Assembly: GCA_902781305.1 (NCBI GenBank)
Contig: CACZIV010000007.1
Span: 95,293-159,292, forward strand
Direction of reading: 5' to 3'
Origin: Pseudoselenomonas ruminantium
GTDB taxonomy: Bacteria > Bacillota > Negativicutes > Selenomonadales > Selenomonadaceae
Length of the DNA stretch: 64,000 nt
Shown: positions 1 to 64,000 of the stretch, piece after piece
How positions within the stretch are numbered: position 1 is the first letter of the stretch
Layout of the letters: every line of letters starts with the position of its first letter
The notes under the pieces: model-generated
Told to the model about the DNA's origin: nothing
The model's database searches: none
The model's input: only the letters and a program-made list of their open reading frames with translations
Translations under genes and position numbers: made by a program

Positions 1-49
1 CTATACTTAATCCAAAGAATGAAGTGATGGTGTCGATCAAGGCATCCCC

Positions 50-89
50 AAAAAAGAGTCAAGCGGGTGGTTACCGAAGGCTCTTTTTT
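50..89. terminator. Terminator-like hairpin 1 of 3 at the left edge
   Basis: An 11-bp stem (50-60 with 79-89, one G-T pair) runs directly into a T run on the + strand, and its A-rich foot makes it symmetrical on the other strand. No gene precedes it inside the window, so it probably ends a gene to the left. Confidence 0.6.
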
Positions 90-97
90 GTTATTAG

Positions 98-130
98 AAA
101 GCCCTCAACGTTACTGTCGAGGGCTTCTTT
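98..130 (+). terminator. Terminator-like hairpin 2 of 3
   Basis: The stem AAGCCCTC/GAGGGCTT (99-106 with 119-126) is followed by a short T-rich tail. It lies only 9 bp after the first hairpin. Confidence 0.5.
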
Positions 131-271
131 GTTGATGCTTAGAACATGGCGGTTAATCATGTATTTGCACCAACGAGAGATACTATTATCATTATGGTAG
201 AGCTTGCCGTAAAGTATTGCATTATTGCATGCTAACCACCTGTATCGATGAGTCCGCTGTTTGGACATGAG

Positions 272-306
272 AAAGCCGCTCTTTTGGTCGAGAGTGGCTT
301 TTTTTC
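272..306 (+). terminator. Terminator-like hairpin 3 of 3
   Basis: The stem AAAGCCGCTCT/AGAGTGGCTTT (272-282 with 291-301) is followed by TTTTT. It insulates the next gene from upstream transcription. The 131-271 stretch between hairpins holds no convincing gene. Confidence 0.6.
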
Positions 307-326
307 GTGTGTCTAAAATATAAAAA

Positions 327-355
327 TGGACTTTTGTGAAAATTTAGGATATAAT
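327..355 (+). promoter_or_regulatory. Promoter for the 423 gene
   Basis: A perfect TATAAT lies at 350-355, with a weak -35 (TGGACT, 327-332) 17 bp upstream. It lies after the last tandem terminator and before the first exported gene. Confidence 0.5.
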
Positions 356-422
356 GTAGGGTGCAAATAAAGATGCGAGATTACTGTTGGTTACAAAGGG
401 AATTGTAAGGGAGGCAGTGGAG

Positions 423-1451
423 ATGGTGAAGAAGAAGGTATTGACTGCGTTAGTAGTGGGATTTTGTATTTGCGGGGGGCCGACTCTAAGTTTAGAGAAT
501 TTGGATTTTGGAGATGCCGTTGCCGAGGCTCGTAATAAGCCGAAGATTGAAGTTATGGATAGGGAACTGAAAAAGAATAAGGGTTATGAGAGTTCTGATG
601 TTTACCGCCGTTCCCATGAACTCATCTATGGTGATGATAAGCCAGCGCGTGATGGCCGTGTTCGCATTGCTGTAGTAATAAATGGTGATGAAAATATGGT
701 CGTAGAAGACCGCATAAAAAATCAAGTATACAGTCATTTGCGAAAAAAATTCCCTATTGATTATTTTGCAGTTATGAAGGGGACAGATATCAATAGCAGG
801 CTGTTGCAGTACGCTGAGGATATATATTATGATCAGCGAGAATATGCTACAACTAGGGATACGACGATAGATGCTAAAAATTCATCAAAAGGATTTAGTA
901 TAAATGTCAATGGACAAAAAAGTTTTTCTGATGCAAAAGCCTCAGCAGATGCGTCTGATGGAGACAAGAGTGCTGGTGGTAGTGCCTCAGGAAGTGGAGA
1001 TAGTCATGGTTTTGGTGGCTCGGTGGGAATGAACATTGGTGGCAGTTCTTTATATGGTGAGGAAAATCGTATTACAAAATCTTCTCGTGTTGACACAGAT
1101 GGAATGCCGGTAGGCAATCGTCCTCGTGGTCTTGCGGATATGCGGCGTATGGATTATGTAAGGGCTGGTCGTGAGTGTAATTACGATTATGTATTTGTTC
1201 TGACCCTCAGCAATGGCAAGGGAAAAGTTTATGGTCACGATTTTGTGCTGTTTAATACCAATACGGTCACAAAGAATGTGTGGTTGCGTGTACGTTTAAT
1301 TGATGTAAGCAGCGGAAACTATCTCTATCGCAATGATATTGCAACTAGTGGGAAAACCCATAATGGCCACATTAATGGCCGGGTTTTGGAGCGATCTGTA
1401 GCCAATGCAATGAAAGAAGCAATGGACGATATCAAGGTTAGTGAGCGTTGA
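423..1451 (+). CDS. Exported protein of unknown function with Gly/Ser-rich insert
   Basis: I do not recognise a characterised family. The ATG at 423 is preferred over an upstream TTG at 387 because GGGAGG lies 8 bp before it and a signal peptide follows at once (MVKKK, then a hydrophobic stretch to about residue 25). The mature protein (about 315 aa) has an alpha/beta-looking N-terminal part, a low-complexity Gly/Ser/Asp-rich segment around residues 150-215, and a C-terminal part with beta-strand-like stretches (YDYVFVLTL, NVWLRVRLIDVSSG) and a final amphipathic helix. That C-terminal pattern faintly recalls CsgG/TolB-N type periplasmic domains, but this is only an impression. It has its own promoter and stands upstream of a small two-gene unit. 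It probably acts in the envelope. Confidence 0.7.
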   Translation: MVKKKVLTALVVGFCICGGPTLSLENLDFGDAVAEARNKPKIEVMDRELKKNKGYESSDVYRRSHELIYGDDKPARDGRVRIAVVINGDENMVVEDRIKNQVYSHLRKKFPIDYFAVMKGTDINSRLLQYAEDIYYDQREYATTRDTTIDAKNSSKGFSINVNGQKSFSDAKASADASDGDKSAGGSASGSGDSHGFGGSVGMNIGGSSLYGEENRITKSSRVDTDGMPVGNRPRGLADMRRMDYVRAGRECNYDYVFVLTLSNGKGKVYGHDFVLFNTNTVTKNVWLRVRLIDVSSGNYLYRNDIATSGKTHNGHINGRVLERSVANAMKEAMDDIKVSER

Positions 1452-1456
1452 TTTTG

Positions 1457-1465
1457 TGATATAAT
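1457..1465 (+). promoter_or_regulatory. Possible extended -10 promoter
   Basis: TG-A-TATAAT at 1457-1465 matches an extended -10 and lies just after the stop codon of the exported protein. A start near 1472 would leave only a very short leader for the 1483 gene, so this may be coincidental. Confidence 0.3.
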
Positions 1466-1482
1466 AGTGGCAGGTGATGAAC

Positions 1483-1755
1483 ATGATGTATCCATTTATG
1501 ACTTTAGATGACGAAACAGAGATAACGCATTCTGAGTTTTTACCAGATGATAAAGTAAAAGTGTATGTGGAGAAGGCTGATGTTAAAGATGGCTTTCATG
1601 ATATGACCTGTTATCTGCCTAGTTATGAGATCACAAGTGTTCATGGTTTTTCCAAGGCAGAACAGGATAAGTATATGGAAATAATCAGATCAACAGCACA
1701 TCTGATTATGGAATTCTCTAAAGACGGAGGATTTGAGAATGCCTCAGGTTTTTAA
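1483..1755 (+). CDS. Small protein paired with a DUF4160 gene
   Basis: A 90-residue acidic soluble protein with no signal peptide or membrane segment. ATG 1483 is chosen because AGGTG lies 6 bp upstream; GTG 1474 and ATG 1477 are alternatives. The ORF overlaps the next gene by 17 bp, so the two are translationally linked. DUF4160 genes usually sit beside a DUF2442 gene. This protein occupies that position, and the central stretch (HDMTCYLPSYEITSVHGFS) could be a divergent partner, but I cannot assign it to DUF2442 with confidence. Function unknown; a role as a small regulatory or toxin-antitoxin-like pair is speculation. Confidence 0.6.
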   Translation: MMYPFMTLDDETEITHSEFLPDDKVKVYVEKADVKDGFHDMTCYLPSYEITSVHGFSKAEQDKYMEIIRSTAHLIMEFSKDGGFENASGF

Positions 1756-2017
1756 GATTGGTGCATATTGGGTATATTTTTGGTCAAATGAAAATGACCC
1801 ATTGGAGCCAGTTCATGTGCATGTTTCAGAGGGAAAACCGACTAAAAATGCTACCAAGATATGGATTACTAGCCGAGGAAATTGTTATTTAGCACACAAC
1901 AATTCGAATATACCGACAATTACACTGAAAAATATTATGCGTATCATTGAGGCTCGTAGTGATGAAGTAATCACTAAGTGGCGGGGATATTTTGGAAAGG
2001 TTGAATTTTATTTTTAG
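1739..2017 (+). CDS. DUF4160 domain protein
   Basis: A 92-aa protein that fits the DUF4160 pattern: the start MPQVFKIGAYWVYFWSNE, then the EPVHVHV motif, which in this family reads as (P)HIHVxxG. ATG 1739 has GGAGGA 8 bp upstream, which makes it better than the TTG at 1733. It ends with a basic-aromatic tail (WRGYFGKVEFYF). The start overlaps the preceding small gene. DUF4160 proteins are common in Firmicutes and have no established biochemical role. The conserved His pair suggests metal or nucleic-acid binding, which is inference. Family assignment is fairly sure, function is not. Confidence 0.8.
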   Translation: MPQVFKIGAYWVYFWSNENDPLEPVHVHVSEGKPTKNATKIWITSRGNCYLAHNNSNIPTITLKNIMRIIEARSDEVITKWRGYFGKVEFYF

Positions 2018-2134
2018 TATTAGGCGGGGAGAAGATCCCTGCCTATTTTTTCGTTAGCCTGTGTAAAAGGATATTTTTGACGGATGGAGAATAATAAAGA
2101 CAAGATGGTATTAGCTGGGGATAGAGGTGGAAAA

Positions 2135-2821
2135 ATGGATATGTGGAAAAGATGGGCAGCTGTTTTGGTGGCGGTCGTAGGTTTATGGATGCCAATGACT
2201 ACTCAGGCTGCAGAGGAAATAGAAGCAGAGCCAAAGGAAATCACGACCAGTGAGATAAAGACGGATAGCAGCCGGGCTGACGATTGGTTTAGCAAACAGG
2301 ACAATAGCAGTTCTGAAAAAGGTGCTTTGGCTAAGGCTTTAGAGAAAAAGCGACAGCAGAACGGACAAAATGAGGGTTCACAGGAGAAAAAAAAGGAACG
2401 CTATATTTATCTGTTTGAAGAAAATGGTTTTGCATACTACCTGGACTCGCAGAATGCTCGTTGGCGGGATATCCCCTATTCAGAGTCCGAGAAGATTTTG
2501 GATGTGTGGATTCGTTTGCTGAAGGTTGCGCCGGATGAGGAGTATAGTTATCCGCAGAAGTATTATCTGGAGCATTATTATCTGCGTCCCGATAAGCAGC
2601 AGATACAATTTTTGAGTGAGTTGGAAGTTGCAGGCCGTCCGGACAATGCGATTAAGGAACGTGCTTATAGCGTACATAATTGGGAAAATATCGTGTCCGG
2701 CTCGTTGGAAGATGAAATTTATCATAAAGTGATGGCGGTTATGAAGAAGAAAAATCAGTTCTGGCCGGCACATACCAGTGTGCGGGATGTTTTGGAAGAT
2801 ATTTTCCGTATTTCCTTGTAA
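2135..2821 (+). CDS. Exported protein of unknown function
   Basis: ATG 2135 (AGGTGG just upstream) opens directly on a signal peptide (MDMWKRW, hydrophobic core, cleavage after TQA near residue 26), so the in-frame ATG at 2084 is less likely. The mature protein begins with a charged, probably disordered linker (Glu/Lys/Ser rich, to about residue 85), followed by a globular C-terminal part of about 140 residues rich in Tyr and Trp (YIYLFEENGFAYYLDSQNARW). This resembles many small secreted proteins seen in Negativicutes that are annotated only as hypothetical. It stands alone, with a strong terminator behind it. Periplasmic or surface location is inferred from the signal peptide. Confidence 0.7.
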   Translation: MDMWKRWAAVLVAVVGLWMPMTTQAAEEIEAEPKEITTSEIKTDSSRADDWFSKQDNSSSEKGALAKALEKKRQQNGQNEGSQEKKKERYIYLFEENGFAYYLDSQNARWRDIPYSESEKILDVWIRLLKVAPDEEYSYPQKYYLEHYYLRPDKQQIQFLSELEVAGRPDNAIKERAYSVHNWENIVSGSLEDEIYHKVMAVMKKKNQFWPAHTSVRDVLEDIFRISL

Positions 2822-2833
2822 TCGACTAACGAC

Positions 2834-2870
2834 AAAAATAGCCGGCGGATGAACCGTCGGCTATTTTTGC
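2834..2870 (+). terminator. Terminator between converging genes
   Basis: The stem AAAAATAGCCG/CGGCTATTTTT (2834-2844 with 2858-2868), extended by GCGG/CCGT, is symmetrical. It can therefore serve both the exported-protein gene and the purH-like gene on the minus strand. Confidence 0.8.
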
Positions 2871-2905
2871 TGTGTGTATATAGTATGTAAGAACGGGGTA
2901 AGCAA

Positions 2906-4075
2906 TTAATGATGGAACAAGCGAATATGCGTCATTGCCATGGTCATATTGTACTTGTCGCAGGTAGCGATAACATTATCGTCACGAATGGAACCGCCGG
3001 CCTGGGCAATGTAGCTGACACCGCTCTTGCGGGCACGTTCGATATTGTCGCCGAAGGGGAAGAAGGCATCCGAGCCAAGGGCAACGCCGGTCTGTGTAGC
3101 CAGCCAGGCTTTCTTTTCCTCGCGGGTAAGCGGTGCCGGCTTTTCGGTGAACAGGTGTTCCCAGTTGCCGTCGGTTAAGAGGTCTTCGCTTTCTTCGCCA
3201 ACGTATACATCAATGGCATTGTCTCTGTCCGGACGGCGTACTTCCTCTTTGAAGGGCAGGTTCATCACCTTGGGGCACTGGCGCAGATACCAGATATCGG
3301 CCTTATTGCCGGCAAGGCGGGTACAATGTACGCGGGATTGCTGTCCTGCGCCAATGCCGATGGCCTGACCGTCCTTGGCATAGCAGACGGAATTGGACTG
3401 GGTGTATTTCAACGTAATAAGGGAAATCAAGAGGTCACGCTTGGCGCTTTCCGGCATTTCCTTGTTGACCGTGGGAATTTCCGTCAGACAGTCGGCGGTA
3501 ATCTTGATGTCATTGCGCTGCTGTTCAAAGGTGATGCCAAAGACCTGTTTCTGTTCCAAAGGCTCCGGCTGGTAGTTCGTATCCATTTGAATGACCAGGT
3601 ACGTGCCTTTGCGCTTGGATTTCAGGATTTCCAGTGCTTCGGCGGAGTAGGAGGGGGCAATAATGCCATCGGAAACTTCGCGCTTCAGGAAGCTGGCCGT
3701 CTGGGCATCGCATTCATCGGAGAGGGCAACGAAATCCCCATAAGAGGACATACGGTCAGCACCGCGAGCGCGGATATAAGCCGTAGCCACGGGGCTGAGT
3801 TCTACGCCTTCGACGAAATAAGCCTTTTGTAAAGCTTCGGAAAGGGGAACGGCAACAGCTGCGCCAGCCGGGCTGACATGCTTAAAGGACGCGGCGGCGG
3901 GCAGGCCGGTGGCTTCTTTGAGTTCACGCACAAGCTGCCAGCTGTTAAAGGCATCGAGCAGGTTGATATACCCTGGTTTGCCATTCAGCACCGTGAAGGG
4001 CAGACCTTTTTCGCAGAAAACTCTGGCCGGTTTCTGATTGGGGTTACAACCGTATTTCAGTTCCATTTCCGTCAT
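2906..4075 (-). CDS. purH: Stand-alone AICAR transformylase (PurH formyltransferase domain)
   Basis: A 389-residue protein containing only the AICAR formyltransferase part of PurH, which transfers a formyl group from 10-formyl-THF to AICAR in de novo purine synthesis. Typical family segments are visible: KYGCNPNQKPA near the start, SFKHVSPAGAAV (the K-H pair used in catalysis), YTQSNSVCYAKDGQAIGIGAGQQSRV, and SDAFFPFGDNIERA near the end. The N-terminal IMP cyclohydrolase (MGS-like) domain of ordinary PurH is absent, so another gene must supply cyclohydrolase. The ATG at 4075 has GGAGGAG 7 bp upstream; in-frame codons further upstream run into the riboswitch. The gene is controlled by the ZTP riboswitch just upstream, which fits a folate-dependent purine step. 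Confidence 0.93.
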   Translation of the reverse strand: MTEMELKYGCNPNQKPARVFCEKGLPFTVLNGKPGYINLLDAFNSWQLVRELKEATGLPAAASFKHVSPAGAAVAVPLSEALQKAYFVEGVELSPVATAYIRARGADRMSSYGDFVALSDECDAQTASFLKREVSDGIIAPSYSAEALEILKSKRKGTYLVIQMDTNYQPEPLEQKQVFGITFEQQRNDIKITADCLTEIPTVNKEMPESAKRDLLISLITLKYTQSNSVCYAKDGQAIGIGAGQQSRVHCTRLAGNKADIWYLRQCPKVMNLPFKEEVRRPDRDNAIDVYVGEESEDLLTDGNWEHLFTEKPAPLTREEKKAWLATQTGVALGSDAFFPFGDNIERARKSGVSYIAQAGGSIRDDNVIATCDKYNMTMAMTHIRLFHH

Positions 4076-4098
4076 TGTAAATCTCCTCCATATAACGC

Positions 4099-4190
4099 AA
4101 AAAGCCGACACGAATCCGGGCATTCACCCAGACGGTCGGCTTTTCTTCCCTGTGCTCCCTGTGGTTATCCACTTCCGTCAGTCGCACAGC
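4099..4190 (-). ncRNA. ZTP (pfl) riboswitch with intrinsic terminator
   Basis: On the minus strand the leader of the purH-like gene holds both conserved halves of the pfl motif. The first is P1 CTGTGC/GCACAG (4189-4184 with 4155-4150) enclosing GACTGACGGAA, a GTGG/CCAC hairpin and AGGGAGCAC. The second is CCGTCTGGGT (4135-4126), close to the family consensus CCGCCTGGGC. The second half lies inside a GCCGAC/GTCGGC stem (4140-4135 with 4109-4104) followed by TTTTT, so ligand binding can be coupled to termination. ZTP accumulates when 10-formyl-THF is short, and the controlled gene is the enzyme that uses it, exactly the known biology. Identified by motif reading; a covariance search with the Rfam ZTP model would confirm it. 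Confidence 0.9.
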
Positions 4191-4223
4191 ATCAACTACA
4201 ACGAATTTAACATCTTCTTTTTA

Positions 4224-4232
4224 TGGTATGAT
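4224..4232 (+). promoter_or_regulatory. Promoter for pfkA (extended -10)
   Basis: TG-G-TATGAT at 4224-4232 is a good extended -10; no clear -35 is visible. The resulting leader contains a CTGCGG/CCGCAG hairpin (about 4258-4283) before the pfkA ribosome site. Confidence 0.5.
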
Positions 4233-4313
4233 AGGGATTAGTGAGGTTTGTTTTTTCCTGCGGCCAGCAAAAATGACCGCAGATTGCTTATAATTCAAGG
4301 GGGAACTTCGATT

Positions 4314-5276
4314 ATGTTAAAAAGCATTGCAGTCATGACCAGCGGCGGCGACAGTCCCGGTATGAATGCGGCAGCCCGTGCAGTTGTGCGTACGGCGCTC
4401 TATGAAGGGGTAAAAGTTTGGGGTATCCGTGATGGTTATCATGGCTTGCTCGAAGAAAATATGTTTGAAATGCAGTCCAAAGACGTAGGTGATATCATTC
4501 AGCGCGGCGGTACATTCCTCGGCACGGCCCGCTGCAAACGCTGGAAGACGCCGGAAGGCCGTATGCTCGGCTATCAGCACCTCGTTGACCGTGGGATTCA
4601 GGGCCTTTGCGTAATCGGCGGTGACGGCTCCCTGCGCGGTGCTTCCCTGTTGTCGCAGGAAACGGGCATTCCTATCGTAGGTCTGCCGGGCACCATCGAC
4701 AACGACGTTTGGGGGTCTGACTACACGATTGGCTGCGATACGGCAGCGAACACCATCATTGATGCCATCAATAAGTTACGTGACACGGCTTCGGCCCATC
4801 GTCGTGTCATCGTTATGGAAGTAATGGGCCGCAGTTCGGGGTGGCTGGCACTGGTAGCCGGCATCTCCGGTGGTGCAGAGTACATTCTCGTACCGGAAGA
4901 ACCCTTCGATTTGGACAAGCTCTGCGATGATATGAAGAACGCTTATGCTCAGGGCAAGCGTTATATCCTCGTGGTTGTTGCTGAAGGTGCAGGCAATGCA
5001 CAGGAAATCGGCGATTTCATTGCCAAGAAGACGGAACTCGATACCCGTGTAACGGTACTGGGCCACATTCAGCGTGGCGGTTCGCCGACGGTTATCGACC
5101 GCGTACGCGCCAGCCAGCTCGGTGAGCAGGCTGCTCTGGCGTTGATTTCCGGTCTGTCTGATGTGGTATTTGGTTTCAGCAAGGGCCGTGTAGTATCCAT
5201 CGACCTGCATGACTCCGTAAACAACAAGAAGCAGCTCGACCCGGAATATCTGCATCTGGCAAAAGTTTTGTTCTAA
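4314..5276 (+). CDS. pfkA: ATP-dependent 6-phosphofructokinase
   Basis: A 320-aa bacterial PfkA that phosphorylates fructose 6-phosphate to fructose 1,6-bisphosphate in glycolysis. Clear motifs are TSGGDSPGMNAA (nucleotide-binding loop), IGGDGSLRGA (GGDGS, the ATP-PFK signature), PGTIDNDVWGSDYTIG with the catalytic Asp, MEVMGRSSGWLA, and GHIQRGGSP (fructose-phosphate/allosteric contact). The Gly in GGDGS marks an ATP-dependent rather than PPi-dependent enzyme. Length is the family standard. ATG 4314 follows AAGGGGG; upstream in-frame codons would add a non-homologous tail. The gene is divergent from the riboswitch-controlled purH-like gene and ends at a strong terminator, so it is monocistronic. 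Confidence 0.97.
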   Translation: MLKSIAVMTSGGDSPGMNAAARAVVRTALYEGVKVWGIRDGYHGLLEENMFEMQSKDVGDIIQRGGTFLGTARCKRWKTPEGRMLGYQHLVDRGIQGLCVIGGDGSLRGASLLSQETGIPIVGLPGTIDNDVWGSDYTIGCDTAANTIIDAINKLRDTASAHRRVIVMEVMGRSSGWLALVAGISGGAEYILVPEEPFDLDKLCDDMKNAYAQGKRYILVVVAEGAGNAQEIGDFIAKKTELDTRVTVLGHIQRGGSPTVIDRVRASQLGEQAALALISGLSDVVFGFSKGRVVSIDLHDSVNNKKQLDPEYLHLAKVLF

Positions 5277-5280
5277 AGAT

Positions 5281-5318
5281 AAAAATGACCTTTCTTGAGT
5301 TAGAAAGGTCATTTTTTA
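5281..5318 (+). terminator. Terminator of pfkA
   Basis: A perfect 14-bp stem (5281-5294 with 5303-5316) ends in a TTTTTT run, starting 4 bp after the stop codon. Confidence 0.9.
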
Positions 5319-5354
5319 TTGGAGCGATAATTAATTTCAGAAAATAAAAAAGAC

Positions 5355-5383
5355 TTGCAATTTTTATTCATGTGTTGTATGAT
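5355..5383 (+). promoter_or_regulatory. Promoter for the small Arg/Pro-rich exported protein
   Basis: TTGCAA (5355-5360), 17 bp, TATGAT (5378-5383), in an AT-rich setting: a good sigma-70 promoter placed 83 bp before the start codon. Confidence 0.7.
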
Positions 5384-5466
5384 ATGTGTACAAGAATCCT
5401 TAACAGATAAACAGGAGTTTATCGATATTCACGTTGTTAACATTACCTAGGAAGGGGATGAACGCG

Positions 5467-5847
5467 ATGCGAAGGTTTTGGCAAGGATTGGCTATAGCTG
5501 CTATGGTATGTGGGGCAATGAGCATGATGCCCGGCAATTCTGAAGCTGCTGTAACCCAGCAGGCAGGTGCATTTAATATGACTGGGCCTGCACATGTTTA
5601 TGATTTGAGCGTGGGAATTGATGGCATTCCTACGCAGGAAACTCTGACTCCAGCTGAACGCAGACGTTTGGAAAGGGCGCGTTTGGAGAGGGAGCGCAGA
5701 GAGCGTGAGCGCCGTCGTGCTTTGGAACGGCGCCGTCATCATCGTCCACCTCCACCTCCGCCAAGGAGACATTGGTCAGTGGATACCAATATTGCCGCTA
5801 ACAGCAATATCCAGTTGCCAAGTGGTGTATCCGTAGTAATGGAATAA
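5467..5847 (+). CDS. Small exported Arg/Pro-rich protein
   Basis: A 126-residue protein of unknown function. ATG 5467 lies 9 bp after GGAAGGGG; ATG 5458 is an alternative that would add three residues. A signal peptide spans about residues 1-27 (MRRFWQGLAIAAM, cleavage near NSEA-AV). After a short neutral stretch comes an extremely basic predicted helix (LTPAERRRLERARLERERRE and on), then HHR, six consecutive prolines and RRHW, and a short polar C-terminus. A basic helix followed by polyproline would suit binding to an anionic envelope polymer or spanning the peptidoglycan, but that is inference. It has its own promoter and terminator. Confidence 0.75.
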   Translation: MRRFWQGLAIAAMVCGAMSMMPGNSEAAVTQQAGAFNMTGPAHVYDLSVGIDGIPTQETLTPAERRRLERARLERERRERERRRALERRRHHRPPPPPPRRHWSVDTNIAANSNIQLPSGVSVVME

Positions 5848-5862
5848 GGTTAACAAAATCGC

Positions 5863-5890
5863 AAAAGGGAGGCGCAAGCCTCCCTTTTTT
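5863..5890 (+). terminator. Terminator
   Basis: The stem AAAAGGGAGGC / GCCTCCCTTTT (5863-5873 with 5878-5888), a GCAA tetraloop and a T run follow the Arg/Pro-rich gene. Confidence 0.9.
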
Positions 5891-5923
5891 GATGTGTAAG
5901 TATATTGCTCAAACCGTGTATAA

Positions 5924-5965
5924 TGTGGATAAGTTTGTGGATAACCTGTGGTTTGTTGTGGAAAA
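5924..5965 (+). promoter_or_regulatory. DnaA-box cluster
   Basis: Two perfect TGTGGATAA boxes (5924-5932 and 5936-5944) lie in the same orientation 12 bp apart. A third, TGTGGAAAA (5957-5965), has one mismatch. They fill the 80-bp gap between the 5863 terminator and the 3' end of metH. DnaA binds TTATCCACA (reverse complement TGTGGATAA) in origins and in regulatory clusters. No dnaA or long AT-rich unwinding region is visible beside it, so a regulatory or titration cluster is as likely as part of an origin. Confidence 0.65.
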
Positions 5966-5972
5966 GTACCGG

Positions 5973-8351
5973 TTATTTCTTTACCAGTTCCTTGGCCAGC
6001 TCGACTGCTTTTACGCCGTCCGGTGCATAGGCATCGGCGCCGGCGCTGTCGGCGTATTCCTGGGTAACGGCGGCGCCGCCGACCATGACTTTGGCGGCAC
6101 AGCCGGCTTCTTTGAGGTCGGCAATCACCTTGTCAATCTGCACCATGGTGGTGGTCATCAGTGCACAGAGGCCGACAATATCGGCATTGTTTTCGATGGC
6201 GGCTCTGACGATATCGGTGCTGTCCACATCTTTGCCGAGGTCGATTAGCTTAAATCCGCTATTGGCCAGCAGGGCGCCGGTGATGTTCTTGCCCAAATCG
6301 TGCACATCGCCTTTGACGGTGGCAATGACGACTGTCCCTTGTTCTGGGGCCTGATTGACCGGTGTCAGCTCTTTGAGCTTGTTAAAGGCCGCCCGCATGG
6401 TTTCGGCAGACAGGAGTACCTGCGGCAGGAACATGCGGCCTGCGCCGAAGTCCACGCCGATATCCGTCATGGCGGCAGTCAGTGCCTGCTCCGTGATGGT
6501 GTTGCCGTCAATTCCCGCGTTGAGGGCATTTTCGACCAGCATGGGGACTTCGTCTTTTTCGCCGTCAATTACAGCCTGCTTGATGGCTTCCAGCGGTGTC
6601 AGCTCCGTCACTTTGGCGGTGGCGGCGGCTTTTGGTGCGGCCAGATTGGCCGCATTTTTGCTGTAGGCAAGGCCGTTGGGGTCGTCGCCCAAGAGCGCGG
6701 CAGAAGCCATCAGGGCGTTCTGCATGGATTCGTCATAGGGATTCATGATGGGAGCATCGAGTCCTGCCGCCAGACACATGGCGAAGAAGGTGCTGTTAAT
6801 CAGCGGGCGGTTGGGCAGGCCAAAGGAGATATTGGAAAGGCCCATGGTCGTCGGATAGCCGAACCGCTCCCGATACATCTGCAGGGTGATGAGCACTTCA
6901 TAGCAGGCATTTTTATCGGCGGAAACGGTCATTACCAAAGCGTCCAGCAGGAAATCGCCATCGTCTAAGCCTGCGTCCTTAGCGGCGGCAATGATTTTGT
7001 GCATGACTTCGATGCGTTCTTCGGCAGTTTTGGGAACACCGTCCGGCGTGATGGGCAGACAGAGAATGGCGGCACCGTAGCGCTTCGCCAGCGGCAGGAA
7101 TTTTTCAATGCGTTCCGGTTCGAAACTTACGGAGTTGATGAGGGCGCGGCCGGGATAGGCTTTGAGTCCTGCTTCCAAGGCTTCGGCATCGCTGGTATCA
7201 ATGGCCAGTGGCGCATCGGTAAGCTGGGCGATTTCGGTGACGGCCTTGGCCATGGCTGCGACCTGGTCGATGCCGCCTACCCCCATATTGACATCGAGCA
7301 GATGAGCGCCAGCTTTGACCTGATTGACGGCTTCTTTTTTTACGCCGAGCAGGGAACCCTCGCGGATTTCGGCAGCCAGCTTTTTACGTCCTGTGGGGTT
7401 GATGCGCTCGCCAATGAGGCGGGTGGGCAGGCTCTTATCAATGCAGACGCTTTTGCTGCGGCTGGTGAGCCAGAGTTTTTTTGCCGGCAGGCGGCGCTCC
7501 GGCAGGGGCAAATCCTTTACGGCTTTGGCCAGTTCCCGGATATGTTCGGGGGTTGTGCCACAGCAGCCGCCTAAATAGCTGGCACCGGCTTCTAAGAGTT
7601 TTACGCCCCATTTACCGAAATCTTCCGGTCCCATGGGAAAAACGGTCTGGCCGTCTTTGAGGTAGGGCATGCCGGCGTTGGGCAGGACGCTGATGGGGCA
7701 GTTGCAGTTTTCTGCCAAGGTTTTGACAATGGGCACGAGTTCTTCCGGGCCAAGGGAGCAGTTGACACCAATGATGTCTGCACCCATGGCGTCGAGGAGA
7801 ATGGCGGCCGATTGCGGGTCGGTACCCGTGACTGTACGCCCATCCTCGCTGTAGGAAAGCTGACAGATTACGGGAATATCGCAGGCATCTTTTGCGGCGA
7901 GTAGCGCGGCACGCATTTCCTGAATGTCGATGCAGGTTTCGATGATGAGATAATCGGCACCAGCCTGGGCCAGTGCCTGCGCCTGCGCGAAGAAATTATC
8001 ATAGGCTTCATCAAAGGCCAAATCGCCCAATGGTTCGATAAAGCGGCCCGTTGGCCCCATGGAACCGGCGACTTTTGCCCGGCCCTGTGCGGCGGTTTTA
8101 GCAATTTTTACAGCGGCAGCATTGAGTTCGGCCATGCGGTCGGTTAAGCCATAGTGCTCTAATTTCAGTGGGCTGGCGCCAAAGGTATTGGTTTCAATAA
8201 TGGTGGCGCCAGCTTCGATATATGCCCGATGGATATTTTTTACCACTTCGGGATTTTCGACGTTCATGAGTTCCGGGCAGGCTCCGGGCTGAAGGCCGCC
8301 GGCTTGCAGCATGGTACCCATGGCACCGTCAAAGATTTCAATTTTACACAT
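5973..8351 (-). CDS. metH: Cobalamin-dependent methionine synthase without reactivation domain
   Basis: A 792-aa MetH that transfers the methyl group of methyl-THF through cobalamin to homocysteine. Domains in order: homocysteine methyltransferase barrel (residues 1-290; zinc cysteines in GVNCSLGP and GGCCGTTP), pterin-binding barrel (about 320-590; TRLIGERINPTGRKK and LLDVNMGVGG), cobalamin cap helices (about 610-690), and a Rossmann B12 domain with DVHDLGKN, whose His is the lower cobalt ligand. The AdoMet-binding reactivation module of the 1200-residue E. coli enzyme is missing; it is encoded by the gene 25 bp upstream. ATG 8351 has AGGAG 8 bp before it. No methionine riboswitch is seen in the leader. 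Confidence 0.95.
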   Translation of the reverse strand: MCKIEIFDGAMGTMLQAGGLQPGACPELMNVENPEVVKNIHRAYIEAGATIIETNTFGASPLKLEHYGLTDRMAELNAAAVKIAKTAAQGRAKVAGSMGPTGRFIEPLGDLAFDEAYDNFFAQAQALAQAGADYLIIETCIDIQEMRAALLAAKDACDIPVICQLSYSEDGRTVTGTDPQSAAILLDAMGADIIGVNCSLGPEELVPIVKTLAENCNCPISVLPNAGMPYLKDGQTVFPMGPEDFGKWGVKLLEAGASYLGGCCGTTPEHIRELAKAVKDLPLPERRLPAKKLWLTSRSKSVCIDKSLPTRLIGERINPTGRKKLAAEIREGSLLGVKKEAVNQVKAGAHLLDVNMGVGGIDQVAAMAKAVTEIAQLTDAPLAIDTSDAEALEAGLKAYPGRALINSVSFEPERIEKFLPLAKRYGAAILCLPITPDGVPKTAEERIEVMHKIIAAAKDAGLDDGDFLLDALVMTVSADKNACYEVLITLQMYRERFGYPTTMGLSNISFGLPNRPLINSTFFAMCLAAGLDAPIMNPYDESMQNALMASAALLGDDPNGLAYSKNAANLAAPKAAATAKVTELTPLEAIKQAVIDGEKDEVPMLVENALNAGIDGNTITEQALTAAMTDIGVDFGAGRMFLPQVLLSAETMRAAFNKLKELTPVNQAPEQGTVVIATVKGDVHDLGKNITGALLANSGFKLIDLGKDVDSTDIVRAAIENNADIVGLCALMTTTMVQIDKVIADLKEAGCAAKVMVGGAAVTQEYADSAGADAYAPDGVKAVELAKELVKK

Positions 8352-8376
8352 ACATTCAGCTCCTGTTCTGGGAGAT

Positions 8377-9051
8377 TTATTTTCTGCGGGAAGGGCAGTT
8401 CTTTTGCGTACAGGCGGCACATCCTTGGGGGCTGTGTTCAGCCGTACTATTTTCCTGTTTGCGGTAGAGTCCGATGAGGGCGGTAATGCTCTTGCGTGGT
8501 GTGAGCATCATGGAGGTGGTGAGCCTTACGCCGATTTGTTCGGCCTTGGCCAGCCGGATTAATTCTGGCTGCTGCTCCAATGGCCAGTCACCATAGCCGG
8601 GACTAAAGCGCCATTTCAGTAAAAAGCCCTGCGCAGCCATCTTGGGACTGATGGCTTTTTCCATGCCATCGGCAAGCTGTTCCACGGCGGCTGTGGCGGC
8701 CGCGTCCATGAGGACAGCGCTGCTGTATTCCCCACTCGAAAAGCGTCTGGTGATATCTTCTTCGATATCTTCGCCCACGGTAGCCGATAGGGCAATAACT
8801 TTTTCGCAGCCAGCCAGATGTTGGCCGATTTTTTTTCCTTGCAACGGACAGGGGGGATTGGCGTTTATCGTTTGTGTTTCACAATCGTAATCGTAAATCT
8901 CCCAGATTCCTCTAGGCTTTGCCAATAAGCGGGTATCTTCGCAGGCTTCCAGGATTTTTCCCTCGTTAAAGTCAGCGGCTTTTTGCAGGCCTGCATAGCG
9001 GCGGGCTTCGGCTGCATCAATGGAAAGCAGGGGGGCATTATAAACGGGCAT
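8377..9051 (-). CDS. Separate methionine synthase reactivation-domain protein
   Basis: A 224-aa protein matching the C-terminal AdoMet-dependent activation domain of MetH (Met_synt_B12). The AdoMet-site motif corresponding to RxxPGY in the fused enzyme appears as RFSPGYGDWPLEQ, and the IGVRLTTSMMLTPRKSITALIGL stretch (which would follow it in MetH) is also present. It should re-methylate cob(II)alamin on MetH in trans. It is the first gene of a two-gene unit with metH (25-bp gap), starts at an ATG behind AAGGTGGTG, and ends with a Cys-rich tail (CAACTQKNC) not part of the classic domain. Split reactivation is known in Firmicutes and Thermotoga; the assignment rests on motif and context. Confidence 0.9.
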   Translation of the reverse strand: MPVYNAPLLSIDAAEARRYAGLQKAADFNEGKILEACEDTRLLAKPRGIWEIYDYDCETQTINANPPCPLQGKKIGQHLAGCEKVIALSATVGEDIEEDITRRFSSGEYSSAVLMDAAATAAVEQLADGMEKAISPKMAAQGFLLKWRFSPGYGDWPLEQQPELIRLAKAEQIGVRLTTSMMLTPRKSITALIGLYRKQENSTAEHSPQGCAACTQKNCPSRRK

Positions 9052-9078
9052 TGGTTCACCACCTTAAATTTTTTTCAT

Positions 9079-9094
9079 TGTTTCACGTGAAACA
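9079..9094. promoter_or_regulatory. parS site 1 (perfect)
   Basis: TGTTTCACGTGAAACA, the canonical ParB-binding palindrome, sits between metH and parA and is extended to a 20-bp perfect palindrome by flanking AT/AT (9077-9096). Confidence 0.95.
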
Positions 9095-9150
9095 ATAGCA
9101 GGACGGGGATGAAATTTACATCTGTCCAAAATAAAACCTGTAATGTAACA

Positions 9151-9179
9151 ATTATACTTATTTTAAGGAAAATACACAA
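9151..9179 (-). promoter_or_regulatory. Promoter of the metH unit
   Basis: On the minus strand TTGTGT (9179-9174), 17 bp, TATAAT (9156-9151). The transcript would include parS site 1 in its leader. Confidence 0.6.
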
Positions 9180-9223
9180 GCATTACTGTAATATAGCACA
9201 GTGTAAGAAAGTGGTGAACGATT

Positions 9224-9985
9224 TTGGCAAAGATTATTGCAGTTGCCAATCAAAAAGGCGGTGTGGGCAAAACCACGACGTCGGTGAATTTAGCGGCCTG
9301 TCTGGCGGCAAAGAAGAAAAAGGTTCTGTTGGTGGATTGTGACCCGCAGGGGAATGCCAGCAGCGGTTTCGGGGTAGATAAGGCCACCCTGCAGGGAAAG
9401 ACCATCTATCAAGTGCTCATTGACAATGTTCCGGTGGCAGATGTGCTGCAAAAGACGGAATTCAAGGTGGACATCCTGCCGGCGAATATTGATTTGGCCG
9501 GTGCCGAAGTTGAATTGGTGGCAGCTATCTCCCGTGAAACGCGGCTGAAAAAAGCGCTGGATGCCGTGCGGGATAATTATGATTACATCATCATTGACTG
9601 CCCGCCGTCGCTGGGGCTGTTGACGCTTAATTCGCTGACGGCCGCCGATTCGGTATTGGTGCCGATTCAGTGCGAGTTTTATGCGTTGGAAGGTGTGGCA
9701 CAGCTTATGCGTACCATTGAACTCGTGCGCAGCAATCTGAATGCGAACTTGAAGCTGGAAGGCGTGGTTATGACCATGTACGATTCCCGCACGAAACTCG
9801 CTGAACAGGTCGTAGCTGAGGTGCGGAACAGCTTTGATACGGTGGTCTACAAGACCATGATTCCGCGCAATGTACGCCTGAGTGAAGCGCCTTCTTTTGG
9901 CCAGCCCATCATTTATTACGATAAGAAATCCAAGGGCTCGGAAGTGTATATGAAGCTGGCGAAAGAGGTGATTGCTTGTGGCTAA
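9224..9985 (+). CDS. parA: Chromosome partitioning ATPase ParA (Soj)
   Basis: A 253-aa deviant-Walker ATPase. KGGVGKTTT (residues 11-19) is the Walker A with the signature lysine, VDCDPQGNASSG is the A' motif, and IIIDCPPSLGLLT is Walker B. This is the short chromosomal type without an N-terminal DNA-binding domain, which forms nucleoid-bound dimers that ParB releases, moving origins apart. The start is a TTG at 9224 giving MAKIIAVANQKGG; no better ATG exists in frame and the Shine-Dalgarno is weak (GGTG). It overlaps parB by 8 bp, and parS lies immediately upstream. Confidence 0.97.
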   Translation: MAKIIAVANQKGGVGKTTTSVNLAACLAAKKKKVLLVDCDPQGNASSGFGVDKATLQGKTIYQVLIDNVPVADVLQKTEFKVDILPANIDLAGAEVELVAAISRETRLKKALDAVRDNYDYIIIDCPPSLGLLTLNSLTAADSVLVPIQCEFYALEGVAQLMRTIELVRSNLNANLKLEGVVMTMYDSRTKLAEQVVAEVRNSFDTVVYKTMIPRNVRLSEAPSFGQPIIYYDKKSKGSEVYMKLAKEVIACG

Positions 9986-10934
9986 GCAAGGCGGCCTGGG
10001 CAAGGGCTTAGGAGCACTGTTGGGGAATCCGAAACCGGTCAGTGAAAGCGCAGCTGTGGAAAAGGCACATAAAATCGCCATTACCGCGATTCAGCCCAAT
10101 CGCTATCAGCCACGGCTGGAATTTGATGAAAGTGCCTTGGAGGAACTCAAGGATTCCGTTAAGGAATTTGGCGTGCTGCAGCCTTTGTTGGTGCGCAAAG
10201 TGGCGGAGAATCGTTACGAGTTGATTGCTGGAGAGCGTCGTTTGCGGGCGGCAAAACTTGCCGGCCTTACGGAAGTACCTGTAGAAGTCCGGGAATACAA
10301 CAATGAGGAAATCGCGCAGATTGCCCTGATTGAAAATATTCAGCGGGAAAACTTAAATGCGATGGAAGAAGCCAAGGCTTATGAACGCTTGATGAAAGAG
10401 TTCAGCCTCACGCAGGAAACCGTAGCGAAAAAAGTGGGACGTAGCCGTTCGCATATCGCGAATTTCCTGCGTCTTTTAAACCTGGCTGAACAGGTACAGG
10501 CTTATGTCGCTAACGGCAGCCTTTCCATGGGGCAGGCCAAACCGCTTTTGGCCTTGGAAAATCAGGATTTGCAGCTGGAGGCGGCAGATTACATCCAGAG
10601 CAAGGAACTTTCCGCCCGCCAGTCGGAACAACTTGTGAAGAAACTGCTGGAAAATCCGGACTTGCTGCATGAACACGGCGGAGAACAGAGCGCCAAGGAA
10701 AAGCCGGAGCAGGATGTCTTTATCCGTGATGCGGTGGACAAATTGACGCAGATGTTTGGCACGCAGGTAAGAATTCAGACGGGGAAGAAAAAGAGCAAGC
10801 TCGAAATCGAGTTCTATTCGCCGGAAGACTTGGAACGCATTATGGGAACGATGCTGGAAAAACAGCAGAACACCAAGCAGGCCAAGATGGATGCGTTGCG
10901 CCAGTTTTCACAGACAGGTAAATTTACGGTATAA
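9978..10934 (+). CDS. parB: Chromosome partitioning protein ParB (Spo0J), CTPase and parS binder
   Basis: A 318-aa chromosomal ParB. The N-terminal GGLGKGLGALLG is the ParA-stimulating basic tail. The CTP-binding fold carries QPLLVRKV and GERRLRAAK; ENIQRENLNAMEEA precedes the helix-turn-helix (LTQETVAKKVGRSRSHIANF) that reads parS; the last 80 residues form the dimerisation domain. GTG 9978 is preferred over TTG 9972 because AGAGGTG is correctly spaced and the family start MAKQGGLGKGL fits. It is co-transcribed with parA, and six parS sites lie within 19 kb to the right. Confidence 0.97.
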   Translation: MAKQGGLGKGLGALLGNPKPVSESAAVEKAHKIAITAIQPNRYQPRLEFDESALEELKDSVKEFGVLQPLLVRKVAENRYELIAGERRLRAAKLAGLTEVPVEVREYNNEEIAQIALIENIQRENLNAMEEAKAYERLMKEFSLTQETVAKKVGRSRSHIANFLRLLNLAEQVQAYVANGSLSMGQAKPLLALENQDLQLEAADYIQSKELSARQSEQLVKKLLENPDLLHEHGGEQSAKEKPEQDVFIRDAVDKLTQMFGTQVRIQTGKKKSKLEIEFYSPEDLERIMGTMLEKQQNTKQAKMDALRQFSQTGKFTV

Positions 10935-10960
10935 ATCATAGGGGAGTTTGGGAATTTAGC

Positions 10961-11470
10961 ATGGATATCAACTATTTTATGAAGTTTATGGGCGATAATA
11001 TGCCATTTTTGGTGGTGATTATGGCCGTTATTATGTTCATTATGCTCTGCATCATGATTAAGCAGGCATGGACACTCAGTTATATGAAGAAGCGCTATCG
11101 CAAGATGATGAGTGGCGTGGATGGCGATAATCTGGAACGTCTGCTCATGGGGCATATTGATGAAGTGCGTCATGTGGTGGAAGAAAATAAGCGTCTGGAT
11201 GCGGAAAACCGCCGCATTGATGAGCTTTTGCAAATGGCTGTTACCCGCGTGGGCATGGTGCGTTTCCGGGCGTTTGAGGATATGGGCAGCGACCTCAGCT
11301 ACGCTGTGGCCATGCTGGATTCACATAACAATGGCGTCGTGATGTCCAGCATTTTTGGCCGTGAGGATTCCCGTGGCTATGCCAAACCCATTGAGGATGG
11401 TAAATCCACTTATCCCATGACGAAGGAAGAAGAACAGGCTTTGCAGGAAGCAATGAGCAAGGCAAAGTAA
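10961..11470 (+). CDS. DUF4446 family membrane protein
   Basis: A 169-residue protein with one N-terminal transmembrane segment (about residues 14-36, MPFLVVIMAVIMFIMLCIM), a charged helix likely to be a coiled coil (residues 50-90), and the conserved C-terminal stretch VTRVGMVRFRAFEDMGSDLS followed by LDSHNNGVVMSSIFGREDSR, which is diagnostic for DUF4446. The family is often found right after parB in Firmicutes, as here (26-bp gap), and is likely part of the same transcript. Its molecular role is not known. The topology suggests a cytoplasmic or extracytoplasmic domain anchored at the membrane. Confidence 0.85.
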   Translation: MDINYFMKFMGDNMPFLVVIMAVIMFIMLCIMIKQAWTLSYMKKRYRKMMSGVDGDNLERLLMGHIDEVRHVVEENKRLDAENRRIDELLQMAVTRVGMVRFRAFEDMGSDLSYAVAMLDSHNNGVVMSSIFGREDSRGYAKPIEDGKSTYPMTKEEEQALQEAMSKAK

Positions 11471-11492
11471 TTTTTGAGAAAGGAAGGCTCAA

Positions 11493-12455
11493 ATGTCAGC
11501 AGAGAATGAAAAAAATAAGACTGCTGCGGAGGAGTATACGATTAAATTTATCCCCCCACAGGGTGGCGACACAAAGACCATTCGCCTGCCGGGTGCGCTG
11601 TTTAAATACGGTGTGATTTCCTTATTGGCGGGAGCAATGCTCTTTGTCGGTGCATTCAGCTATGCGGTGTACAGCACATTTGTCAATCGCAATGGTGCGG
11701 CCGAGATTGAGGATTTGCGTCAGGTAAACAGCATTCAGCAGGAACAGCTTTTGCAGTTGGCCAAGAAAGCGAATGCGCTGCAGGAAGATATGAACCAGCT
11801 CAAGAAGTTGGAAGAAGATATCCGGCGTTTGTCCGGGGCACAGCCCATGCAGGAAAATAATTCCGGCAATGGTGACGGTAATCAAAGTGTTGACCCGGAA
11901 ACGCATAATGGCCAGGGCGGGCCCATCAGCACGCCTACGGTGCAAAATGTCAGTGATACACTGGCCTTGGTTAAGCAGGGCTTGGCGGTCAGACGCCAGT
12001 CCCTTACGGCCTTGAAGGAAGAACTCAGTCAGCGGCAGAAGGAACTCGGGGCAGTCAGCCTTAATCTGCCTGGAGGCACTACGCCAGCCATTTGGCCGGC
12101 GCGTGGTGTAGTAAGCTCGCCTTATGGTCTGCGCTGGAATGGTTCGGATTTCCATCCGGGCATCGATATTGCCAATGACATGGGCACGCCGATTCTCGCT
12201 ACGGCTGACGGTGTTGTGCGCGTGGCAGGCTGGAATGATGGCGGCTACGGCAACATGGTGGATATCGACCATGGCAATGGCATTATGACTCGCTATGGAC
12301 ATGCCATGCAGGTGGCCGTAACGGCAGGCCAGCATGTGCGCCGGGGACAGGTGATTGCCTATATGGGCAGCACCGGGTTCTCGACGGGGCCGCATGTGCA
12401 TTATGAGGTGCGGATTAATGGGCAGGCGGTAAATCCATCAGCCTATCTCCATTAA
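11493..12455 (+). CDS. Membrane-anchored M23 peptidoglycan endopeptidase
   Basis: A 320-aa envelope protein: cytoplasmic N-tail of about 38 residues, one transmembrane helix (about 39-62), coiled coil (about 70-110), Asn/Gly/Gln-rich linker (about 118-150), second helix (160-190), and a C-terminal LytM/M23 domain (about 205-320). Zinc ligands are visible as HPGIDIAN (HxxxD) and HVHYEV (HxH), so the domain should be active against peptide cross-links. It lies 22 bp behind the DUF4446 gene and closes the parAB cluster. The arrangement resembles divisome-linked M23 proteins, but no specific partner is evident. Repeat family 1 begins 14 bp after its stop codon. Confidence 0.92.
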   Translation: MSAENEKNKTAAEEYTIKFIPPQGGDTKTIRLPGALFKYGVISLLAGAMLFVGAFSYAVYSTFVNRNGAAEIEDLRQVNSIQQEQLLQLAKKANALQEDMNQLKKLEEDIRRLSGAQPMQENNSGNGDGNQSVDPETHNGQGGPISTPTVQNVSDTLALVKQGLAVRRQSLTALKEELSQRQKELGAVSLNLPGGTTPAIWPARGVVSSPYGLRWNGSDFHPGIDIANDMGTPILATADGVVRVAGWNDGGYGNMVDIDHGNGIMTRYGHAMQVAVTAGQHVRRGQVIAYMGSTGFSTGPHVHYEVRINGQAVNPSAYLH

Positions 12456-12469
12456 ATTTTGTTTGGTTA

Positions 12470-12572
12470 ACATCATAGCGTAAAGGCGCCCGCGGGGCTG
12501 TTATTATGTTTTCTTCGCCATAGACAGGCTTGTCAAAAGCTGCGAAAACATAACAACAGCCTCGCGGGCTTA
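12470..12572 (+). repeat. Repeat family 1, copy 1
   Basis: Imperfect palindrome of about 100 bp bounded by ACATC at the left and GGGCTTA at the right. The arms starting GCCCGCGGGGCTGTTATTATG pair with the right arm ending CCTCGCGGGC with two mismatches in 26 bp. The centre GACAGGCTTGTC is shared by all complete copies. It directly follows the M23 gene. Confidence 0.9.
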
Positions 12573-12591
12573 GTTTGTTGCATTGGATTTT

Positions 12592-12695
12592 TCATCTTGG
12601 CAATAAGGCGCCCCAGGGGACTGGCAGTATTTTTCCTTCGCTTAGACAGGCTTGTCAAACGCTGCGGAAAAAAACAGCCAGTCCCCTGGGGCTTA
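12592..12695 (+). repeat. Repeat family 1, copy 2
   Basis: Same architecture as copy 1, 122 bp further on. Arms GCCCCAGGGGACTGGC and GCCAGTCCCCTGGGGC are exactly complementary to each other yet differ from the arms of copy 1; the centre GACAGGCTTGTC is identical. Confidence 0.9.
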
Positions 12696-12717
12696 CTTTA
12701 TGGACATAGACGGATTT

Positions 12718-12821
12718 ACATCGTTGTGATAGGGCGCCCAAGGGAGCTGGCAATATTTTTCCTTCGCTTAGACAGGCTTGTCAAACGCTGCGGAAAAATA
12801 CAGCCAGCTCCCTCGGGCTTA
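12718..12821 (+). repeat. Repeat family 1, copy 3
   Basis: Third tandem copy, 126 bp after copy 2. Arms CCCAAGGGAGCTGGC and GCCAGCTCCCTCGGG pair almost perfectly. The core TTCGCTTAGACAGGCTTGTC is identical to copy 2. After it, 12822-12880 holds nothing recognisable. Confidence 0.9.
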
Positions 12822-12885
12822 GTTCGTATTATAGAAGATTTTCCTTTAGGTGTTATAGGGGCTGTTCGTTTGGATAGGGGATTGC

Positions 12886-12915
12886 TTGTTTTGTAGTCCT
12901 TTGATGATGTATAAT
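12886..12915 (+). promoter_or_regulatory. Promoter of the NYN-domain gene
   Basis: TTGTTT (12886-12891), 18 bp, TATAAT (12910-12915), 55 bp before the ATG. Confidence 0.55.
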
Positions 12916-12969
12916 GAATATGTCTATAGAATATTAAGAAAAATTCTAACCTGAAATTGGGGCGGTTGT

Positions 12970-13968
12970 ATGTCGTTGAGTGGGGATTTAGTCGTATTTA
13001 TTGACGCGGAAAATGCTTCGCCTAAGTGGGGCGTGCCGCTTTATGTGTGGCTCTGCCAGAATTTTAAGGTGCGGGAATGTTATTGTGTGGGCAACCGGGC
13101 TAAAACGGGGACGGATTATTTGCGCTTGGAAGGGCCGAAGTTTCACATTGTAAATAGTATGGTGGGGAAGGATTCAGCAGATACCTGGCTGGTTATGCTG
13201 GGGACGCGGGAGCTTTGCTTGCGGCGTTCGGTGAAGAAGGTCGCGATACTTTCCAATGACCGGGATTTTGCGCCACTGGCGTATCTGGCCGCTGAACGCA
13301 AGAAGAAGCTGATTATCTATGCGGCGGCTGTAAGCGGGGTAGACGGGCTGAAGCAGGCAATTAAGCGGATTGAGCCGGGGGAATCTGCGGCGGTGGAAAC
13401 CATTGATTTGGATAAGCTCGTCGCTCAGCAGCTGGGCCGGCCGGTGGAGAGTTGGCAGGAGCGACTACTCACGGGTGCCAGAAACTTAATTAAGTTTCCC
13501 GGAAAACTTTGGCCGAGAAAAAACAAGACGGTTGCGCTGCCTTCCGCGAATGTTATGGAGCCTTATCTACTGACACCGGCAAAGGGAAAAGCGGTCAGCG
13601 GAGCTGTGAGCAAGAAGAAAAAAAAGAAGGGCCATCATAAGCAGGACCTTTCGGTGGCTTTCAGCCAGCCGGATGGCGCTAGTGAACGCTTATTCCGCAA
13701 CTTATCTCCGGAGCTGCACAATTATTTGGCCAAACGTCAAAGTCAGGTAAAGTTGATTTTAGCACCGGGGCTAAGTGGTGAGTTCGTCGAGGTTCCGTTT
13801 ATCGACGGTATGCGGGATGGCGTGTTTATGGCATTTCTCATCGCTTTTAAGGTCATCAAAAAAGGCAATCTGGATGATGATTTTTATCGTTCTTTGGGAC
13901 TGGTGCATCGACAGAATGCCGTTTATTATGACCGCGAAGGATTGGACTCTTTTGAGGCTGAGGAATAA
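12970..13968 (+). CDS. NYN (PIN-like) domain putative ribonuclease
   Basis: A 332-aa protein with an N-terminal NYN domain (about residues 5-140). The acidic residues of the PIN-like active site are in VVFIDAENAS, GKDSADTWL and ILSNDRDFAPL. A basic linker follows (around residues 190-230, including a run of six lysines), then a C-terminal domain of about 110 residues that I do not recognise. NYN proteins are predicted or shown metal-dependent RNases acting in RNA processing. It is a single gene between a tandem repeat array and a terminator, with its own promoter. RNase activity is inferred from the family; the substrate is unknown. Confidence 0.85.
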   Translation: MSLSGDLVVFIDAENASPKWGVPLYVWLCQNFKVRECYCVGNRAKTGTDYLRLEGPKFHIVNSMVGKDSADTWLVMLGTRELCLRRSVKKVAILSNDRDFAPLAYLAAERKKKLIIYAAAVSGVDGLKQAIKRIEPGESAAVETIDLDKLVAQQLGRPVESWQERLLTGARNLIKFPGKLWPRKNKTVALPSANVMEPYLLTPAKGKAVSGAVSKKKKKKGHHKQDLSVAFSQPDGASERLFRNLSPELHNYLAKRQSQVKLILAPGLSGEFVEVPFIDGMRDGVFMAFLIAFKVIKKGNLDDDFYRSLGLVHRQNAVYYDREGLDSFEAEE

Positions 13969-14068
13969 GTATTATGTATACTTGAGGAACAGGCGCGAGC
14001 ATGCGGAAGCGCATTGTATTCCTGTATACCGTAAAAAAATACATAACATAACAAAAGCATTATAATAG

Positions 14069-14107
14069 AAAAAGCTCTATGCATTTACTGGCATAGGGCT
14101 TTTTTAT
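14069..14107 (+). terminator. Terminator after the NYN gene
   Basis: A 14-bp stem AAAAAGCTCTATGC / GCATAGGGCTTTTT (14069-14082 with 14091-14104) with a T-run tail. The remaining 14108-14260 is AT-rich and contains repeats of AAAATACAT but no gene. Confidence 0.85.
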
Positions 14108-14260
14108 TGCCTTTTTAAGTATAACTTATTTGTCACAGTGTAAATGGGGAAAATTATAAAAATACATTTTATTGCATAAAAATACATAAATATAAGGCAT
14201 AAATGCGCTTTTTACAGGGGTTATGGTAATTATAAATGCATATTTCTGACTTTTATCTTA

Positions 14261-14289
14261 TTGACACAGGTTTACAAAGTTCTTATAAT
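14261..14289 (+). promoter_or_regulatory. Consensus promoter of the glutamate synthase operon
   Basis: TTGACA (14261-14266), 17 bp, TATAAT (14284-14289): a perfect sigma-70 promoter. AAAATACAT occurs at about 14036, 14159, 14179 and 14307, on both sides of it, and is a candidate regulator-binding motif. Confidence 0.85.
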
Positions 14290-14370
14290 GTAAAATATGT
14301 TGTAATAAAAATACATCGAGTAAGGACAGATATGTAATATTTTGTATACATTCGCAAAGGAGCGACAGTT

Positions 14371-15477
14371 ATGTGCAGAATTGGTTCGATAAAAAGCAAG
14401 GTGCCTATTCAGCCCTCCAAGGCCCTTCATTTGATGCTGCCACAGCAGGAAGGCCATGATAATTCGGGCTTTGCCATGGTCATGCAGGACCTCTATGGCA
14501 TTTTCTCCAATTACAAGGATAGGCCCCTGCTTTCATTGGCTTGCACGCAGCGTGGTGCACAGTTGGTTGAGGACTATATGGATGCGCATAACTTTGTGCC
14601 GCTGGCTGAGTGGATTCCGGTTCCGGATAAGCGTCCGGGACTCGATATCAAGGCAATGCCCTACTATATCTTCCGCAATTATGACTATCCGGAAGAAGCT
14701 GGTCATATGAGTAAAGAGGAGAAGGAAAATCTCCTGCTCGATACGCGGCTGGCTCTGCGCAAAATTCTCACGGAGAACAATGCCGGCTTTGTGTATTCTT
14801 TCTGGCCGGATGTGCTGACCTTGAAGGAAATCGGCGACCCGGCAGATATTGCTACTTATTTCCATCTTTGGGATGACAATGGCTGTCTCGTGGCTAAATC
14901 CATCGTGGCGCAGTGCCGTCAGAATACGAACTATGATATTGTGCGCTATGCAGCGCATCCGTTCTTCCTGCAGGGCTATACGCTCTGCGCTAACGGCGAA
15001 AATACCTTCTATACGAAGAACAAGGAATTTCAGTCTTCCCTGCACCGTGGCTATATCGGCTTTGAATCCGATTCCCAGTGCTTCCTGAATACCCTGCACT
15101 ATGTGCACCATGAGCTCAAATGGCCGCTGACTTATTACAAGCATGTCATTACGCCGCTGCCCTTTGAAGAATGCGAGCAGCGTGAGGATAAGGATGTGCT
15201 GGTGGCCATTCGCCAGTCTTTGGCCAACTTGGAAATCAACGGGCCGAATACGGTTATCGGCGTGCTGCCGGACTGCCGCATGATTACCTGCTGTGATTCC
15301 AAGAAGCTGCGCCCGGTAGTGGTGGGCCGTGATGAAAACATGGTGGCGATTTCTTCGGAGGTCTGTGGCATCAATGAAATCATGCCGAACCGTGACCAGT
15401 CGCAGGATATTTATCCCAATGAACGTGAGATTGTCGTGATTGACAATGACCTGGAGGTACAGAGATGGAAGCAGTAA
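14371..15477 (+). CDS. Glutamate synthase, glutamine amidotransferase subunit
   Basis: A 368-aa class-II glutamine amidotransferase (Ntn fold). After removal of Met1 the catalytic Cys2 of MCRIGS becomes the N-terminal nucleophile that hydrolyses glutamine. This corresponds to the N-terminal domain of large GltB, here a separate polypeptide, as in the archaeal-type glutamate synthases. Its last 13 bp overlap the next gene, and it opens a three-gene operon that together provides amidotransferase, FMN/Fe-S synthase, GXGXG and NAD(P)H-oxidising modules. The ribosome site AAAGGAG is well placed. A perfect consensus promoter lies 82 bp upstream. Confidence 0.93.
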   Translation: MCRIGSIKSKVPIQPSKALHLMLPQQEGHDNSGFAMVMQDLYGIFSNYKDRPLLSLACTQRGAQLVEDYMDAHNFVPLAEWIPVPDKRPGLDIKAMPYYIFRNYDYPEEAGHMSKEEKENLLLDTRLALRKILTENNAGFVYSFWPDVLTLKEIGDPADIATYFHLWDDNGCLVAKSIVAQCRQNTNYDIVRYAAHPFFLQGYTLCANGENTFYTKNKEFQSSLHRGYIGFESDSQCFLNTLHYVHHELKWPLTYYKHVITPLPFEECEQREDKDVLVAIRQSLANLEINGPNTVIGVLPDCRMITCCDSKKLRPVVVGRDENMVAISSEVCGINEIMPNRDQSQDIYPNEREIVVIDNDLEVQRWKQ

Positions 15478-17096
15478 AAACACAGGATATCGGCGTCAAT
15501 GACCTGCCGTGGAAAATCGAATATCACGCAGAACGCTGTACTATGTGCGGCAGCTGCGTGGCCGGCTGTTCCTTCAAGGCCATCAAGGTAGAGGTGCAGA
15601 AGCAGTCTCTCACTGTTTCGGAAGGCAGCCAGCCGGAACCGAAACATACGCATATCGCAAGACCCATCATCAAGCAGGTGGCCAGTCTCACGGATTTCTG
15701 CCGCGGCTGTGGCATGTGTGAAAAGATTTGCCCAAATAATGCTATCCGTCCGGTGCGCAATGCAGATACCCGCAAGACCCTGCTCTCGAAGGATAACGGC
15801 CCCATCAAGCGGGGCGGCCGTACCAACCTCAACGCTCAGCGCACGCTGGACAGCATTGTGGTGGGCCGTATCTCCCAGATGACTGACCCGTCTTTGGACG
15901 CTGCACGTCATACCTTTGACATTCGCGCTCCTTTTGGCCGGGTACTGCCCGCTAAAGACCTGCCCTTTGAAATCAAGGACGGCAAGCTGGTGCAGAAAGC
16001 GAAGACTCCACCCGTGGATTGGATTTATCCGCTGATTTTCTCCGATATGTCTATCGGCGCATTGTCTACCCGCGCATGGGAGGCCGTGGCGTTGGCTGTC
16101 GGCTATCTCAATGAGAAATGCGGTCTGCCGGTGCGCATGAGCTCTGGTGAAGGCGGTATGCCGGTTAAACTTTTGGAATCGGATTATCTCAAATACTTCA
16201 TTATCCAGATTGCTTCCGGTCATTTCGGCTGGAACCGTATCATCAAGGCGATGCCGCATATGGTCACGGACCCGGCGGGTATCCTGATTAAAATCGGGCA
16301 GGGGGCAAAACCTGGTGATGGCGGCCTTTTGCCCAGTGCGAAAGTTGCTGAACATGTACAAGCTATCCGTGGCGTACCGAAGGCAACCTTGGCTTCGCCG
16401 CCGAACCATCAGGGCTTGTACTCCATTGAAGAATCGGTACAGAAAATGCACCTGTCCATGAATGCGGCGTTTGGTTTCCGTGTGCCGGTTGGCATCAAGT
16501 GTGCGGCTTCGGCAACATCCGTATCGGTATACAACAACCTGCTGCGTGACCCCTATAAGATTTGCGGCGGTTTCTTTATTGATGGCATTCAGGGCGGTAC
16601 TGGTGCAGCCAATGAAGTTTCTCTCGACCATACGGGTCATCCGGTGGTATCGAAGATTCGTGACTGCTATTTGGCAGCTGTCAAACAGGGCCTGCAGGGG
16701 CAGATTCCCCTCTACGGCGGCGGCGGTATCGGCATGACCGGCAATGCGGCAGCTGATGCGTTTAAGCTCATGTGTCTTGGTGCCAACGGTGTATTCGTCG
16801 GTAAGGTACTCATTCAGCTTCTGGGCTGTGTCGGCAACGAGCAGGGCCGTTGCAACTCCTGTAATACAGGCAAATGCCCCATGGGCATCTGCACGCAGGA
16901 CCCGCGCCTCGTGAAGCGTCTGGACATCGACAAGGGCGCTCAGAAGATTGTGGACTATGTACTGGCCTTCGATTCCGAGCTCAAAAAGCTTATGGCGCCT
17001 ATCGGCAACAGTTCGCTGCCTATCGGCCGCAGCGATGCATTGGTATCCACGGACAAGGCCGTGGCCGATCAGCTCGGCATTCAGTATGTATGTTAA
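15465..17096 (+). CDS. Glutamate synthase, FMN/iron-sulphur synthase subunit
   Basis: A 543-aa protein with two N-terminal 4Fe-4S motifs (CTMCGSCVAGC and CRGCGMCEKICP, residues about 25-90) followed by the FMN-binding glutamate synthase barrel (about 130-530). Typical segments include MSSGEGGMPVK, SPPNHQGLYSIE, DGIQGGTGAANE, and the C-N-x-G cluster cysteines of CNSCNTGKCPMGIC. It reduces 2-iminoglutarate, formed from 2-oxoglutarate and ammonia, to glutamate. The extra ferredoxin domain at the N-terminus is typical of archaeal-type GltB. Translation is coupled to the amidotransferase gene (overlap 13 bp), and the third subunit follows after 15 bp. Confidence 0.93.
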   Translation: MEAVKTQDIGVNDLPWKIEYHAERCTMCGSCVAGCSFKAIKVEVQKQSLTVSEGSQPEPKHTHIARPIIKQVASLTDFCRGCGMCEKICPNNAIRPVRNADTRKTLLSKDNGPIKRGGRTNLNAQRTLDSIVVGRISQMTDPSLDAARHTFDIRAPFGRVLPAKDLPFEIKDGKLVQKAKTPPVDWIYPLIFSDMSIGALSTRAWEAVALAVGYLNEKCGLPVRMSSGEGGMPVKLLESDYLKYFIIQIASGHFGWNRIIKAMPHMVTDPAGILIKIGQGAKPGDGGLLPSAKVAEHVQAIRGVPKATLASPPNHQGLYSIEESVQKMHLSMNAAFGFRVPVGIKCAASATSVSVYNNLLRDPYKICGGFFIDGIQGGTGAANEVSLDHTGHPVVSKIRDCYLAAVKQGLQGQIPLYGGGGIGMTGNAAADAFKLMCLGANGVFVGKVLIQLLGCVGNEQGRCNSCNTGKCPMGICTQDPRLVKRLDIDKGAQKIVDYVLAFDSELKKLMAPIGNSSLPIGRSDALVSTDKAVADQLGIQYVC

Positions 17097-17111
17097 TAGG
17101 GGGATAGCGTA

Positions 17112-19454
17112 ATGTTCAAGATTAATACCATGAAGGGACATGACCGTATGTCCACCCAGGACCTGCTGCTGGCTATTGAAGAGGCCGTACGGCAGGGCGA
17201 AACGGAATTTGAAGTGGCGGCTTCCGGCCAGCACGATATTGGCGGCCCGCTGTGGCATCCGGAAGGCAAGACGCTGCATTTCCATATTACCAATGCCGGT
17301 CAGCGTGCAGGCTCCATGTGTCTGCCGGGCACGGAAATCGTGGTGGAGGGGGCAACCTCTGCTGATGTTGGCTGGCTTAACGCCGGCGGTATCATCACCG
17401 TCAAGGGCGATGCCGGTGATACGGCCGGCCATTGCTCCTCCGGCGGTAAAATCTTTATCGGCGGCCGCAGTGGTACCCGTACCGGCTCACTCATGAAGCA
17501 TGACCCGCTCTACGAGGAACCAGAACTCTGGATTCTCAAGAACACAGGTTCCTTCTCCTTTGAATTTATGGGCGGCGGCCGTGCCGTGGTCTGCGGCTAT
17601 GACAGTGCAGAATTTTCCTCTGTACTCGGTGAACGCGCCTGTGTCGGCATGGTCGGCGGTGTCGTCTATGTTCGCGGCAATGTCGATGATTTCCCGGCGG
17701 ATATCAAATGCCTGCCCTTAGATGATGAGGATATTGCCTTCCTGCAGGGCGGTATGGACGACTTCCTGAGCCATATCGAACGCAGTGAGCTGAAAGGCGA
17801 ACTCACCAACTGGCAGGAATGGCAGAAGCTCACGCCGCTGACCTTTGCAGAAAAGGCAGCCAAGGGCAACAACAAGCCGTCCATGCAGGCTTTCCGCCTG
17901 AATGAATGGGTTAAGGGCGGTATCTTCTCCGATGTTGCCCATGATGATTTTGCGGTACATAACACGCTGTCGACAGGGCTTTACCGTCTGCGTGTACCGA
18001 GCTGGGATAATGCCAAATTTGCGGCACCCTGCGAATTCAACTGCCCGACTGGGATTCCGACCCAGCGCCGTTTTGATCTGATTCGTCAGGGCAAACTCGA
18101 TGAAGCCTTCCAGCTGGAACTTGAGTATACGCCGTTCCCCGGCTCGGTCTGTGGTTCCGTATGTCCGAATCCCTGTATGGATGGCTGTACCCGCGGCGGT
18201 ATTGATGAGCCGATTCAGATTGGCGCCTTGGGCTATCGCTCGGCCTTCCTGCCGGTGGCAAAGCCCTCCGTACAGACGGGCAAGAAAATCGCCGTTATCG
18301 GCGGCGGTGTAGCAGGCTTGTCTGCCGCTTGGCAGCTGGCGCGCAAAGGTCATAGCGTAACGGTCTATGATGAAGCGGAGCATATCGGCGGTAAGCTGGA
18401 ACAGGTTATCCCGCGCGGCCGTCTGTCCCATGAACTATTGGAAGCCGAACTCAAACGCATTGAAAGCGTGGGCGTAAAATTCGTTTCCAATTATAAAGTC
18501 GATAAAGAAAAATTTGCCCAGCTGCGCGGTGAACACGATGCTGTCGTGGTGGCAACGGGCGGCACCAAATCCCGCTTCTTCCCGTGGGAAGGGGCAGAAC
18601 GGCTGACCATGGGCCTTGAATACCTCAAGGCTATTAACCGTGGCGAGCATCCGCAGACGGGCAAGCATGTTGTCGTTATCGGTGCCGGTAACTCCGGTAT
18701 GGATACCTGCCGTGGCGCTTACGAAATGGGCGCAGAAACAGTAGTAGCGGTGGACGTACAGAAACCGGCAGCCTTTAAAGAGGAAATCGACTATGTGGAA
18801 GGTTTGGGCGGCAAGCTCGTCTGGCCGTTCTTCACCAATAAGATTACGGCTGAAGGCGTCTATGCCAATGACGGTACCTTCATTCCCGCCGACCAGGTTA
18901 TTGTGTCCATCGGTGAGGAGCCGGTACTCGACTTCCTGCCCGAAGACGAAGGCATTGAATTCTTCCGCAAGAGCTGGCTGGTGCCGAAGGCTGACCAGTC
19001 CATCGCAGAAGGGGTCTTTACGGCTGGCGATACCATCAAGCCGGGCAGACTTACGGACGCCATCGGCAGCGGCCGTAAAGCGGCTTACTACGTTGACCAG
19101 TATGTGATGGGACAGGAGGTTAAGCCTTTTCCGCAGAAACAGCAGATTCCGGCGGGGAGACTCTCAAAGGCTTACTTTGACAAATGCCATCACTGCCTGC
19201 TTGGCGACCCAGTGGACGACCATGCACGCTGCGTCAGCTGCGGTACCTGCCGTGACTGTAAAATGTGTCTGGAATCCTGCCCGGAAAAAGCCATCACCCG
19301 CATCGAAAAAGCGGATGGCAGCTGGGAATACGTATCCGACCCCGATAAGTGCATCGGCTGCGGTATCTGCGCCGGTGTCTGCCCCTGCGGTGTTTGGAGC
19401 ATTGAGGATAATCCGGAACCGATTAAGATGTATTCGACCGGTGCAAAAGCCTAA
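17112..19454 (+). CDS. Glutamate synthase, GXGXG domain fused to NAD(P)H-oxidising GltD-like subunit
   Basis: A 780-aa fusion. Residues 1-250 are the GXGXG beta-helix that in large GltB is the C-terminal domain (repeats such as GWLNAGGIITVKGDAGDTAG and FIGGRSG). Residues 300-370 are the GltD-type Fe-S domain (CEFNCPTGIP, CGSVCPNPCMDGC). Residues about 385-680 form the FAD/NAD(P)H Rossmann pair (IAVIGGGVAGLSAAWQLA; VVIGAGNSGMDTCRGA). The tail is a ferredoxin with CVSCGTCRDCKMCLESCP and CIGCGICAGVCPCG. It feeds electrons from NAD(P)H to the FMN subunit. The fusion joins parts of GltB and GltD in one chain. ATG 17112 follows AGGGGGAT; ATG 17148 is a weaker internal alternative. Confidence 0.92.
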   Translation: MFKINTMKGHDRMSTQDLLLAIEEAVRQGETEFEVAASGQHDIGGPLWHPEGKTLHFHITNAGQRAGSMCLPGTEIVVEGATSADVGWLNAGGIITVKGDAGDTAGHCSSGGKIFIGGRSGTRTGSLMKHDPLYEEPELWILKNTGSFSFEFMGGGRAVVCGYDSAEFSSVLGERACVGMVGGVVYVRGNVDDFPADIKCLPLDDEDIAFLQGGMDDFLSHIERSELKGELTNWQEWQKLTPLTFAEKAAKGNNKPSMQAFRLNEWVKGGIFSDVAHDDFAVHNTLSTGLYRLRVPSWDNAKFAAPCEFNCPTGIPTQRRFDLIRQGKLDEAFQLELEYTPFPGSVCGSVCPNPCMDGCTRGGIDEPIQIGALGYRSAFLPVAKPSVQTGKKIAVIGGGVAGLSAAWQLARKGHSVTVYDEAEHIGGKLEQVIPRGRLSHELLEAELKRIESVGVKFVSNYKVDKEKFAQLRGEHDAVVVATGGTKSRFFPWEGAERLTMGLEYLKAINRGEHPQTGKHVVVIGAGNSGMDTCRGAYEMGAETVVAVDVQKPAAFKEEIDYVEGLGGKLVWPFFTNKITAEGVYANDGTFIPADQVIVSIGEEPVLDFLPEDEGIEFFRKSWLVPKADQSIAEGVFTAGDTIKPGRLTDAIGSGRKAAYYVDQYVMGQEVKPFPQKQQIPAGRLSKAYFDKCHHCLLGDPVDDHARCVSCGTCRDCKMCLESCPEKAITRIEKADGSWEYVSDPDKCIGCGICAGVCPCGVWSIEDNPEPIKMYSTGAKA

Positions 19455-19464
19455 AATAAGATAT

Positions 19465-19480
19465 TGTTTCACGTGAAACA
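19465..19480. promoter_or_regulatory. parS site 2 (perfect)
   Basis: TGTTTCACGTGAAACA in the 73-bp gap between the convergent glutamate synthase operon and the NlpC/P60 gene, abutting a terminator. Confidence 0.95.
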
Positions 19481-19481
19481 A

Positions 19482-19514
19482 AAAGAGGATTGCTCATGGT
19501 GAGCAATCCTCTTT
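19482..19514. terminator. Bidirectional hairpin between convergent genes
   Basis: A perfect 15-bp stem AAAGAGGATTGCTCA / TGAGCAATCCTCTTT (19482-19496 with 19500-19514). The T tail is short on both strands, but the placement between converging genes fits termination. Confidence 0.7.
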
Positions 19515-19527
19515 GCTTTAGATAGGT

Positions 19528-20883
19528 TTATTTGGCACAAAAGCCTGCGCTGGTCAGGCCGTCAATGGTTTTTATTGCCTTGCCGTTTTGGAACTGCAAA
19601 TCCGATACGAGAATTTTGCGGATATAGTGTTTCTGTTTCTGGCCTTTATCAAAGGTGAAGTAGCTGCTGGCCGAATGGATGACGAGGGGATTTCCTTTCG
19701 CATCCTGACCTAAGTACATCATCACATGACCAGGCTTGAACAGGAGTGCGCCGATAGGTGCTTCTTTTACCTTGGCAAAGCGCTGGGCCGTATTAAGCCC
19801 TTCGAATTTTAGGCTCTGGGGCATGGCCAACTCCTGCTGGTCGGCGTCGCGCGGAAGTTCAAGGCCCATGCTGCGGTAGATATCGGCGACAAAGGAGGAA
19901 CAATCCACGCTGTCGTCCATACCGCCCCAGCCGTATTCGTCACCGAGGAATTTCATGCTCTGACGGATAAAGTTGTTTTGGGTGCAGGGGAGGAAACCTT
20001 TGTGGACGCTGTCATCATCGGTGATTTTTACCGTTGCTTCGCTCAGGACCCCATTTACCTCTACGGGCACATAAGCCAGCCAGGTGTCATGGGCCTGCAG
20101 CTTATTCGAGGCCAGCGGGATAATGCTACCCATTTGGAATAGAACCGTCCAGGCGCCGCCTACGGAGACGACTTTTTTATTGGCCGTTACGACGAGAAAA
20201 TCCTTGGGCTTTACATAGCGCTGCCAATGCTGGCGGTCGGTGACGGCCAAAGCGCCCAGGCTTACCCAACCCGTATAATGGCGGGCCTGACAAAAGGCAA
20301 AGGCACCATCTTTACTCTTATGGAGGATAATCACGGGCTCTGCCGGGTCGAGTGCTGTGGCCTGCATGGAATCATAGTGGAGACAGGTCACATCATCAAA
20401 GTAATTATCGGCTGTGGGCAGGAGGCGCATATTTGTGCGTTCTGTGATTAAAGCGTATTGTCCAGTGATATTGCCGGTTAAGCCTTCAAGATTACAGTTA
20501 GCCTTTACCTGTTTGAAGTGTTCAGTTGGGACTGGCTTGCCATTGGCATCATAGGCCTCTCCGGGTGTTTCTTCACCACGGTAATCTTGTTGGGCAGCCA
20601 GTATCATTTCTTTTACATCTGCTGCAGATTTGTTGATGTTATAGGTGGCTAAATCCACCAAACTGGTACTTTTTTCCCGCATTGTGCGGTTGATGGTGCT
20701 GATTTCCTGCTGGGTGAGTAAGATTTTGTCCCCGTTGAAGGTGTGTTTAGTCCAATAAGCCGGTGTTGCACGTTGGTCAGTAATGGCAATGGTATCAGAG
20801 GCAAATGTGGGGGCTGGTAAAATAATCATTGTGCACAATCCCAGACAACAACAGCCCAAGGCTGTTAGGATTTTTTTCTTCAT
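19528..20883 (-). CDS. Secreted SH3/NlpC-P60 cell-wall hydrolase
   Basis: A 451-aa exported protein. The signal peptide (MKKKILTALGCCCLGLCTMI, cleavage near TFA-S, residue about 28) contains a Cys run but no clear lipobox. The middle (about 150-300) fits two SH3-like domains (TNMRLLPTADNYFDD; FCQARHYTGWVSLGALAV). The C-terminal NlpC/P60 domain (about 300-451) carries the catalytic Cys in DCSSFVADIYRSMG, the His in GHVMMYLG, and a third polar residue near IHSASSY. This is the layout of YkfC/YgiM-type gamma-D-glutamyl-diamino acid endopeptidases used in peptide recycling or wall turnover. ATG 20883 has AAGGAAG 7 bp upstream. Confidence 0.88.
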   Translation of the reverse strand: MKKKILTALGCCCLGLCTMIILPAPTFASDTIAITDQRATPAYWTKHTFNGDKILLTQQEISTINRTMREKSTSLVDLATYNINKSAADVKEMILAAQQDYRGEETPGEAYDANGKPVPTEHFKQVKANCNLEGLTGNITGQYALITERTNMRLLPTADNYFDDVTCLHYDSMQATALDPAEPVIILHKSKDGAFAFCQARHYTGWVSLGALAVTDRQHWQRYVKPKDFLVVTANKKVVSVGGAWTVLFQMGSIIPLASNKLQAHDTWLAYVPVEVNGVLSEATVKITDDDSVHKGFLPCTQNNFIRQSMKFLGDEYGWGGMDDSVDCSSFVADIYRSMGLELPRDADQQELAMPQSLKFEGLNTAQRFAKVKEAPIGALLFKPGHVMMYLGQDAKGNPLVIHSASSYFTFDKGQKQKHYIRKILVSDLQFQNGKAIKTIDGLTSAGFCAK

Positions 20884-20945
20884 AGCAAGACTTCCTTTCA
20901 ATTTTTCATGGACTTACCCTTTATATATTCGCCATAATGTTATTG

Positions 20946-22493
20946 TTATCCTACTGTGTTTGGTGTTTCACGTGAAACATTATGGTTATTCACTTTTCTG
21001 CTTATCCGTTTGCTGGCTGAATGTATGGAGTGGGTAGGACATACCAGACGGCAAAGGTGACAGCCAACACATTTTTTGCCATCAAGAATGGGCCGACGCT
21101 GTTCGTTTAAGCGAATGGCCTGATGCCCGCCATCGGCGCAGGATATAGCGCAGCGGCCACAGCCAAGGCAGGTAGTATAATCAAATTTAGGGAAAAGAAT
21201 AGTATCTCGTTCCAGTATATCGGTGGTATTGCTGATGGAGTCGAGAGCAAGCCCCGTGACTTCTTTTACGGAATTAAAGCCTTTTTCATGGAGATAGTAA
21301 TTAAGTCCTGTTTTCAAATCTTCAATTATACGGTAGCCATACTGCATGACTGCTGTAGTGACTTGCAGGGAGTTGGCGCCCAACAGTAAAAACTCCAACC
21401 CATCCTGCCAGGTTTCAATGCCGCCCATGCCGCTGATATGTAAGTTTTTCAGATGGGGATTTTTTGCCAGCTCCGCGATAAAGCGCAGGGCAATGGGCTT
21501 TACGGCATTGCCACTGTAGCCGCCGACAGCGGATTGTCCATGCACTGCAGGACTGGAAATATAGGTATGAGGATTGACGTTCATAATGCTCTTGATGGTG
21601 TTGATGGCGGCAATGCCGTCTGCACCTCCGCGCAGGGCAGCTTCGGCTGCCGGACTCATCGTGGCAACATTGGGAGTAAGTTTTGCCAGAACGGGAATGG
21701 TGGTGGATTTTTTGGCAGCTGCCGTGAACCGTTCGACGAGCTCGGGGAGTTGGCCAATATCCGAACCGAGCCCTTCCTGCATCATGTTCGGACAGGAAAA
21801 ATTTAGTTCGATGGCATCGGCGCCATTCTCTTGACAGGTATGGGCAAGGTCTTCCCATTCGGCTTCATTTTGCCCCATGATGGAGGCTAGAATAAATTTG
21901 ATGGGATAGTCTTTTTTGAGGTGGCGGAATATCGCCATGTTTTCCGGTACGCTGTGGTCAGAGAGCTGCTCGATATTCTTAAAGCCGATAATGCTGCCAT
22001 CTGACCCTTTTATAGCAGAGAAGCGGGGAGAGGCTTCGTGAATGGGGAAGTTGCAAATGGTCTTAAAAGCAGCGCCTGCCCAGCCTGCTGCAAACGCACG
22101 GGCGCACATATCGTAGGTGCTGGCCACAACGGATGAAGAAAGTAAAAACGGATTTTCCAGCGGGATGCCGCAGAGGTCTGTATGTAATTTGCTTTCATCA
22201 GTGGGCAGGGAAATTTTCAGGCAGGGAGCAATCTCCTTTTTTAGACGCATAATGAGATTTTTTATGGGTACCGCATGGGGGCGGAGACAAGCAGATTCAC
22301 AGGGGGCATCACAGCTAGTACAGGGAAGCTCTGCAGGGAGACGGGCTGCTGAGGTATCTTCATTGGCAAAATAAAGACTGCGCAAAATACGCGCCGGCTC
22401 TATATTATGTGGACAGGCGTTGTCACATACAGGATTCGCGCAGAGCATGCAGTTTTGCATATCGCTGCGTTGGATGATGTTTTTTGCTTTCAT
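20946..22493 (-). CDS. PreA-like dihydropyrimidine dehydrogenase subunit with extra N-terminal Fe-S domain
   Basis: A 515-aa flavo-iron-sulphur oxidoreductase. Residues 10-85 carry eight cysteines (CMLCANPVCDNACP, CTSCDAPCESAC), as in the N-terminal cluster domain of PreT/GltD. Residues about 100-405 form the FMN barrel of the dihydroorotate/dihydropyrimidine dehydrogenase class (LNFSCPN with the catalytic Cys, LAKLTPN, ISGMGGIETW). Residues 435-490 hold two 4Fe-4S motifs (CLGCGRCAISC, CVGCHLCRLVCP). This matches PreA, which reduces uracil or thymine, plus a fused PreT-like cluster domain; no FAD/NAD(P)H partner gene is nearby. parS site 3 lies inside the last codons. Substrate uncertain. Confidence 0.8.
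   Translation of the reverse strand: MKAKNIIQRSDMQNCMLCANPVCDNACPHNIEPARILRSLYFANEDTSAARLPAELPCTSCDAPCESACLRPHAVPIKNLIMRLKKEIAPCLKISLPTDESKLHTDLCGIPLENPFLLSSSVVASTYDMCARAFAAGWAGAAFKTICNFPIHEASPRFSAIKGSDGSIIGFKNIEQLSDHSVPENMAIFRHLKKDYPIKFILASIMGQNEAEWEDLAHTCQENGADAIELNFSCPNMMQEGLGSDIGQLPELVERFTAAAKKSTTIPVLAKLTPNVATMSPAAEAALRGGADGIAAINTIKSIMNVNPHTYISSPAVHGQSAVGGYSGNAVKPIALRFIAELAKNPHLKNLHISGMGGIETWQDGLEFLLLGANSLQVTTAVMQYGYRIIEDLKTGLNYYLHEKGFNSVKEVTGLALDSISNTTDILERDTILFPKFDYTTCLGCGRCAISCADGGHQAIRLNEQRRPILDGKKCVGCHLCRLVCPTHSIHSASKRISRKVNNHNVSRETPNTVG
20964..20979. promoter_or_regulatory. parS site 3 (perfect), inside the PreA-like gene
   Basis: TGTTTCACGTGAAACA lies within the final codons of the PreA-like gene, where it encodes part of NVSRETP, a tail past the conserved Fe-S domain. 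Confidence 0.95.
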
Positions 22494-22647
22494 GGCCTAT
22501 ACCTCTCGATAATTGACGGTTATTATTGTTTCTGTGCATCAAAAATTACAGCCCCTAAGCTATAGTTAATGAATACGATTATGCTTGGATTATTCGCTGT
22601 CCGTTGTTTAAAATCCTTGTGGAGAAGTTTTCTTTTGCTTATAGCAT

Positions 22648-23604
22648 TTATTGTTGCACGTGAAACATCATGGATTGGTCAAATTGGGCGACATTGTCCC
22701 AAAAGGCTTGAATGGTTTTGGGATGGTAAACGCTGCGCGGGATAGCGATAAATATTTCTCGCTGCATCAGGGCATGATTCAGCAGGTAGTAACGCAGATG
22801 GTCATTGGGCGCTGCCATACGGATAAGCGTATCGGTGAGAAAGGTGGCGCCTAAGCCCGTTGCTGCCATATGATAGGCTGTCATCAACTGATTGAGGTAT
22901 AGGCGTACCTGCGGTGTAATGCCAGCTTCGCGGAATAACGCCATCGTTCGGCGATACATGTCATTGCCCTTGCCCAGCAGCAGGAAGGGGAGTTCACGAA
23001 ATTGCTGCAAATCTACAGCATCACCGCGCTGTTGTAAATGTTTTCCGGCAATGATTTCCTGGCGGGAAAATGATTTTAGGTTGGCAGGAGCATAGTCTTG
23101 TGGCACAGCCAGCATAATACGGTCGGTGAAAAAAGTCAGGGATTCAAATTCTTTGATGTTGCATTCGCCGCTGTCGATGACGATATCGATACTGCCTTGC
23201 TTTAAGCCGGCGAATAACTCTGCACTACTGGATTCAATCACAGAAATATTGATGTTGGGGTGCTGCTCATTGAAGCTTTTGATTAAACGCGGCAAAAAGC
23301 ATGCTGTTACGAAATTCGTCCCGCCGATAACCAGACTGCCGCTTTCCAGTTCAGCCAAATCCGTGATATAGCGGTGCAGGTTTTTCTGTATTTGAAATAT
23401 CTTTTCGGCGGCTTCAATATAGGCTTGTCCTGCATCGGTGAGCCGCAGGGGAGAATGGGAGCGGTCGAAAATGGGCAGCCCGAGTTCGCCTTCTATTTTT
23501 TTTACAGCAGCCGATAAAGCTGGCTGTGTCATATAGAGTTTTTTGGCGGCCGCAGAAAAACTCTTTTCTTCATAGACGGTATAAACATACTCCATACCGT
23601 TCAT
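22648..23604 (-). CDS. LysR-family regulator
   Basis: A 318-aa LysR-type regulator. The N-terminal winged helix-turn-helix is FSAAAKKLYMTQPALSAAVKKIE; the effector domain starts near residue 90 (GSLVIGGTNFVTACFLPRLI). ATG 23604 is placed 8 bp behind AAGGAG; the TTG at 23622 lacks a ribosome site. It is divergent from the Asp/Glu racemase gene, with an AT-rich inverted repeat between them, so it probably controls that gene and perhaps the PreA-like gene downstream on its own strand. The effector is unknown. parS site 4 overlaps its last codons (FHVQQ end). Confidence 0.9.
   Translation of the reverse strand: MNGMEYVYTVYEEKSFSAAAKKLYMTQPALSAAVKKIEGELGLPIFDRSHSPLRLTDAGQAYIEAAEKIFQIQKNLHRYITDLAELESGSLVIGGTNFVTACFLPRLIKSFNEQHPNINISVIESSSAELFAGLKQGSIDIVIDSGECNIKEFESLTFFTDRIMLAVPQDYAPANLKSFSRQEIIAGKHLQQRGDAVDLQQFRELPFLLLGKGNDMYRRTMALFREAGITPQVRLYLNQLMTAYHMAATGLGATFLTDTLIRMAAPNDHLRYYLLNHALMQREIFIAIPRSVYHPKTIQAFWDNVAQFDQSMMFHVQQ
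22652..22667. promoter_or_regulatory. parS site 4 (one-base variant)
   Basis: TGTTGCACGTGAAACA differs from the perfect palindrome at one position. The same 16-mer recurs at sites 5 and 6. It overlaps the 3' end of the LysR gene. Confidence 0.85.
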
Positions 23605-23621
23605 ATGAATCACTCCTTGCA

Positions 23622-23640
23622 ATATAAAATTATTTTATAT
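23622..23640. promoter_or_regulatory. AT-rich inverted repeat, candidate LysR-binding site
   Basis: ATATAAAAT-T-ATTTTATAT is a 9-bp inverted repeat around one base, containing the T-N11-A pattern of LysR sites. It lies just before the LysR start and about 105 bp before the racemase. Confidence 0.45.
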
Positions 23641-23745
23641 CTTTTATATAGTTATAAGTATTTGATTATATTCTACGCTAATGATATGCTTTAAGCAAGA
23701 TGAACGTACGCCAATCTTCTTGAATTTTACGGAGGAGTGAGCAAG

Positions 23746-24456
23746 ATGAAAACAATCGGTATTATGGGTGGTATGGGGCCAATGGCCACGGTAGATTTGA
23801 TGAAGAAAATCATATTGGCTACCCCGGCAAGCAAAGACCAGGATCATATTCCCATGCTGGTGGATAATAACTCCCAGATTCCTGACCGGACGAAAGCCAT
23901 TATGGGGCAGGGCGCATCGCCGGCACCGGAAATGGTGAAAACGGCCAAGCGGCTGATGATGGCCGGGGCTGATTTTATCATCATTGCTTGCAATACGGCA
24001 CACTATTTCCTGCCGGAAATCCTGCCGCAAATCAGTATTCCGGTGTTATCCATCATTGATGTCACCACGAACAGCGCCTTGGAGAAGGGCTTTAAGTCCG
24101 TAGGGCTGCTGGCGACCACGGGGACAGTTTCTACAGGCCTTTATCAGAAAAAGTTAGAGGCGAGTGGGATTCAGTGCATTACCCCGCCAGCGGATAAACA
24201 ACATTTGATTGATGATATGATTTATCAAGGCGTGAAAGCCAATAATGAAAACTATGATACGCATACTGTTGAGGAACTGTTAGCGGAAATGCAAAACGCT
24301 GGTGCAGAGGCGTTCATTCTGGGCTGTACAGAAGTTCCCGTGGCAGTATCCATGTATAAGCTGCAAGGCGAATTTATCGATGCTACAGATGAACTGGCTA
24401 AAGCGGCCATTAAATTTGCTAAGGAAGAAGAGGCAAACACTACATTGATTGCATAA
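23746..24456 (+). CDS. Aspartate/glutamate racemase family protein
   Basis: A 236-aa member of the Asp/Glu/hydantoin racemase superfamily, closest in pattern to aspartate racemases (YgeA/RacD). The start is MKTIGIMGGMGPMATVDLMK; the two catalytic cysteines are in IIACNTAHYF (about residue 84) and FILGCTEVPV (about residue 194). It interconverts acidic amino acid enantiomers, in the cytoplasm, without cofactor. ATG 23746 follows GGAGGAG by 8 bp. It is transcribed divergently from a LysR regulator, which may sense the product. It is not the glutamate racemase MurI type by its start motif, so amino acid use rather than wall synthesis is a reasonable inference. Confidence 0.85.
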   Translation: MKTIGIMGGMGPMATVDLMKKIILATPASKDQDHIPMLVDNNSQIPDRTKAIMGQGASPAPEMVKTAKRLMMAGADFIIIACNTAHYFLPEILPQISIPVLSIIDVTTNSALEKGFKSVGLLATTGTVSTGLYQKKLEASGIQCITPPADKQHLIDDMIYQGVKANNENYDTHTVEELLAEMQNAGAEAFILGCTEVPVAVSMYKLQGEFIDATDELAKAAIKFAKEEEANTTLIA

Positions 24457-24462
24457 CGATAA

Positions 24463-24478
24463 TGTTGCACGTGAAACA
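24463..24478. promoter_or_regulatory. parS site 5 (one-base variant)
   Basis: TGTTGCACGTGAAACA, identical to site 4, follows the racemase stop codon. Its last bases form the foot of the following terminator stem. Confidence 0.85.
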
Positions 24479-24520
24479 AAATCCCCTGTAAGCTGTAATG
24501 CTTGCAGGGGATTTTGTTTA
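24475..24520. terminator. Terminator between racemase and sbcC
   Basis: A long stem AACAAAATCCCCTGTAAGC / GCTTGCAGGGGATTTTGTT with A and T feet serves both converging genes. It overlaps parS site 5 on one side and the sbcC stop codon on the other. Confidence 0.85.
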
Positions 24521-27500
24521 GCTGATTTGCCATTCCACATGGCTGCCTTTATCGTTTTTGCGCACGATAAGTTGATTGTCAATTTCCTGTTTGAGTTCGG
24601 TGACATGGGAGATAATGCCAATCAGTTTATCGCTGGTGGAGAGTCGTTTGAGCACTTTGATGGACTGACTGCGGGAGTGGTCATCAAGGGAGCCGAAACC
24701 TTCATCAATAAACATGATATCGAGGTTGATGGCGGAGGTATTGGCCTGTATTTGGTCAGAAAGGCCTAGGGCCAAAGACAGGGCCGCCATAAAGGATTCA
24801 CCGCCGGACAGGGTTTTGATATCCCGTACCTTGCCGGTCACCGTGGAGTAAACCATTAAATCCAGACCACGGTTTTTGCCCTGTCCGGCATCATCAATGG
24901 AGATAAGACGCAGTTCGAATTGTCCGGCGGACATTTCGGAAAAACGCCGGTTCGCCGCGGCGAGAATTTGCGTCAGATAGTGACGCTGCACAAAGGTTTC
25001 AATGTCCATACGATAGCCGGAGATTTTGCCAGACAAGCGGTTGTAAAGTCCTTCCAATCGGGCAGCACTGGCGAGTTTATCTGTGCGTGCGCTCAGCGCC
25101 TTTTGCAGGGAATCGGCTGTTTTTTGATTATGTGAAAGCATTTGCTGGCAGGTTTGCAGCTGTTGGGATAGTTTCTGCCATTCATCATGTGCTTTTTCTT
25201 GAGCCTCTTGGCATTTATCCAGCTCAGGGCGAGGGCGTCCGGCGATAAGGGCGGTTTGGGCCTCTTTTCGGCCTTGGAGGTTGTTCAGCAGATTGTTATA
25301 TGCTTGTACCTCTTGCAGCATTTTTTCGCTGTCCGTAATGCTGTATTCGTGAACTAATGGTTGCCAGCGATTTTCCTGCATGCTGAGCTGTGTACAGATT
25401 TCCTGATAATCCTTTAGGGCGTTATCCTTTTCTGTCGTCAAATGGGGGATTTTTTCGTTAGCGTCGTTTAATAGGGTTTCGGCCTGTTGGCATGCTGCGC
25501 TGGTGCTGTTGTTTCTGGACTCTGCCTGCTTTGCGTTTTGTTGTGCTTCGGTAAGTTTGAGCTGGGCAGCTGCTAAGGCTTTTTCGGCGGCTTCTGCGCT
25601 TTCATAGGTGTTTTGGGCGGCCAGTGTTTTTTGCTGTCCTTCCAGTTCTTTTAGTGTGTTGTCGGTTTGATGATAGGTCTGCTCGGCTTGTGTTACCGTT
25701 TCTTTTAGCTGGTTTGCTTTTTCATCGCTTTGCTCGATGTGTTGTTGAAGCGCTTGCCGCTCGGCAGCTTGTTTTTTCAATTCTGCCTGTTTTTGTTGCA
25801 GCATGCTTTGCCATTTGCTGAGGTGAGGCGTTATATCCGCTAACTGAGGTGCATCCGGCAGGGAAATATACTGGGCAAGGTTTTGTGCGAGCTTAGTCAG
25901 TCCTTCGGAAAATTGCTGCTGGGTGTTTTGTAAATGATTGCTGGCCTTGCCGGCTTGTTCAGCAAGCTGTGTTTGTTGTTGATTCAGCTTGTTGACCTGT
26001 TGGGCAAGTTTTTGCAATTCCTGCCGTTCCATAGGTTTGGTATCTTCAGACAGTCGGTGAGGGGCAGGGTGTTCCGTCGAGCCGCATACCGGGCAGGGGA
26101 TTCCCTCTGCGAGTGTTTCCGCCAACAGGCCGGCCTGTGCGTCGAGAAAGAGCTTTTGCTGGGTAAGATAATTTTCCTGTGCCTGCTGGTGTTTGGCTTG
26201 TGCCTGTTTATAGGCTGCTTGTGCCTGCGTGGCGGCCTGTTTTGCCTTTTCGATTTCCTGCTGCAGGGCGGTCAGGCTCAGATGGTCGTTCTGCCAGTTT
26301 TGCAGACGTTCCAATTGATGTTGGCATTTTTCTGCTTTTTCGCTGACGCTGGCCAGTTCATCACGGCGCTTATGCCATGCTTTTACCTGTTCGTTAAAAG
26401 CAGTTTCTTGCTGGTGGGCAGTAGTTAGTTTGGTCTGGGCAGCCTGCAACTGTTCTTGCAGGGTAAGTGCCTGTGTTTGTAGGGCGTTTAACTGATGCAG
26501 CCTGTTTAGGGCGGCCTTTACGCTGGTTTCCAGGGAACTGAAATCCTGCAGGGCGGACTGGTGAAGTTTTTTTGCCTGTTCCAGTTCCTCTTGGGCTGTT
26601 TTGGCGGCGGCATTTAATAGGGGCAGGGCTTCTTCCTGCTGTGTCTTCTGCGCGCTGAGCTGGTTCAGGCTGTTTTGTTTATCCTGCCAGCGTTGATAGC
26701 GTGCCGCGATTTTATAAGCCGCATTTATGGCTTGACCAAGCTGGCCTTTTTGTGCCTGCATATCCTTTTGGCTGATAAGGTCGCTTTCCTGTGTGGTAAT
26801 GTGGTCTAGTTCTGCGTAGGCTTTTGCCAGAGCCAGGGCTGTATCGTAGGCCTGCTTGCTTTTATCACGCTGCATGGTGGCCTCGGCATAGTCCTTTTCC
26901 ATAGCTTGTGCCTGCTCCTGTAATTCTGCGCAGAATGGAGTGAGTTTTTCCAGCAGTTCTTCGATATCGACAATGCTCACCGTTTTAGCTTGCTGAATAC
27001 GCGCTTTTAGGGAAAGCAAGTCCGCATTGGCTTCTGTAGGCAGGGAGAGGCCTTCAACCATTCCCTGACAGCGCTGTATGAGGCTTTTCATTTCATCCTG
27101 CATCGCAGCGTTGCGCGTTTTTAATTCAGCGACAATGCGCTCAAAGATTTCCGTGTCAAAGAGGCGGCGGAAGATTTCTTTTTTCTTGCTGGAATCCAGC
27201 CGCAGAAGTTCCATGAACTCACCCTGCGCAATCATGCCGACCTGCATGAATTGTTCCTTGGTCAGTCCCACGATATCTTGCAGCTTGGCATTAATTTCGC
27301 CAATTTTGCCATTGAAGTTGCTGCCATCGGGTAGGGTCAGGGCGAGTTCTTCTTTCGTTTCGATATCGGCACCCTGCCCGCGCAGGCGCTTGCGAAAGTG
27401 GTGGGGAACACGGTGGACGGTGTAGATTTGTTCCTCGCCGCGCTCCTTTTCGCTGAAGGTTAGCTCGACAAACGGCGTTACATCCCGGCCGACGTACTGG

Positions 27501-27706
27501 CTTTGCAAGTCGGTGCTGGCTTTTTTGTTGGTATTGGAGCTGTTTTCGCCATAGAGGGCAAAGACCAGCGCATCAAAGATGGTGGTTTTTCCGGCGCCGG
27601 TATCGCCTGTAATCAGGAATAAATTTTGCTGGGGGATGGAAAAGTCAATTTCGGTTTTTGCTCCATAAGAGCCAAAGGCTTGCAGGGTAAGTTTTAGTGG
27701 TTTCAT
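24518..27706 (-). CDS. sbcC: Exonuclease subunit SbcC (Rad50-like ATPase)
   Basis: A 1062-aa SMC-like ATPase, the partner of SbcD in the double-strand nuclease that opens hairpins and protein-blocked ends. Walker A is GDTGAGKTTIFDAL (residues about 33-46). Long Gln/Ala-rich coiled coils flank the zinc hook GIPCPVCGSTEH (CPVC, near residue 540). The C-terminal lobe has the ABC signature TLSGGESFMAALSLA and Walker B LDIMFIDEGFGSLD. Length is standard. It starts within the stop codon of sbcD (ATGA overlap), so the two are translationally coupled. Long terminal palindromes such as the repeats in this window are typical SbcCD substrates. Confidence 0.97.
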   Translation of the reverse strand: MKPLKLTLQAFGSYGAKTEIDFSIPQQNLFLITGDTGAGKTTIFDALVFALYGENSSNTNKKASTDLQSQYVGRDVTPFVELTFSEKERGEEQIYTVHRVPHHFRKRLRGQGADIETKEELALTLPDGSNFNGKIGEINAKLQDIVGLTKEQFMQVGMIAQGEFMELLRLDSSKKKEIFRRLFDTEIFERIVAELKTRNAAMQDEMKSLIQRCQGMVEGLSLPTEANADLLSLKARIQQAKTVSIVDIEELLEKLTPFCAELQEQAQAMEKDYAEATMQRDKSKQAYDTALALAKAYAELDHITTQESDLISQKDMQAQKGQLGQAINAAYKIAARYQRWQDKQNSLNQLSAQKTQQEEALPLLNAAAKTAQEELEQAKKLHQSALQDFSSLETSVKAALNRLHQLNALQTQALTLQEQLQAAQTKLTTAHQQETAFNEQVKAWHKRRDELASVSEKAEKCQHQLERLQNWQNDHLSLTALQQEIEKAKQAATQAQAAYKQAQAKHQQAQENYLTQQKLFLDAQAGLLAETLAEGIPCPVCGSTEHPAPHRLSEDTKPMERQELQKLAQQVNKLNQQQTQLAEQAGKASNHLQNTQQQFSEGLTKLAQNLAQYISLPDAPQLADITPHLSKWQSMLQQKQAELKKQAAERQALQQHIEQSDEKANQLKETVTQAEQTYHQTDNTLKELEGQQKTLAAQNTYESAEAAEKALAAAQLKLTEAQQNAKQAESRNNSTSAACQQAETLLNDANEKIPHLTTEKDNALKDYQEICTQLSMQENRWQPLVHEYSITDSEKMLQEVQAYNNLLNNLQGRKEAQTALIAGRPRPELDKCQEAQEKAHDEWQKLSQQLQTCQQMLSHNQKTADSLQKALSARTDKLASAARLEGLYNRLSGKISGYRMDIETFVQRHYLTQILAAANRRFSEMSAGQFELRLISIDDAGQGKNRGLDLMVYSTVTGKVRDIKTLSGGESFMAALSLALGLSDQIQANTSAINLDIMFIDEGFGSLDDHSRSQSIKVLKRLSTSDKLIGIISHVTELKQEIDNQLIVRKNDKGSHVEWQIS

Positions 27707-28869
27707 GGTCTGCCCTCCGTGCGCGCGTCTTGTACCGTGTTGATGATATCGGCAAGCAGCGATTCATCCTCCTCGTCTAATTGCCCTAAGAAGGTCTTAC
27801 ATAAGGCAAAGGGGGAAAGATGTTCCTGCGGTGCAATCGCATCCTTATAATTTACAACTTTTTGGACAGCGCGCCGGATTTCCAGCAGGTTGGGGAAAGC
27901 CGCGTTCAGACGGTCCTGCATATCGAAAACATCCAAATCCTGCTCATCGGTCAGCGTAATGCTGACATAATCCTCTGAAGGGGCTGCGAGAACATTTTCC
28001 AAGGTGTCCTTGATTTTTCGCACTGCATGCAGGGGAGAAAGGGGAAGAACAGTGGTTTTTACAGTGCCTTTGGCACCCATTTCGACCTCGATAATGCCTT
28101 TTTCCTGTCCAGCTTCACTGATGGAGCAGGCCAGCGGCGTACCGCAGTAGCGGAAGCAGTCCTTGCCGTTGAGACGCTGTGCCTTATGGATATGGCCAAG
28201 GGCAGCATAATCAAATTGTTCGAGCAAATCGCCGTTGACGGAGTCGATATTGCCGACCGTGATGATTTCGGAATCACTGCGGGTGATTTCATCAGCACTG
28301 CTGCCGGTCGAAAGATAAAATTGGTGGCTTACCAAAACATTGCGCTGTGTTTGGTCAAGTGTTTCACGTGCAACAAGTGCATGAAGAGCGGCATCATAGG
28401 AAAGGTTATTGCCATTTTCGTCAGTGCCAGTGATAGTCTTGACCATGGAAGGTTTTACAAAAGGGAGCAGATAAAAATGGATATCTCCATATTCATCCTG
28501 CATAGTAACCTTAGTGATGGACTCATCTTCCTCCATAGGTGGCAGGCCAATCAAGTGGATTTTTTGGTTGGACAACACCTGTCGGAAAACATTGACGCGC
28601 TGAGCGCTGTCATGATTGCCGGAAATCAGCATAATTTCCGCATGCGGAACTGTTTGGTGAAGTTGGGTGATAAAGAAATCAAAGAGGCTAACTGCTTCTG
28701 CTGAGGGGATGGCCTTATCATAGATATCACCTGCGATTACGACAGCCTCTGGCTGGTGTTCGCGGGCTTTTGTAACGATTTGTGCCAATATATGTTTCTG
28801 ATCCGCAGTCAGGTCATGGTTGACCAACTTCAGACCGATATGCAGGTCGGATAGGTGAAAGAATTTCAT
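27703..28869 (-). CDS. sbcD: Exonuclease subunit SbcD (Mre11-like nuclease)
   Basis: A 388-aa calcineurin-like phosphoesterase nuclease. Metal-binding motifs in order are FFHLSDLHIG, VIAGDIYDKA, LISGNHDSAQR, VLVSHQF and LGHIHKAQ. The C-terminal 130 residues form the capping/SbcC-binding region. ATG 28869 follows AGGAGG. It is the first gene of the sbcDC unit, with a TATAAT box at 28911-28906 on the minus strand. A parS variant lies inside the coding region (28360-28375), encoding part of VARETL, just before the segment LDQTQRNVLVSHQF. Confidence 0.97.
   Translation of the reverse strand: MKFFHLSDLHIGLKLVNHDLTADQKHILAQIVTKAREHQPEAVVIAGDIYDKAIPSAEAVSLFDFFITQLHQTVPHAEIMLISGNHDSAQRVNVFRQVLSNQKIHLIGLPPMEEDESITKVTMQDEYGDIHFYLLPFVKPSMVKTITGTDENGNNLSYDAALHALVARETLDQTQRNVLVSHQFYLSTGSSADEITRSDSEIITVGNIDSVNGDLLEQFDYAALGHIHKAQRLNGKDCFRYCGTPLACSISEAGQEKGIIEVEMGAKGTVKTTVLPLSPLHAVRKIKDTLENVLAAPSEDYVSITLTDEQDLDVFDMQDRLNAAFPNLLEIRRAVQKVVNYKDAIAPQEHLSPFALCKTFLGQLDEEDESLLADIINTVQDARTEGRP
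28360..28375. promoter_or_regulatory. parS site 6 (one-base variant), inside sbcD
   Basis: TGTTTCACGTGCAACA is the exact reverse complement of sites 4 and 5. It lies in the middle of sbcD, 19.3 kb from site 1, and is the last parS seen in the window. Confidence 0.85.
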
Positions 28870-28905
28870 GGCTATGTGCCTCCTGTACGGTAAATATCTT
28901 TATAT

Positions 28906-28911
28906 ATTATA
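28906..28911 (-). promoter_or_regulatory. -10 box of the sbcDC unit
   Basis: TATAAT on the minus strand, 37 bp before the sbcD start. No convincing -35 is visible. Confidence 0.45.
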
Positions 28912-28929
28912 CCGCTAAACGGACGCATG

Positions 28930-28966
28930 AAAAAGCCAGCTCAAGGGGACTGAGCCGGCTTTTTGG
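28930..28966. terminator. Symmetrical terminator hairpin
   Basis: AAAAAGCCAGCTCA / TGAGCCGGCTTTTT (28930-28943 with 28951-28964, one mismatch). It separates sbcDC from the nucleotidase gene to its right. The 28967-29125 stretch is AT-rich with no gene. Confidence 0.75.
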
Positions 28967-29125
28967 ATGTGATGTTGTGTTATGGAAAGGAAGAGAGAAT
29001 ATACAATATTTATATAATCTCATGTCTTCGATATGTGATATTATGCCACAGAAAATATGGCCTGTAAAATATGGTTTTTTGATAAGCGTATAAGTTTTTC
29101 CTATAAAATTAATCTATGTATATAC

Positions 29126-29154
29126 CAAAAGCCCTGAAGATGTCAGGGCTTTTG
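29126..29154 (-). terminator. Terminator of the 5'-nucleotidase gene
   Basis: The stem CAAAAGCCCTGA / TCAGGGCTTTTG (29126-29137 with 29143-29154) lies 9 bp after the minus-strand stop codon. Confidence 0.8.
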
Positions 29155-29163
29155 AAGGGTAAC

Positions 29164-30825
29164 TTATTTAATTACATTCCAGTTATGGTCGCAGGTTGGC
29201 GTGATGGTGCCTTTTTCCTGAACGTAGCGAATCATGAGACTGCGCATCTGGCCGTCATCGCCATATTTGCGCATGGAGTCAAAGACAACTTTGGGCTTTC
29301 TGCCATTGGTATAGCCCATAGCTTCAATATAGCCGCTGCCGCCATTCATGCGGTAGTCGTTGATGGCCATGGTGAACGTATCGGTGTCTTTTACATCCTT
29401 GCCCTGATACTGCAGCTTGGTGATACGCTGACCGACAGGCTTGGTCAAATCGATGGTGTAATCCACGCCCTGCATCATATCGTAATTGTAATCCGGGGAC
29501 TTGCCATAGAAGCTGGCTGCGTGTTCCATGTATTTGCGTAATTCAGCTCCGTTGATTTCGATGCCGTAGAGATAGTTCTCATAGATGTAGAGGCCGGACA
29601 AATCCTGCAGGGTAATCTTGCCCTTATTGATGTTCTGGCTGGTGTTAAAGGACGCTGCTGCGGATAACTGTGTGCCGGCATAATGGCGCTGTACTTCATT
29701 GATCAGGTCGACAATAGCGGAGTCCTGATGGTTGGACTCTGCCCCCAGGTATGTGTCAGAGGCCTCGCCGACTACAGTCTGCAGATGTTTTAAGGTCTTT
29801 TCATGCCAGGGGGCGACCTGTTTTACAATCTGCGGGTCATCTGCTACACCCTTCATGGAGAGTGCCTGAGTGGATACGTTATTTACTTTCCATTTGCCAT
29901 TTTCCTTGTTGATGGTAAGTACGCTCTTGCCCAGGAATTTGCCGTCTTTGCCGCTTTCAATTACGGGAACGCCGTTGATGACGGAGTTCTGGTAGTTGGT
30001 GCCATCCGGTCCGATTACGCCGGACTGGTTATCAATAACGACATGGTTATGGGCGCAAATGAGCAGGGAAAGTTCCGGGCAGGCCTTGGCGATATCGACT
30101 ACCTGATTTTCTTCGCCACCGCGGTCATCGCGAGGCACACCGGAGTGCGTGATACCAATGATGATATCCGCGCCTTTGGCCTGCAGTTCTTTGATGCACT
30201 GGCGGAATACCGGTACCTGATCGACGAAATGTACCCCTGCATAGTGTGAAGGATCTTCAAACATGGGGATAGCGGGGGTATCGGTGCCGATAATGCCGAC
30301 CTTTACTTTCTCGCCATCGATATTGACGGTCTTCAAGAGGTAAGGCTGTACGGCTTTCCAGGTTTTGCCGGTCTTGTCGTCGATTACGTTGGCGGCAAGG
30401 ACATTTTTATTTTTGCCAATAGCTTTTTTGAGGAAATCCAAGCCAAAGTTAAATTCATGGTTTCCGAGCTCAATGGCATCATAGCCAATGGTGTTGAAGG
30501 CATCAAACATGGGGTGCGTCTTCCACTCGTTGGGGTGCTGTACCATATAGGTATCCAACGGTGTCCCCTGAAGAATATCGCCACCGTCGATGACGAGAAT
30601 ATCGTCATTGGCACCTTTTTGGCTGCGGGCTTCCTTGATGATGGTACTGATTTTTGCCAGGCCGACATCGGCAGGCTTGGAGGTGAAGTAATTCCAGCCG
30701 ACGATACTGCCGTGAATATCGGAGGTCGAAAATACCGTCAGATTACCGGCAAATGCTGTGCCGGATGTGATAGCAGCCGTTAATACAGCTAAAGCAAAGG
30801 TTTTGCAAGAACGTTTTCCAAACAT
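29164..30825 (-). CDS. Periplasmic 5'-nucleotidase / 2',3'-cyclic phosphodiesterase (UshA family)
   Basis: A 553-aa exported enzyme with a signal peptide (residues 1-26, ending TAFA-G). The N-terminal metallophosphoesterase has STSDIHGS, IDGGDILQG, ELGNHEFNFG, GITHSGVP and ICAHNHVV, which supply the two-metal site. The C-terminal nucleotidase domain (about 335-553) has the substrate stacking region SGLYIYENYLYGIEINGAELRKYMEHA and NDYRMNGGSGYIEAMG. It would release nucleosides and phosphate from nucleotides or cyclic nucleotides in the periplasm. No anchor is seen. The promoter (TTGCTT, 18 bp, TATAAT on the minus strand) lies beside a GGACATATGTCC palindrome, and the gene is divergent from a LysR regulator. 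Confidence 0.92.
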   Translation of the reverse strand: MFGKRSCKTFALAVLTAAITSGTAFAGNLTVFSTSDIHGSIVGWNYFTSKPADVGLAKISTIIKEARSQKGANDDILVIDGGDILQGTPLDTYMVQHPNEWKTHPMFDAFNTIGYDAIELGNHEFNFGLDFLKKAIGKNKNVLAANVIDDKTGKTWKAVQPYLLKTVNIDGEKVKVGIIGTDTPAIPMFEDPSHYAGVHFVDQVPVFRQCIKELQAKGADIIIGITHSGVPRDDRGGEENQVVDIAKACPELSLLICAHNHVVIDNQSGVIGPDGTNYQNSVINGVPVIESGKDGKFLGKSVLTINKENGKWKVNNVSTQALSMKGVADDPQIVKQVAPWHEKTLKHLQTVVGEASDTYLGAESNHQDSAIVDLINEVQRHYAGTQLSAAASFNTSQNINKGKITLQDLSGLYIYENYLYGIEINGAELRKYMEHAASFYGKSPDYNYDMMQGVDYTIDLTKPVGQRITKLQYQGKDVKDTDTFTMAINDYRMNGGSGYIEAMGYTNGRKPKVVFDSMRKYGDDGQMRSLMIRYVQEKGTITPTCDHNWNVIK

Positions 30826-30880
30826 AATGTTTACCCCTATAACCCTTTATTTTGATAATAATCACGAAAAATTCGATTAA

Positions 30881-30922
30881 ATTATATAGGAAATAAGTGC
30901 AAATAAGCAAGGACATATGTCC
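30881..30922 (-). promoter_or_regulatory. Nucleotidase promoter with adjacent 12-bp palindrome
   Basis: On the minus strand TTGCTT (30910-30905), 18 bp, TATAAT (30886-30881). Directly upstream is the perfect palindrome GGACATATGTCC (30911-30922), a candidate operator for the divergent LysR protein. Confidence 0.5.
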
Positions 30923-31015
30923 TGATTTGTCGCCATACAATGCCTTAAATAAAGGGGCTCCGAAGAATAAATATGTTATAATAGGTATAAAAATAGAAAT
31001 AAGAGGTGAAACGCA

Positions 31016-31900
31016 ATGACGCTTATACAGATGCGTTATTTCTATGAAGTATGCCAATGGCAGAATATTACCAAGGCGGCAGAACATCTTCATGTTTCCC
31101 AGCCGACCATCAGCGTGGCCATGCAGACTTTGGAAGCGGAGACCGGCTTAAATCTCTTCCATCGAGAAGGGAGAAAGATTATCGTTACTAATGAAGGTGA
31201 AAAATTACTTGGCAAAGTCAAACACATTTTAGACCAAATTGACCAGCTCGATGAGGAAATTCAGGATATGGCGCATAATCGCAATCATATCCGCATGGCT
31301 ATGCCTCTGCAGCTGGGGACGCAGTTTTTACCGCGAATATTAGGCGAGTTCCGCCGGCAGCATCCGGAGATTCGTTTGGACATTATCGAATCTGGAGGCA
31401 TATCGGCCTTGCATATGGTAGAGGAGGAGAAACTTGATATTGCCTTTACCAATTATGAAGATGGTTTTAGTCAGAAGCTGAACTATGAAAAACTCTTTGC
31501 CTGTGAGTGCTGTCTGGTTACCCAGCCGGAAAACCCTTTGGCTGCCAAAACATCCATTCAAATGAAGGATATTTTGGAGGAACCTCTGGTTTTATTGGAC
31601 AGCAGCTTCTTTGTTTATCGTATGGTACATGATCTGTTTGCCCAAGAGAATCAGAAACCGCAGGTGGTTCATTATTCGCCTTACCTGCATACCATCAAGA
31701 ATCTTGTGCGGGCGGGGATTGGTTCGACTTTTCTTACACGACAGGCTATTCTACAACGTGATGATTTGGTGATCATTCCGATGGAAACGCCTTTTTATAT
31801 CAACTCGGGGATTGTTACCAAGAAAGGCCGTCAGCTCTATGATGATGAACGGCTCTTAATCAAATACCTCAAGGAAATTACCGGCAACAGCACACATTAA
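31016..31900 (+). CDS. LysR-family regulator
   Basis: A 294-aa LysR-type regulator. The helix-turn-helix is NITKAAEHLHVSQPTISVAMQTLE; the effector-binding domain spans about residues 90-290 (MPLQLGTQFLPRILGEFRRQ). The C-terminal GIVTKKGRQL is typical of the CynR/CysB-like branch, but the effector cannot be read. ATG 31016 follows AGAGGTG; a TATAAT box lies at 30977-30982. It is divergent from the 5'-nucleotidase (190-bp gap with a palindrome) and is followed by the arabinose genes, which carry a different, LacI/GntR-style operator. Control of the nucleotidase is therefore the more likely role. Confidence 0.88.
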   Translation: MTLIQMRYFYEVCQWQNITKAAEHLHVSQPTISVAMQTLEAETGLNLFHREGRKIIVTNEGEKLLGKVKHILDQIDQLDEEIQDMAHNRNHIRMAMPLQLGTQFLPRILGEFRRQHPEIRLDIIESGGISALHMVEEEKLDIAFTNYEDGFSQKLNYEKLFACECCLVTQPENPLAAKTSIQMKDILEEPLVLLDSSFFVYRMVHDLFAQENQKPQVVHYSPYLHTIKNLVRAGIGSTFLTRQAILQRDDLVIIPMETPFYINSGIVTKKGRQLYDDERLLIKYLKEITGNSTH

Positions 31901-31906
31901 TACCGA

Positions 31907-31944
31907 TTCCCTCACCGATAGATTTCCTGTCGGTGAGGGGGGAA
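31907..31944 (+). terminator. Hairpin after the LysR gene
   Basis: The inverted repeat TTCCCTCACCGA / TCGGTGAGGGGGGAA has no T run after it on the + strand. It may be a weak or factor-assisted terminator. Confidence 0.45.
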
Positions 31945-32011
31945 ATAAAGAATTTACTGAAAATATCATAAAGAATTATAACTTTTGCAGGAATAAAAAA
32001 CAATAAAGATG

Positions 32012-32059
32012 TTGACAAAGTGATTTGTGGATGTTATATTATAAATGTGCTCGAACACA
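32012..32059 (+). promoter_or_regulatory. Promoter and operator of the sugar porter gene
   Basis: TTGACA (32012-32017), 17 bp, TATATT (32035-32040). Overlapping the expected start point is TGTGCTCGAACACA (32046-32059), an almost perfect 14-bp palindrome that recurs before the arabinose ABC genes. Its position suggests repression. Confidence 0.75.
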
Positions 32060-32098
32060 GAAGGTTAAATCAAAACAAAGAAACGAGGTTAGTTCACG

Positions 32099-33526
32099 AT
32101 GACAATGGGTTCCTCTAATGTAGCGGAGAAGAAAATCTCCAGCGCATTCATTTATTTCTTTGGTTCGTTTGGTGGTATTCTTTTCGGTTACGATATCGGA
32201 GTTATGACCGGTGCCTTGCCCTTCCTGCAGAATGACTGGGGGCTGGCCGGAAACGCCAGCATTATCGGCTGGATTACTTCTTCGGTTATGTTTGGTGCCA
32301 TTTTTGGTGGGGCACTGGCTGGTCAGCTTTCCGATAAACTTGGCCGTCGCAAGATGATTCTTTTATCAGCACTTATTTTCGTTGTTGGTTCGATTTTATC
32401 CGGCCTGGCGCCGCAGGATGGTTCGCTGTATCTGATTGCTGTGCGCGTGCTCTTGGGCTTGGCCGTTGGTGCAGCTTCGGCTCTCGTACCGGCGTATATG
32501 TCGGAAATGTCTCCGGCACGTCTGCGCGGGCGTCTATCCGGTATCAATCAGACCATGATTGTGTCCGGCATGCTGCTGTCCTATGTCGTTGACTTCCTAT
32601 TAAAGGACATGCCGGAAACCATTGCTTGGAGACTGATGCTTAGTCTGGCTGCCGTGCCTGCTATCATTTTGTTCTTAGGTGTACTTCGCCTGCCGGAATC
32701 TCCGCGTTTCCTGGTTCGTCATGGCAAGCTCGAAGAAGCCCGTCAGGTACTCGGCTTTATCCGTGAGAAAAACGAAGTGGATGCGGAACTCCGTGACATT
32801 CAGGAAACCGCCCAGGAAGAAACGGCAGCTGCTGCCAATACTTCGCTGAGCACCCTTCTTTCCGACAAATACCGCTATCTGGTAACTGCTGGCGTTGGTG
32901 TGGCTGCCTTCCAGCAATTCCAGGGCGCTAATGCGATATTCTATTACATTCCGTTGATTGTGGAACAGGCTACGGGTCAGGCGGCCAGCTCCCAGCTGAT
33001 GTGGCCCATCATTCAGGGCATTCTGCTGGTACTTGGTTCTCTGGTATTCCTGGCTATCGCAGACCGTTTCAAACGCCGTACGCTGCTCACGCTGGGCGGC
33101 ACGGTTATGGGCTTGTCCTTCATCCTGCCGGCTGTAATCAACAGCATTGTGCCGGATACGGACCCCATGATGATTGTTGGTTTCCTCTGTGTGTATGTTG
33201 CTTTTTACTCCTTTACCTGGGCACCCCTTACCTGGGTTATCGTTGGTGAAATATTCCCCCTGGCAATTCGCGGCCGTGCATCCGGTATGGCTTCCTCCTT
33301 TAACTGGATTGGCTCTTTCCTGGTTGGTCTGTTGTTCCCGATTATGACCGCCAGCATTTCGCAGGCCGCCGTATTTGCCATCTTTGGCTGCATCTGCTTG
33401 TTGGGCGTAGCCTTTATCCGGAACTGTGTACCGGAAACGCGTGGTGCAACGCTGGAAGAAATTGAAGCAGCGGGAATTGCACACGGAAAAAAAGATGAAG
33501 CCTGCCCGGCGGCAAATATGGGCTAA
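32099..33526 (+). CDS. Sugar porter family MFS symporter, probably L-arabinose/pentose
   Basis: A 475-aa, twelve-helix major facilitator transporter of the sugar porter family. Signatures are GGILFGYDIGVMTGALPF in helix 1, GQLSDKLGRRK in the loop after helix 2, PESPRFLVRHG after helix 6, QQFQGANAIFYY in helix 7 and PETRGATLEEIE at the end. Proton symport in the cytoplasmic membrane is expected. It is followed after 34 bp by a sugar kinase and then L-arabinose isomerase, so pentose, most likely L-arabinose (AraE-like), is the inferred substrate. ATG 32099 is used; the Shine-Dalgarno GAGG is about 10 bp away, and ATG 32105 is possible. Confidence 0.88.
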   Translation: MTMGSSNVAEKKISSAFIYFFGSFGGILFGYDIGVMTGALPFLQNDWGLAGNASIIGWITSSVMFGAIFGGALAGQLSDKLGRRKMILLSALIFVVGSILSGLAPQDGSLYLIAVRVLLGLAVGAASALVPAYMSEMSPARLRGRLSGINQTMIVSGMLLSYVVDFLLKDMPETIAWRLMLSLAAVPAIILFLGVLRLPESPRFLVRHGKLEEARQVLGFIREKNEVDAELRDIQETAQEETAAAANTSLSTLLSDKYRYLVTAGVGVAAFQQFQGANAIFYYIPLIVEQATGQAASSQLMWPIIQGILLVLGSLVFLAIADRFKRRTLLTLGGTVMGLSFILPAVINSIVPDTDPMMIVGFLCVYVAFYSFTWAPLTWVIVGEIFPLAIRGRASGMASSFNWIGSFLVGLLFPIMTASISQAAVFAIFGCICLLGVAFIRNCVPETRGATLEEIEAAGIAHGKKDEACPAANMG

Positions 33527-33560
33527 TATATAACCATCATCATTTAGGAGGCTATTGGTT

Positions 33561-35165
33561 ATGGACTTGGTAAAAAATGCGGCATGCATCGAAAGCGGTG
33601 CTACGGCACTGGGGGTGGAGCTGGGCTCCACCCGCATCAAAGCCGTGCTCGTGAACGAGGCTTGCGAAACCTTGGCAAGTGCCAGCTTTGAATGGGAAAA
33701 TCAGCTGGTAGATGGTATTTGGACATATGAAATGTCCGAAGCCTGGAGGGGCATTCAGACCTGCTTTAAGGAGCTGGCGGCGGATGTAAAGAGCCGCTAT
33801 CATGTGTCCCTCACGCAGATTGGTTCCATCGGCATCAGTGCGATGATGCACGGCTATCTGCCCTTTGACAAGGACGGCAAACAGCTGGCTCCTTTCCGCA
33901 CCTGGCGCAATAACATCACTGGCGTTGCGGCAGACAAGCTGACGGAAGCGCTGAATTTCAACATTCCGCAGCGTTGGAGCATTGCCCATCTGTATCAGGC
34001 CATCCTAAATGGTGAGGAACATGTCAAGTATATTGATTTCCTGACGACGCTGGCAGGTTATATTCACTGGCAGCTCTGTGGGGAAAAGGTCTTGGGCGTA
34101 GGTGATGCTTCAGGCATGTTCCCCATTGATGAGGCAACGGGCGATTATGATGCGGGCATGGTTAAAATCTTTGACAGCCTGCCGGAAGTGAATAAACAGC
34201 CGTGGAATCTGACCGCTGTTCTGCCGAAATCCCTGCGGGCTGGCGTGGAGGCTGGCCATCTGACGGAAGCCGGGGCAAAACTTCTTGACCCGAGCGGAAC
34301 TTTGCAGGCCGGAGCACTCATGGCACCGCCGGAAGGTGATGCTGGCACCGGCATGGTATCGACCAACAGCGTGCGCAAGCGTACAGGCAATATTTCCGTC
34401 GGTACTTCGGCGTTCTCCATGAATGTATTGGATGAACCCTTGAAGGCTGTGCACCGGGACATTGACATTGTAACAACCCCCGATGGTGCCAATGTGGCCA
34501 TGGTGCATGTCAATAACTGTTCTTCGGATATCAATGCCTGGGTCAATATGTTCGGCGAATTTGCCAAGGCTATCGGCCATGAGCAGACACCGGCAAAACT
34601 CTACAGCACCCTCTTTAATACGACAGTCGGCGCCGATAAGGATGCTGGCGGGCTCGTGAATTACAGCTGCCTGTCCGGGGAAAATATCACCAAGGTGGAA
34701 GCCGGACGCCCGCTGTTTGTACGGACGCCGCACAGCCATATGAATCTGGGCAACTTCATGCTGGCACAGCTTTATGGTTCGTTTGCACCGCTGAAAATCG
34801 GCATGGATGTGCTCATTCAGGATGAAGGCGTCAAGACCGATGTGATGGTGGCGCAGGGTGGTCTCTTCAAGACGCCGGTCATCGCGCAGCAGGTACTCGC
34901 CGACAGCCTGGGGATTCCCATTACCGTAATGGATACGGCCAGTGAGGGCGGCCCTTGGGGCATGGCAGTGCTGGCGGTTTATGCCAAGGAAGGTGCTAAG
35001 GAAAAACTGCCGGATTTCCTCGACAGCAAGGTGTTCAAGAATCCGCAGAGCACTACGCTGACGCCGAATGCGGCAGGTGTGGAAGGATGCAAGAAGTTCA
35101 TCGCCAACTATCAGGCGGGCTTGCCGCTTGAGCAGCAGGCTGGTGGGCTTGTGGCAGATAAATAA
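33561..35165 (+). CDS. FGGY-family sugar kinase, probable L-ribulokinase (AraK-like)
   Basis: A 534-aa FGGY carbohydrate kinase. The first phosphate-binding segment is GVELGSTRIKAVLV; ISAMMHGYLPFD and APFRTWRNNIT form the sugar site; GNISVGTSAFSMNV and GGLFKTPVIAQQVLADSLG belong to the second lobe; SEGGPWGMAVLAVY fits the ADP site. Standing between a pentose porter and araA, it should phosphorylate L-ribulose. It does not look like classical AraB; clostridia use a non-orthologous ribulokinase (AraK) in this context, which fits better. ATG 33561 lies 9 bp after AGGAGG. L-ribulose-5-phosphate epimerase (araD) is not in the window. Confidence 0.85.
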   Translation: MDLVKNAACIESGATALGVELGSTRIKAVLVNEACETLASASFEWENQLVDGIWTYEMSEAWRGIQTCFKELAADVKSRYHVSLTQIGSIGISAMMHGYLPFDKDGKQLAPFRTWRNNITGVAADKLTEALNFNIPQRWSIAHLYQAILNGEEHVKYIDFLTTLAGYIHWQLCGEKVLGVGDASGMFPIDEATGDYDAGMVKIFDSLPEVNKQPWNLTAVLPKSLRAGVEAGHLTEAGAKLLDPSGTLQAGALMAPPEGDAGTGMVSTNSVRKRTGNISVGTSAFSMNVLDEPLKAVHRDIDIVTTPDGANVAMVHVNNCSSDINAWVNMFGEFAKAIGHEQTPAKLYSTLFNTTVGADKDAGGLVNYSCLSGENITKVEAGRPLFVRTPHSHMNLGNFMLAQLYGSFAPLKIGMDVLIQDEGVKTDVMVAQGGLFKTPVIAQQVLADSLGIPITVMDTASEGGPWGMAVLAVYAKEGAKEKLPDFLDSKVFKNPQSTTLTPNAAGVEGCKKFIANYQAGLPLEQQAGGLVADK

Positions 35166-35213
35166 GTGCGTGGTTATTGGTTAGTCGATATCAATAGAAG
35201 GGAAGTATTTCAG

Positions 35214-36638
35214 ATGTTAGAAGTAAAAAATTATGAATTTTGGTTTGTAGCAGGCAGTCAGCATCTTTATGGCGAGGAACAGCTCAAGAATGTTGAGCGT
35301 GACACGCAGGACATTGTGGACAAATTAAATGCCAGCGGCAAGCTGCCGTATAAGGTGGTTTGCAAAGGTGTTATGACTACGGCTGATGGCATCACGCAGT
35401 TTATGAAGGATGTCAACTACCATGATGAAGTAGCTGGTGTGATTACCTGGATGCACACGTTCTCGCCGGCAAAGAACTGGATTCGCGGCACGAAACTGCT
35501 GCAGAAACCGCTGCTGCATTTGGCTACGCAGTATCTTAATGAAATTCCCTATGCAACGATTGACTTTGACTACATGAACCTCAACCAGAGTGCGCATGGC
35601 GACCGTGAATACGGCTATCTGAACTCCCGTCTGAACATCAACAACAAGATTGTCTATGGCTACTGGGGCGATGAAGAAGTACAGCAGGAAATCGCTTCCT
35701 GGCAGGATGTAGCTGTAGCTTATAACGAAAGCTTCCATATCCGTGTTTGCCGTTTCGGCGATACCATGCGTGATGTAGCCGTTACGGAAGGCGACAAGGT
35801 AGAAGCACAGATTCAGCTCGGCTGGACGGTTGACTATTGGCCGGTAGGTGACCTCGTGGATGAGGTAGATGCTGTTTCTGAAGCAGACATTGATGCAGAA
35901 TACAAGAAACTTTCCGAAATGTACACGCTCAATCCGCAGGACAACCCGCAGGATAAATTTGAGGCATCTGTACGCTATCAGCTGCGTGAATATCTGGGCA
36001 TCAAAAAATTCCTGGATGACAGAGGCTACAATGCGTTCTGCACGAACTTCCAGGATTTGAAGGGTCTTAAACAGCTGCCGGGCCTGGCTGCGCAGATGTT
36101 GATGCGTGATGGTTATGGCTTTGCCGCTGAAGGTGACTGGAAGCATGCTGCACTGACTCGCCTTTTGAAAATTATGGCACATAATGACCGTACGGTATTC
36201 ATGGAAGACTATACGCTCGACCTGCGCAAAGGCCATGAAGCTATTCTTGGTGCGCATATGCTCGAAGTTGACCCGACGATTGCCAGCGATAAACCGAAAG
36301 TGGAAGTGCATCCGCTTGATATCGGTGGCAAGGATGACCCCGCTCGTCTGGTATTCACCGGTGCTGACGGTGAAGCTGTCGATGTGACGGTGGCTGACTT
36401 CCGCGATGGCTTCCGTCTGATCAGCTATCCGGTTGACTGCCGCAAGGCTGAAGCGGAAACGCCGCATCTGCCGGTAGCAAAACAGCTCTGGACGCCGAAA
36501 TGCGGCCTGAAGAAGGGCTCCACGGAATGGATTAAAGCTGGTGGCGGCCATCATACGGTGCTGTCCTTCCGTTTGACGGAAGAACAGATTCATGATTTGG
36601 GCGTGATGCTGGGCATGAATTTGGTGGAGATTTGCTAA
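35214..36638 (+). CDS. araA: L-arabinose isomerase
   Basis: A 474-aa AraA that converts L-arabinose to L-ribulose in the cytoplasm with a divalent metal. Family segments are [14 protein letters not shown] at the start, [49 protein letters not shown] (metal-binding Glu), FMEDYTLDL (second Glu), and [11 protein letters not shown] near the end (metal-binding His). ATG 35214 lies 9 bp behind AAGGGAAG; the longer frame upstream lacks homology. It is the third gene of the unit with the porter and the kinase and is followed at once by a family 1 repeat. Confidence 0.97.
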
Positions 36639-36648
36639 TTAAAAGTTG

Positions 36649-36748
36649 ACATCGTAGGAGTAAGGCGCCCGGCGGCTGATAATACTTTTCCTCTGCTTAG
36701 ACAGGCTTGTCAAACGCGACGGAAAAGCATTATCAGTCACCGGGCTTA
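36649..36748 (+). repeat. Repeat family 1, copy 4
   Basis: Bounded by ACATC and GGGCTTA like the other copies and starting 11 bp after araA. Arms GCCCGGCGGCTGATAATAC and GCATTATCAGTCACCGGGC pair with G-T and few mismatches; the centre GACAGGCTTGTC is conserved. Confidence 0.9.
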
Positions 36749-36771
36749 TTGCGCAGTTGGATGTTTGTCTT

Positions 36772-36795
36772 ACATCGCAATGGAAAGGCGCCCGA
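36772..36795 (+). repeat. Repeat family 1, truncated copy 5
   Basis: ACATCGCAATGGAAAGGCGCCC matches the left border and first arm bases of the family, 24 bp after copy 4, then the similarity stops abruptly. Confidence 0.65.
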
Positions 36796-36813
36796 GAGTA
36801 AAACAATAAAAAA

Positions 36814-36875
36814 TGTGTTCGAACAAAAATAAAAAATAAAAACATATTGACAAATACGGTGCAAAAGAGTATCGT
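36814..36875 (+). promoter_or_regulatory. Arabinose ABC operon promoter P1 with operator-like site
   Basis: TGTGTTCGAACAAA (36814-36827) matches the operator before the sugar porter. Twenty bp further comes TTGACA (36847-36852), 17 bp, TATCGT (36870-36875). Confidence 0.6.
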
Positions 36876-36928
36876 ATTAGATAGAAAAAGTTGTGGCTAA
36901 GCTGAGCAATAGCGTTATTTATGTTTAA

Positions 36929-36986
36929 TTGTCTGAGTTTTGCTAAAAGACTATATTGTGTGCATTTTAATATGTGCACGAGAACA
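36929..36986 (+). promoter_or_regulatory. Arabinose ABC operon promoter P2 with operator-like site
   Basis: TTGTCT (36929-36934), 17 bp, TATATT (36952-36957), then TGTGCACGAGAACA (36973-36986) just after the expected start point. The site shares TGTGnnCGAnnACA with the operator at 32046. Confidence 0.6.
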
Positions 36987-37097
36987 GATGGCGGATTGCA
37001 GCAGCAAACTGCGCAAGGCTAATCGCAAAGGGGGCAGGGCAAGAGATCGGTGCAGGAGTCACACGCGGAATCATGATGTAGCAAAGGAGACGATGAG

Positions 37098-38120
37098 ATG
37101 AAAAAGCTCATAGCATTATTACTAGCAAGCGTTATGATGATTGTAGCTGCCGGTTGCGGCGGTGGTGGTGAACAGGCTAAAGACAACGGCAAGTCCGGTG
37201 GCGGTGACAAGAAGATTACCATGGGCTTCTCCCAGATCGGAGCGGAATCCGAATGGAGAACGGCTAACACGGAATCCATCAAGAAGGCAGCAGAAGAAGC
37301 TGGCATCAACCTGCAGTTCTCGGATGCACAGCAGAAACAGGAAAATCAGATTAAGGCTATTCGTTCCTTTATCGCACAGGGCGTAGATATTATCGCTTTC
37401 GTGCCCATCGTAGAAACGGGCTGGGATACGGTACTCAAAGAAGCAAAAGATGCCAAAATCCCGGTTGTCGTTGTTGACCGCGATGTGAAACTCGCCGATG
37501 ACAGCCTCTATGTTGCCAAAATCGGTACCGACTCCGTAAAAGAAGGCAACAACGTATTCAAATGGATTGACGAATACATGGCTAAAGAAAAGAAGACCCC
37601 GCGTGATGGTGGCAGCCAGTACAACGTAGTTGTTCTCGAAGGTACGGTTGGTTCTTCCGTAGCTATCCGCCGTCAGGAAGGCTTCAAAGATGCTATGGCT
37701 AAATCCCCGAATGCTGGCAAATATAACATCCTCGCTTCCCAGACCGGTGAATTCACCCGTCAGAAAGGCCAGGAAGTTATGGAATCTTTCCTGAAATCCT
37801 ATGGTCCGAAAATCGACATTCTTTTTGCTCATAACGATGATATGGCTCTCGGTGCTATTCAGGCAATCGAAAAAGCTGGCCTCAAACCCGGCAAAGACAT
37901 CACCATTATCTCCATTGATGGCGTAAAAGGTATGTTCCAGGCTATGATTGAAGGCAAAGCAAACTGCACGGTAGAATGCAACCCGCTGCAGGGCAAACTC
38001 CTGATGGAAACGGCTAAGAAGATTCTTGCCGGTGAAAAAGTTGACAAACTGGTTTATGTTGACGAAGGTGTCTTCCCTGCTGATGTAGCAGAAAAGACCC
38101 TGCCGGAACGCAAATACTAA
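37098..38120 (+). CDS. Sugar-binding lipoprotein of a YtfQ-type ABC transporter
   Basis: A 340-aa periplasmic-binding-protein-I type solute receptor. The N-terminus is a lipoprotein signal (hydrophobic core then AAGCGGGG, Cys at residue 20). The mature part strongly resembles E. coli YtfQ: MGFSQIGAESEWRTANTESI, DAQQKQENQIKAIRSFIAQG, VVVLEGTVGSSVAIRRQEGF, FAHNDDMALGAIQAIEKAGLKPG and ISIDG. YtfQ binds galactofuranose and, less well, arabinose-like furanoses. Here the context is L-arabinose catabolism, so L-arabinofuranose or L-arabinose is the inferred ligand. It heads a four-gene operon and is separated from the ATPase gene by a hairpin, consistent with higher expression of the receptor. Confidence 0.9.
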   Translation: MKKLIALLLASVMMIVAAGCGGGGEQAKDNGKSGGGDKKITMGFSQIGAESEWRTANTESIKKAAEEAGINLQFSDAQQKQENQIKAIRSFIAQGVDIIAFVPIVETGWDTVLKEAKDAKIPVVVVDRDVKLADDSLYVAKIGTDSVKEGNNVFKWIDEYMAKEKKTPRDGGSQYNVVVLEGTVGSSVAIRRQEGFKDAMAKSPNAGKYNILASQTGEFTRQKGQEVMESFLKSYGPKIDILFAHNDDMALGAIQAIEKAGLKPGKDITIISIDGVKGMFQAMIEGKANCTVECNPLQGKLLMETAKKILAGEKVDKLVYVDEGVFPADVAEKTLPERKY

Positions 38121-38140
38121 GCTGAGATTCAAGTAAATGC

Positions 38141-38184
38141 AAGGCCGTGCCCGTACAGCGTATGTGTGCGGACACGGCTTTATT
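38141..38184 (+). terminator. Intercistronic hairpin behind the receptor gene
   Basis: A 17-bp stem with wobble pairs (38141-38157 with 38165-38181) and a weak T tail (TTTATTTAT). It is likely a leaky terminator or mRNA-stabilising end that raises receptor levels relative to the membrane parts. Confidence 0.6.
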
Positions 38185-38217
38185 TATACCTATATTAGCG
38201 CATAAGGAGTGACATCT

Positions 38218-39726
38218 ATGGCACAGGCACTACTGGAAATGCGGCATATCACCAAGGAATTCCCTGGTGTGCGGGCACTATCCAATGTGGACTTTACCTT
38301 GCATGCAGGCGAAATTCATTCCCTGATGGGTGAAAATGGCGCCGGCAAATCCACCTTGGTCAAGGTGCTGACCGGCGTATACCCCAGAGATGGTGGAACG
38401 GTGTTCTTAAATGGCAAGGCCATCAACCCGAAGACCCCGAAAGATGCACAGGATTGCGGCATTTCGACCGTTTATCAGGAAGTTAACCTCTGCTCGAATC
38501 TGACGGTGGCGGAAAACATTTTTATCGGCCGTGAACCGCGCAAATTTGGCATGATTGATTGGAAGACCATTAATCAGCGGGCGGCAGAGCTGCTGGCTAA
38601 GTTGGATGTACATATTGATGTAACCAAGACTTTGGACAACTATTCCGTGGCTTTGCAGCAGATGATTGCCATTGCCCGTGCCGTGGATGTGGATGCCAAG
38701 ATTCTGATTTTGGACGAGCCGACATCTTCCCTGAATGAAGAAGAAACTGCCCATCTGTTCAAGATTATGCGGCAGCTGCAAAAGCAGGGCTTAGGTATTA
38801 TCTTTATCTCTCATTTCCTCGACCAAATCTATGAAATCTGCGACCATATCACGGTATTGCGCAACGGCGAGCTGGTAGGCGCCTATGAAACGGCAAAACT
38901 GCCTCGGCTGGAACTCATCGCCAAGATGGTCGGCAAAGACCTCAATGAAGTCAAGGATATGGATAATTTTGCTGAAAAGAGCGTACCAAGCGACGAGGTA
39001 TTCTTAGAAGCCAAGGGTATTGGCGCTGTGGGCAAGCTCAACGAAGTGGATGTACAGATTCACAAGGGGGAGGTTATCGGCTTTGCCGGGCTCTTAGGCT
39101 CCGGGCGCACGGAAACCGCAGAACTCCTGTTCGGCATCAACGAAATCAATAAGGGCTCGCTCTCTATCAACGGCAAGAAGCTGCATTTGAAGAATCCCAT
39201 GAATGCCATGGAGCAGAAAATCGGGTTCTGTCCCGAAGACCGCAAGCTGTCCGGCATTATTGGCGATTTGTCGGTGCGGGAAAATATCATTCTGGCAATG
39301 CAGGCCAAAGACGGTATCCTGCGCCACATTCCCTATGAGGAGCAGGTCAAGATTGCCGATGACTGCATCAAGCTGCTGCGCATCAAGGTTTCGAGCCGGG
39401 AACAGCTCGTGAAGAACCTCTCTGGCGGCAATCAGCAGAAGGTCATTATCGCTCGTTGGCTGGCTACGCAGCCCGATTTACTCATCCTCGATGAGCCGAC
39501 CCGTGGTATTGATGTTGGTACCAAGACTGAGATTCAGAAGATGGCTATTTCGCTGGCCAAGAAGAAGGGCATGGCGGTGGTGTTCATTTCCTCGGAAATG
39601 GATGAAATGGTGCGTACCTGTACGAAACTCGTCGTTATGCGCGACAGGCGCAAGGTGGCAGAACTTACTGGTTCGGATATCAGTTCGGATGGCGTGATGA
39701 AGGCCATTGCAGGAGGTGCAGCCTGA
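38218..39726 (+). CDS. Sugar ABC transporter, duplicated ATPase (YtfR type)
   Basis: A 502-aa tandem ABC ATPase of the ribose/galactose class. First cassette: Walker A GENGAGKSTLVKVL, Q-loop VYQEVNLC, and Walker B ILILDEPTSSLNEEE; its signature motif is degenerate (NYSVALQQMIAIARA instead of LSGGQ), which is normal for this class. Second cassette: GLLGSGRTETAELLFG as a variant Walker A, LSGGNQQKVIIARW and LLILDEPTRGIDVG. ATG 38218 has AAGGAG 8 bp upstream. The stop codon overlaps the next start (ATGA). It energises import with the two permeases that follow. Confidence 0.95.
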   Translation: MAQALLEMRHITKEFPGVRALSNVDFTLHAGEIHSLMGENGAGKSTLVKVLTGVYPRDGGTVFLNGKAINPKTPKDAQDCGISTVYQEVNLCSNLTVAENIFIGREPRKFGMIDWKTINQRAAELLAKLDVHIDVTKTLDNYSVALQQMIAIARAVDVDAKILILDEPTSSLNEEETAHLFKIMRQLQKQGLGIIFISHFLDQIYEICDHITVLRNGELVGAYETAKLPRLELIAKMVGKDLNEVKDMDNFAEKSVPSDEVFLEAKGIGAVGKLNEVDVQIHKGEVIGFAGLLGSGRTETAELLFGINEINKGSLSINGKKLHLKNPMNAMEQKIGFCPEDRKLSGIIGDLSVRENIILAMQAKDGILRHIPYEEQVKIADDCIKLLRIKVSSREQLVKNLSGGNQQKVIIARWLATQPDLLILDEPTRGIDVGTKTEIQKMAISLAKKKGMAVVFISSEMDEMVRTCTKLVVMRDRRKVAELTGSDISSDGVMKAIAGGAA

Positions 39727-40799
39727 TGGAAATGCTGAAAAAATTTAGTGGCAGTTCCCTTTTCCTGCCCGTGGTGGCACTTACGGTACTGCTCATATTC
39801 AATACCTTGTTTGTCGATGGTTTTTTGACGATACAGATGACTGAGGATGGTCATTTATATGGTCGTCTGGTCGATATTTTGAACCGTTCCTGCTCGCTGA
39901 TCATTTTGGCACTGGGCATGACCTTCGTCATTGCCACCAGCGGCATTGATATTTCCGTTGGTGCGGTGGTAGCGATTTCCGCCGCTGTGGTCTGCACGCT
40001 GATTGGCGGCCGTGGCGACGGTGTAGCGGAAATGCCCATGACGGTCGCTATGCTGGCGGCTGTGGGTGTCGGTGTGCTCTGTGGTATGTGGAATGGCCTC
40101 CTGGTCGCCAAGTTCAAGATTCAGGCCGTTGTGGCAACGCTGATTCTGATGACGGCTGGCCGTGGTGTGGCGCAGCTGATGACGGAAGGGCAGATTATCA
40201 CGGTTTATTACAAACCCTTTGAGTATATTGCCGGCTTCCTGCCCAATATGCCCTTGCCGACCAATATCTTCATTGCCTTGGCGATGGTGCTGCTCGTAGC
40301 CGTTCTGATGAAGAAAACCAGTATTGGCCTGTTTGTGCAGTCCGTTGGCATTAATCCCACGGCGGCAAGATATGCGGGTATCAATGTGACCATGGTTATC
40401 TTCCTGGTATATGCTTTCTCCGGTCTTTGTGCCGGTGTATCTGGCCTGATTGAAAGCTCTTTGATTCGGGCAGCTGATGCCAACAATGCGGGCCTGAATA
40501 TGGAAATGGATGCTATTCTTGCGGTAGCTTTGGGCGGTACGCTGCTTTCCGGCGGCAAGTTCTATGTGGGCGGCTCCGTAATCGGTGCCATCACTATACA
40601 GACTTTGACCACCACTATGTACGCTTTGGGCGTTTCGGCTGACCAGCTGCCGGTGGTTAAGGCGGCTGCGGTTATCATCATTTGCCTGATTCAGTCCAAG
40701 AAGGCACAGGAAATGTTTGATAAGTGGAAGGCTTCCCGCCATTCCCAACAGAAAAACGATAACAAAGCAGTATTCGGAAAGGCGGTGAAGCAATTATGA
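39726..40799 (+). CDS. Sugar ABC transporter permease (YtfT type)
   Basis: A 357-aa integral membrane permease of the ribose/galactose family (BPD_transp_2), about ten hydrophobic segments. The segment LIILALGMTFVIATSGIDISVGAVVAIS is the family signature, and GGTLLSGGKFYVGGSVIGAI lies near the C-terminus. It pairs with the YjfF-like permease encoded next as a heterodimer, as in the galactofuranose system of E. coli. Translation is coupled to both neighbours by 4-bp overlaps. Confidence 0.92.
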   Translation: MEMLKKFSGSSLFLPVVALTVLLIFNTLFVDGFLTIQMTEDGHLYGRLVDILNRSCSLIILALGMTFVIATSGIDISVGAVVAISAAVVCTLIGGRGDGVAEMPMTVAMLAAVGVGVLCGMWNGLLVAKFKIQAVVATLILMTAGRGVAQLMTEGQIITVYYKPFEYIAGFLPNMPLPTNIFIALAMVLLVAVLMKKTSIGLFVQSVGINPTAARYAGINVTMVIFLVYAFSGLCAGVSGLIESSLIRAADANNAGLNMEMDAILAVALGGTLLSGGKFYVGGSVIGAITIQTLTTTMYALGVSADQLPVVKAAAVIIICLIQSKKAQEMFDKWKASRHSQQKNDNKAVFGKAVKQL

Positions 40800-41830
40800 G
40801 CAGCAAACTCAATCAGATGATTGCTTCCAAGTATTTCTCCTTTTTTGTAACTTTGGCCCTCTTTGTGATTCTCTATGGAGCTGGCATGGCCATTTACAAG
40901 GGCTTTATGCGGCCGCAGGTTTTTTTGAACCTCTTTATTGATAATGCGGCGCTGATTATCGTCACGATTGGTATTACCTTCACGTTGATTATTGCGGGCA
41001 TTGACCTTTCTGTTGGTGCAGTGCTGGCGCTGGTCTGCATGGTGCTGGCCTGGCTTTTGGCCAATACGGGGATTCCCCTTGGCCTGGCTGTGCTGTTGGT
41101 ACTCGTTATGGGCACGGTGTTTGGTGCGGTACAGGGCTATATCATCACGAAATTTGACTTGCAGCCCTTTATCATCACGCTGGCAGGCATGTTCTTCTGC
41201 CGCGGTCTCACGGCGGTTATCTCACAGGATACGATTCAGATTGTCAATCCCGATTGGGTAGCACTGGCCAGCTACCGCATTGATTTGGGCGTAGGTTTTG
41301 TGTCCATTGGTGCAGTAGTAGCACTCATCATGATTGCCATTGCGGCTCTGGTGTTGGGCTTTACGAAATTTGGCCGGGCCGTATTTGCCATCGGTGGCAG
41401 CGAATCTTCGGCAGCGCTTATGGGCCTGCCGGTATTCCGCACGAAGGTTATGGTCTATGCTATTTCCGGTTTCTGCGCCTCTATGGGAGGTCTTGCTTAC
41501 AGCCTGATTATGTTGACGGGCTATAACCTGCATGGTCTGGGCATGGAAATGGATGCCATTGCGTCCTCGGTTATCGGCGGTACGCTGTTGACCGGTGGCG
41601 TAGGGTTTATCCCCGGTGCCCTTATCGGTGTGCTGATTCAGGGCGTAATCCTGACCTTTATCAGCTTCCAGGGAACCCTGTCGGCCTGGTGGACGAAGAT
41701 TGTGGTCGGTGCATTGCTTTGCGTGTTCATCATCATGCAGGCCCTGATTACGGAACAGAAGAGCAAACTCTCGTCCAAGCGTTCCATGGAAACACCCAAG
41801 GAACCGCCGGCAGCTGCTGTCCAAAGCTGA
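40796..41830 (+). CDS. Sugar ABC transporter permease (YjfF type)
   Basis: A 344-aa permease, paralogous to the preceding one: LIIVTIGITFTLIIAGIDLSVGAVLAL is the same signature, and GGTLLTGGVGFIPGALIGVLI the C-terminal motif. Expected to form the heterodimeric channel with the YtfT-like protein. It begins in the stop codon of that gene (ATGA) and ends the operon; a strong terminator follows 21 bp later. The cytoplasmic tail is charged and Pro-rich (KRSMETPKEPPAAAVQS). Confidence 0.92.
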   Translation: MSSKLNQMIASKYFSFFVTLALFVILYGAGMAIYKGFMRPQVFLNLFIDNAALIIVTIGITFTLIIAGIDLSVGAVLALVCMVLAWLLANTGIPLGLAVLLVLVMGTVFGAVQGYIITKFDLQPFIITLAGMFFCRGLTAVISQDTIQIVNPDWVALASYRIDLGVGFVSIGAVVALIMIAIAALVLGFTKFGRAVFAIGGSESSAALMGLPVFRTKVMVYAISGFCASMGGLAYSLIMLTGYNLHGLGMEMDAIASSVIGGTLLTGGVGFIPGALIGVLIQGVILTFISFQGTLSAWWTKIVVGALLCVFIIMQALITEQKSKLSSKRSMETPKEPPAAAVQS

Positions 41831-41851
41831 CGAATTATCTTATGAATAGGG

Positions 41852-41888
41852 AAAACCGCTCGGGCACTTTGGTGCGGAGCGGTTTTTT
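41852..41888 (+). terminator. Terminator of the arabinose ABC operon
   Basis: The stem AAAACCGCTC / GAGCGGTTTT (41852-41861 with 41877-41886) ends in a T run. Confidence 0.85.
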
Positions 41889-41969
41889 GCTGTGTGGGCA
41901 GGGATTTTGTGCGGGATGGTAGAATTTTTTCTATAAGAGCTGCAGGCGCGTGGGCAAAGGAGACTGTTT

Positions 41970-43175
41970 ATGGAAACCGTAAAGAAAAGTAGGACAGACA
42001 ACAGCGTATTGCTGATTCCCTTGGGCGGAGTGATAAATACCGATAATGCATCTGCTGTTGCTCAGGCTATTGCTGAACAACAGGCCGCAGCGCGTGGTTA
42101 TACAGCGTTGATTTTTGATGCCAAAGAGTTAACCTATATTTCCTCGGCGGGGCTGAGGATTATCATGCAGGTGATAAAAGAAGAAAAGCTGCGCAAACAT
42201 GCGCCGGTTTCGATGATAGAGGTTTCCAAGGACGTTTATGATATCTTGGATATGACCGGGTTCACGGCTTTTGTTGATGTGCAAAAGGCCTTGCGGGAAA
42301 TCAGTGTGGAGGGATGTCCGGTTATCGGTGCCGGTTTTTTTGGCAAGGTCTATCGGTTAAATCCCGAGACGGTGGTCAAGGTCTATGCCAATGAAGAAAG
42401 CATTCCCGTGATTAAGCGCGAGCAGGCCCGCGCAAAGAAAGCGTTTATCAAGGGGATTCCTACGGCGATATCCTATGATATTGTGCGGGTAGGTGATACC
42501 TATGGTTCGGTCTTTGAGCTGTTGCAGGCCAAAAGCTTTAACGATTGGGTTATCGAATACGAAGATTGTCCGGAAAAATTAGATGAACTTACCCGGTTGT
42601 ATGTTTCCTGCCTGAAACAGGTTCATGATACGGAACTGGACATGGGCGATTTGCCCTTTGCCCGGGATGAGATGCTGGAAAAGCTCGATGTGCTGCAGCC
42701 TTATTTGCCGCAGGATGTTCAGCTGCGGCTGCGGGATTTGCTGGCCTCACTGCCGGATGATTTGCATGCAGTGCATGGTGATTTTCAGATGAAGAATGTT
42801 ATGCTTTGCAATGGCGAGCCAATGCTGATTGATATGGAAACCTTGTGTATTGGTCAGCCGATTTTTGATTTGCAGGGCATATATGTTGCCTATAAGGCTT
42901 TTCCTGAAGATGAGCCGGATAATGCAACGAAATTTTTGGGCATACGTCCGGAAACCGCCGACTATATTTGGCGCAGGCTTTTGGAGCTTTATTTTGGCAC
43001 GGAGGCAAACCTGCGTGAAATAGAGGAAAAAATCAAGGTGCTGGCCTATATCCGCTTTTTGCAGCTTCTGGTTACTACGGATTTGCAGAACAGCGAGCTG
43101 GGCAAACTGCGTATAAAACATACGCAGGAGCATTTACAGGAATTGTCCGCGAACATTACTTCTTTGGAAATATAG
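41970..43175 (+). CDS. STAS domain fused to an APH-type kinase
   Basis: A 401-aa two-domain protein. Residues 1-105 form a STAS domain like anti-sigma antagonists, with the phosphorylatable-serine region LTYISSAGLRIIMQ. Residues 112-401 form an aminoglycoside/choline-kinase-like fold: Gly-rich loop VIGAGFFGKVY, lysine in VVKVYANEE, catalytic loop VHGDFQMKNVML (Asp and Asn), and the metal Asp in MLIDMETLCIG. The kinase could phosphorylate a small molecule or a protein partner, with STAS as sensor or docking module; both are inference. The gene is solitary, with no anti-sigma or phosphatase gene adjacent. ATG 41970 follows AAAGGAG. Confidence 0.85.
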   Translation: METVKKSRTDNSVLLIPLGGVINTDNASAVAQAIAEQQAAARGYTALIFDAKELTYISSAGLRIIMQVIKEEKLRKHAPVSMIEVSKDVYDILDMTGFTAFVDVQKALREISVEGCPVIGAGFFGKVYRLNPETVVKVYANEESIPVIKREQARAKKAFIKGIPTAISYDIVRVGDTYGSVFELLQAKSFNDWVIEYEDCPEKLDELTRLYVSCLKQVHDTELDMGDLPFARDEMLEKLDVLQPYLPQDVQLRLRDLLASLPDDLHAVHGDFQMKNVMLCNGEPMLIDMETLCIGQPIFDLQGIYVAYKAFPEDEPDNATKFLGIRPETADYIWRRLLELYFGTEANLREIEEKIKVLAYIRFLQLLVTTDLQNSELGKLRIKHTQEHLQELSANITSLEI

Positions 43176-43190
43176 GGGCATGTTTTGCCT

Positions 43191-43219
43191 TTGGCAAAAC
43201 GGGATAGCGGCGTTATAAT
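43191..43219 (+). promoter_or_regulatory. Promoter of the amidase gene
   Basis: TTGGCA (43191-43196), 17 bp, TATAAT (43214-43219). The -35 overlaps a GTTTTGCC/GGCAAAAC hairpin (about 43182-43200). Confidence 0.75.
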
Positions 43220-43267
43220 GATGTTGTTTAGGAAAGAAATTGTTTGGTGAAAAGGAGTTTGAGGTGA

Positions 43268-43864
43268 ATGCGTAAAAAAATTGGCTGCCTGCTGACAGCC
43301 TTGTTTATGAGTATGCTCGTGGGAACTAGCGCTTTAGCGGCCGCAAATCCCATGGAAAAAGCGGTGGTCTGGGCCCTGCAGATTGCGGCAGACAGCCGGC
43401 ATGGTTATTCCCAAGGGGCAGAAAATGCCACGGCCAATAATCCTTATACGGGGTCAAGGGAAGGCCCGGATTACGATTGTTCTTCCCTGGTCTACCATGC
43501 CCTTGAGCATGCAGGTTTTCCCGTAATTGCTGCCTGGCAGAAAAATCCGGATTATTACAAGCTGTACAACGGCAAGCAGCTCACCGGTGATGCGGATACC
43601 ATCTGGCCGGATTTGCAGAAAATCGGCGGTTTTACGAAATATTCCTGGGCCGAGGTAAAGGATAATCTGCAGCGCGGCGATATCCTTTGCCGCCCGGAAG
43701 CCCATGTGGCTATTTATATCGGCAATGGAAAAACCGTCGAAGCCCGCGGTGTAAACAACCCCAAAGGCGGCGAATACCGCACGGGCGACCAGGGCGGGGA
43801 AATCGACTGCTATAGTGCCTATGGGCGGGGCTGGACGGAAGTTTACCGCTATACGAGCAAATAA
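43268..43864 (+). CDS. Secreted Cys-His peptidoglycan amidohydrolase
   Basis: A 198-aa exported enzyme with signal peptide (residues 1-25, cleavage at ALA-A). The mature part is a single NlpC/P60-like domain of the phage endolysin type (Amidase_5): Cys in DYDCSSLVYHALEHAGF (about residue 79), His in AHVAIYIGNG (about residue 149), and GEIDCYSAYGRGWTEVYRY at the end. It should cut peptide bonds in peptidoglycan stems. Phage-derived family membership is established for Amidase_5; no other phage gene lies nearby, so it is likely domesticated. It ends 3 bp before the convergent PHP gene. Confidence 0.85.
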   Translation: MRKKIGCLLTALFMSMLVGTSALAAANPMEKAVVWALQIAADSRHGYSQGAENATANNPYTGSREGPDYDCSSLVYHALEHAGFPVIAAWQKNPDYYKLYNGKQLTGDADTIWPDLQKIGGFTKYSWAEVKDNLQRGDILCRPEAHVAIYIGNGKTVEARGVNNPKGGEYRTGDQGGEIDCYSAYGRGWTEVYRYTSK

Positions 43865-43867
43865 TAT

Positions 43868-44578
43868 TTACTGGGCTATCCATTCTTTGAGCAGTTCAGG
43901 TCTGCTGTTTATCACCAGTTCCTCCGGGAACTGGTATTTTTTTATGAGTTCCTGCGCGCAGGTATGATTGCCAACATCCAAATCAATGTGGGCATCGCTG
44001 CCCATAATCACCATTGTGCCGTGTTTCTTGCAGGCAGCGAGCAATTCTCCAGCCAGTTCACGGGAACCCTGACGGCTGCCGCCGGGCATATAGGAACTGT
44101 TGTTGCATTCGAGCAGTACATGATTTTCCTTGGCGGCCTTGGCCAGCGTATCAAAATCCACGGGGTATTTGGGATTGTCGGGATGGCCGATAATCTTTAC
44201 CTTGGGATTTTTCATGGCGCCAATCAGGGCGGCGGTGTTTTGTTCGCGGGTGCCGGGACGGATGCAGGGGTCATGCAGGCTGGCAATCGCATAATCCATG
44301 CGGTCTAAAAATTCCTGCCGCAAGTCCGTGGAGCCGGCAAAGTCAATGATATTGAGCTCTACGCCCATGATTAAGTCAATGCCGTAGGCATCGCGGCGAA
44401 TGACCTTGAAATTGCAGAAGTAGAATTCATGAAAGGCACCGGGCATGGAGGGCGCATGGTCGGAAATGCCGATAAGCTTTAGCCCCTTTTCCTTAGCGGC
44501 GGTAATCATTTCCCGCAGGGTGCTGTAAGCATGAACACTGGCAATGGTATGGGTATGGACATCAAGCAAATCTGTCAT
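43868..44578 (-). CDS. PHP-domain phosphoesterase (YcdX-like)
   Basis: A 236-aa cytosolic PHP-family hydrolase. Metal ligands appear as DVHTHTIAS (HxH), GISDHAPSM, MGVELNI, IASLHDP, IIGHPDNP and MGSDAHID, the order seen in YcdX and related trinuclear-zinc phosphatases. The natural substrate is unknown. ATG 44578 is chosen because GGAGG lies 9 bp upstream; the longer frame to 44680 would run over an inverted repeat in the divergent promoter region. It is divergent from folE, convergent with the amidase gene. Confidence 0.88.
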   Translation of the reverse strand: MTDLLDVHTHTIASVHAYSTLREMITAAKEKGLKLIGISDHAPSMPGAFHEFYFCNFKVIRRDAYGIDLIMGVELNIIDFAGSTDLRQEFLDRMDYAIASLHDPCIRPGTREQNTAALIGAMKNPKVKIIGHPDNPKYPVDFDTLAKAAKENHVLLECNNSSYMPGGSRQGSRELAGELLAACKKHGTMVIMGSDAHIDLDVGNHTCAQELIKKYQFPEELVINSRPELLKEWIAQ

Positions 44579-44640
44579 AGAAAAACCTCCAATAAAATAT
44601 TCATCATCATTAATCGTGCTGTTGTGATTGGTCATAGGAA

Positions 44641-44691
44641 TAGTGTACCACTTATTGCAGATTTGAGCGAGGTGGTACACTAGATTATAGA
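44641..44691 (+). promoter_or_regulatory. folE promoter with an 11-bp inverted repeat
   Basis: TAGTGTACCAC (44641-44651) and GTGGTACACTA (44672-44682) are perfect inverted copies with a 20-bp spacer. The promoter TTGAGC (44663-44668), 17 bp, TATAGA (44686-44691) has the right half-site in its spacer. This looks like an operator for folE and perhaps the divergent PHP gene. Confidence 0.55.
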
Positions 44692-44739
44692 GGTGGTTTG
44701 TAGTATATTATAGGGAGAAAGCAGCGGGGAGGTTTTTTT

Positions 44740-45306
44740 TTGGCAAATGAGCGGGCAATAAAGGCTATGGCAGAATTTTTGGCGGCCGTAGGCGTGGATA
44801 TCAAGGCACGAGGGATGGAAAAGACACCGGCACGAGTGGCGCAGATGTATGAGTTCCTCTTTAATGGGATAGATAAGGAAACGGATAAAATTTGGGGCGA
44901 AACCTTTGATGCCGGTTCGGATGGCATTGTGGCGGTGCGCCATGTGCCGTTTTATTCCATGTGTGAACATCATCTGGTGCCGTTTTTCGGGGAGGCCAGC
45001 ATTGCATACTTGCCGGAAAAAGGAAGGGTGGCAGGCTTCAGCAAGTTCTCCAAACTGGTGGAGCAGCTCTCCCATCAGCCCCAGCTGCAGGAACGGCTCA
45101 CCGCACAGATTGCGGCGGCCGTGCAGAAGGATTTGGGGGCCCGCGGCGTGCTGGTCATTGTGGAGGCCCAGCAGCTCTGCATGACCATGCGGGGGGATTT
45201 GGCGCATGGCACCCGCACGGTAACATCGGAATGCAACGGCGTATTTAAGGAAGATACCGCCCTTTATCAACAGGCATGGATGATTTTGGGAGGAGAAAAA
45301 GCATAA
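44740..45306 (+). CDS. folE: GTP cyclohydrolase I
   Basis: A 188-aa FolE, first step of folate synthesis: GTP to dihydroneopterin triphosphate. The zinc site is visible as FYSMCEHHLVPFFG and AQQLCMTMRG (Cys, His, Cys); KTPARVAQMYEF and KGRVAGFSKFSKLVEQLS are family signatures, and THGTRT-like AHGTRTVTSE is present. The start is a TTG at 44740, 7 bp after GGGGAGG; the nearest in-frame ATG (about 44767) would remove conserved N-terminal sequence. The stop codon overlaps the folP start (TAATG). First gene of the folate operon. Confidence 0.95.
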   Translation: MANERAIKAMAEFLAAVGVDIKARGMEKTPARVAQMYEFLFNGIDKETDKIWGETFDAGSDGIVAVRHVPFYSMCEHHLVPFFGEASIAYLPEKGRVAGFSKFSKLVEQLSHQPQLQERLTAQIAAAVQKDLGARGVLVIVEAQQLCMTMRGDLAHGTRTVTSECNGVFKEDTALYQQAWMILGGEKA

Positions 45307-46163
45307 TGGTACAACGGAAATACACGTTTGCCGATGGCAAGAGCCTGACCTTGGGCGAAAAAACGCTGGTCATGGGTATACTCAATATCACACCGGATTC
45401 GTTTTCGGATGGCGGCAAATTCAATACGCGGGATAAGGCGCTGCGCCATTTGGAAGAAATGGTGGCAGATGGCGCCGATATCATAGATGTGGGGGCTGAA
45501 TCCAGCCGTCCGGGCTTTACGCCGATGACTGCCGGCGAGGAAATGGAACGACTCATGCCTTTGTTGGAGGAAATCCTCAAGAATTCGCCAGTTCCCGTAT
45601 CGGTGGACACGTTTAAGGCAGAAACCGCGCGGGCGGCGGCTCGCGCTGGGGCGCATATCCTCAACGATATCTGGGGCCTGCAGTATGCGGCTGAACCGGG
45701 AGCTATGGCCAAGGTAGCGGCTGAATGCGGCCTGCCCGTGATTGTGATGCACAATCAGAATGGCACGGAGTACAGCGGTGATATTATTGGTTCCATGCAG
45801 GACTTTTTCCGGGAATCCCTGCGGATTGGCAAGGCTGCCGGCATGCAGGACGAACAGTTTATCTTTGACCCCGGAATTGGCTTTGGCAAGACTGCTGAGC
45901 AGAATGTGGAGGTTTTGCGGCGGCAGGAAGAACTACTGAAGGTGGCGGGAAAAGAATATCCGCTGCTGCTTGCCGCCAGCCGCAAGAGCTTTATTGGCAG
46001 GACGTTGAACCTGCCTGTAGAAGAGCGCATGGAGGCCACGGGGGCAGCCTGTGTAGTCGGCATTATGAAGGGCGCGTCCATCGTGCGGGTGCATGATGTA
46101 AAACCCATTGTGCGGATGTGCCGGATGACGGATGTTATTTTAAGGAGCGGAAAAAATGGATAA
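45306..46163 (+). CDS. folP: Dihydropteroate synthase
   Basis: A 285-aa TIM-barrel enzyme joining p-aminobenzoate to the pterin diphosphate. Motifs: VMGILNITPDSFSDGG (loop 1), DVGAESSRPGF (loop 2), ILNDIWGL, DPGIGFGKT and AASRKSFIG. ATG 45306 is inside the folE stop; the ribosome site is GGGAGGAG in the end of folE. An in-frame upstream codon at 45276 is less likely. Overlaps folB by 8 bp. This is the target of sulphonamides; the binding loops look normal. Confidence 0.96.
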   Translation: MVQRKYTFADGKSLTLGEKTLVMGILNITPDSFSDGGKFNTRDKALRHLEEMVADGADIIDVGAESSRPGFTPMTAGEEMERLMPLLEEILKNSPVPVSVDTFKAETARAAARAGAHILNDIWGLQYAAEPGAMAKVAAECGLPVIVMHNQNGTEYSGDIIGSMQDFFRESLRIGKAAGMQDEQFIFDPGIGFGKTAEQNVEVLRRQEELLKVAGKEYPLLLAASRKSFIGRTLNLPVEERMEATGAACVVGIMKGASIVRVHDVKPIVRMCRMTDVILRSGKNG

Positions 46164-46518
46164 GATTAAACTGACAGGCCTGAATTTCTATGGTTATCAT
46201 GGCTGCCTGCCCAGTGAGCGACAGATGGGCCAGGAATTTATCGTGGATATTTCCATGTATCTGGATTTGAAAGAAGCGGGCAAATCCGATAAGCTGGCGG
46301 CTACGGTAAATTATGCAGAGGTTTATGATGTGGCCAAGAAAATCGTGGAAGGCGAACCGCGCAAGCTCATTGAAGTGGTCGGCGAAGAAATCGCGCAGAC
46401 TATTTTGAAAGATTTCCGTTTGGTGGAAAAAGTGCGGGTTACGGTACACAAACCCCATGCACCATTGCCGGGAAGATTTACGGATGCTGCCATCAGCGTG
46501 GTGCGTTCGCGGAGCTGA
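46156..46518 (+). CDS. folB: Dihydroneopterin aldolase
   Basis: A 120-aa FolB that cleaves 7,8-dihydroneopterin to 6-hydroxymethyl-dihydropterin and glycolaldehyde. Family features: LTGLNFYGYHGCLPSERQMG, FIVDISMYLDLKEAG, TVNYAEVYD, EVVGEEIAQTIL, and VTVHKPHAPLPG with the catalytic lysine. Length is typical for the octameric enzyme. It starts inside folP and ends one base before the folK/DHFR start, so the three are translationally coupled. Confidence 0.95.
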   Translation: MDKIKLTGLNFYGYHGCLPSERQMGQEFIVDISMYLDLKEAGKSDKLAATVNYAEVYDVAKKIVEGEPRKLIEVVGEEIAQTILKDFRLVEKVRVTVHKPHAPLPGRFTDAAISVVRSRS

Positions 46519-46519
46519 T

Positions 46520-47509
46520 ATGAAAATCTATTTGAGTTTGGGGGCAAATTTAGGCAATCGCGGGGAAACCTTGCGGGAGGCCCTGCGACAAATTGCCTGT
46601 TTGCCCCAGACAGCCTTAAAAGCGGTAGCGCCATTCTATGAGACTGCGCCTTGGGGCAATTTGGAGCAGCCTGCATTTATCAATACGGCGGCGAGGGTGG
46701 AAACGGAACTGTCGCCGCTGAACTTTTTGCATAAGACCCAGCAGATTGAACTGGATTTAGGGCGGGTCCGTCATGAACATTGGGGTGCACGCACGATTGA
46801 TATTGACTTGCTTTGGGCAGAGGACTTTGCTTCGGATACGGAAGAATTAAAACTGCCCCATCCCTATGTGATAGAGCGGGCCTTTGTGTTGCTGCCCTTG
46901 CGGGATATTGCTCCGGATTTACTGGTGCAGGGGCGTACTGTTGCAGATTGGTGCCGGGAAGAAATGATTATGCAGCAGGCAATCCAGCCTGCCGCAGAGC
47001 TTAGTGAGCCGTATCCCTTGTCGATGATTGCCTGCGTGGATGAACAGATGGGCATTGGGCGGCAGGGAAATTTGCTCGTACATCATGCGGAGGATATGCA
47101 GCATTTTCGGCAGAAAACGCTCGGTCAGGTCGTGATTATGGGGCGTAAGACCTTGGAATCCCTGCCGGAGGGAAGGCCTTTGCCGGGGCGGATAAATATT
47201 GTGTTATCCCGGAGCCTTGTGCGGGATGATGTATTTGTATGCCGCAATCTGGCTGAACTTTGGATGCTGCTGGGGAAACTGCAAATGGATGAGCCGGACA
47301 GAAAGTTTATCTGCATGGGGGGCGGGGCGGTTTACTCGCTGCTGCTGCCTTATGCAAAGGAGATTTGGCTGACGGAAGTTGCGGGGGAGTTCGCGGCGGA
47401 TACATTCTTTCCGGCTCATGAAGGGTTTTTCGAGGCGGCAAGGGAGGCTCGGAGCGGGTTTTCATTTGTCAGGCTCTTACGAGCAGGGGCTGAATATAGG
47501 AGTTGGTAA
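46520..47509 (+). CDS. HPPK-DHFR fusion protein (FolK + dihydrofolate reductase)
   Basis: A 329-aa bifunctional enzyme. Residues 1-158 are [36 protein letters not shown], and the metal site [10 protein letters not shown]. Residues about 170-329 are dihydrofolate reductase: [24 protein letters not shown] with the substrate Asp, [21 protein letters not shown] for NADPH, and [17 protein letters not shown]. The M20-loop Pro-Trp is replaced (NLLVHHAED), a variation I believe occurs in other Firmicute DHFRs. It thus combines pterin pyrophosphorylation with the final reduction, while folC is not seen here. ATG 46520 follows the folB stop directly; upstream in-frame codons overlap folB. Confidence 0.92.
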
Positions 47510-47514
47510 TTTCA

Positions 47515-48189
47515 ATGGAGATTTTTCATAATGACTGGGCTGACCTTTTGCGGGATGAAATGGCCAAGCCGTATTATCGGGAGCTGCGGCAATTTTTGAT
47601 TAGCGAATACCGCACCCGCCAGATTTTCCCGGATATGTATTCGATTTTTAACGCCCTGCATTATACAAGTTTCAGCGACACGAAGGTGGTTATCTTAGGG
47701 CAGGACCCGTATCATGGGGACGGACAGGCGCATGGGCTGTCGTTTTCGGTACAGCCTGGGATAGAGCCGCCGCCGTCGCTAATCAATATCTTTAAGGAAC
47801 TCTCCACGGATTTAGGTTGTACGGTGCCGAATAATGGCTGCTTGAAGCCCTGGGCGGAGCAGGGCGTATTGCTGCTAAACACGGTGCTTACCGTGCGTGC
47901 CCATCAGGCGGCATCGCATCAGGGAAAGGGCTGGGAGCAGTTTACGGACAAGATTATTTCGCTGTTGAATGAACGGGAAAAGCCGATGGCGTTTATCCTC
48001 TGGGGCTCGCCTGCCCGGCGCAAAAAGGCTATGATTACCAATCCGCAGCATTTTATTGTGGAGTCACCGCATCCTAGTCCTTTGTCGGCTTTCCGCGGGT
48101 TCTTTGGCAGTCGTCCTTTTTCCAAGGTCAATGCATTTTTAGAGAGCACGGGCCAGGCGCCGATTAACTGGCAGCTGCCGAATATTTAA
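47515..48189 (+). CDS. ung: Uracil-DNA glycosylase, family 1
   Basis: A 224-aa Ung that removes uracil from DNA. The catalytic water-activating motif is [18 protein letters not shown], the uracil Asn lies in [12 protein letters not shown], and the DNA-intercalating loop is [23 protein letters not shown] 47515 is 12 bp after AGGAG; TTG 47503 lies inside that ribosome site. Five bp separate it from the folK/DHFR gene, so it is the last gene of the folate operon. Linking uracil repair with folate supply makes sense because low folate raises dUTP incorporation; that functional link is inference. Confidence 0.96.
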
Positions 48190-48215
48190 AATGTGGAATT
48201 AGTTCCACGTTTTCC
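48188..48215 (+). terminator. Terminator of the folate-ung operon
   Basis: The stem AAAATGTGGAA / TTCCACGTTTT (48188-48198 with 48203-48213) overlaps the ung stop codon. The foot is A/T-rich on both sides. Confidence 0.75.
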
Positions 48216-48264
48216 TTGCTTTTTTCCGCAAAATCTCCTAATATAGTAATTGTAAACGTAACGA
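48216..48264 (+). promoter_or_regulatory. Promoter of the LacI-family gene with cre/operator-like site
   Basis: TTGCTT (48216-48221), 17 bp, TAATAT (48239-48244). Just downstream TGTAAACGTAACGA (48251-48264) resembles a LacI/CcpA-type operator with a central CG, suggesting autoregulation or catabolite control. Confidence 0.5.
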
Positions 48265-48285
48265 AAACAGAAATTGGGGATATAT

Positions 48286-49329
48286 ATGGAACAACAAAAA
48301 GTAACCATCAAAGATGTGGCGGATTTGGCCGGGGTTTCGAAAAGCACGGTTTCCCGCTATTTGAATAATGGCTATATCAGTGCAGAAAAGCAGGCTAAGG
48401 TACGCAAGGCGATTGAGCAAACGGGGTTTCAATCGAATTTTTTTGCCAAGCGCTTGAAGACCCGGGAAAGTAAGCTGATTGGCATTGTGCTGCCGCGTAT
48501 GGATTCGGTGACTGTGGGGAAACTCCTTTCCGGGATTACCCGTGTACTGGAACCGGAAGGCTACCAGAGCATCTTGTTGGTGAGTCAGCTTTCCAGTAAA
48601 AAAGAATTGGAGAGCATGCAAAAATTGCAGCAGCAGGGGGTCGACGCTATCCTGGTCGATTCCGTGGGGCTTACCGCCGAACATGTGCGGCGGGCACAGG
48701 AATGGGGGCTGCCGATTCTTTATACGGGGCAGAAAAATGCAGCGGTTCACTGTTTGAAGATTGACGATGCCGCCGCGGGGCACCGCATGGGCGCTTATCT
48801 GCGCCAAATGGGGCATAAACATGCGGTGTTTGCCGGAGTAACCGAGAGTGACGAGGCTGTGGGGATTGAGCGTAAAGAAGGCTTCATTGCAGGTTTTTGC
48901 GAAGGACGGACGGATGCCAAAGTGGACTTTGTGGAAACAGGTTTTGATTTTCTGTCGGCTTATAATCAAGCTGCGGAAATACATAAATTAGGCTCCACGG
49001 TGGTCGTGGGCGCGACAGATAATATCAGTCTGGGTATTCTGCGCTATTTCCATGAACGCGGCGTTCGGGTTCCTGAGGATATATCGGTGGTCGGTTTTGG
49101 TGGCTACGATGTGGGCGCTGTCGTTTATCCTGCGCTTACAACGGTGGCTTTTGACTATGAACTCATGGGCATGAAGGCGGCCAGCTATCTGCTCAATATC
49201 CTGCGGGGCGGCGAAGCCGAGATGACCAATTTGGATATGCCGTTGCTTTTTGTGGAACGGGAAAGCGTGCAGAATCTCATGAAAAAAACTTTGCCGATAA
49301 ATTCGACATCCTTGCCGGCAATGATGTGA
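48286..49329 (+). CDS. LacI-family transcriptional regulator
   Basis: A 347-aa LacI/GalR repressor. The N-terminal DNA-binding motif is TIKDVADLAGVSKSTVSRYL, followed by the hinge helix (FFAKRLKTRESKLIG) and a periplasmic-binding-like effector domain (IGIVLPRMDSVTVGKLLSGI; VVVGATDNISLGILRYFHERG; ISVVGFGGYDVG). It resembles sucrose/fructo-oligosaccharide repressors (ScrR type) in sequence style, but no sucrose gene is adjacent, so the ligand is not assigned. ATG 48286 follows GGGGA; TTG 48274 is unlikely. The regulon is probably remote. Confidence 0.88.
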   Translation: MEQQKVTIKDVADLAGVSKSTVSRYLNNGYISAEKQAKVRKAIEQTGFQSNFFAKRLKTRESKLIGIVLPRMDSVTVGKLLSGITRVLEPEGYQSILLVSQLSSKKELESMQKLQQQGVDAILVDSVGLTAEHVRRAQEWGLPILYTGQKNAAVHCLKIDDAAAGHRMGAYLRQMGHKHAVFAGVTESDEAVGIERKEGFIAGFCEGRTDAKVDFVETGFDFLSAYNQAAEIHKLGSTVVVGATDNISLGILRYFHERGVRVPEDISVVGFGGYDVGAVVYPALTTVAFDYELMGMKAASYLLNILRGGEAEMTNLDMPLLFVERESVQNLMKKTLPINSTSLPAMM

Positions 49330-49335
49330 TTGTTG

Positions 49336-49365
49336 TTGACGGTCATAAGTGTTAGGCGTTATAAT
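49336..49365 (+). promoter_or_regulatory. Promoter of the polysaccharide export gene
   Basis: TTGACG (49336-49341), 18 bp, TATAAT (49360-49365), 43 bp before the ATG. Confidence 0.65.
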
Positions 49366-49408
49366 TGAATGGATTAAAGATGAAATCGACTTTTGAGGGA
49401 GTGTCATA

Positions 49409-50239
49409 ATGGCAAGAAAAGATTTGTTTTGCAGTTGCCTGCTGGCAGCAGCGCTTTGTCTGACGGGGAGTTCCGTGCAGGCTGCTTCGGAAGCTGGCGC
49501 GGTGATGAGTGAAACTGCTGGTTATAAGTCCGTGGAAGTGAAAAATACGGAAACGGTTGTTCCAATGCCGGATGCCTATGTAGAGAATGCGGATGTGTTT
49601 ACCACCGCTGGCTTGAAGACTGGACAGCTGACAGGCGATTATCGTTTGGCTAAATATGATGTCATTGTACTGAGCGTATTGGGATTTCCTAATGGTCTTG
49701 GTTATACGACAGGTTCTTCGGCTAATGAAAAAGGTGAGGCGGATTCTGTACAGATTGGTCCGGATGGCAAAGCCTCATTGCCTTATGTTGGCAGCATGAA
49801 GTTAGCTGGTTTGACTTTGGACGAGGCAACGGAACTTATTCGGAATAAATTGAGCCGTTATGTAAAAATTCCGGAAATGTACCTGTCGGTTAAATCTTAT
49901 GGCCCGCGTAAAGTTTATGTCATGGGAGAAGTAGCTTCACCAGGTATAAAAAATATGGGGATAGACAATTTGAATGCTTATGCGGCAATTGCAGCTGCAG
50001 GTGGCATTACTAAATATGGACGCAGCACCAAAGTGCAGGTTATTCGCGTAGTGGATGGTACGATGTATTATCGGCAGTTGAATATCAAGAACTTTATCCG
50101 CCGTCATGACTTAACACAGAATGTTTTTGTGCAGGATGGGGACATTGTTTATGTACCGAAGACCAATGCATTCTTCTGGAAGGAAGATCTCCTGCCTTAT
50201 TTCCAGGCTTGGACTGCTTACAAGGCTGCTGTAAATTAA
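49409..50239 (+). CDS. Polysaccharide export (Wza-like) periplasmic/outer-membrane protein
   Basis: A 276-aa exported protein with signal peptide (residues 1-25, ending VQA-A, no lipobox). Residues about 75-165 form the polysaccharide export sugar-transport domain: YRLAKYDVIVLSVLGFP, VQIGPDGKASLPYVGSMKLAG and LTLDEATELIRNKLSRYVKIPEM. Residues 165-250 fit an SLBB domain (PRKVYVMGEVASPGIKNMG; DGDIVYVPKT). It should line an outer-membrane export channel for capsule or exopolysaccharide. Unusually, no polysaccharide synthesis, Wzc-like or Wzy genes are nearby; the gene stands alone between a LacI regulator and a convergent sigma-factor gene. Confidence 0.88.
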   Translation: MARKDLFCSCLLAAALCLTGSSVQAASEAGAVMSETAGYKSVEVKNTETVVPMPDAYVENADVFTTAGLKTGQLTGDYRLAKYDVIVLSVLGFPNGLGYTTGSSANEKGEADSVQIGPDGKASLPYVGSMKLAGLTLDEATELIRNKLSRYVKIPEMYLSVKSYGPRKVYVMGEVASPGIKNMGIDNLNAYAAIAAAGGITKYGRSTKVQVIRVVDGTMYYRQLNIKNFIRRHDLTQNVFVQDGDIVYVPKTNAFFWKEDLLPYFQAWTAYKAAVN

Positions 50240-50246
50240 TGTAAAT

Positions 50247-50275
50247 AAAAAAACTCGCTTAGGCGAGTTTTTTTA
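50247..50275. terminator. Bidirectional terminator
   Basis: AAAAAAACTCGC / GCGAGTTTTTTT with a 4-base loop (50247-50258 with 50263-50274). It lies between converging genes and contains the stop codon of the sigma-factor gene. Confidence 0.9.
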
Positions 50276-50834
50276 TTTTGGTGATTAAGTTTCGTTTTCG
50301 TTTGCTTACGGCCTGTGGTGTGATATTCAACAGCTGTGCGGCAGCTTTTTGCGGCAATTCACGCACATAGATGAGATGCAGTAATTCTTTCTCGGCGGCA
50401 GTTAATTCCTTTACGATATTTTGAAGTTTTTCTTGAGCAAGCAGTTGGCGCTCTGGGGATGGGTGATGATTTTCCAAACTGTCGAAGTAAGCGAAACGGT
50501 CATCATTATCCGGGAGTGTGGGATGGGCCGTATGTTTGCTGTAACTGCAGGTATTTTTGAAAGCTTTGTATATGGCCCCATGCAGGCGGCTTTGCAGAAA
50601 GGCAGCGAAGTTTATGCCGCGTGCAGGTTCGAAGGCATGGATGGCCTCCATAAAGGCCAATTGTAAAATGCCCTGCATATCGTCGTATAGAAGTTTTCCG
50701 CTGGGGGTGTGGGCATAACGGTGATGCATGTTTTTGAGCAGTCCGGTATAGGCGGTGAGTAGTTTTTCACAGGCAGCAGTATTGCCTTGCTGGGCAAGGC
50801 GGATGAGTTCATTTTCTTCTTGCAGGCTGTACAT
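50259..50834 (-). CDS. Small sigma-70 family RNA polymerase sigma factor
   Basis: A 191-aa sigma factor with region 2 (about residues 25-100: LYDDMQGILQLAFMEAIHAFEPARGINFAAFLQSRL, as in SigH/SigI-like factors) and region 4 (about 135-190: LTAAEKELLHLIYVRELPQKAAAQLLNITPQAVSKRKRNL, a helix-turn-helix). No region 1.1 or 3 is seen. It could read alternative promoters, for example for envelope or polysaccharide genes. No anti-sigma gene lies next to it, and no target promoter could be recognised. ATG 50834 follows AGGGAGG. Confidence 0.85.
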   Translation of the reverse strand: MYSLQEENELIRLAQQGNTAACEKLLTAYTGLLKNMHHRYAHTPSGKLLYDDMQGILQLAFMEAIHAFEPARGINFAAFLQSRLHGAIYKAFKNTCSYSKHTAHPTLPDNDDRFAYFDSLENHHPSPERQLLAQEKLQNIVKELTAAEKELLHLIYVRELPQKAAAQLLNITPQAVSKRKRNLITKIKKLA

Positions 50835-50928
50835 CGTTCAATCCTCCCTTAAGGTTTTGCTGGTTTTAGTATAGTGTTGGCGGCCACTTTGGACGAATGG
50901 GGATTTAGCTGGATTTCACGGCAAATAT

Positions 50929-50958
50929 TTGGCGAAATGCCCGTGATTTTGCTATACT
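50929..50958 (+). promoter_or_regulatory. Promoter of the rpiR-like gene
   Basis: TTGGCG (50929-50934), 18 bp, TATACT (50953-50958), 25 bp before the ATG. Confidence 0.6.
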
Positions 50959-50982
50959 TAGGGAAGATATGGGGGGATTTTC

Positions 50983-51753
50983 ATGCGATTGGAAGAAATC
51001 ATCAACAAACATCGGCAAAGTCTGAATGATACCGATATGGTTATCTATAAATACATTGTTCAGCATCGGGCAGAGTCCCGGCATATCTCCATTCACGAGT
51101 TGGCGAGAAACTGTGCTGTGTCCTCCACGACTATTGTGCGTTTTGCCCAAAAGCTGGGTTTTGACGGCTTTGGAGATTTGAAGGCTGTGCTGAAAATGGA
51201 AGAGGGAGATGAGTCGTACTATCGGGAAGATGTGCTGCAGGATTTGCAGGACTTTTACACGCAGACGGCCAGCAAGGTATTTAAGCGCAATTTTGACAGC
51301 GCCAGCCGTTTGATTCATGAGGCAAACCGGGTCTTTATCTTTGCCTCCGGCTATGTGCAGAGCAATGTGGCGCAGGAGTTAAAGCGGCTGTTCTTCTATG
51401 ATAATGTGCTGATTTATGAAATCAGTGGACGGGAGGAGTTTTCTTCGATTGCTCAAACCCTGACCGCAGATGATTTGTTTATCTTTGTTTCGTTATCCGG
51501 GGAAACGCCATTAGTGGTCGAATTTGCCCGCTATTTGCAGTTGCTGGATGTGCCGTTTATTTCGATAACGAAACTTCATGATAACACCCTGGCCAGTTTG
51601 TCTACCGTTAATCTTTACGTGTCACCGGCCAGGTTTCAACTCTATGACAATGAGGACGAGCATACGGCTTTTCAGTCCATGATGCCCTATTTTATGTTGA
51701 TTGAGGTATGGTTTGTGAAATATCGTATGTACTTGCAGCGCAAGACCAAGTAA
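50983..51753 (+). CDS. MurR/RpiR-family regulator
   Basis: A 256-aa regulator with an N-terminal RpiR helix-turn-helix (ISIHELARNCAVSSTTIVRFAQKLGFDGFGDLKAVL) and a C-terminal SIS sugar-phosphate-binding domain (FIFASGYVQSNVAQELKRLFFY; FVSLSGETPLVVEFARYL). RpiR-type regulators such as GlvR control alpha-glucoside PTS genes, and here an alpha-glucoside-type PTS gene follows in the same direction after a terminator. It therefore probably senses the phosphorylated disaccharide or glucose phosphate and regulates that PTS; this is inferred from context. Confidence 0.9.
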   Translation: MRLEEIINKHRQSLNDTDMVIYKYIVQHRAESRHISIHELARNCAVSSTTIVRFAQKLGFDGFGDLKAVLKMEEGDESYYREDVLQDLQDFYTQTASKVFKRNFDSASRLIHEANRVFIFASGYVQSNVAQELKRLFFYDNVLIYEISGREEFSSIAQTLTADDLFIFVSLSGETPLVVEFARYLQLLDVPFISITKLHDNTLASLSTVNLYVSPARFQLYDNEDEHTAFQSMMPYFMLIEVWFVKYRMYLQRKTK

Positions 51754-51824
51754 GCTTGTTTTCTGCAGGTGATGTACCAAAGTACGTCAAATGGAACAAA
51801 ATACAGGCAGGGGCCATAGTGCCG

Positions 51825-51858
51825 AAAACCCGCGAAACTATTGTGTTCGCGGGTTTTT
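51825..51858 (+). terminator. Terminator between the regulator and PTS genes
   Basis: The stem AAAACCCGCGAA / TTCGCGGGTTTT (51825-51836 with 51846-51857) plus a T run. It separates regulator and PTS transcripts. No clear promoter for the PTS gene was found in 51859-51917. Confidence 0.85.
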
Positions 51859-51917
51859 TGCGCTATTCTCTAATTAGCGAAGCAATACTAAATCATAATG
51901 AATTAGGGGGCATTACA

Positions 51918-54035
51918 ATGACAATCAGTAAAGACCGTTTGATGCAGGGTATGCAGCGGTTTGGCGGCGCGATGTATACGCCAGTCATCCTGTTTGCATT
52001 TTTTGGCTTGACGGTAGCATTATCCATCATCTGTAAGAATGAGGGTATATTGGGGAGTATAGCCGCTCAGGGAACAGTATGGTATGATTTTTGGTTTGTG
52101 GTGGAACAGGGGGCCTGGACGGTATTTGCTCAGATGCCCATTCTCTTTGCGATAGCCGTACCTATCGGCTTTGCGAAAAAGGAGCCTGCGCGTTGCGCGA
52201 TGGAAGGCTTCGTCATCTATATGCTGTTTAACTATTTCATTGCCGGCTTCCTGACCTTGCATGGTGCATACTTCGGCGTGGATTACAGTCAGGCAGCAGG
52301 AGCAGGAACGGGCCTGGCCATGATTGCCAATATCAAGACTTTGGATATGGGCATGCTCGGTGCCATCTTTATCGCCTGCATGACGGCGTATCTGCACAAT
52401 CGCTTTTATGATACGAATATTCCCGACTGGCTGGGCATTTTCAAAGGGCCTGCTTTTGTCGTGGCGGTAGGTTTTGCGGTGATGATTCCCATTGCATTCC
52501 TCTTTTGTATGGTATGGCCGGCTGTACAGCATGCCATTATGCAGTTCCAGGATTTCCTGAAGACCAGTGGGTTGGTCGGTGTTTGGGCGTATACGTTCTC
52601 GGAACGCATTCTGCTGCCGGCAGGGTTACATCACTTCATCTATCTGCCGTTTATCTTTGGTCCGGCTGTCTGCGATGGCGGCATTCAGGCCTACTGGCTG
52701 CAGCATCTGAATGATTTTGCCGTCAGCGGCAAGTCTTTGGCAGACCTTTTCCCGGAGGGCGGTTTTGCCCTGCATGGCAGTTCCAAGGTATTTGGCCTGC
52801 CGGGAGCAGCACTCGCCATCTATATGTGTGCTAAGCCGGAAAAACGGAAGAAGACGGCGGCACTCCTTATTCCGGCAACGCTTACGGCTGTTATTTGCGG
52901 CATTACGGAACCATTGGAATTTACCTTCCTGTTTGTGGCACCGCTGCTTTATCTGGTGCATGCAATCCTTTCGGCTTGCCTGTCTTCGGCGCTTTATGCT
53001 ATGGGCCTTGCCGGTAACTTTGGCGGCGGCCTGATTGATGCCTTTGTGCAGAACTGGATACCGCTGTTCCAGTATCATGCCGGAACGTATATCATGCAGA
53101 TTGTAATCGGTTTGTGCTTTACCGCGATATACTTTGTGGTTTTCCGTACGTTGATTCTGAAATTTGATTATGCAACTCCCGGCCGTACGGCTGATGATGT
53201 GGAGGATAAATTGTTCTCCAAGGCTGAATATCAGGCCAAGAAGGAAATGGAAGAAATGGGCCTGGCCGATAATGCGCTGGCCATCAAGGCTAAGGTTTTC
53301 CTCGATTGCCTGGGTGGCCCGGACAATATCAAGGAAGTCACCAACTGTGCTACTCGTTTGCGGGTAACGGTTGCCGACCCGGACAAGGTTGCCGCCGTGG
53401 GCAAATTTACCAAGGCCGGTGCTTTCGGGCTCGTGAAAAATGGCAAGGCCATTCAGGTTATCGTAGGTCTTTCTGTACCCCAGGTACGCAGCTATTTTGA
53501 CGCCTTGTTGAAGGGCGAGAAAATTGACAACACGGCAGCGCAGCCGGCAGCAAAAGAAACGGCTGCTTTGGACAACAGTTTGGCAATGAAATTAAGCGCT
53601 TGTGTATCCGGCAGACTGATGGATATGAGCGAAGTCAATGACGATATGTTTTCCCAGAAGATGATGGGCGATGGCGTTGCCATTGAACCAGAGGGCGATA
53701 CCGTAGTTGCGCCTGCTGATGCAGAAGTCACCATGATTATGGAGGAAAGCCTTCATGCTATTGGCCTGCGCTTGCAGAATGGTGCAGAACTCCTTATCCA
53801 TATCGGCATTGACACGGTGAAGTTAAATGGTCAGGGCTTTAAGGCTTTGGTCAAGGCTGGCGATACGGTAAAGGCCGGTACGCCGCTGATTCAGTTTGAC
53901 CAGCAGGTGATTAAGGATGCCGGTTATCAGACTACGGTTATCATGGCAGTGACCAACAGCGCGGATTATCCGCAGATGCAGAAACATGAAGATGCGGAAG
54001 TCAAATGCAACGAAACACCGGTACTGGTGTTTTGA
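51918..54035 (+). CDS. PTS alpha-glucoside transporter, EIICBA
   Basis: A 705-aa three-domain PTS permease. IIC is residues 1-430 (GGAMYTPVILFAFFGLTVAL; GITEPLEFTFLFVAPLLYLVHA, whose GITEPLEF is the substrate motif). IIB is about 455-535, with the phospho-Cys in VTNCATRLRVTV. IIA is about 560-705, with the phospho-His in LIHIGIDTVKLNGQGF. The motif pattern fits maltose/alpha-glucoside permeases (MalT/GlvC class). It imports and phosphorylates a disaccharide. ATG 51918 follows AGGGGG. The operon continues with a GH13 enzyme and a HAD phosphatase. Confidence 0.92.
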   Translation: MTISKDRLMQGMQRFGGAMYTPVILFAFFGLTVALSIICKNEGILGSIAAQGTVWYDFWFVVEQGAWTVFAQMPILFAIAVPIGFAKKEPARCAMEGFVIYMLFNYFIAGFLTLHGAYFGVDYSQAAGAGTGLAMIANIKTLDMGMLGAIFIACMTAYLHNRFYDTNIPDWLGIFKGPAFVVAVGFAVMIPIAFLFCMVWPAVQHAIMQFQDFLKTSGLVGVWAYTFSERILLPAGLHHFIYLPFIFGPAVCDGGIQAYWLQHLNDFAVSGKSLADLFPEGGFALHGSSKVFGLPGAALAIYMCAKPEKRKKTAALLIPATLTAVICGITEPLEFTFLFVAPLLYLVHAILSACLSSALYAMGLAGNFGGGLIDAFVQNWIPLFQYHAGTYIMQIVIGLCFTAIYFVVFRTLILKFDYATPGRTADDVEDKLFSKAEYQAKKEMEEMGLADNALAIKAKVFLDCLGGPDNIKEVTNCATRLRVTVADPDKVAAVGKFTKAGAFGLVKNGKAIQVIVGLSVPQVRSYFDALLKGEKIDNTAAQPAAKETAALDNSLAMKLSACVSGRLMDMSEVNDDMFSQKMMGDGVAIEPEGDTVVAPADAEVTMIMEESLHAIGLRLQNGAELLIHIGIDTVKLNGQGFKALVKAGDTVKAGTPLIQFDQQVIKDAGYQTTVIMAVTNSADYPQMQKHEDAEVKCNETPVLVF

Positions 54036-54076
54036 ACTGACGGATTAGGAAATGTTCTTAGATAAAGGATAGTAAC

Positions 54077-55771
54077 ATGAATAAGCTAAAATGGTGGCAG
54101 AAAGCAAATGTATATCAGGTTTACCCCAAGAGTTTTCTCGATACCACAGGTAGTGGCACGGGGGATATCAAAGGCATTACAGCCAAATTGGACTATCTGA
54201 AAACCTTGGGCGTCGGGGCAATATGGCTGACGCCGGTATACCCTTCGCCCATGGTAGACAATGGTTATGATATTGCCGATTTTACGGCCATTGACCCCTC
54301 GTATGGTACGATGGCCGATATGGAGGAGTTGATTGCCGAAGGCAAGAAGCGGAATATTCGCATGGTGATGGATTTGGTCTATAACCATTCTTCCGATAAG
54401 CATCCGTGGTTTATCGATTCGGCAAGCTCGCGGGACAGCGCACATGCAGACTGGTATATTTGGCGGGATGCCAAGCCGGATGGCTCAGCGCCCACGAACT
54501 GGCGCTCCATTTTCGGCGGCAGCGCCTGGACCTGGTGCGAGGCCCGTCAGCAGTATTATCTGCATACCTTTGCCGAAGCACAGCCGGATTTGAATTGGGA
54601 AAATCCCGCTGTGCGGCAGGCACTCTATGATGCGGCCAATTTTTGGCTGGACAAGGGCGTAGGCGGCTTCCGCATTGATGCCATTGTCTACATCAAGAAG
54701 CCGGAGCAGTTTGTGGATGGCGAGCCGGATAGTGATGACGGTATGGTCAATATCCATTCCATGATTGCGAGTACCCCAGGGATTTTGGACTTCCTCTATG
54801 AGTTCAGGGACAAGGTATTTAAGGGACACGATATTTTCACGGTAGCAGAAGCCAATGGCGTAAGTCCCGAGGATTTGGACAAATGGGTGGGCGAAAAGGG
54901 CGCGTTTGATATGCTCTTTGAATTTTCCCATATGAATCTGGAATTCCCGGATGGAGAACTTTGGAGCCATGCAACAGGGTACACACCCAAGATTATTCCT
55001 GAATTGAAAAAGGTTCTGTCAGCCAGTCAGAAGGCTACAGCTGACAATGGCTGGTATCCTGCCTTTTTTGAAAACCATGATCAGATGCGCTGTGTGGAAC
55101 ATTATTTTCCGGCAGAAGCGGATAAAAAACAGGCGGCAAAGGCCATGGCTGCTGTGCTGCTGACGCTGCGGGGAACGCCCTTTATTTATCAGGGGCAGGA
55201 ACTGGGGCTGGGGAACACGGCCTGGGAAAATATTGCGGATTATAACGATATTTCTTCGCATGGTCAGTATGAACTGGCTTTAGCAGAAGGAAAAAGCCCG
55301 GCAGAGGCATTGCGCATTGTCCATCGATACAGCAGGGATAATGCCCGTACGCCCATGCAGTGGACAAAAGGGAAAAACGCGGGGTTCAGCACAGGCCGTC
55401 CGTGGCTGCCTGTGCATGCGGATTACCGTCAGCAGTGTGTGGAAAGTGAAGCCTTGGAGGACGATTCCGTGCTGTCCTATTATCGGCAGTTGGCAGCCCT
55501 GCGGCAGTCCGGGGAAGCGGCAGGTGTTCTCCAACAAGGCGATTATACAGAACTCTTAGTCGATAATCAGGCAATTTTTGCTTTCAGACGCAGATTTGGC
55601 TGTCGGATGGTCTATACGGTGGTGAACTTTTCCGGGCAGGCACAAGCCTATGACCTGCCGGAATTGGAGGAGGCACGCCTGCTGAGCGAAAGTATTCCCG
55701 GCAGCGAGTCAGGGAGCTTGCGCCCCTATGAGGCCGTTATTTACATCAAGGAAACAGGTGAGTGTTTATGA
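54077..55771 (+). CDS. GH13 alpha-glucosidase (oligo-1,6-glucosidase / trehalose-6-P hydrolase type)
   Basis: A 564-aa cytoplasmic GH13 enzyme. Conserved regions: MDLVYNHSSDKH (region I), GFRIDAIVYI (nucleophile Asp), TVAEANGV (acid Glu), FFENHDQMR (third carboxylate). The opening KWWQKANVYQVYPKSFLDTTG and DNGYDIADF recall both MalL and TreC enzymes. Encoded 41 bp behind a phosphorylating PTS and overlapping a HAD phosphatase, it may act on a phosphorylated disaccharide (as TreC does) or on the sugar after dephosphorylation. The substrate is left open. Confidence 0.88.
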   Translation: MNKLKWWQKANVYQVYPKSFLDTTGSGTGDIKGITAKLDYLKTLGVGAIWLTPVYPSPMVDNGYDIADFTAIDPSYGTMADMEELIAEGKKRNIRMVMDLVYNHSSDKHPWFIDSASSRDSAHADWYIWRDAKPDGSAPTNWRSIFGGSAWTWCEARQQYYLHTFAEAQPDLNWENPAVRQALYDAANFWLDKGVGGFRIDAIVYIKKPEQFVDGEPDSDDGMVNIHSMIASTPGILDFLYEFRDKVFKGHDIFTVAEANGVSPEDLDKWVGEKGAFDMLFEFSHMNLEFPDGELWSHATGYTPKIIPELKKVLSASQKATADNGWYPAFFENHDQMRCVEHYFPAEADKKQAAKAMAAVLLTLRGTPFIYQGQELGLGNTAWENIADYNDISSHGQYELALAEGKSPAEALRIVHRYSRDNARTPMQWTKGKNAGFSTGRPWLPVHADYRQQCVESEALEDDSVLSYYRQLAALRQSGEAAGVLQQGDYTELLVDNQAIFAFRRRFGCRMVYTVVNFSGQAQAYDLPELEEARLLSESIPGSESGSLRPYEAVIYIKETGECL

Positions 55772-56541
55772 AGATAGGTGCCAGTGATTACGATGGAACA
55801 TTGTTCCGCCAAAGGACCATTGCCGCTGAAGATGTGGAAGGAATTCGGTCATGGCGGGCGGCTGGCAACAAATTTGGCGTGGTCAGCGGCCGGGACTATG
55901 GCATGTTGATGCCGCAGCTTAAGTATTACGGCATTGAATCGGATTATGCCGTTTGCAATAATGGTGGCATAATTTTTCGTGCGGATGGTACGCCTCTGTG
56001 GCAGGGGCGTATTCCCTTGCATGTTTTGACGGAGATTGTGCAGGAACCATCTGTGCGCCGTTCCTTCCATTTTGCTTTTTCTGCCGTGGACAGGACGTAT
56101 CTTTACCATGAGCGGGAAGGCTCCTGGATTATGAGAGAGGCCCTGGAATGGGATTTCCCGATTGTGAAAATCGAGGAAAAGGATATTATGGCGCTGCCGC
56201 AGATTCATCAATTCTGTTTGGGCTATCATACAGCTGGTGAGGCAGACGAAACAAGCGCCATCATCAACGAAAAGTATGGTGTGTTTGTCCATGCCTATCC
56301 CAATGGCTGCAGTGTGGATATTACTCCTGTAGGCGTAAGCAAGAGCCAGGGGATAAAAAAGCTGTTGGAGCTTATGGAATGGCAGGATGCCGAGGTTTAT
56401 GCCATTGGTGATGAAAGTAATGATTTACCCATGCTTGAGGCCTTTGATGGCTTTACGGTAAACACAGCCAGAGAGTTTATCCAGAAACAGGCGCGGGCTG
56501 TGTATGCTTCTGTGGGGGAAATGCTTGTGGAAAATTTGTAA
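55768..56541 (+). CDS. HAD-superfamily (Cof-type) phosphatase
   Basis: A 257-aa Cof-type HAD-IIB hydrolase. Motif I is SDYDGTLF with the nucleophile Asp followed by the acid Asp; VVSGRDY is motif II; KSQGIKKL supplies the motif III lysine; AIGDESNDLPMLEAF is motif IV. Such enzymes dephosphorylate sugar phosphates. The start ATG 55768 overlaps the GH13 stop codon (ATGA), so it belongs to the alpha-glucoside operon, where it may remove the phosphate added by the PTS or control the sugar-phosphate pool; this is inference. Confidence 0.9.
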   Translation: MKIGASDYDGTLFRQRTIAAEDVEGIRSWRAAGNKFGVVSGRDYGMLMPQLKYYGIESDYAVCNNGGIIFRADGTPLWQGRIPLHVLTEIVQEPSVRRSFHFAFSAVDRTYLYHEREGSWIMREALEWDFPIVKIEEKDIMALPQIHQFCLGYHTAGEADETSAIINEKYGVFVHAYPNGCSVDITPVGVSKSQGIKKLLELMEWQDAEVYAIGDESNDLPMLEAFDGFTVNTAREFIQKQARAVYASVGEMLVENL

Positions 56542-56558
56542 AAAGCTGACAAGTGAAT

Positions 56559-56590
56559 AAGGCTCTCGTTTTAGGGGGAGCTTTCATTCT
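56559..56590 (+). terminator. Weak terminator after the alpha-glucoside operon
   Basis: The 9-bp stem AAGGCTCTC / GGGAGCTTT with G-T pairs (56559-56567 with 56576-56584) is followed by an AT-rich tail. Confidence 0.5.
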
Positions 56591-56641
56591 ATATATAAAT
56601 ATATGATTATATATTAATATCAGAGAAAGGGAGCTTTGGTT

Positions 56642-58162
56642 ATGAGAATGAGCAAAAAAGTTGCCGCAATCCTGACCGGTTTGACTGTGGGGGCTATGGG
56701 GCAGGCTTATGCTGCTGATGCGGACAGTTTTACGGATGTACCCAAGGACCATTGGAGCTATGAAGCTCTGGATTACCTTGCCCGTGAGGGGGTAATCGAG
56801 GGCATGGGGAATGACACCTTTCAAGGAGGCCGGGCGATGAGCCGTTATGAAATGGCGGCAATCGTAGCAAAGGCCATGCAGAAGGGCGGCGGTAATTTTG
56901 GGGATAAAGCTGTACTGGACAAACTTTCGGCAGAGTATGCCGGCGAACTTGATACCTTGAAAAAGCGTGTGGATGCTCATGATAAGGATATCAAAGAATT
57001 AAAAGAAAAAGCAGAGCGTTTTCAGTTGCATGGTTTGGCCAGAGTGCAGATGGGCAATGATAATGGCCTGAAAAATGATGGTTATGGTGGCGACTACAAC
57101 AATCGTTTCTATATGGACTTAGAGGGTTCGCTAAAGGTCAATCCATACATGACTGCCCGTTTTACGGTAGAGAAAAATGCTCGTTTTCGTGACCGGGAAT
57201 ATTTGACTACGCAGGTAGTAAAGACTAAGGATGGACAGGCATATACCGTTAATCGTACAGTTTCCGGTGAAGACCGGGATAATGTCAATAACGATGCTAA
57301 TCATAATGGTTCTATTTCCAATATTTGGGTGGAGCTGGCTTTGGGAAAGAATCATGACTGGTATACCAATATCGGGCGCAAGTGGAATGGGATCGGTATG
57401 CAGAATTTGCTTCTGGGTGGACAGGTGGATGGCATTGCAACGTACCATGCTATTCCCAAGGGGCACGGCTGGTGGTTCAGTGCTCAATATTTCAAGCCCT
57501 CTGCGGATTGGAGTCAAACGGTAGAAACCTTGACGAAGAATGCGGAAGGTATCTATGAGGTTACGGATACTAAGCGTTATACCAATCGGGCACCGATTGC
57601 TGGCGTTCTGGACTTTTGGGGGCCTTTAGGTAAATATATGGAGGCCAATGTGGCTTACGCCCGGGTTATCCAGCATAATCTGGATGAAAATGATACCAAT
57701 AGCGGCTTTTATTCCGGCGCCAAAAATTTCTATGGCATTGATTTGAAAGTAAAGCCGGTTAAGGATTTAGCAATTACCGGATCCTTTGTAAAATCGGATG
57801 CTGACGTGAATAAACCCTACAATACTTGGGCGCAAAAAGGGCATGCCAATCGGGATCTGGCGGTGAAAATCGAGTACAAGGGGACGGATATCAATAAGGT
57901 TGGCAGTTATGGACTCTATGCAAAATGGGTAGACCTGGGCTGCCTTGCTGATCTGGGACATGATGATGAATGGGCTACGCGTGAACCGACCGGCATCAAT
58001 GGCGTGCGTGGCTGGTATTATGGATTCAAATGTGTTCCTTGGAAGAATGTCGAATGGGAAACGATGTATGCTAATCTTACCGAGAACACGAACAACAGCT
58101 GGGCTGGGGCAACCACGCATAATCGTCGCATTCTCCGCAGCTGGCTTGACTTCCATTTCTGA
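56642..58162 (+). CDS. SLH-domain outer-membrane porin
   Basis: A 506-aa exported protein. After the signal peptide (residues 1-24, ending AYA-A) comes one SLH domain (about 28-80: SFTDVPKDHWSYEALDYLAR), then a coiled coil (about 95-125), and a C-terminal beta barrel (about 130-506) ending in Phe (WLDFHF), the outer-membrane sorting signal. This layout is the hallmark of Negativicutes, whose SLH domain holds cell-wall polyamine or polymer while the barrel sits in the outer membrane. ATG 56642 is 9 bp after AAGGGAG. The amylopullulanase gene follows 27 bp downstream, so it may be a maltodextrin-type porin. The gene has normal GATC density, unlike the neighbours to its left. Confidence 0.93.
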   Translation: MRMSKKVAAILTGLTVGAMGQAYAADADSFTDVPKDHWSYEALDYLAREGVIEGMGNDTFQGGRAMSRYEMAAIVAKAMQKGGGNFGDKAVLDKLSAEYAGELDTLKKRVDAHDKDIKELKEKAERFQLHGLARVQMGNDNGLKNDGYGGDYNNRFYMDLEGSLKVNPYMTARFTVEKNARFRDREYLTTQVVKTKDGQAYTVNRTVSGEDRDNVNNDANHNGSISNIWVELALGKNHDWYTNIGRKWNGIGMQNLLLGGQVDGIATYHAIPKGHGWWFSAQYFKPSADWSQTVETLTKNAEGIYEVTDTKRYTNRAPIAGVLDFWGPLGKYMEANVAYARVIQHNLDENDTNSGFYSGAKNFYGIDLKVKPVKDLAITGSFVKSDADVNKPYNTWAQKGHANRDLAVKIEYKGTDINKVGSYGLYAKWVDLGCLADLGHDDEWATREPTGINGVRGWYYGFKCVPWKNVEWETMYANLTENTNNSWAGATTHNRRILRSWLDFHF

Positions 58163-58189
58163 TTCCCTGATTTGAGAGGAGCTATATTG

Positions 58190-61100
58190 ATGAGTCGCGA
58201 AAAATATTTACGTCAGGCCGTCAGCATGTCCTTGGCCTTCGGGCTTTTGGCCGCACCAGTGTGGATGCCGGCAGACCTTGCCGCCCCCGTGAGAAGCTTT
58301 TCTGTGGCGGAAGCCGCAGCCGTAGGTGCCGCGGATGTGGTGCTGGTGGGCACGGTGCAGAGCAAGCTCGGGGCTGGCACAGACTGGGCACCTGCTGATG
58401 GTGCCACAATCATGCAGCCTGTGGGCAATGGCAAGTATCAGCTTAAAGGCAAACTGCCCAAGGGTAATTATGAATTCAAGGTTGCCATCGGCGGCAGCTG
58501 GAATGAGAATTACGGTGCAGGCGGTGCCCGTGATGGCGGCAATATCAGCCTGAAACTTGCGGCGGAGAAAGAAGTCACCTTTACCTATGACAGCCTGAGC
58601 CATGAAACTACGGTCAGCTACGAGGGCATGGAGGCGGATCAGGCCGCAGCGAAAAAGGCAGAAGCGGCACAGGGGCGTGTGGTTGTGCTGGCCGGAACCG
58701 TGCAGTCCAAGGCCGGCGCCCAGAAGGATTGGGACCCGGGCGATATGGCCACCCGGATGAAGCCGTTGGGGCATGATACCTACAGTCTGTCCGTGGATCT
58801 GCCCGCCGGAACTTACTATTACAAGATTGCCGTGGGCGGCAGCTGGGCAGAGAATTATGGACTGGGCGGCAATTTTGACGGTGCCAATGTGCAGCTGACT
58901 TTGCCCAAGGCGCAGAAGGTTACGTTCTATTACAATGATAAAACGCATGCCATTGCCGACAGCACGAGTTACAAGCTGCTGGATGCTGCCAGCCTGCCCA
59001 AGCTCAGCGGCAGTTTCGGGGCGCTCAAGGACGACACCATGCAGGACTTGCAGCTGGCGGAGTTCTATCAGCAGACGGTGGAGCTGAAAGCTGGCAGCTA
59101 CGAGGTCAAAGTGGCGCAGAAGGGCAAAAAGCCCTTGACGCAGACGGTGCATATCAAAAAAGATGGCGCGGTGACATTCTATTATGATAGCAAGGAAAAC
59201 CGCTTGATCGCGGATGATGGGCGCATTTCGGAAAAGCTGGTGGAGCATGATAGCTGGAGCAAGGCTTACCGCGTGCCCTTTGAAGCTATCAAGGCAGGAT
59301 CTCCGGTAACGCTGCGGCTGGCTGTGGGCAAGGATGAAGCGGCAAATGTCAAAGCCGTGCTTTACAAGGCAAAGATTACGGCTAATGGTGGCGATGAGTA
59401 CAATCCAGACTATGCCGCCGGCACGAAAATGGAATATCCGCTGGCTTTGAAGGAAAGCCACGGCGGGCGGGATTATTGGGAAGTCACCATCCGTCCGCAG
59501 GAAAATGGCATCTATGGCTATAAGTTCGTGTTGGATGATACCAAGGAATACGGCGATGATGATAAGCCGGGCCATACGGGCGCCCTTAAACTGCGGGGGG
59601 CTAAGCCCTTCCAGCTGACGGTGTACAGTGCTGACTACCATACCCCGGACTGGGCCAAGGAAGCGGTGGCCTATCAGATTTTCCCAGACCGGTTCTTCAA
59701 TGGGGATCCGTCCAATGATAATGCCCGGACCACGGCCCGGGGCAATCAGCCCGTGCAGCATCGCGCCTGGACGGATCTGCCGGCCAATGCCAGCAAGTCT
59801 CCTGCAGCTGACGGAGATAAATGGGAGTGCAATGATTTCTTCGGCGGTGATATTGCCGGCATCACCCAGAAGCTGGACTATCTGCAGAAGCTGGGCATTA
59901 CGGCCATCTATGTGAATCCTTTATCGGCTGCCTGCTCCAACCATCGTTATGATGCAGTGGATTATGGCCATATCGATCCCATGCTGGGCACGGAGAAGGA
60001 GTTGCAGACGCTGGCCGCAGAAATGCAGAAGCGGGGCATGCACCTTATCATGGATGGCGTGTTCAACCATGTGGGGGATGACTCCATCTACTTTGACCGC
60101 TATGGCAAATACAAAACCGTGGGCGCTTATGAATACTGGTCGCGGATCTACGACCTGATGAATGATAAGCATATGAAGCTTGACGCTGCCAAGGCAGAGG
60201 CGAAAAAGCAGCTGGAGGCCGAAGGGCAGGTATTCTCCCCCTGGCATTGGGAAAACTGGTTTGAGATCCGCAATGAGAAGACCAAGGACAGCATGGGCGA
60301 AAAATATGCCTACCATGACTGGCAGGGTTTTGACAGCCTGACGCCCTTCCGGGATGCGGATTATCCTGGCAGCGAGGCGGGCACTACGGTTTCCGATTTG
60401 GGCGATTATCTGCTGCGGGGCCGTGATGGCCAGAAGGGGGTCATCATGAAGTGGTTTGATGATGGCCTGTCCAGCTGGCGGCTGGATGTGGCCAAGGAAG
60501 TGCCGCCGGGCTTCTGGCAGAATGTCCGCAAATCGGTAAAGTCCATCCGCACCAAGTCCGGGGATGAGCCCATGCTGCTGGGCGAAATCTGGCAGGACGG
60601 CTCCCAGTTCCTGACTGGCGACCAGTTTGACTCCGTCATGAACTACAAACTGTCCTTTGCTGTCGGCGATCTTTTCCTGAATCAGGGCAAGGCAGAAGCC
60701 TGTGATGATGAACTGACGGTGCTGCGGCAGAACTATCCCAAGGAAGCTCTGTACAATCTGATGAATATCGTGGATTCCCATGATACGGTCCGCGCCATCT
60801 ATAAGTTTGGCGGCGGCAAGGAAAATGTGGCGCAGGCTTCCCGGCAGGACTTTGACTACCGCTTAGGCAAGGCTCGGCTGAAACTGGCGGCCATGTTCTT
60901 GATGGGTTATCCCGGTATGCCGACGGTTTACTATGGCGATGAAGCCGGCGTCTATGGCAGCGCCGATCCGGATTGCCGCCGTACCTATCCCTGGGGTCGG
61001 GAGGACAAGGAACTGGTGGAATTCTATCGGCAGGTTATTGCTGTGCGGCAGCAGCATAAGCAGCTTTTCGCTCATGGTGAAGTAGAGACGCTGCTGGCAA

Positions 61101-61318
61101 AAGGTGATGTTTATGCTTTTGCCAGGACCAATGATAAAGGTGAAGCTGCGGTGATTGTTTTAAATCGTGGCAAAGACACGGACGTGGAACTGCCGGCAGC
61201 CTTCGCCGCTGATGGGACTGTGCTTACAGACCAGCTTACAGGTCAGGCGGCAATGGTGTCCGAGGGGCGTATTAAGCTTCATTTGAACCCTAACCAGGGG
61301 TTAATGCTGGTAAAATAA
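58190..61318 (+). CDS. Secreted amylopullulanase / alpha-amylase, GH13
   Basis: A 1042-aa exported enzyme with signal peptide (about 1-45). Two repeated modules (about 52-140 and 165-260) share VVLxGTVQSKxGAxxDW and KVAIGGSWNENYGxGG and resemble the X25 domains of pullulanases; a third, shorter relative lies at about 270-345. A starch-binding-like domain (about 355-480) precedes the GH13 barrel (about 490-960): AVAYQIFPDRFFNGD, MDGVFNHVGDDS, SSWRLDVAKEV (nucleophile Asp), LGEIWQDG (acid Glu), NIVDSHDTVR. It lacks an SLH or anchor. It is co-oriented and probably co-transcribed with the SLH porin, suggesting extracellular starch breakdown coupled to uptake. ATG 58190 follows GAGAGGAG. Confidence 0.92.
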   Translation: MSREKYLRQAVSMSLAFGLLAAPVWMPADLAAPVRSFSVAEAAAVGAADVVLVGTVQSKLGAGTDWAPADGATIMQPVGNGKYQLKGKLPKGNYEFKVAIGGSWNENYGAGGARDGGNISLKLAAEKEVTFTYDSLSHETTVSYEGMEADQAAAKKAEAAQGRVVVLAGTVQSKAGAQKDWDPGDMATRMKPLGHDTYSLSVDLPAGTYYYKIAVGGSWAENYGLGGNFDGANVQLTLPKAQKVTFYYNDKTHAIADSTSYKLLDAASLPKLSGSFGALKDDTMQDLQLAEFYQQTVELKAGSYEVKVAQKGKKPLTQTVHIKKDGAVTFYYDSKENRLIADDGRISEKLVEHDSWSKAYRVPFEAIKAGSPVTLRLAVGKDEAANVKAVLYKAKITANGGDEYNPDYAAGTKMEYPLALKESHGGRDYWEVTIRPQENGIYGYKFVLDDTKEYGDDDKPGHTGALKLRGAKPFQLTVYSADYHTPDWAKEAVAYQIFPDRFFNGDPSNDNARTTARGNQPVQHRAWTDLPANASKSPAADGDKWECNDFFGGDIAGITQKLDYLQKLGITAIYVNPLSAACSNHRYDAVDYGHIDPMLGTEKELQTLAAEMQKRGMHLIMDGVFNHVGDDSIYFDRYGKYKTVGAYEYWSRIYDLMNDKHMKLDAAKAEAKKQLEAEGQVFSPWHWENWFEIRNEKTKDSMGEKYAYHDWQGFDSLTPFRDADYPGSEAGTTVSDLGDYLLRGRDGQKGVIMKWFDDGLSSWRLDVAKEVPPGFWQNVRKSVKSIRTKSGDEPMLLGEIWQDGSQFLTGDQFDSVMNYKLSFAVGDLFLNQGKAEACDDELTVLRQNYPKEALYNLMNIVDSHDTVRAIYKFGGGKENVAQASRQDFDYRLGKARLKLAAMFLMGYPGMPTVYYGDEAGVYGSADPDCRRTYPWGREDKELVEFYRQVIAVRQQHKQLFAHGEVETLLAKGDVYAFARTNDKGEAAVIVLNRGKDTDVELPAAFAADGTVLTDQLTGQAAMVSEGRIKLHLNPNQGLMLVK

Positions 61319-61339
61319 ATAATCCCTTTACATCCCCTT

Positions 61340-61375
61340 ACTGAGGCTATGTTTATTCATAGTCTCAGTTTTTTC
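61340..61375 (+). terminator. Terminator of the porin-amylase unit
   Basis: The stem ACTGAGGCTATG / CATAGTCTCAGT (61340-61351 with 61358-61369, one G-T pair) is followed by TTTTTT. Confidence 0.9.
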
Positions 61376-61458
61376 TATATTTTGCAGGAAATTTCTGTAT
61401 TCGGGGCGTATAACTACAATGAAAAGTGTCACTTTGCACAGGGAAGGGAGTGTCTGTT

Positions 61459-62184
61459 ATGGCGAAATATATCTTTCTGGTACTGCTGGTGGTTGCCGTA
61501 GCAGGAGCCGGAGGCTATTACGCTGCAATTCAATATGACCAGACGCGGGCTATCGTTCAAGCAGAACAGGATAAGAAGGATGCGGCTAAGCAAGAGGAAC
61601 TGAAGGCTAAAGAAGAGAAGGAAGCTAAGGCTAGGGCAAAAGCCCGGCGCAAGCAGGAACTTATAGACAAGCGCACAGGCAAGGCTGAGGAGCCGGACCA
61701 GGTTATTCGTGGCCTGACTGCGGATATGCTGGTGACGAAAGAGATGGATGGTTCCACCTATTATCGGTATGAAGACCCCATAGAGGATGGTATCTTTTTG
61801 CAGCCTTATCTTGTTCGGGATGCTGGCGGGAGAGCAGTTATTCATATTATTTTGCGGCATCGCGGCGGGCGGCCGATGAATTTCCAGGGGGTAGGGCTGC
61901 AGGTCAGTGAAGAGGAGATTTATTTTGTACGAACCAGTGGTAATGTGGTGACGTCGAATACTAACACTGGCATTATGGAATGGTGTGATCAGGTAGCCGA
62001 TTCGGAAACCTTGAAAGGCATGCAGGGCGTCGCAGATCAGCTGGCAGGAAAAATTCTCATGATTGGCGTGCCGGGAGGTTCTAATGATGACCGCATGTTG
62101 TCCGCGACAGAGGCTTCGCGTATAAAAAATATGCTGGATTTGTGTGATATCTTTAACGGTAAGAAAAAGACCAAGGATAGTTAA
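61459..62184 (+). CDS. Membrane-anchored protein of unknown function
   Basis: A 241-aa protein. One N-terminal hydrophobic segment (about residues 4-24, IFLVLLVVAVAGAGGYYAA) is followed by a very charged Lys/Glu/Ala helix (about 38-80), probably a coiled coil, and a globular C-terminal domain of about 150 residues (PYLVRDAGGRAVIHIILRHRGGRPM). I recognise no family. ATG 61459 follows AAGGGAG. The next gene, 14 bp downstream, has the same architecture, so the pair may form an envelope complex. Confidence 0.75.
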   Translation: MAKYIFLVLLVVAVAGAGGYYAAIQYDQTRAIVQAEQDKKDAAKQEELKAKEEKEAKARAKARRKQELIDKRTGKAEEPDQVIRGLTADMLVTKEMDGSTYYRYEDPIEDGIFLQPYLVRDAGGRAVIHIILRHRGGRPMNFQGVGLQVSEEEIYFVRTSGNVVTSNTNTGIMEWCDQVADSETLKGMQGVADQLAGKILMIGVPGGSNDDRMLSATEASRIKNMLDLCDIFNGKKKTKDS

Positions 62185-62198
62185 GTGGGGGTGTTGGT

Positions 62199-62924
62199 AT
62201 GGAAACAGGATTATTTTCCCCTATGATAGCGGATACGGTTCTGATTTTGGTAGGGGTTATCAGTTTAGTGGCCTTAGTGGGCATATCCTATAATTATTCG
62301 CTTATGTTCAATGCTCGGGGAAAAATCGCCAAAATAGAAGCTTTGGAGCAAGAGTTGAAGACTTTGCAACGCGAGTTAAAAGAACTAAAGTCACAAATGG
62401 TCAAATATCAGTTTAAGGAAGCGGCACCCATTGACAAAGGGGTGCCGAAATCCGCTGTCAATACAGCTGCGGCTGGTGCAGCGGAAAGCCCTTTGAAGCA
62501 AGAGGTTTGGCAAGCGTTTGTGGACGATTATAATAATCTGGCACGCAGCATGGATGTGCCTAAGGCAGATAAGGCCTGTGAAAGTTTTGTGCGCAATAAT
62601 CGCTTGCATTTGCTTATTTGTGTGGAGCCATCCGATACGGAGAATGGTGGAGGTACTCCGCTGTATGCTCCTGTGGATGAAGTGGAACTCAGTAATTTCT
62701 GGGCATGGCAGGTACCGGGCAAAGCGGATGTATTTGTCGTGGTGCCGAATCCTTTGGTGGAGTATAATGAGGAATTACATAACCACAAGGGGATGAAGGA
62801 GACTTTTGCCTCGAATTATGAAAAGGGAAATTTTAAGCAGCTGCAGGTTAAGCTTCCGGCACAGTTTACGCAGCGGCTAGGGGCATGGAAGATTGTGCAG
62901 CCGGGAGTTATCAAAGTGCAATAG
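62199..62924 (+). CDS. Membrane-anchored coiled-coil protein of unknown function
   Basis: A 241-aa protein with a transmembrane segment at about residues 11-33 (TVLILVGVISLVALVGISYNY), a coiled coil at about 43-72 (KIEALEQELKTLQRELKELK), a linker, and a globular domain at about 95-241 with no recognised motif (VWQAFVDDYNNLARSM; FWAWQVPGKADVFVVVPNP). ATG 62199 follows GGGGGTG. It is in a tight pair with the 61459 gene and is followed 8 bp later by a family 1 repeat. Function unknown. Confidence 0.75.
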   Translation: METGLFSPMIADTVLILVGVISLVALVGISYNYSLMFNARGKIAKIEALEQELKTLQRELKELKSQMVKYQFKEAAPIDKGVPKSAVNTAAAGAAESPLKQEVWQAFVDDYNNLARSMDVPKADKACESFVRNNRLHLLICVEPSDTENGGGTPLYAPVDEVELSNFWAWQVPGKADVFVVVPNPLVEYNEELHNHKGMKETFASNYEKGNFKQLQVKLPAQFTQRLGAWKIVQPGVIKVQ

Positions 62925-62932
62925 TTTGTGTA

Positions 62933-63034
62933 ACATCGAAACATAAAGGCGCCCGCGGAGCCGGTAATGTTTTCCTTCGCCATAGACAGGCTTGTCAAAA
63001 GCTGTGGAAAACATCACCAGCTGCCGCGGGCTTA
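62933..63034 (+). repeat. Repeat family 1, copy 6
   Basis: Starts ACATC and ends GGGCTTA like the others, directly after the 62199 gene. Arms GCCCGCGGAGCCGGTAATG and CATCACCAGCTGCCGCGGGC pair imperfectly; the centre GACAGGCTTGTC is conserved. Confidence 0.9.
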
Positions 63035-63097
63035 TTGCGTAGATTAAATTGCAGTTTGTGAGTTAGTGCTTGCTGAAATATTTTTGTTACAGCTCAG

Positions 63098-63299
63098 TAG
63101 GGGCGGAGGTGGTAATACTTTTCGCCGTTGCACTGAATGACCCACAAGCAAGGGGCGGCGCTTTTTTAGCTACCTGCGCCGGGCAAGACCGGCGGCGCGT
63201 ATGTTCATATCAGTGTTTAGTTTATACCGTTTGTGGGCCAGTCCTCACTGCGTTCGGACGGTCGTTCCACGGCGAAAAGCATCACCACCTCCGCCCTAA
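63098..63299 (+). repeat. Repeat family 2, element A
   Basis: A 200-bp structured element. Arms GGGCGGAGGTGGTAATACTT and the right arm AAGCATCACCACCTCCGCCC form a stem of about 28 bp. Inside are further palindromes (CGCGCCGG-like, CCCACAAG/TTGTGGG). No coding potential. A short outer inverted repeat GTGCTTGCT / AGCAAGCAC (about 63066 and 63339) brackets it. Confidence 0.75.
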
Positions 63300-63404
63300 G
63301 GGATGTCCGTATAAGACGGCATTTTCGCGGTGATAAGTAGCAAGCACATCGATGTTCTTGTTACGGGAGCAACGAGTTCGTGGCGATAGTCTAATCCCTA
63401 ACTT

Positions 63405-63600
63405 GGGGGCGGACGGGGAGTGCTTTTTCTGTTAGGAGCGACTGCCTGAACGCAGTGAAGGCCGGCCCCTGTAGGAAGCAGCTAAGCAAATACGCTGAAA
63501 GCAGCGCCGTTGGCCTGCCCGGCGCGAGCAGCTAGACAGCGCTATTTTCCGAGGGGGCCGTTTAGCGGGAAACAGAAAAAGCACTCCCCGTTCGCCCCTG
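63405..63600 (-). repeat. Repeat family 2, element B (opposite orientation)
   Basis: Arms from 63405 (GGGGGCGGACGGGGAGTGC) and 63572-63600 (GCACTCCCCGTTCGCCCC) pair over 29 bp with two mismatches. Read on the minus strand the inner part matches element A: GCGCCGGGCA and CACTGCGTTC occur in the same order in both. Confidence 0.75.
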
Positions 63601-63691
63601 ACAACGTATGAACAAGATACCTTTACCACGAACTGAACTCCCCGACAAACTGCAATTTGCTAGCTTTTTTTACTTTTTTTTAAAAAAGGTG

Positions 63692-63723
63692 TTGACAATC
63701 CCCTCCGACTCGTGTAATATAAT
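63692..63723 (+). promoter_or_regulatory. rRNA operon promoter P1
   Basis: TTGACA (63692-63697), 17 bp, TAATAT (63715-63720), overlapping TATAAT (63718-63723). Confidence 0.75.
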
Positions 63724-63825
63724 ACAAGTCGCTGACGGATACGGCAACGAAACAGCCCAGCAAGCCTTGATTGGCAGGCCGCTGTGAAAGGCCGAAAAGC
63801 TTCGAAAAAAACTTCAAAAAAGTTC

Positions 63826-63854
63826 TTGACAAGCTAATCTGAATGCGATAAGAT
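63826..63854 (+). promoter_or_regulatory. rRNA operon promoter P2
   Basis: TTGACA (63826-63831), 17 bp, TAAGAT (63849-63854), about 130 bp after P1, the tandem arrangement usual for ribosomal operons. Confidence 0.8.
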
Positions 63855-64000
63855 AAATGAGTCGCTTGAAGCGACGGGCGCTTCGAAAGAAGCGCTAGTA
63901 CGATTGTTCTTTGAAAACTAAACAATGCAAATAATCATGCAACATGATTAAAGCCAGATGTTTGAGAAGTGAAAACTTCTTATTTAAAACATCGATTGGT
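63855..64000 (+). promoter_or_regulatory. rRNA leader with antitermination (boxA-like) region
   Basis: The leader contains a GCGCTTC/GAAGCGC hairpin (about 63889-63896) and TGTTCTTTGAAAACTAAAC (from about 63905), the boxA-type element typical of Firmicute rRNA leaders. The mature 16S rRNA should begin shortly after position 64000; none of it is in the window. Confidence 0.75.

What the first reader, a model, noticed from the sequence alone, without database searches (positions are those of the whole stretch)
12470..63034. Family of about 100-bp palindromic elements whose arms covary between copies
Five complete copies (12470, 12592, 12718, 36649, 62933) and a truncated one (36772) share the border ACATC-N8 to N9-AAGGCGCCC, the centre GACAGGCTTGTC and the end GGGCTTA. 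The 25-bp arms differ strongly between copies but within each copy left and right arms stay complementary. Compensatory change argues that the folded structure is selected or regenerated, not simply inherited. All arrays begin 8-15 bp after a + strand stop codon (M23 gene, araA, 62199 gene), in one orientation. Possible roles: REP/BIME-like mRNA 3' ends, a non-autonomous mobile element moved by an unseen transposase, or a small RNA. I know no named family with this centre.
Basis: partly seen in the sequence, partly recalled or inferred. Interest (0 to 1): 0.78.

Follow-up and report, generated by a model that had tools for sequence, protein, structure and literature searches.

The report
Self-matching hairpin repeats after genes
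Rumen Selenomonas bacteria carry up to about 150 copies of a hairpin-forming DNA repeat just after genes; the two sides of each hairpin match each other although they differ between copies, which seems to happen partly because one side is re-copied from the other.

Summary
In detail: five complete copies and one left-end remnant. The own genome has 136 centre matches. Of the genomes searched, the family is in 12 of 22 Selenomonas, all one S. ruminantium-like clade, and 0 of 19 from other genera; no Rfam family fits. Covariation far exceeds shuffles: 108 double-change cells against 23. In 46 of 47 co-directional gaps the first copy is in gene sense; in 14 of 14 mixed arrays the inverted copy is last; only 2 of 64 gaps are divergent. 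Outer arms are 95% Watson-Crick without G-U excess (54 G-U, 60 A-C). Same-site orthologues carry more matched double changes, transversions included, than independent mutation predicts. Strand-specific A-C mismatches concentrate beside the apical module. I read it as a new REP/BIME-like 3'-end hairpin family whose arms are kept matched largely by DNA-level arm-to-arm copying plus recombination between copies; a role at transcript ends is inferred. No tested enzyme family tracks it. A second, smaller family of the same design exists in the clade.

The parts
12466..12583 (+). complete hairpin element 1, first of three after the M23 peptidase gene
   Evidence: 113.5 bits
12588..12706 (+). complete hairpin element 2
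   Evidence: 114.4 bits
12714..12832 (+). complete hairpin element 3
   Evidence: 117.8 bits
36645..36759 (+). complete hairpin element 4, after araA
   Evidence: 108.8 bits
36770..36798 (+). left-end remnant of a further copy; a longer copy is present at this place in G006 and G016
   Evidence: read by eye
62929..63045 (+). complete hairpin element 5, after the gene 62199-62924
   Evidence: 101.7 bits; G011 has a copy with other arms at the same place
11493..12455 (+). M23 peptidase gene upstream of elements 1-3
   Evidence: Pfam PF01551
12457..14013 (+). segment absent from G010 and G011 (about 46 bp there): elements 1-3 plus a NYN-domain gene at 12970-13968
   Evidence: PF01936, 24.9 bits against a cut-off of 24.2
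35166..36638 (+). araA, L-arabinose isomerase, upstream of element 4
62199..62924 (+). gene of unknown family upstream of element 5
   Evidence: no Pfam match

Best explanation
A clade-specific, REP/BIME-like family of intergenic hairpins standing at the 3' ends of genes. Each copy has an apical module (two internal loops around a GC/GC step, under a small tip hairpin), a short clamp next to it (TTTTCC/GGAAAA) with strand-specific mismatches, and long outer arms that vary freely between copies but are almost perfectly complementary within a copy. Step 1, shown by comparison of sites: copies turn over by tandem gain and loss and by recombination inside the shared centre, which leaves half-and-half hybrids. 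Step 2, inferred from the change spectrum: the outer arms are re-matched at DNA level when a growing strand folds back on the apical hairpin and copies the other arm (hairpin-primed template switching, as proposed for RNA stems in PMC8794818), so that a change in one arm becomes a matched change. Step 3, inferred: the folded copy acts at transcript 3' ends, as a barrier, end protector or part of a terminator; the fixed order, sense copies first and one inverted copy last, suggests a working arrangement and not random insertion.
For: Covariation far over shuffles. Outer arms 2816 of 2959 cells Watson-Crick, G-U 54 and A-C 60, while terminator-like stems of the same DNA show G-U 78 and A-C 43 (Fisher p 0.009). 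In 91 same-site pairs, 13 matched double changes against about 1.2 expected from the single-sided rate; as distinct changes in the outer arms, 9 matched, 5 of them transversion pairs, against 76 single-sided. One matched transversion in G020 occurs once in G020 and not in G000, G003, G006 or G016. Mismatches concentrate beside the module (inner positions A-C 317, G-U 50), as expected if the inner stem primes and the outer arm is copied. Site turnover and hybrids. Order and position. The tip also changes as pairs in distant copies.
Against: Single-sided changes still outnumber matched ones about 8 to 1 in close pairs, and among distinct recent outer-arm changes G-U is 32 and A-C 21, a slight lean towards wobble. 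The same-site pairs share genomes, and three of the nine matched changes are adjacent and probably one replacement. At araA one pair shows an ordinary A-T, G-T, G-C path. If both strands are transcribed, G-U/A-C parity says little. Conversion from unsampled copies is not excluded (G020 is 81% complete). No expression data. Copies scoring under 10 (17 of 316) were left out of the pairing counts, which raises the paired percentage.
Confidence: 0.45

Rival explanations
1. Structured RNA under ordinary selection: 3'-UTR or terminator hairpins whose conserved double internal loop binds a factor; arms and tip co-vary by compensatory mutation alone.
For: Loops conserved while arms and tip vary as pairs; strict position and order after stop codons; the module sits on intrinsic terminators at the htpX site in 6 of 12 carriers; a second family has the same layout.
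Against: No G-U excess in the outer arms (54:60), unlike terminator stems (78:43); 5 of 9 distinct matched changes are transversion pairs. The better-folding RNA strand is antisense to the element in 202 of 237 copies, that is antisense to the upstream gene for the leading copies.
Confidence: 0.25
2. Non-autonomous mobile element moved as single-stranded DNA by a transposase, as REP/REPIN by TnpA-REP; strand-specific mismatches are the recognition feature.
For: High copy number in one clade and low in its sisters; conserved strand-specific mismatches, a feature that TnpA-REP needs in E. coli REP (PMC8266576, passages).
Against: Y1_Tnp absent from 4 of 12 carriers and present in 5 of 10 non-carriers; no clean empty site in 181 comparisons; fixed order in arrays; no match in plasmids and no hairpin in the viral hits.
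Confidence: 0.14
3. No function: terminator-derived palindromes that spread by duplication and recombination and are kept perfect by template switching alone.
For: 10 of 22 congeners lack them; recent single-sided arm changes are nearly unbiased.
Against: Order rule, 46 of 47 and 14 of 14, and near absence from divergent gaps; conserved loops and conserved inner mismatches.
Confidence: 0.1
4. Integron-like recombination sites (attC analogues) used to insert genes.
For: Folded sites with variable arms placed after stop codons; an array plus a NYN gene form an inserted segment at M23.
Against: No integron integrase above the cut-off in 22 of 22 genomes; here the apex is conserved and the arms are not bounded by the integron boxes as I recall them (boxes not tested).
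Confidence: 0.03

Closest known systems
REP / BIME repeats with RAYT (TnpA-REP); GTAG- and CGTC-tagged repeats (PMC3733652 and PMC8266576, passages read)
   Same: Many dispersed intergenic hairpins, clustered copies, closeness to gene ends, strand-specific stem irregularities, subfamilies with alternative complementary stem residues.
   Different: About 115 bp against 20-40 bp; no conserved GTAG or CGTC tag seen; copies arranged as sense copies plus one terminal inverted copy; no linked Y1 transposase; arms vary far more than the apex.
Stem-loop-containing sequence families of bacteria (PMC2267715, passages read)
   Same: Repeated sequence families that fold as stem-loops, some terminator-like.
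   Different: The passages I saw do not describe covarying arms or this family; 'compensatory' and 'covaria' have 0 occurrences in that text.
RNA hairpins maintained by template-switch mutation (PMC8794818, abstract and Discussion read)
   Same: Matched changes in stems, loop kept, priming at an existing hairpin.
   Different: There within RNA genes; here a dispersed bacterial repeat with much longer arms.
Intrinsic terminators
   Same: At htpX and at G010 L206:17168 the module tops a terminator with A and T tracts.
   Different: The usual copies end GGGCTTA without a T run, and arrays do not generally replace terminators.
Integron attC sites (recalled)
   Same: Folded single-strand structure with variable arms, found after stop codons.
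   Different: No integron integrase over the cut-off.

Membership tests
REP/BIME with RAYT | many intergenic hairpin copies per genome | tested here: met
   136 centre matches in G000; 0 of 163 copies inside predicted genes
REP/BIME with RAYT | unit of 20-40 bp | tested here: not met
   about 115 bp, hairpin about 90 bp
REP/BIME with RAYT | conserved GTAG or CGTC at one end | tested here: not met
   no such tag in the end consensus (approximate because some gapped rows were included)
REP/BIME with RAYT | companion Y1 transposase in carriers | tested here: not met
   Y1_Tnp in 8 of 12 carriers and 5 of 10 non-carriers
REP/BIME with RAYT | alternating orientations in clusters | tested here: not met
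   sense copies then at most one inverted copy in 46 of 47 co-directional gaps
Rfam RNA families | match at the curated score | tested here: not met
   no gathering-score match at the elements; sub-threshold matches only (12400-12900)
Integron attC | integron integrase in the genome | tested here: not met
   0 of 22 genomes over the cut-off; weaker matches occur in all 22 and in all 14 control genomes
Integron attC | R and L boxes | not tested
   not scanned
Intrinsic terminator | GC-rich hairpin followed by a T run | tested here: inconclusive
   present at htpX in six carriers, usually absent after GGGCTTA; arrays and terminators co-occur at rates near background
Template-switch-maintained hairpin | excess of matched double changes, not limited to G-U routes | tested here: met
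   13 against about 1.2 expected in 91 pairs; 5 of 9 distinct outer-arm ones are transversion pairs
Template-switch-maintained hairpin | single-event origin of the matched change | not testable with these tools
   needs mutation accumulation or dense population sequences

The most novel reading that the evidence does not exclude
Self-templating palindromes: a dispersed repeat whose conserved apical module works as a built-in fold-back primer, so that each copy keeps re-copying one arm onto the other. It would be a natural bacterial case of concerted evolution inside a single hairpin, at up to about 150 sites per genome, with a second related family of the same design, and read at gene 3' ends by an unknown clade-specific factor through a fixed order of sense and inverted hairpins.
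Probability: 0.25. Interest if true: 0.82.

Novelty: new variant of a known kind. Interest (0 to 1): 0.6.

Why it matters
Paired changes in a stem are usually read as proof that an RNA structure is selected. Here is a multi-copy set in which paired changes come without G-U excess and with transversions between close strains, so 'selected' and 're-copied' could be told apart within one species. It also shows an ordered 3'-end hairpin array, and a second family of the same design, in a rumen lineage for which I found no description of either in the papers searched.

Tried and rejected
Rfam, at gathering scores over the window and loosely over 12400-12900: nothing credible. Enzyme partners: Y1 transposase (8 of 12 carriers, 5 of 10 others), reverse transcriptase (5 of 12, 4 of 10), integron integrase (0 of 22 over the cut-off): none tracks the family. 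Other families were not searched, so a carrier-specific gene is not excluded. Plasmids: no match to one element. Viral contigs (2 hits) and two odd rows of the genome scan (L089 Rhodoferax, L119 Rickettsiales): centre look-alikes without the hairpin, judged chance.

'Arrays replace terminators': suggested by the M23 and araA sites, not supported in bulk. Co-directional gaps with arrays have a terminator in 24 of 55 cases against 104 of 274 without; convergent 7 of 29 against 18 of 40. The stretch searched was longer for arrays, so the comparison is rough. 'The module was inserted into plain terminators': suggested by G005 against G000 at htpX, unproven because what follows the site differs in G005.

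Empty sites: 17 of 181 comparisons had no centre in the target. Looked at directly or through the orthologous locus, they were htpX terminators, an orthologous element with a changed tip, rearranged spacers, a half-element remnant, or chance centres inside genes.

Errors of mine: scripts also read gapped alignment rows. The pairing and folding counts were redone cleanly; the end consensus was not redone and is approximate; counts are not used. Model counts are capped at 90 scored candidates per genome and, like those, count some hairpins on both strands; one search gives whole counts for the centre only. Gene calls are my own simple codon-usage calls, and the loci used were fetched because they hold the centre.
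Full report
What is there. The window holds five complete hairpins and one left-end remnant. They fold with z -5.2 to -7.7. Thirty-seven copies of the own genome, the window's five included, give 17 of 24 pairs with double changes and 108 double-change cells against 23.4 in shuffles, 0 of 500 as high; sliding the partner by 1 to 3 columns drops paired cells from 96% to 31-51%. The covariation is real, with two cautions: the copies were collected through the centre, so its invariance is built in, and the copies are related.

Where it occurs. The own genome has 136 centres at up to 2 mismatches, against 1 for the reversed control, and 148 model matches, some of them the same hairpin on both strands. 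The model finds the family in 12 of 22 Selenomonas genomes (own included) and 0 of 19 genomes of other genera. The 12 are those whose M23 protein is 86-100% identical to the window's; the 10 without are at 64-74%. Matching coordinates and contig lengths identify several carriers as S. ruminantium: ATCC 12561 is G003, RUG14411 G016, RUG13114 G006, UBA3715 G020, UBA6979 G007, SIG242 G011. Centre copies at up to 1 mismatch: G003 151, G000 126, G020 113, G006 107, G016 98, G007 50 (68% complete), G011 18, G010 17, G004 4, and 0 in G005, G013, G017 and the 10 non-carriers; the model copies I looked at in those three carriers have a changed tip or centre. I call G000, G003, G006, G007, G016 and G020 clade A and the other six carriers clade B. 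One clade carries the family and clade A expanded it.

Anatomy. From the outside in: loosely conserved ends; AAGRCGCCC and GGGCTTA; variable outer arms; a TTTTCC/GGAAAA clamp; a 3x3 internal loop; GC/GC; a second internal loop; the tip. Of 316 unique centre windows, 17 score under 10 for arm pairing and were set aside; 237 of the rest are non-redundant and 236 could be placed. Outer positions 6-18: Watson-Crick 2816 of 2959 cells with letters, G-U 54, A-C 60, other 29. Inner positions 0-5: Watson-Crick 1026, A-C 317, G-U 50, other 15. Left and right arms of one copy pair with median score 36; arms of different copies with 12, 95th percentile 32. The inner A-C mismatches become G-T on the other strand, and that strand folds better as RNA in 202 of 237 copies. 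Tips vary as pairs in distant copies: GACA/TGTC, GGCA/TGCC, GACG/CGTC, GACGC/GCGTC (types only).

Context. In the window and 78 loci of relatives, 0 of 163 copies lie inside my predicted genes; of 98 arrays with a known upstream gene 81 follow a same-strand gene, and 48 of these 81 begin 15-35 bp after the stop. Where both neighbours are known, 47 co-directional, 15 convergent and 2 divergent gaps hold copies, although 43 of 193 gaps of 120 bp or more in these sequences are divergent. Co-directional patterns in gene orientation: > 11, >> 13, >>> 8, >< 4, >>< 7, >>>< 3, << 1. The inverted copy is last in 14 of 14 mixed arrays. By arms, 86 of 88 sense copies are classic; of 16 inverted copies 9 are purine-armed, 4 other and 3 classic. 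Orthologous gaps of several strains are in these counts, so they are not all independent.

How copies change. At M23 the six clade-A genomes have two or three copies and the six clade-B genomes none; clade A shows deletions and a hybrid in G003, clade B a terminator-like hairpin, by eye. Segment 12457-14013, array plus NYN gene, is 1557 bp in G000 where G010 and G011 have about 46 bp. At araA the clade-A genomes have one or two copies, partly with other arms (G007 is partly masked), clade B none; the segment 36805-41794 lies elsewhere in G010. At the 62929 site G000 and G011 carry copies with different arms and tips. At L126 and its G010 orthologue two pairs changed on both sides. Hybrids with unmatched arms exist.

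Copied or selected? In 91 same-site pairs (mean flank divergence 5.7%), paired positions show 67 changes to G-U, 59 to A-C, 36 to other mismatches, 10 single-sided between non-standard pairs, 5 other double and 13 matched double changes; from the single-sided rate I expect about 1.2 matched ones by chance. Counted as distinct changes, the outer arms have 76 single-sided (G-U 32, A-C 21, other 18, between non-standard pairs 5) and 9 matched, 5 of them transversion pairs; the inner part 47 and 2. Three of the nine are adjacent and probably one replacement. The matched T-A to G-C change at araA in G020 occurs once there and in none of G000, G003, G006 and G016. Terminator-like stems in the same DNA (250 hairpins) show G-U 78 and A-C 43; against the arms' 54 and 60 Fisher p is 0.009. 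With the gradient of mismatches away from the module this favours copying of one arm onto the other, primed at the apical hairpin, as discussed in PMC8794818 (abstract and Discussion read). Against it: single-sided changes dominate, their G-U/A-C ratio leans slightly to wobble, araA shows one ordinary A-T, G-T, G-C path, and if both strands are transcribed the parity loses force. Selection must still keep the module.

A wider class. At htpX the module sits on terminators in G000, G006, G016, G020, G010 and G011, while G003, G004, G005, G007, G013 and G017 have plain ones, by eye; the stem base of G005 resembles that of G000. A second family shares the layout with another apex (GATTTACRCGC ... 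GCGYGTACTAGC). Its 14-base motif at up to 1 mismatch hits 10 of 22 genomes, all among the 12 carriers, 2 to 8 hits each; the reversed control hits 18 of 22 genomes, up to 12 times in G012, so the hairpin context carries the claim and not the motif. Of 30 places printed, one (L303) looks like a chance hit and several are neighbouring halves. The first-family model finds two second-family copies weakly, 32.4 and 28.9 bits.

Literature. Searches for Selenomonas ruminantium with palindromic, quasipalindrome and template switch, REP with compensatory, hairpin or palindromic repeats with Selenomonas, stem-loop families and double-hairpin elements listed nothing that describes this family; the library holds open-licence papers only. 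REP features are from passages of PMC3733652 and PMC8266576.

Verdict. Confirmed and widened. It is REP/BIME-like but fails the REP tests of size, tag, transposase and orientation, so I do not file it as REP. It is a new variant of a known kind, with DNA-level arm copying as the most likely main reason for the covariation and a 3'-end role as the likely but untested function.

Noticed in passing
L207 (G010, near 15195-17975 of the reverse strand), L225, L126, L290-L319: Second family of hairpins with variable matched arms and another conserved apex, same layout, in 10 of the 12 carriers and low copy.
   Followed up: partly
window 63046-63150 and beyond: Start of another repeat (AAATTGCAGTTTGT ...) directly after element 5; look-alikes follow terminators in G011, G010 and G001. 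Possibly a MITE with inverted ends.
   Followed up: no
window 4119-4195, - strand: ZMP/ZTP riboswitch, 50.8 bits.
   Followed up: no
window 12970-13968: NYN-domain gene that sits with the array in the segment missing from G010 and G011.
   Followed up: partly
window 36805-41794: Segment after the araA array maps to another chromosomal place in G010, so a rearrangement end coincides with an array.
   Followed up: no
G014 contigs C1, C3, C4, C8, C12: Six equal-scoring reverse-transcriptase frames of 470 aa, probably copies of one element.
   Followed up: no
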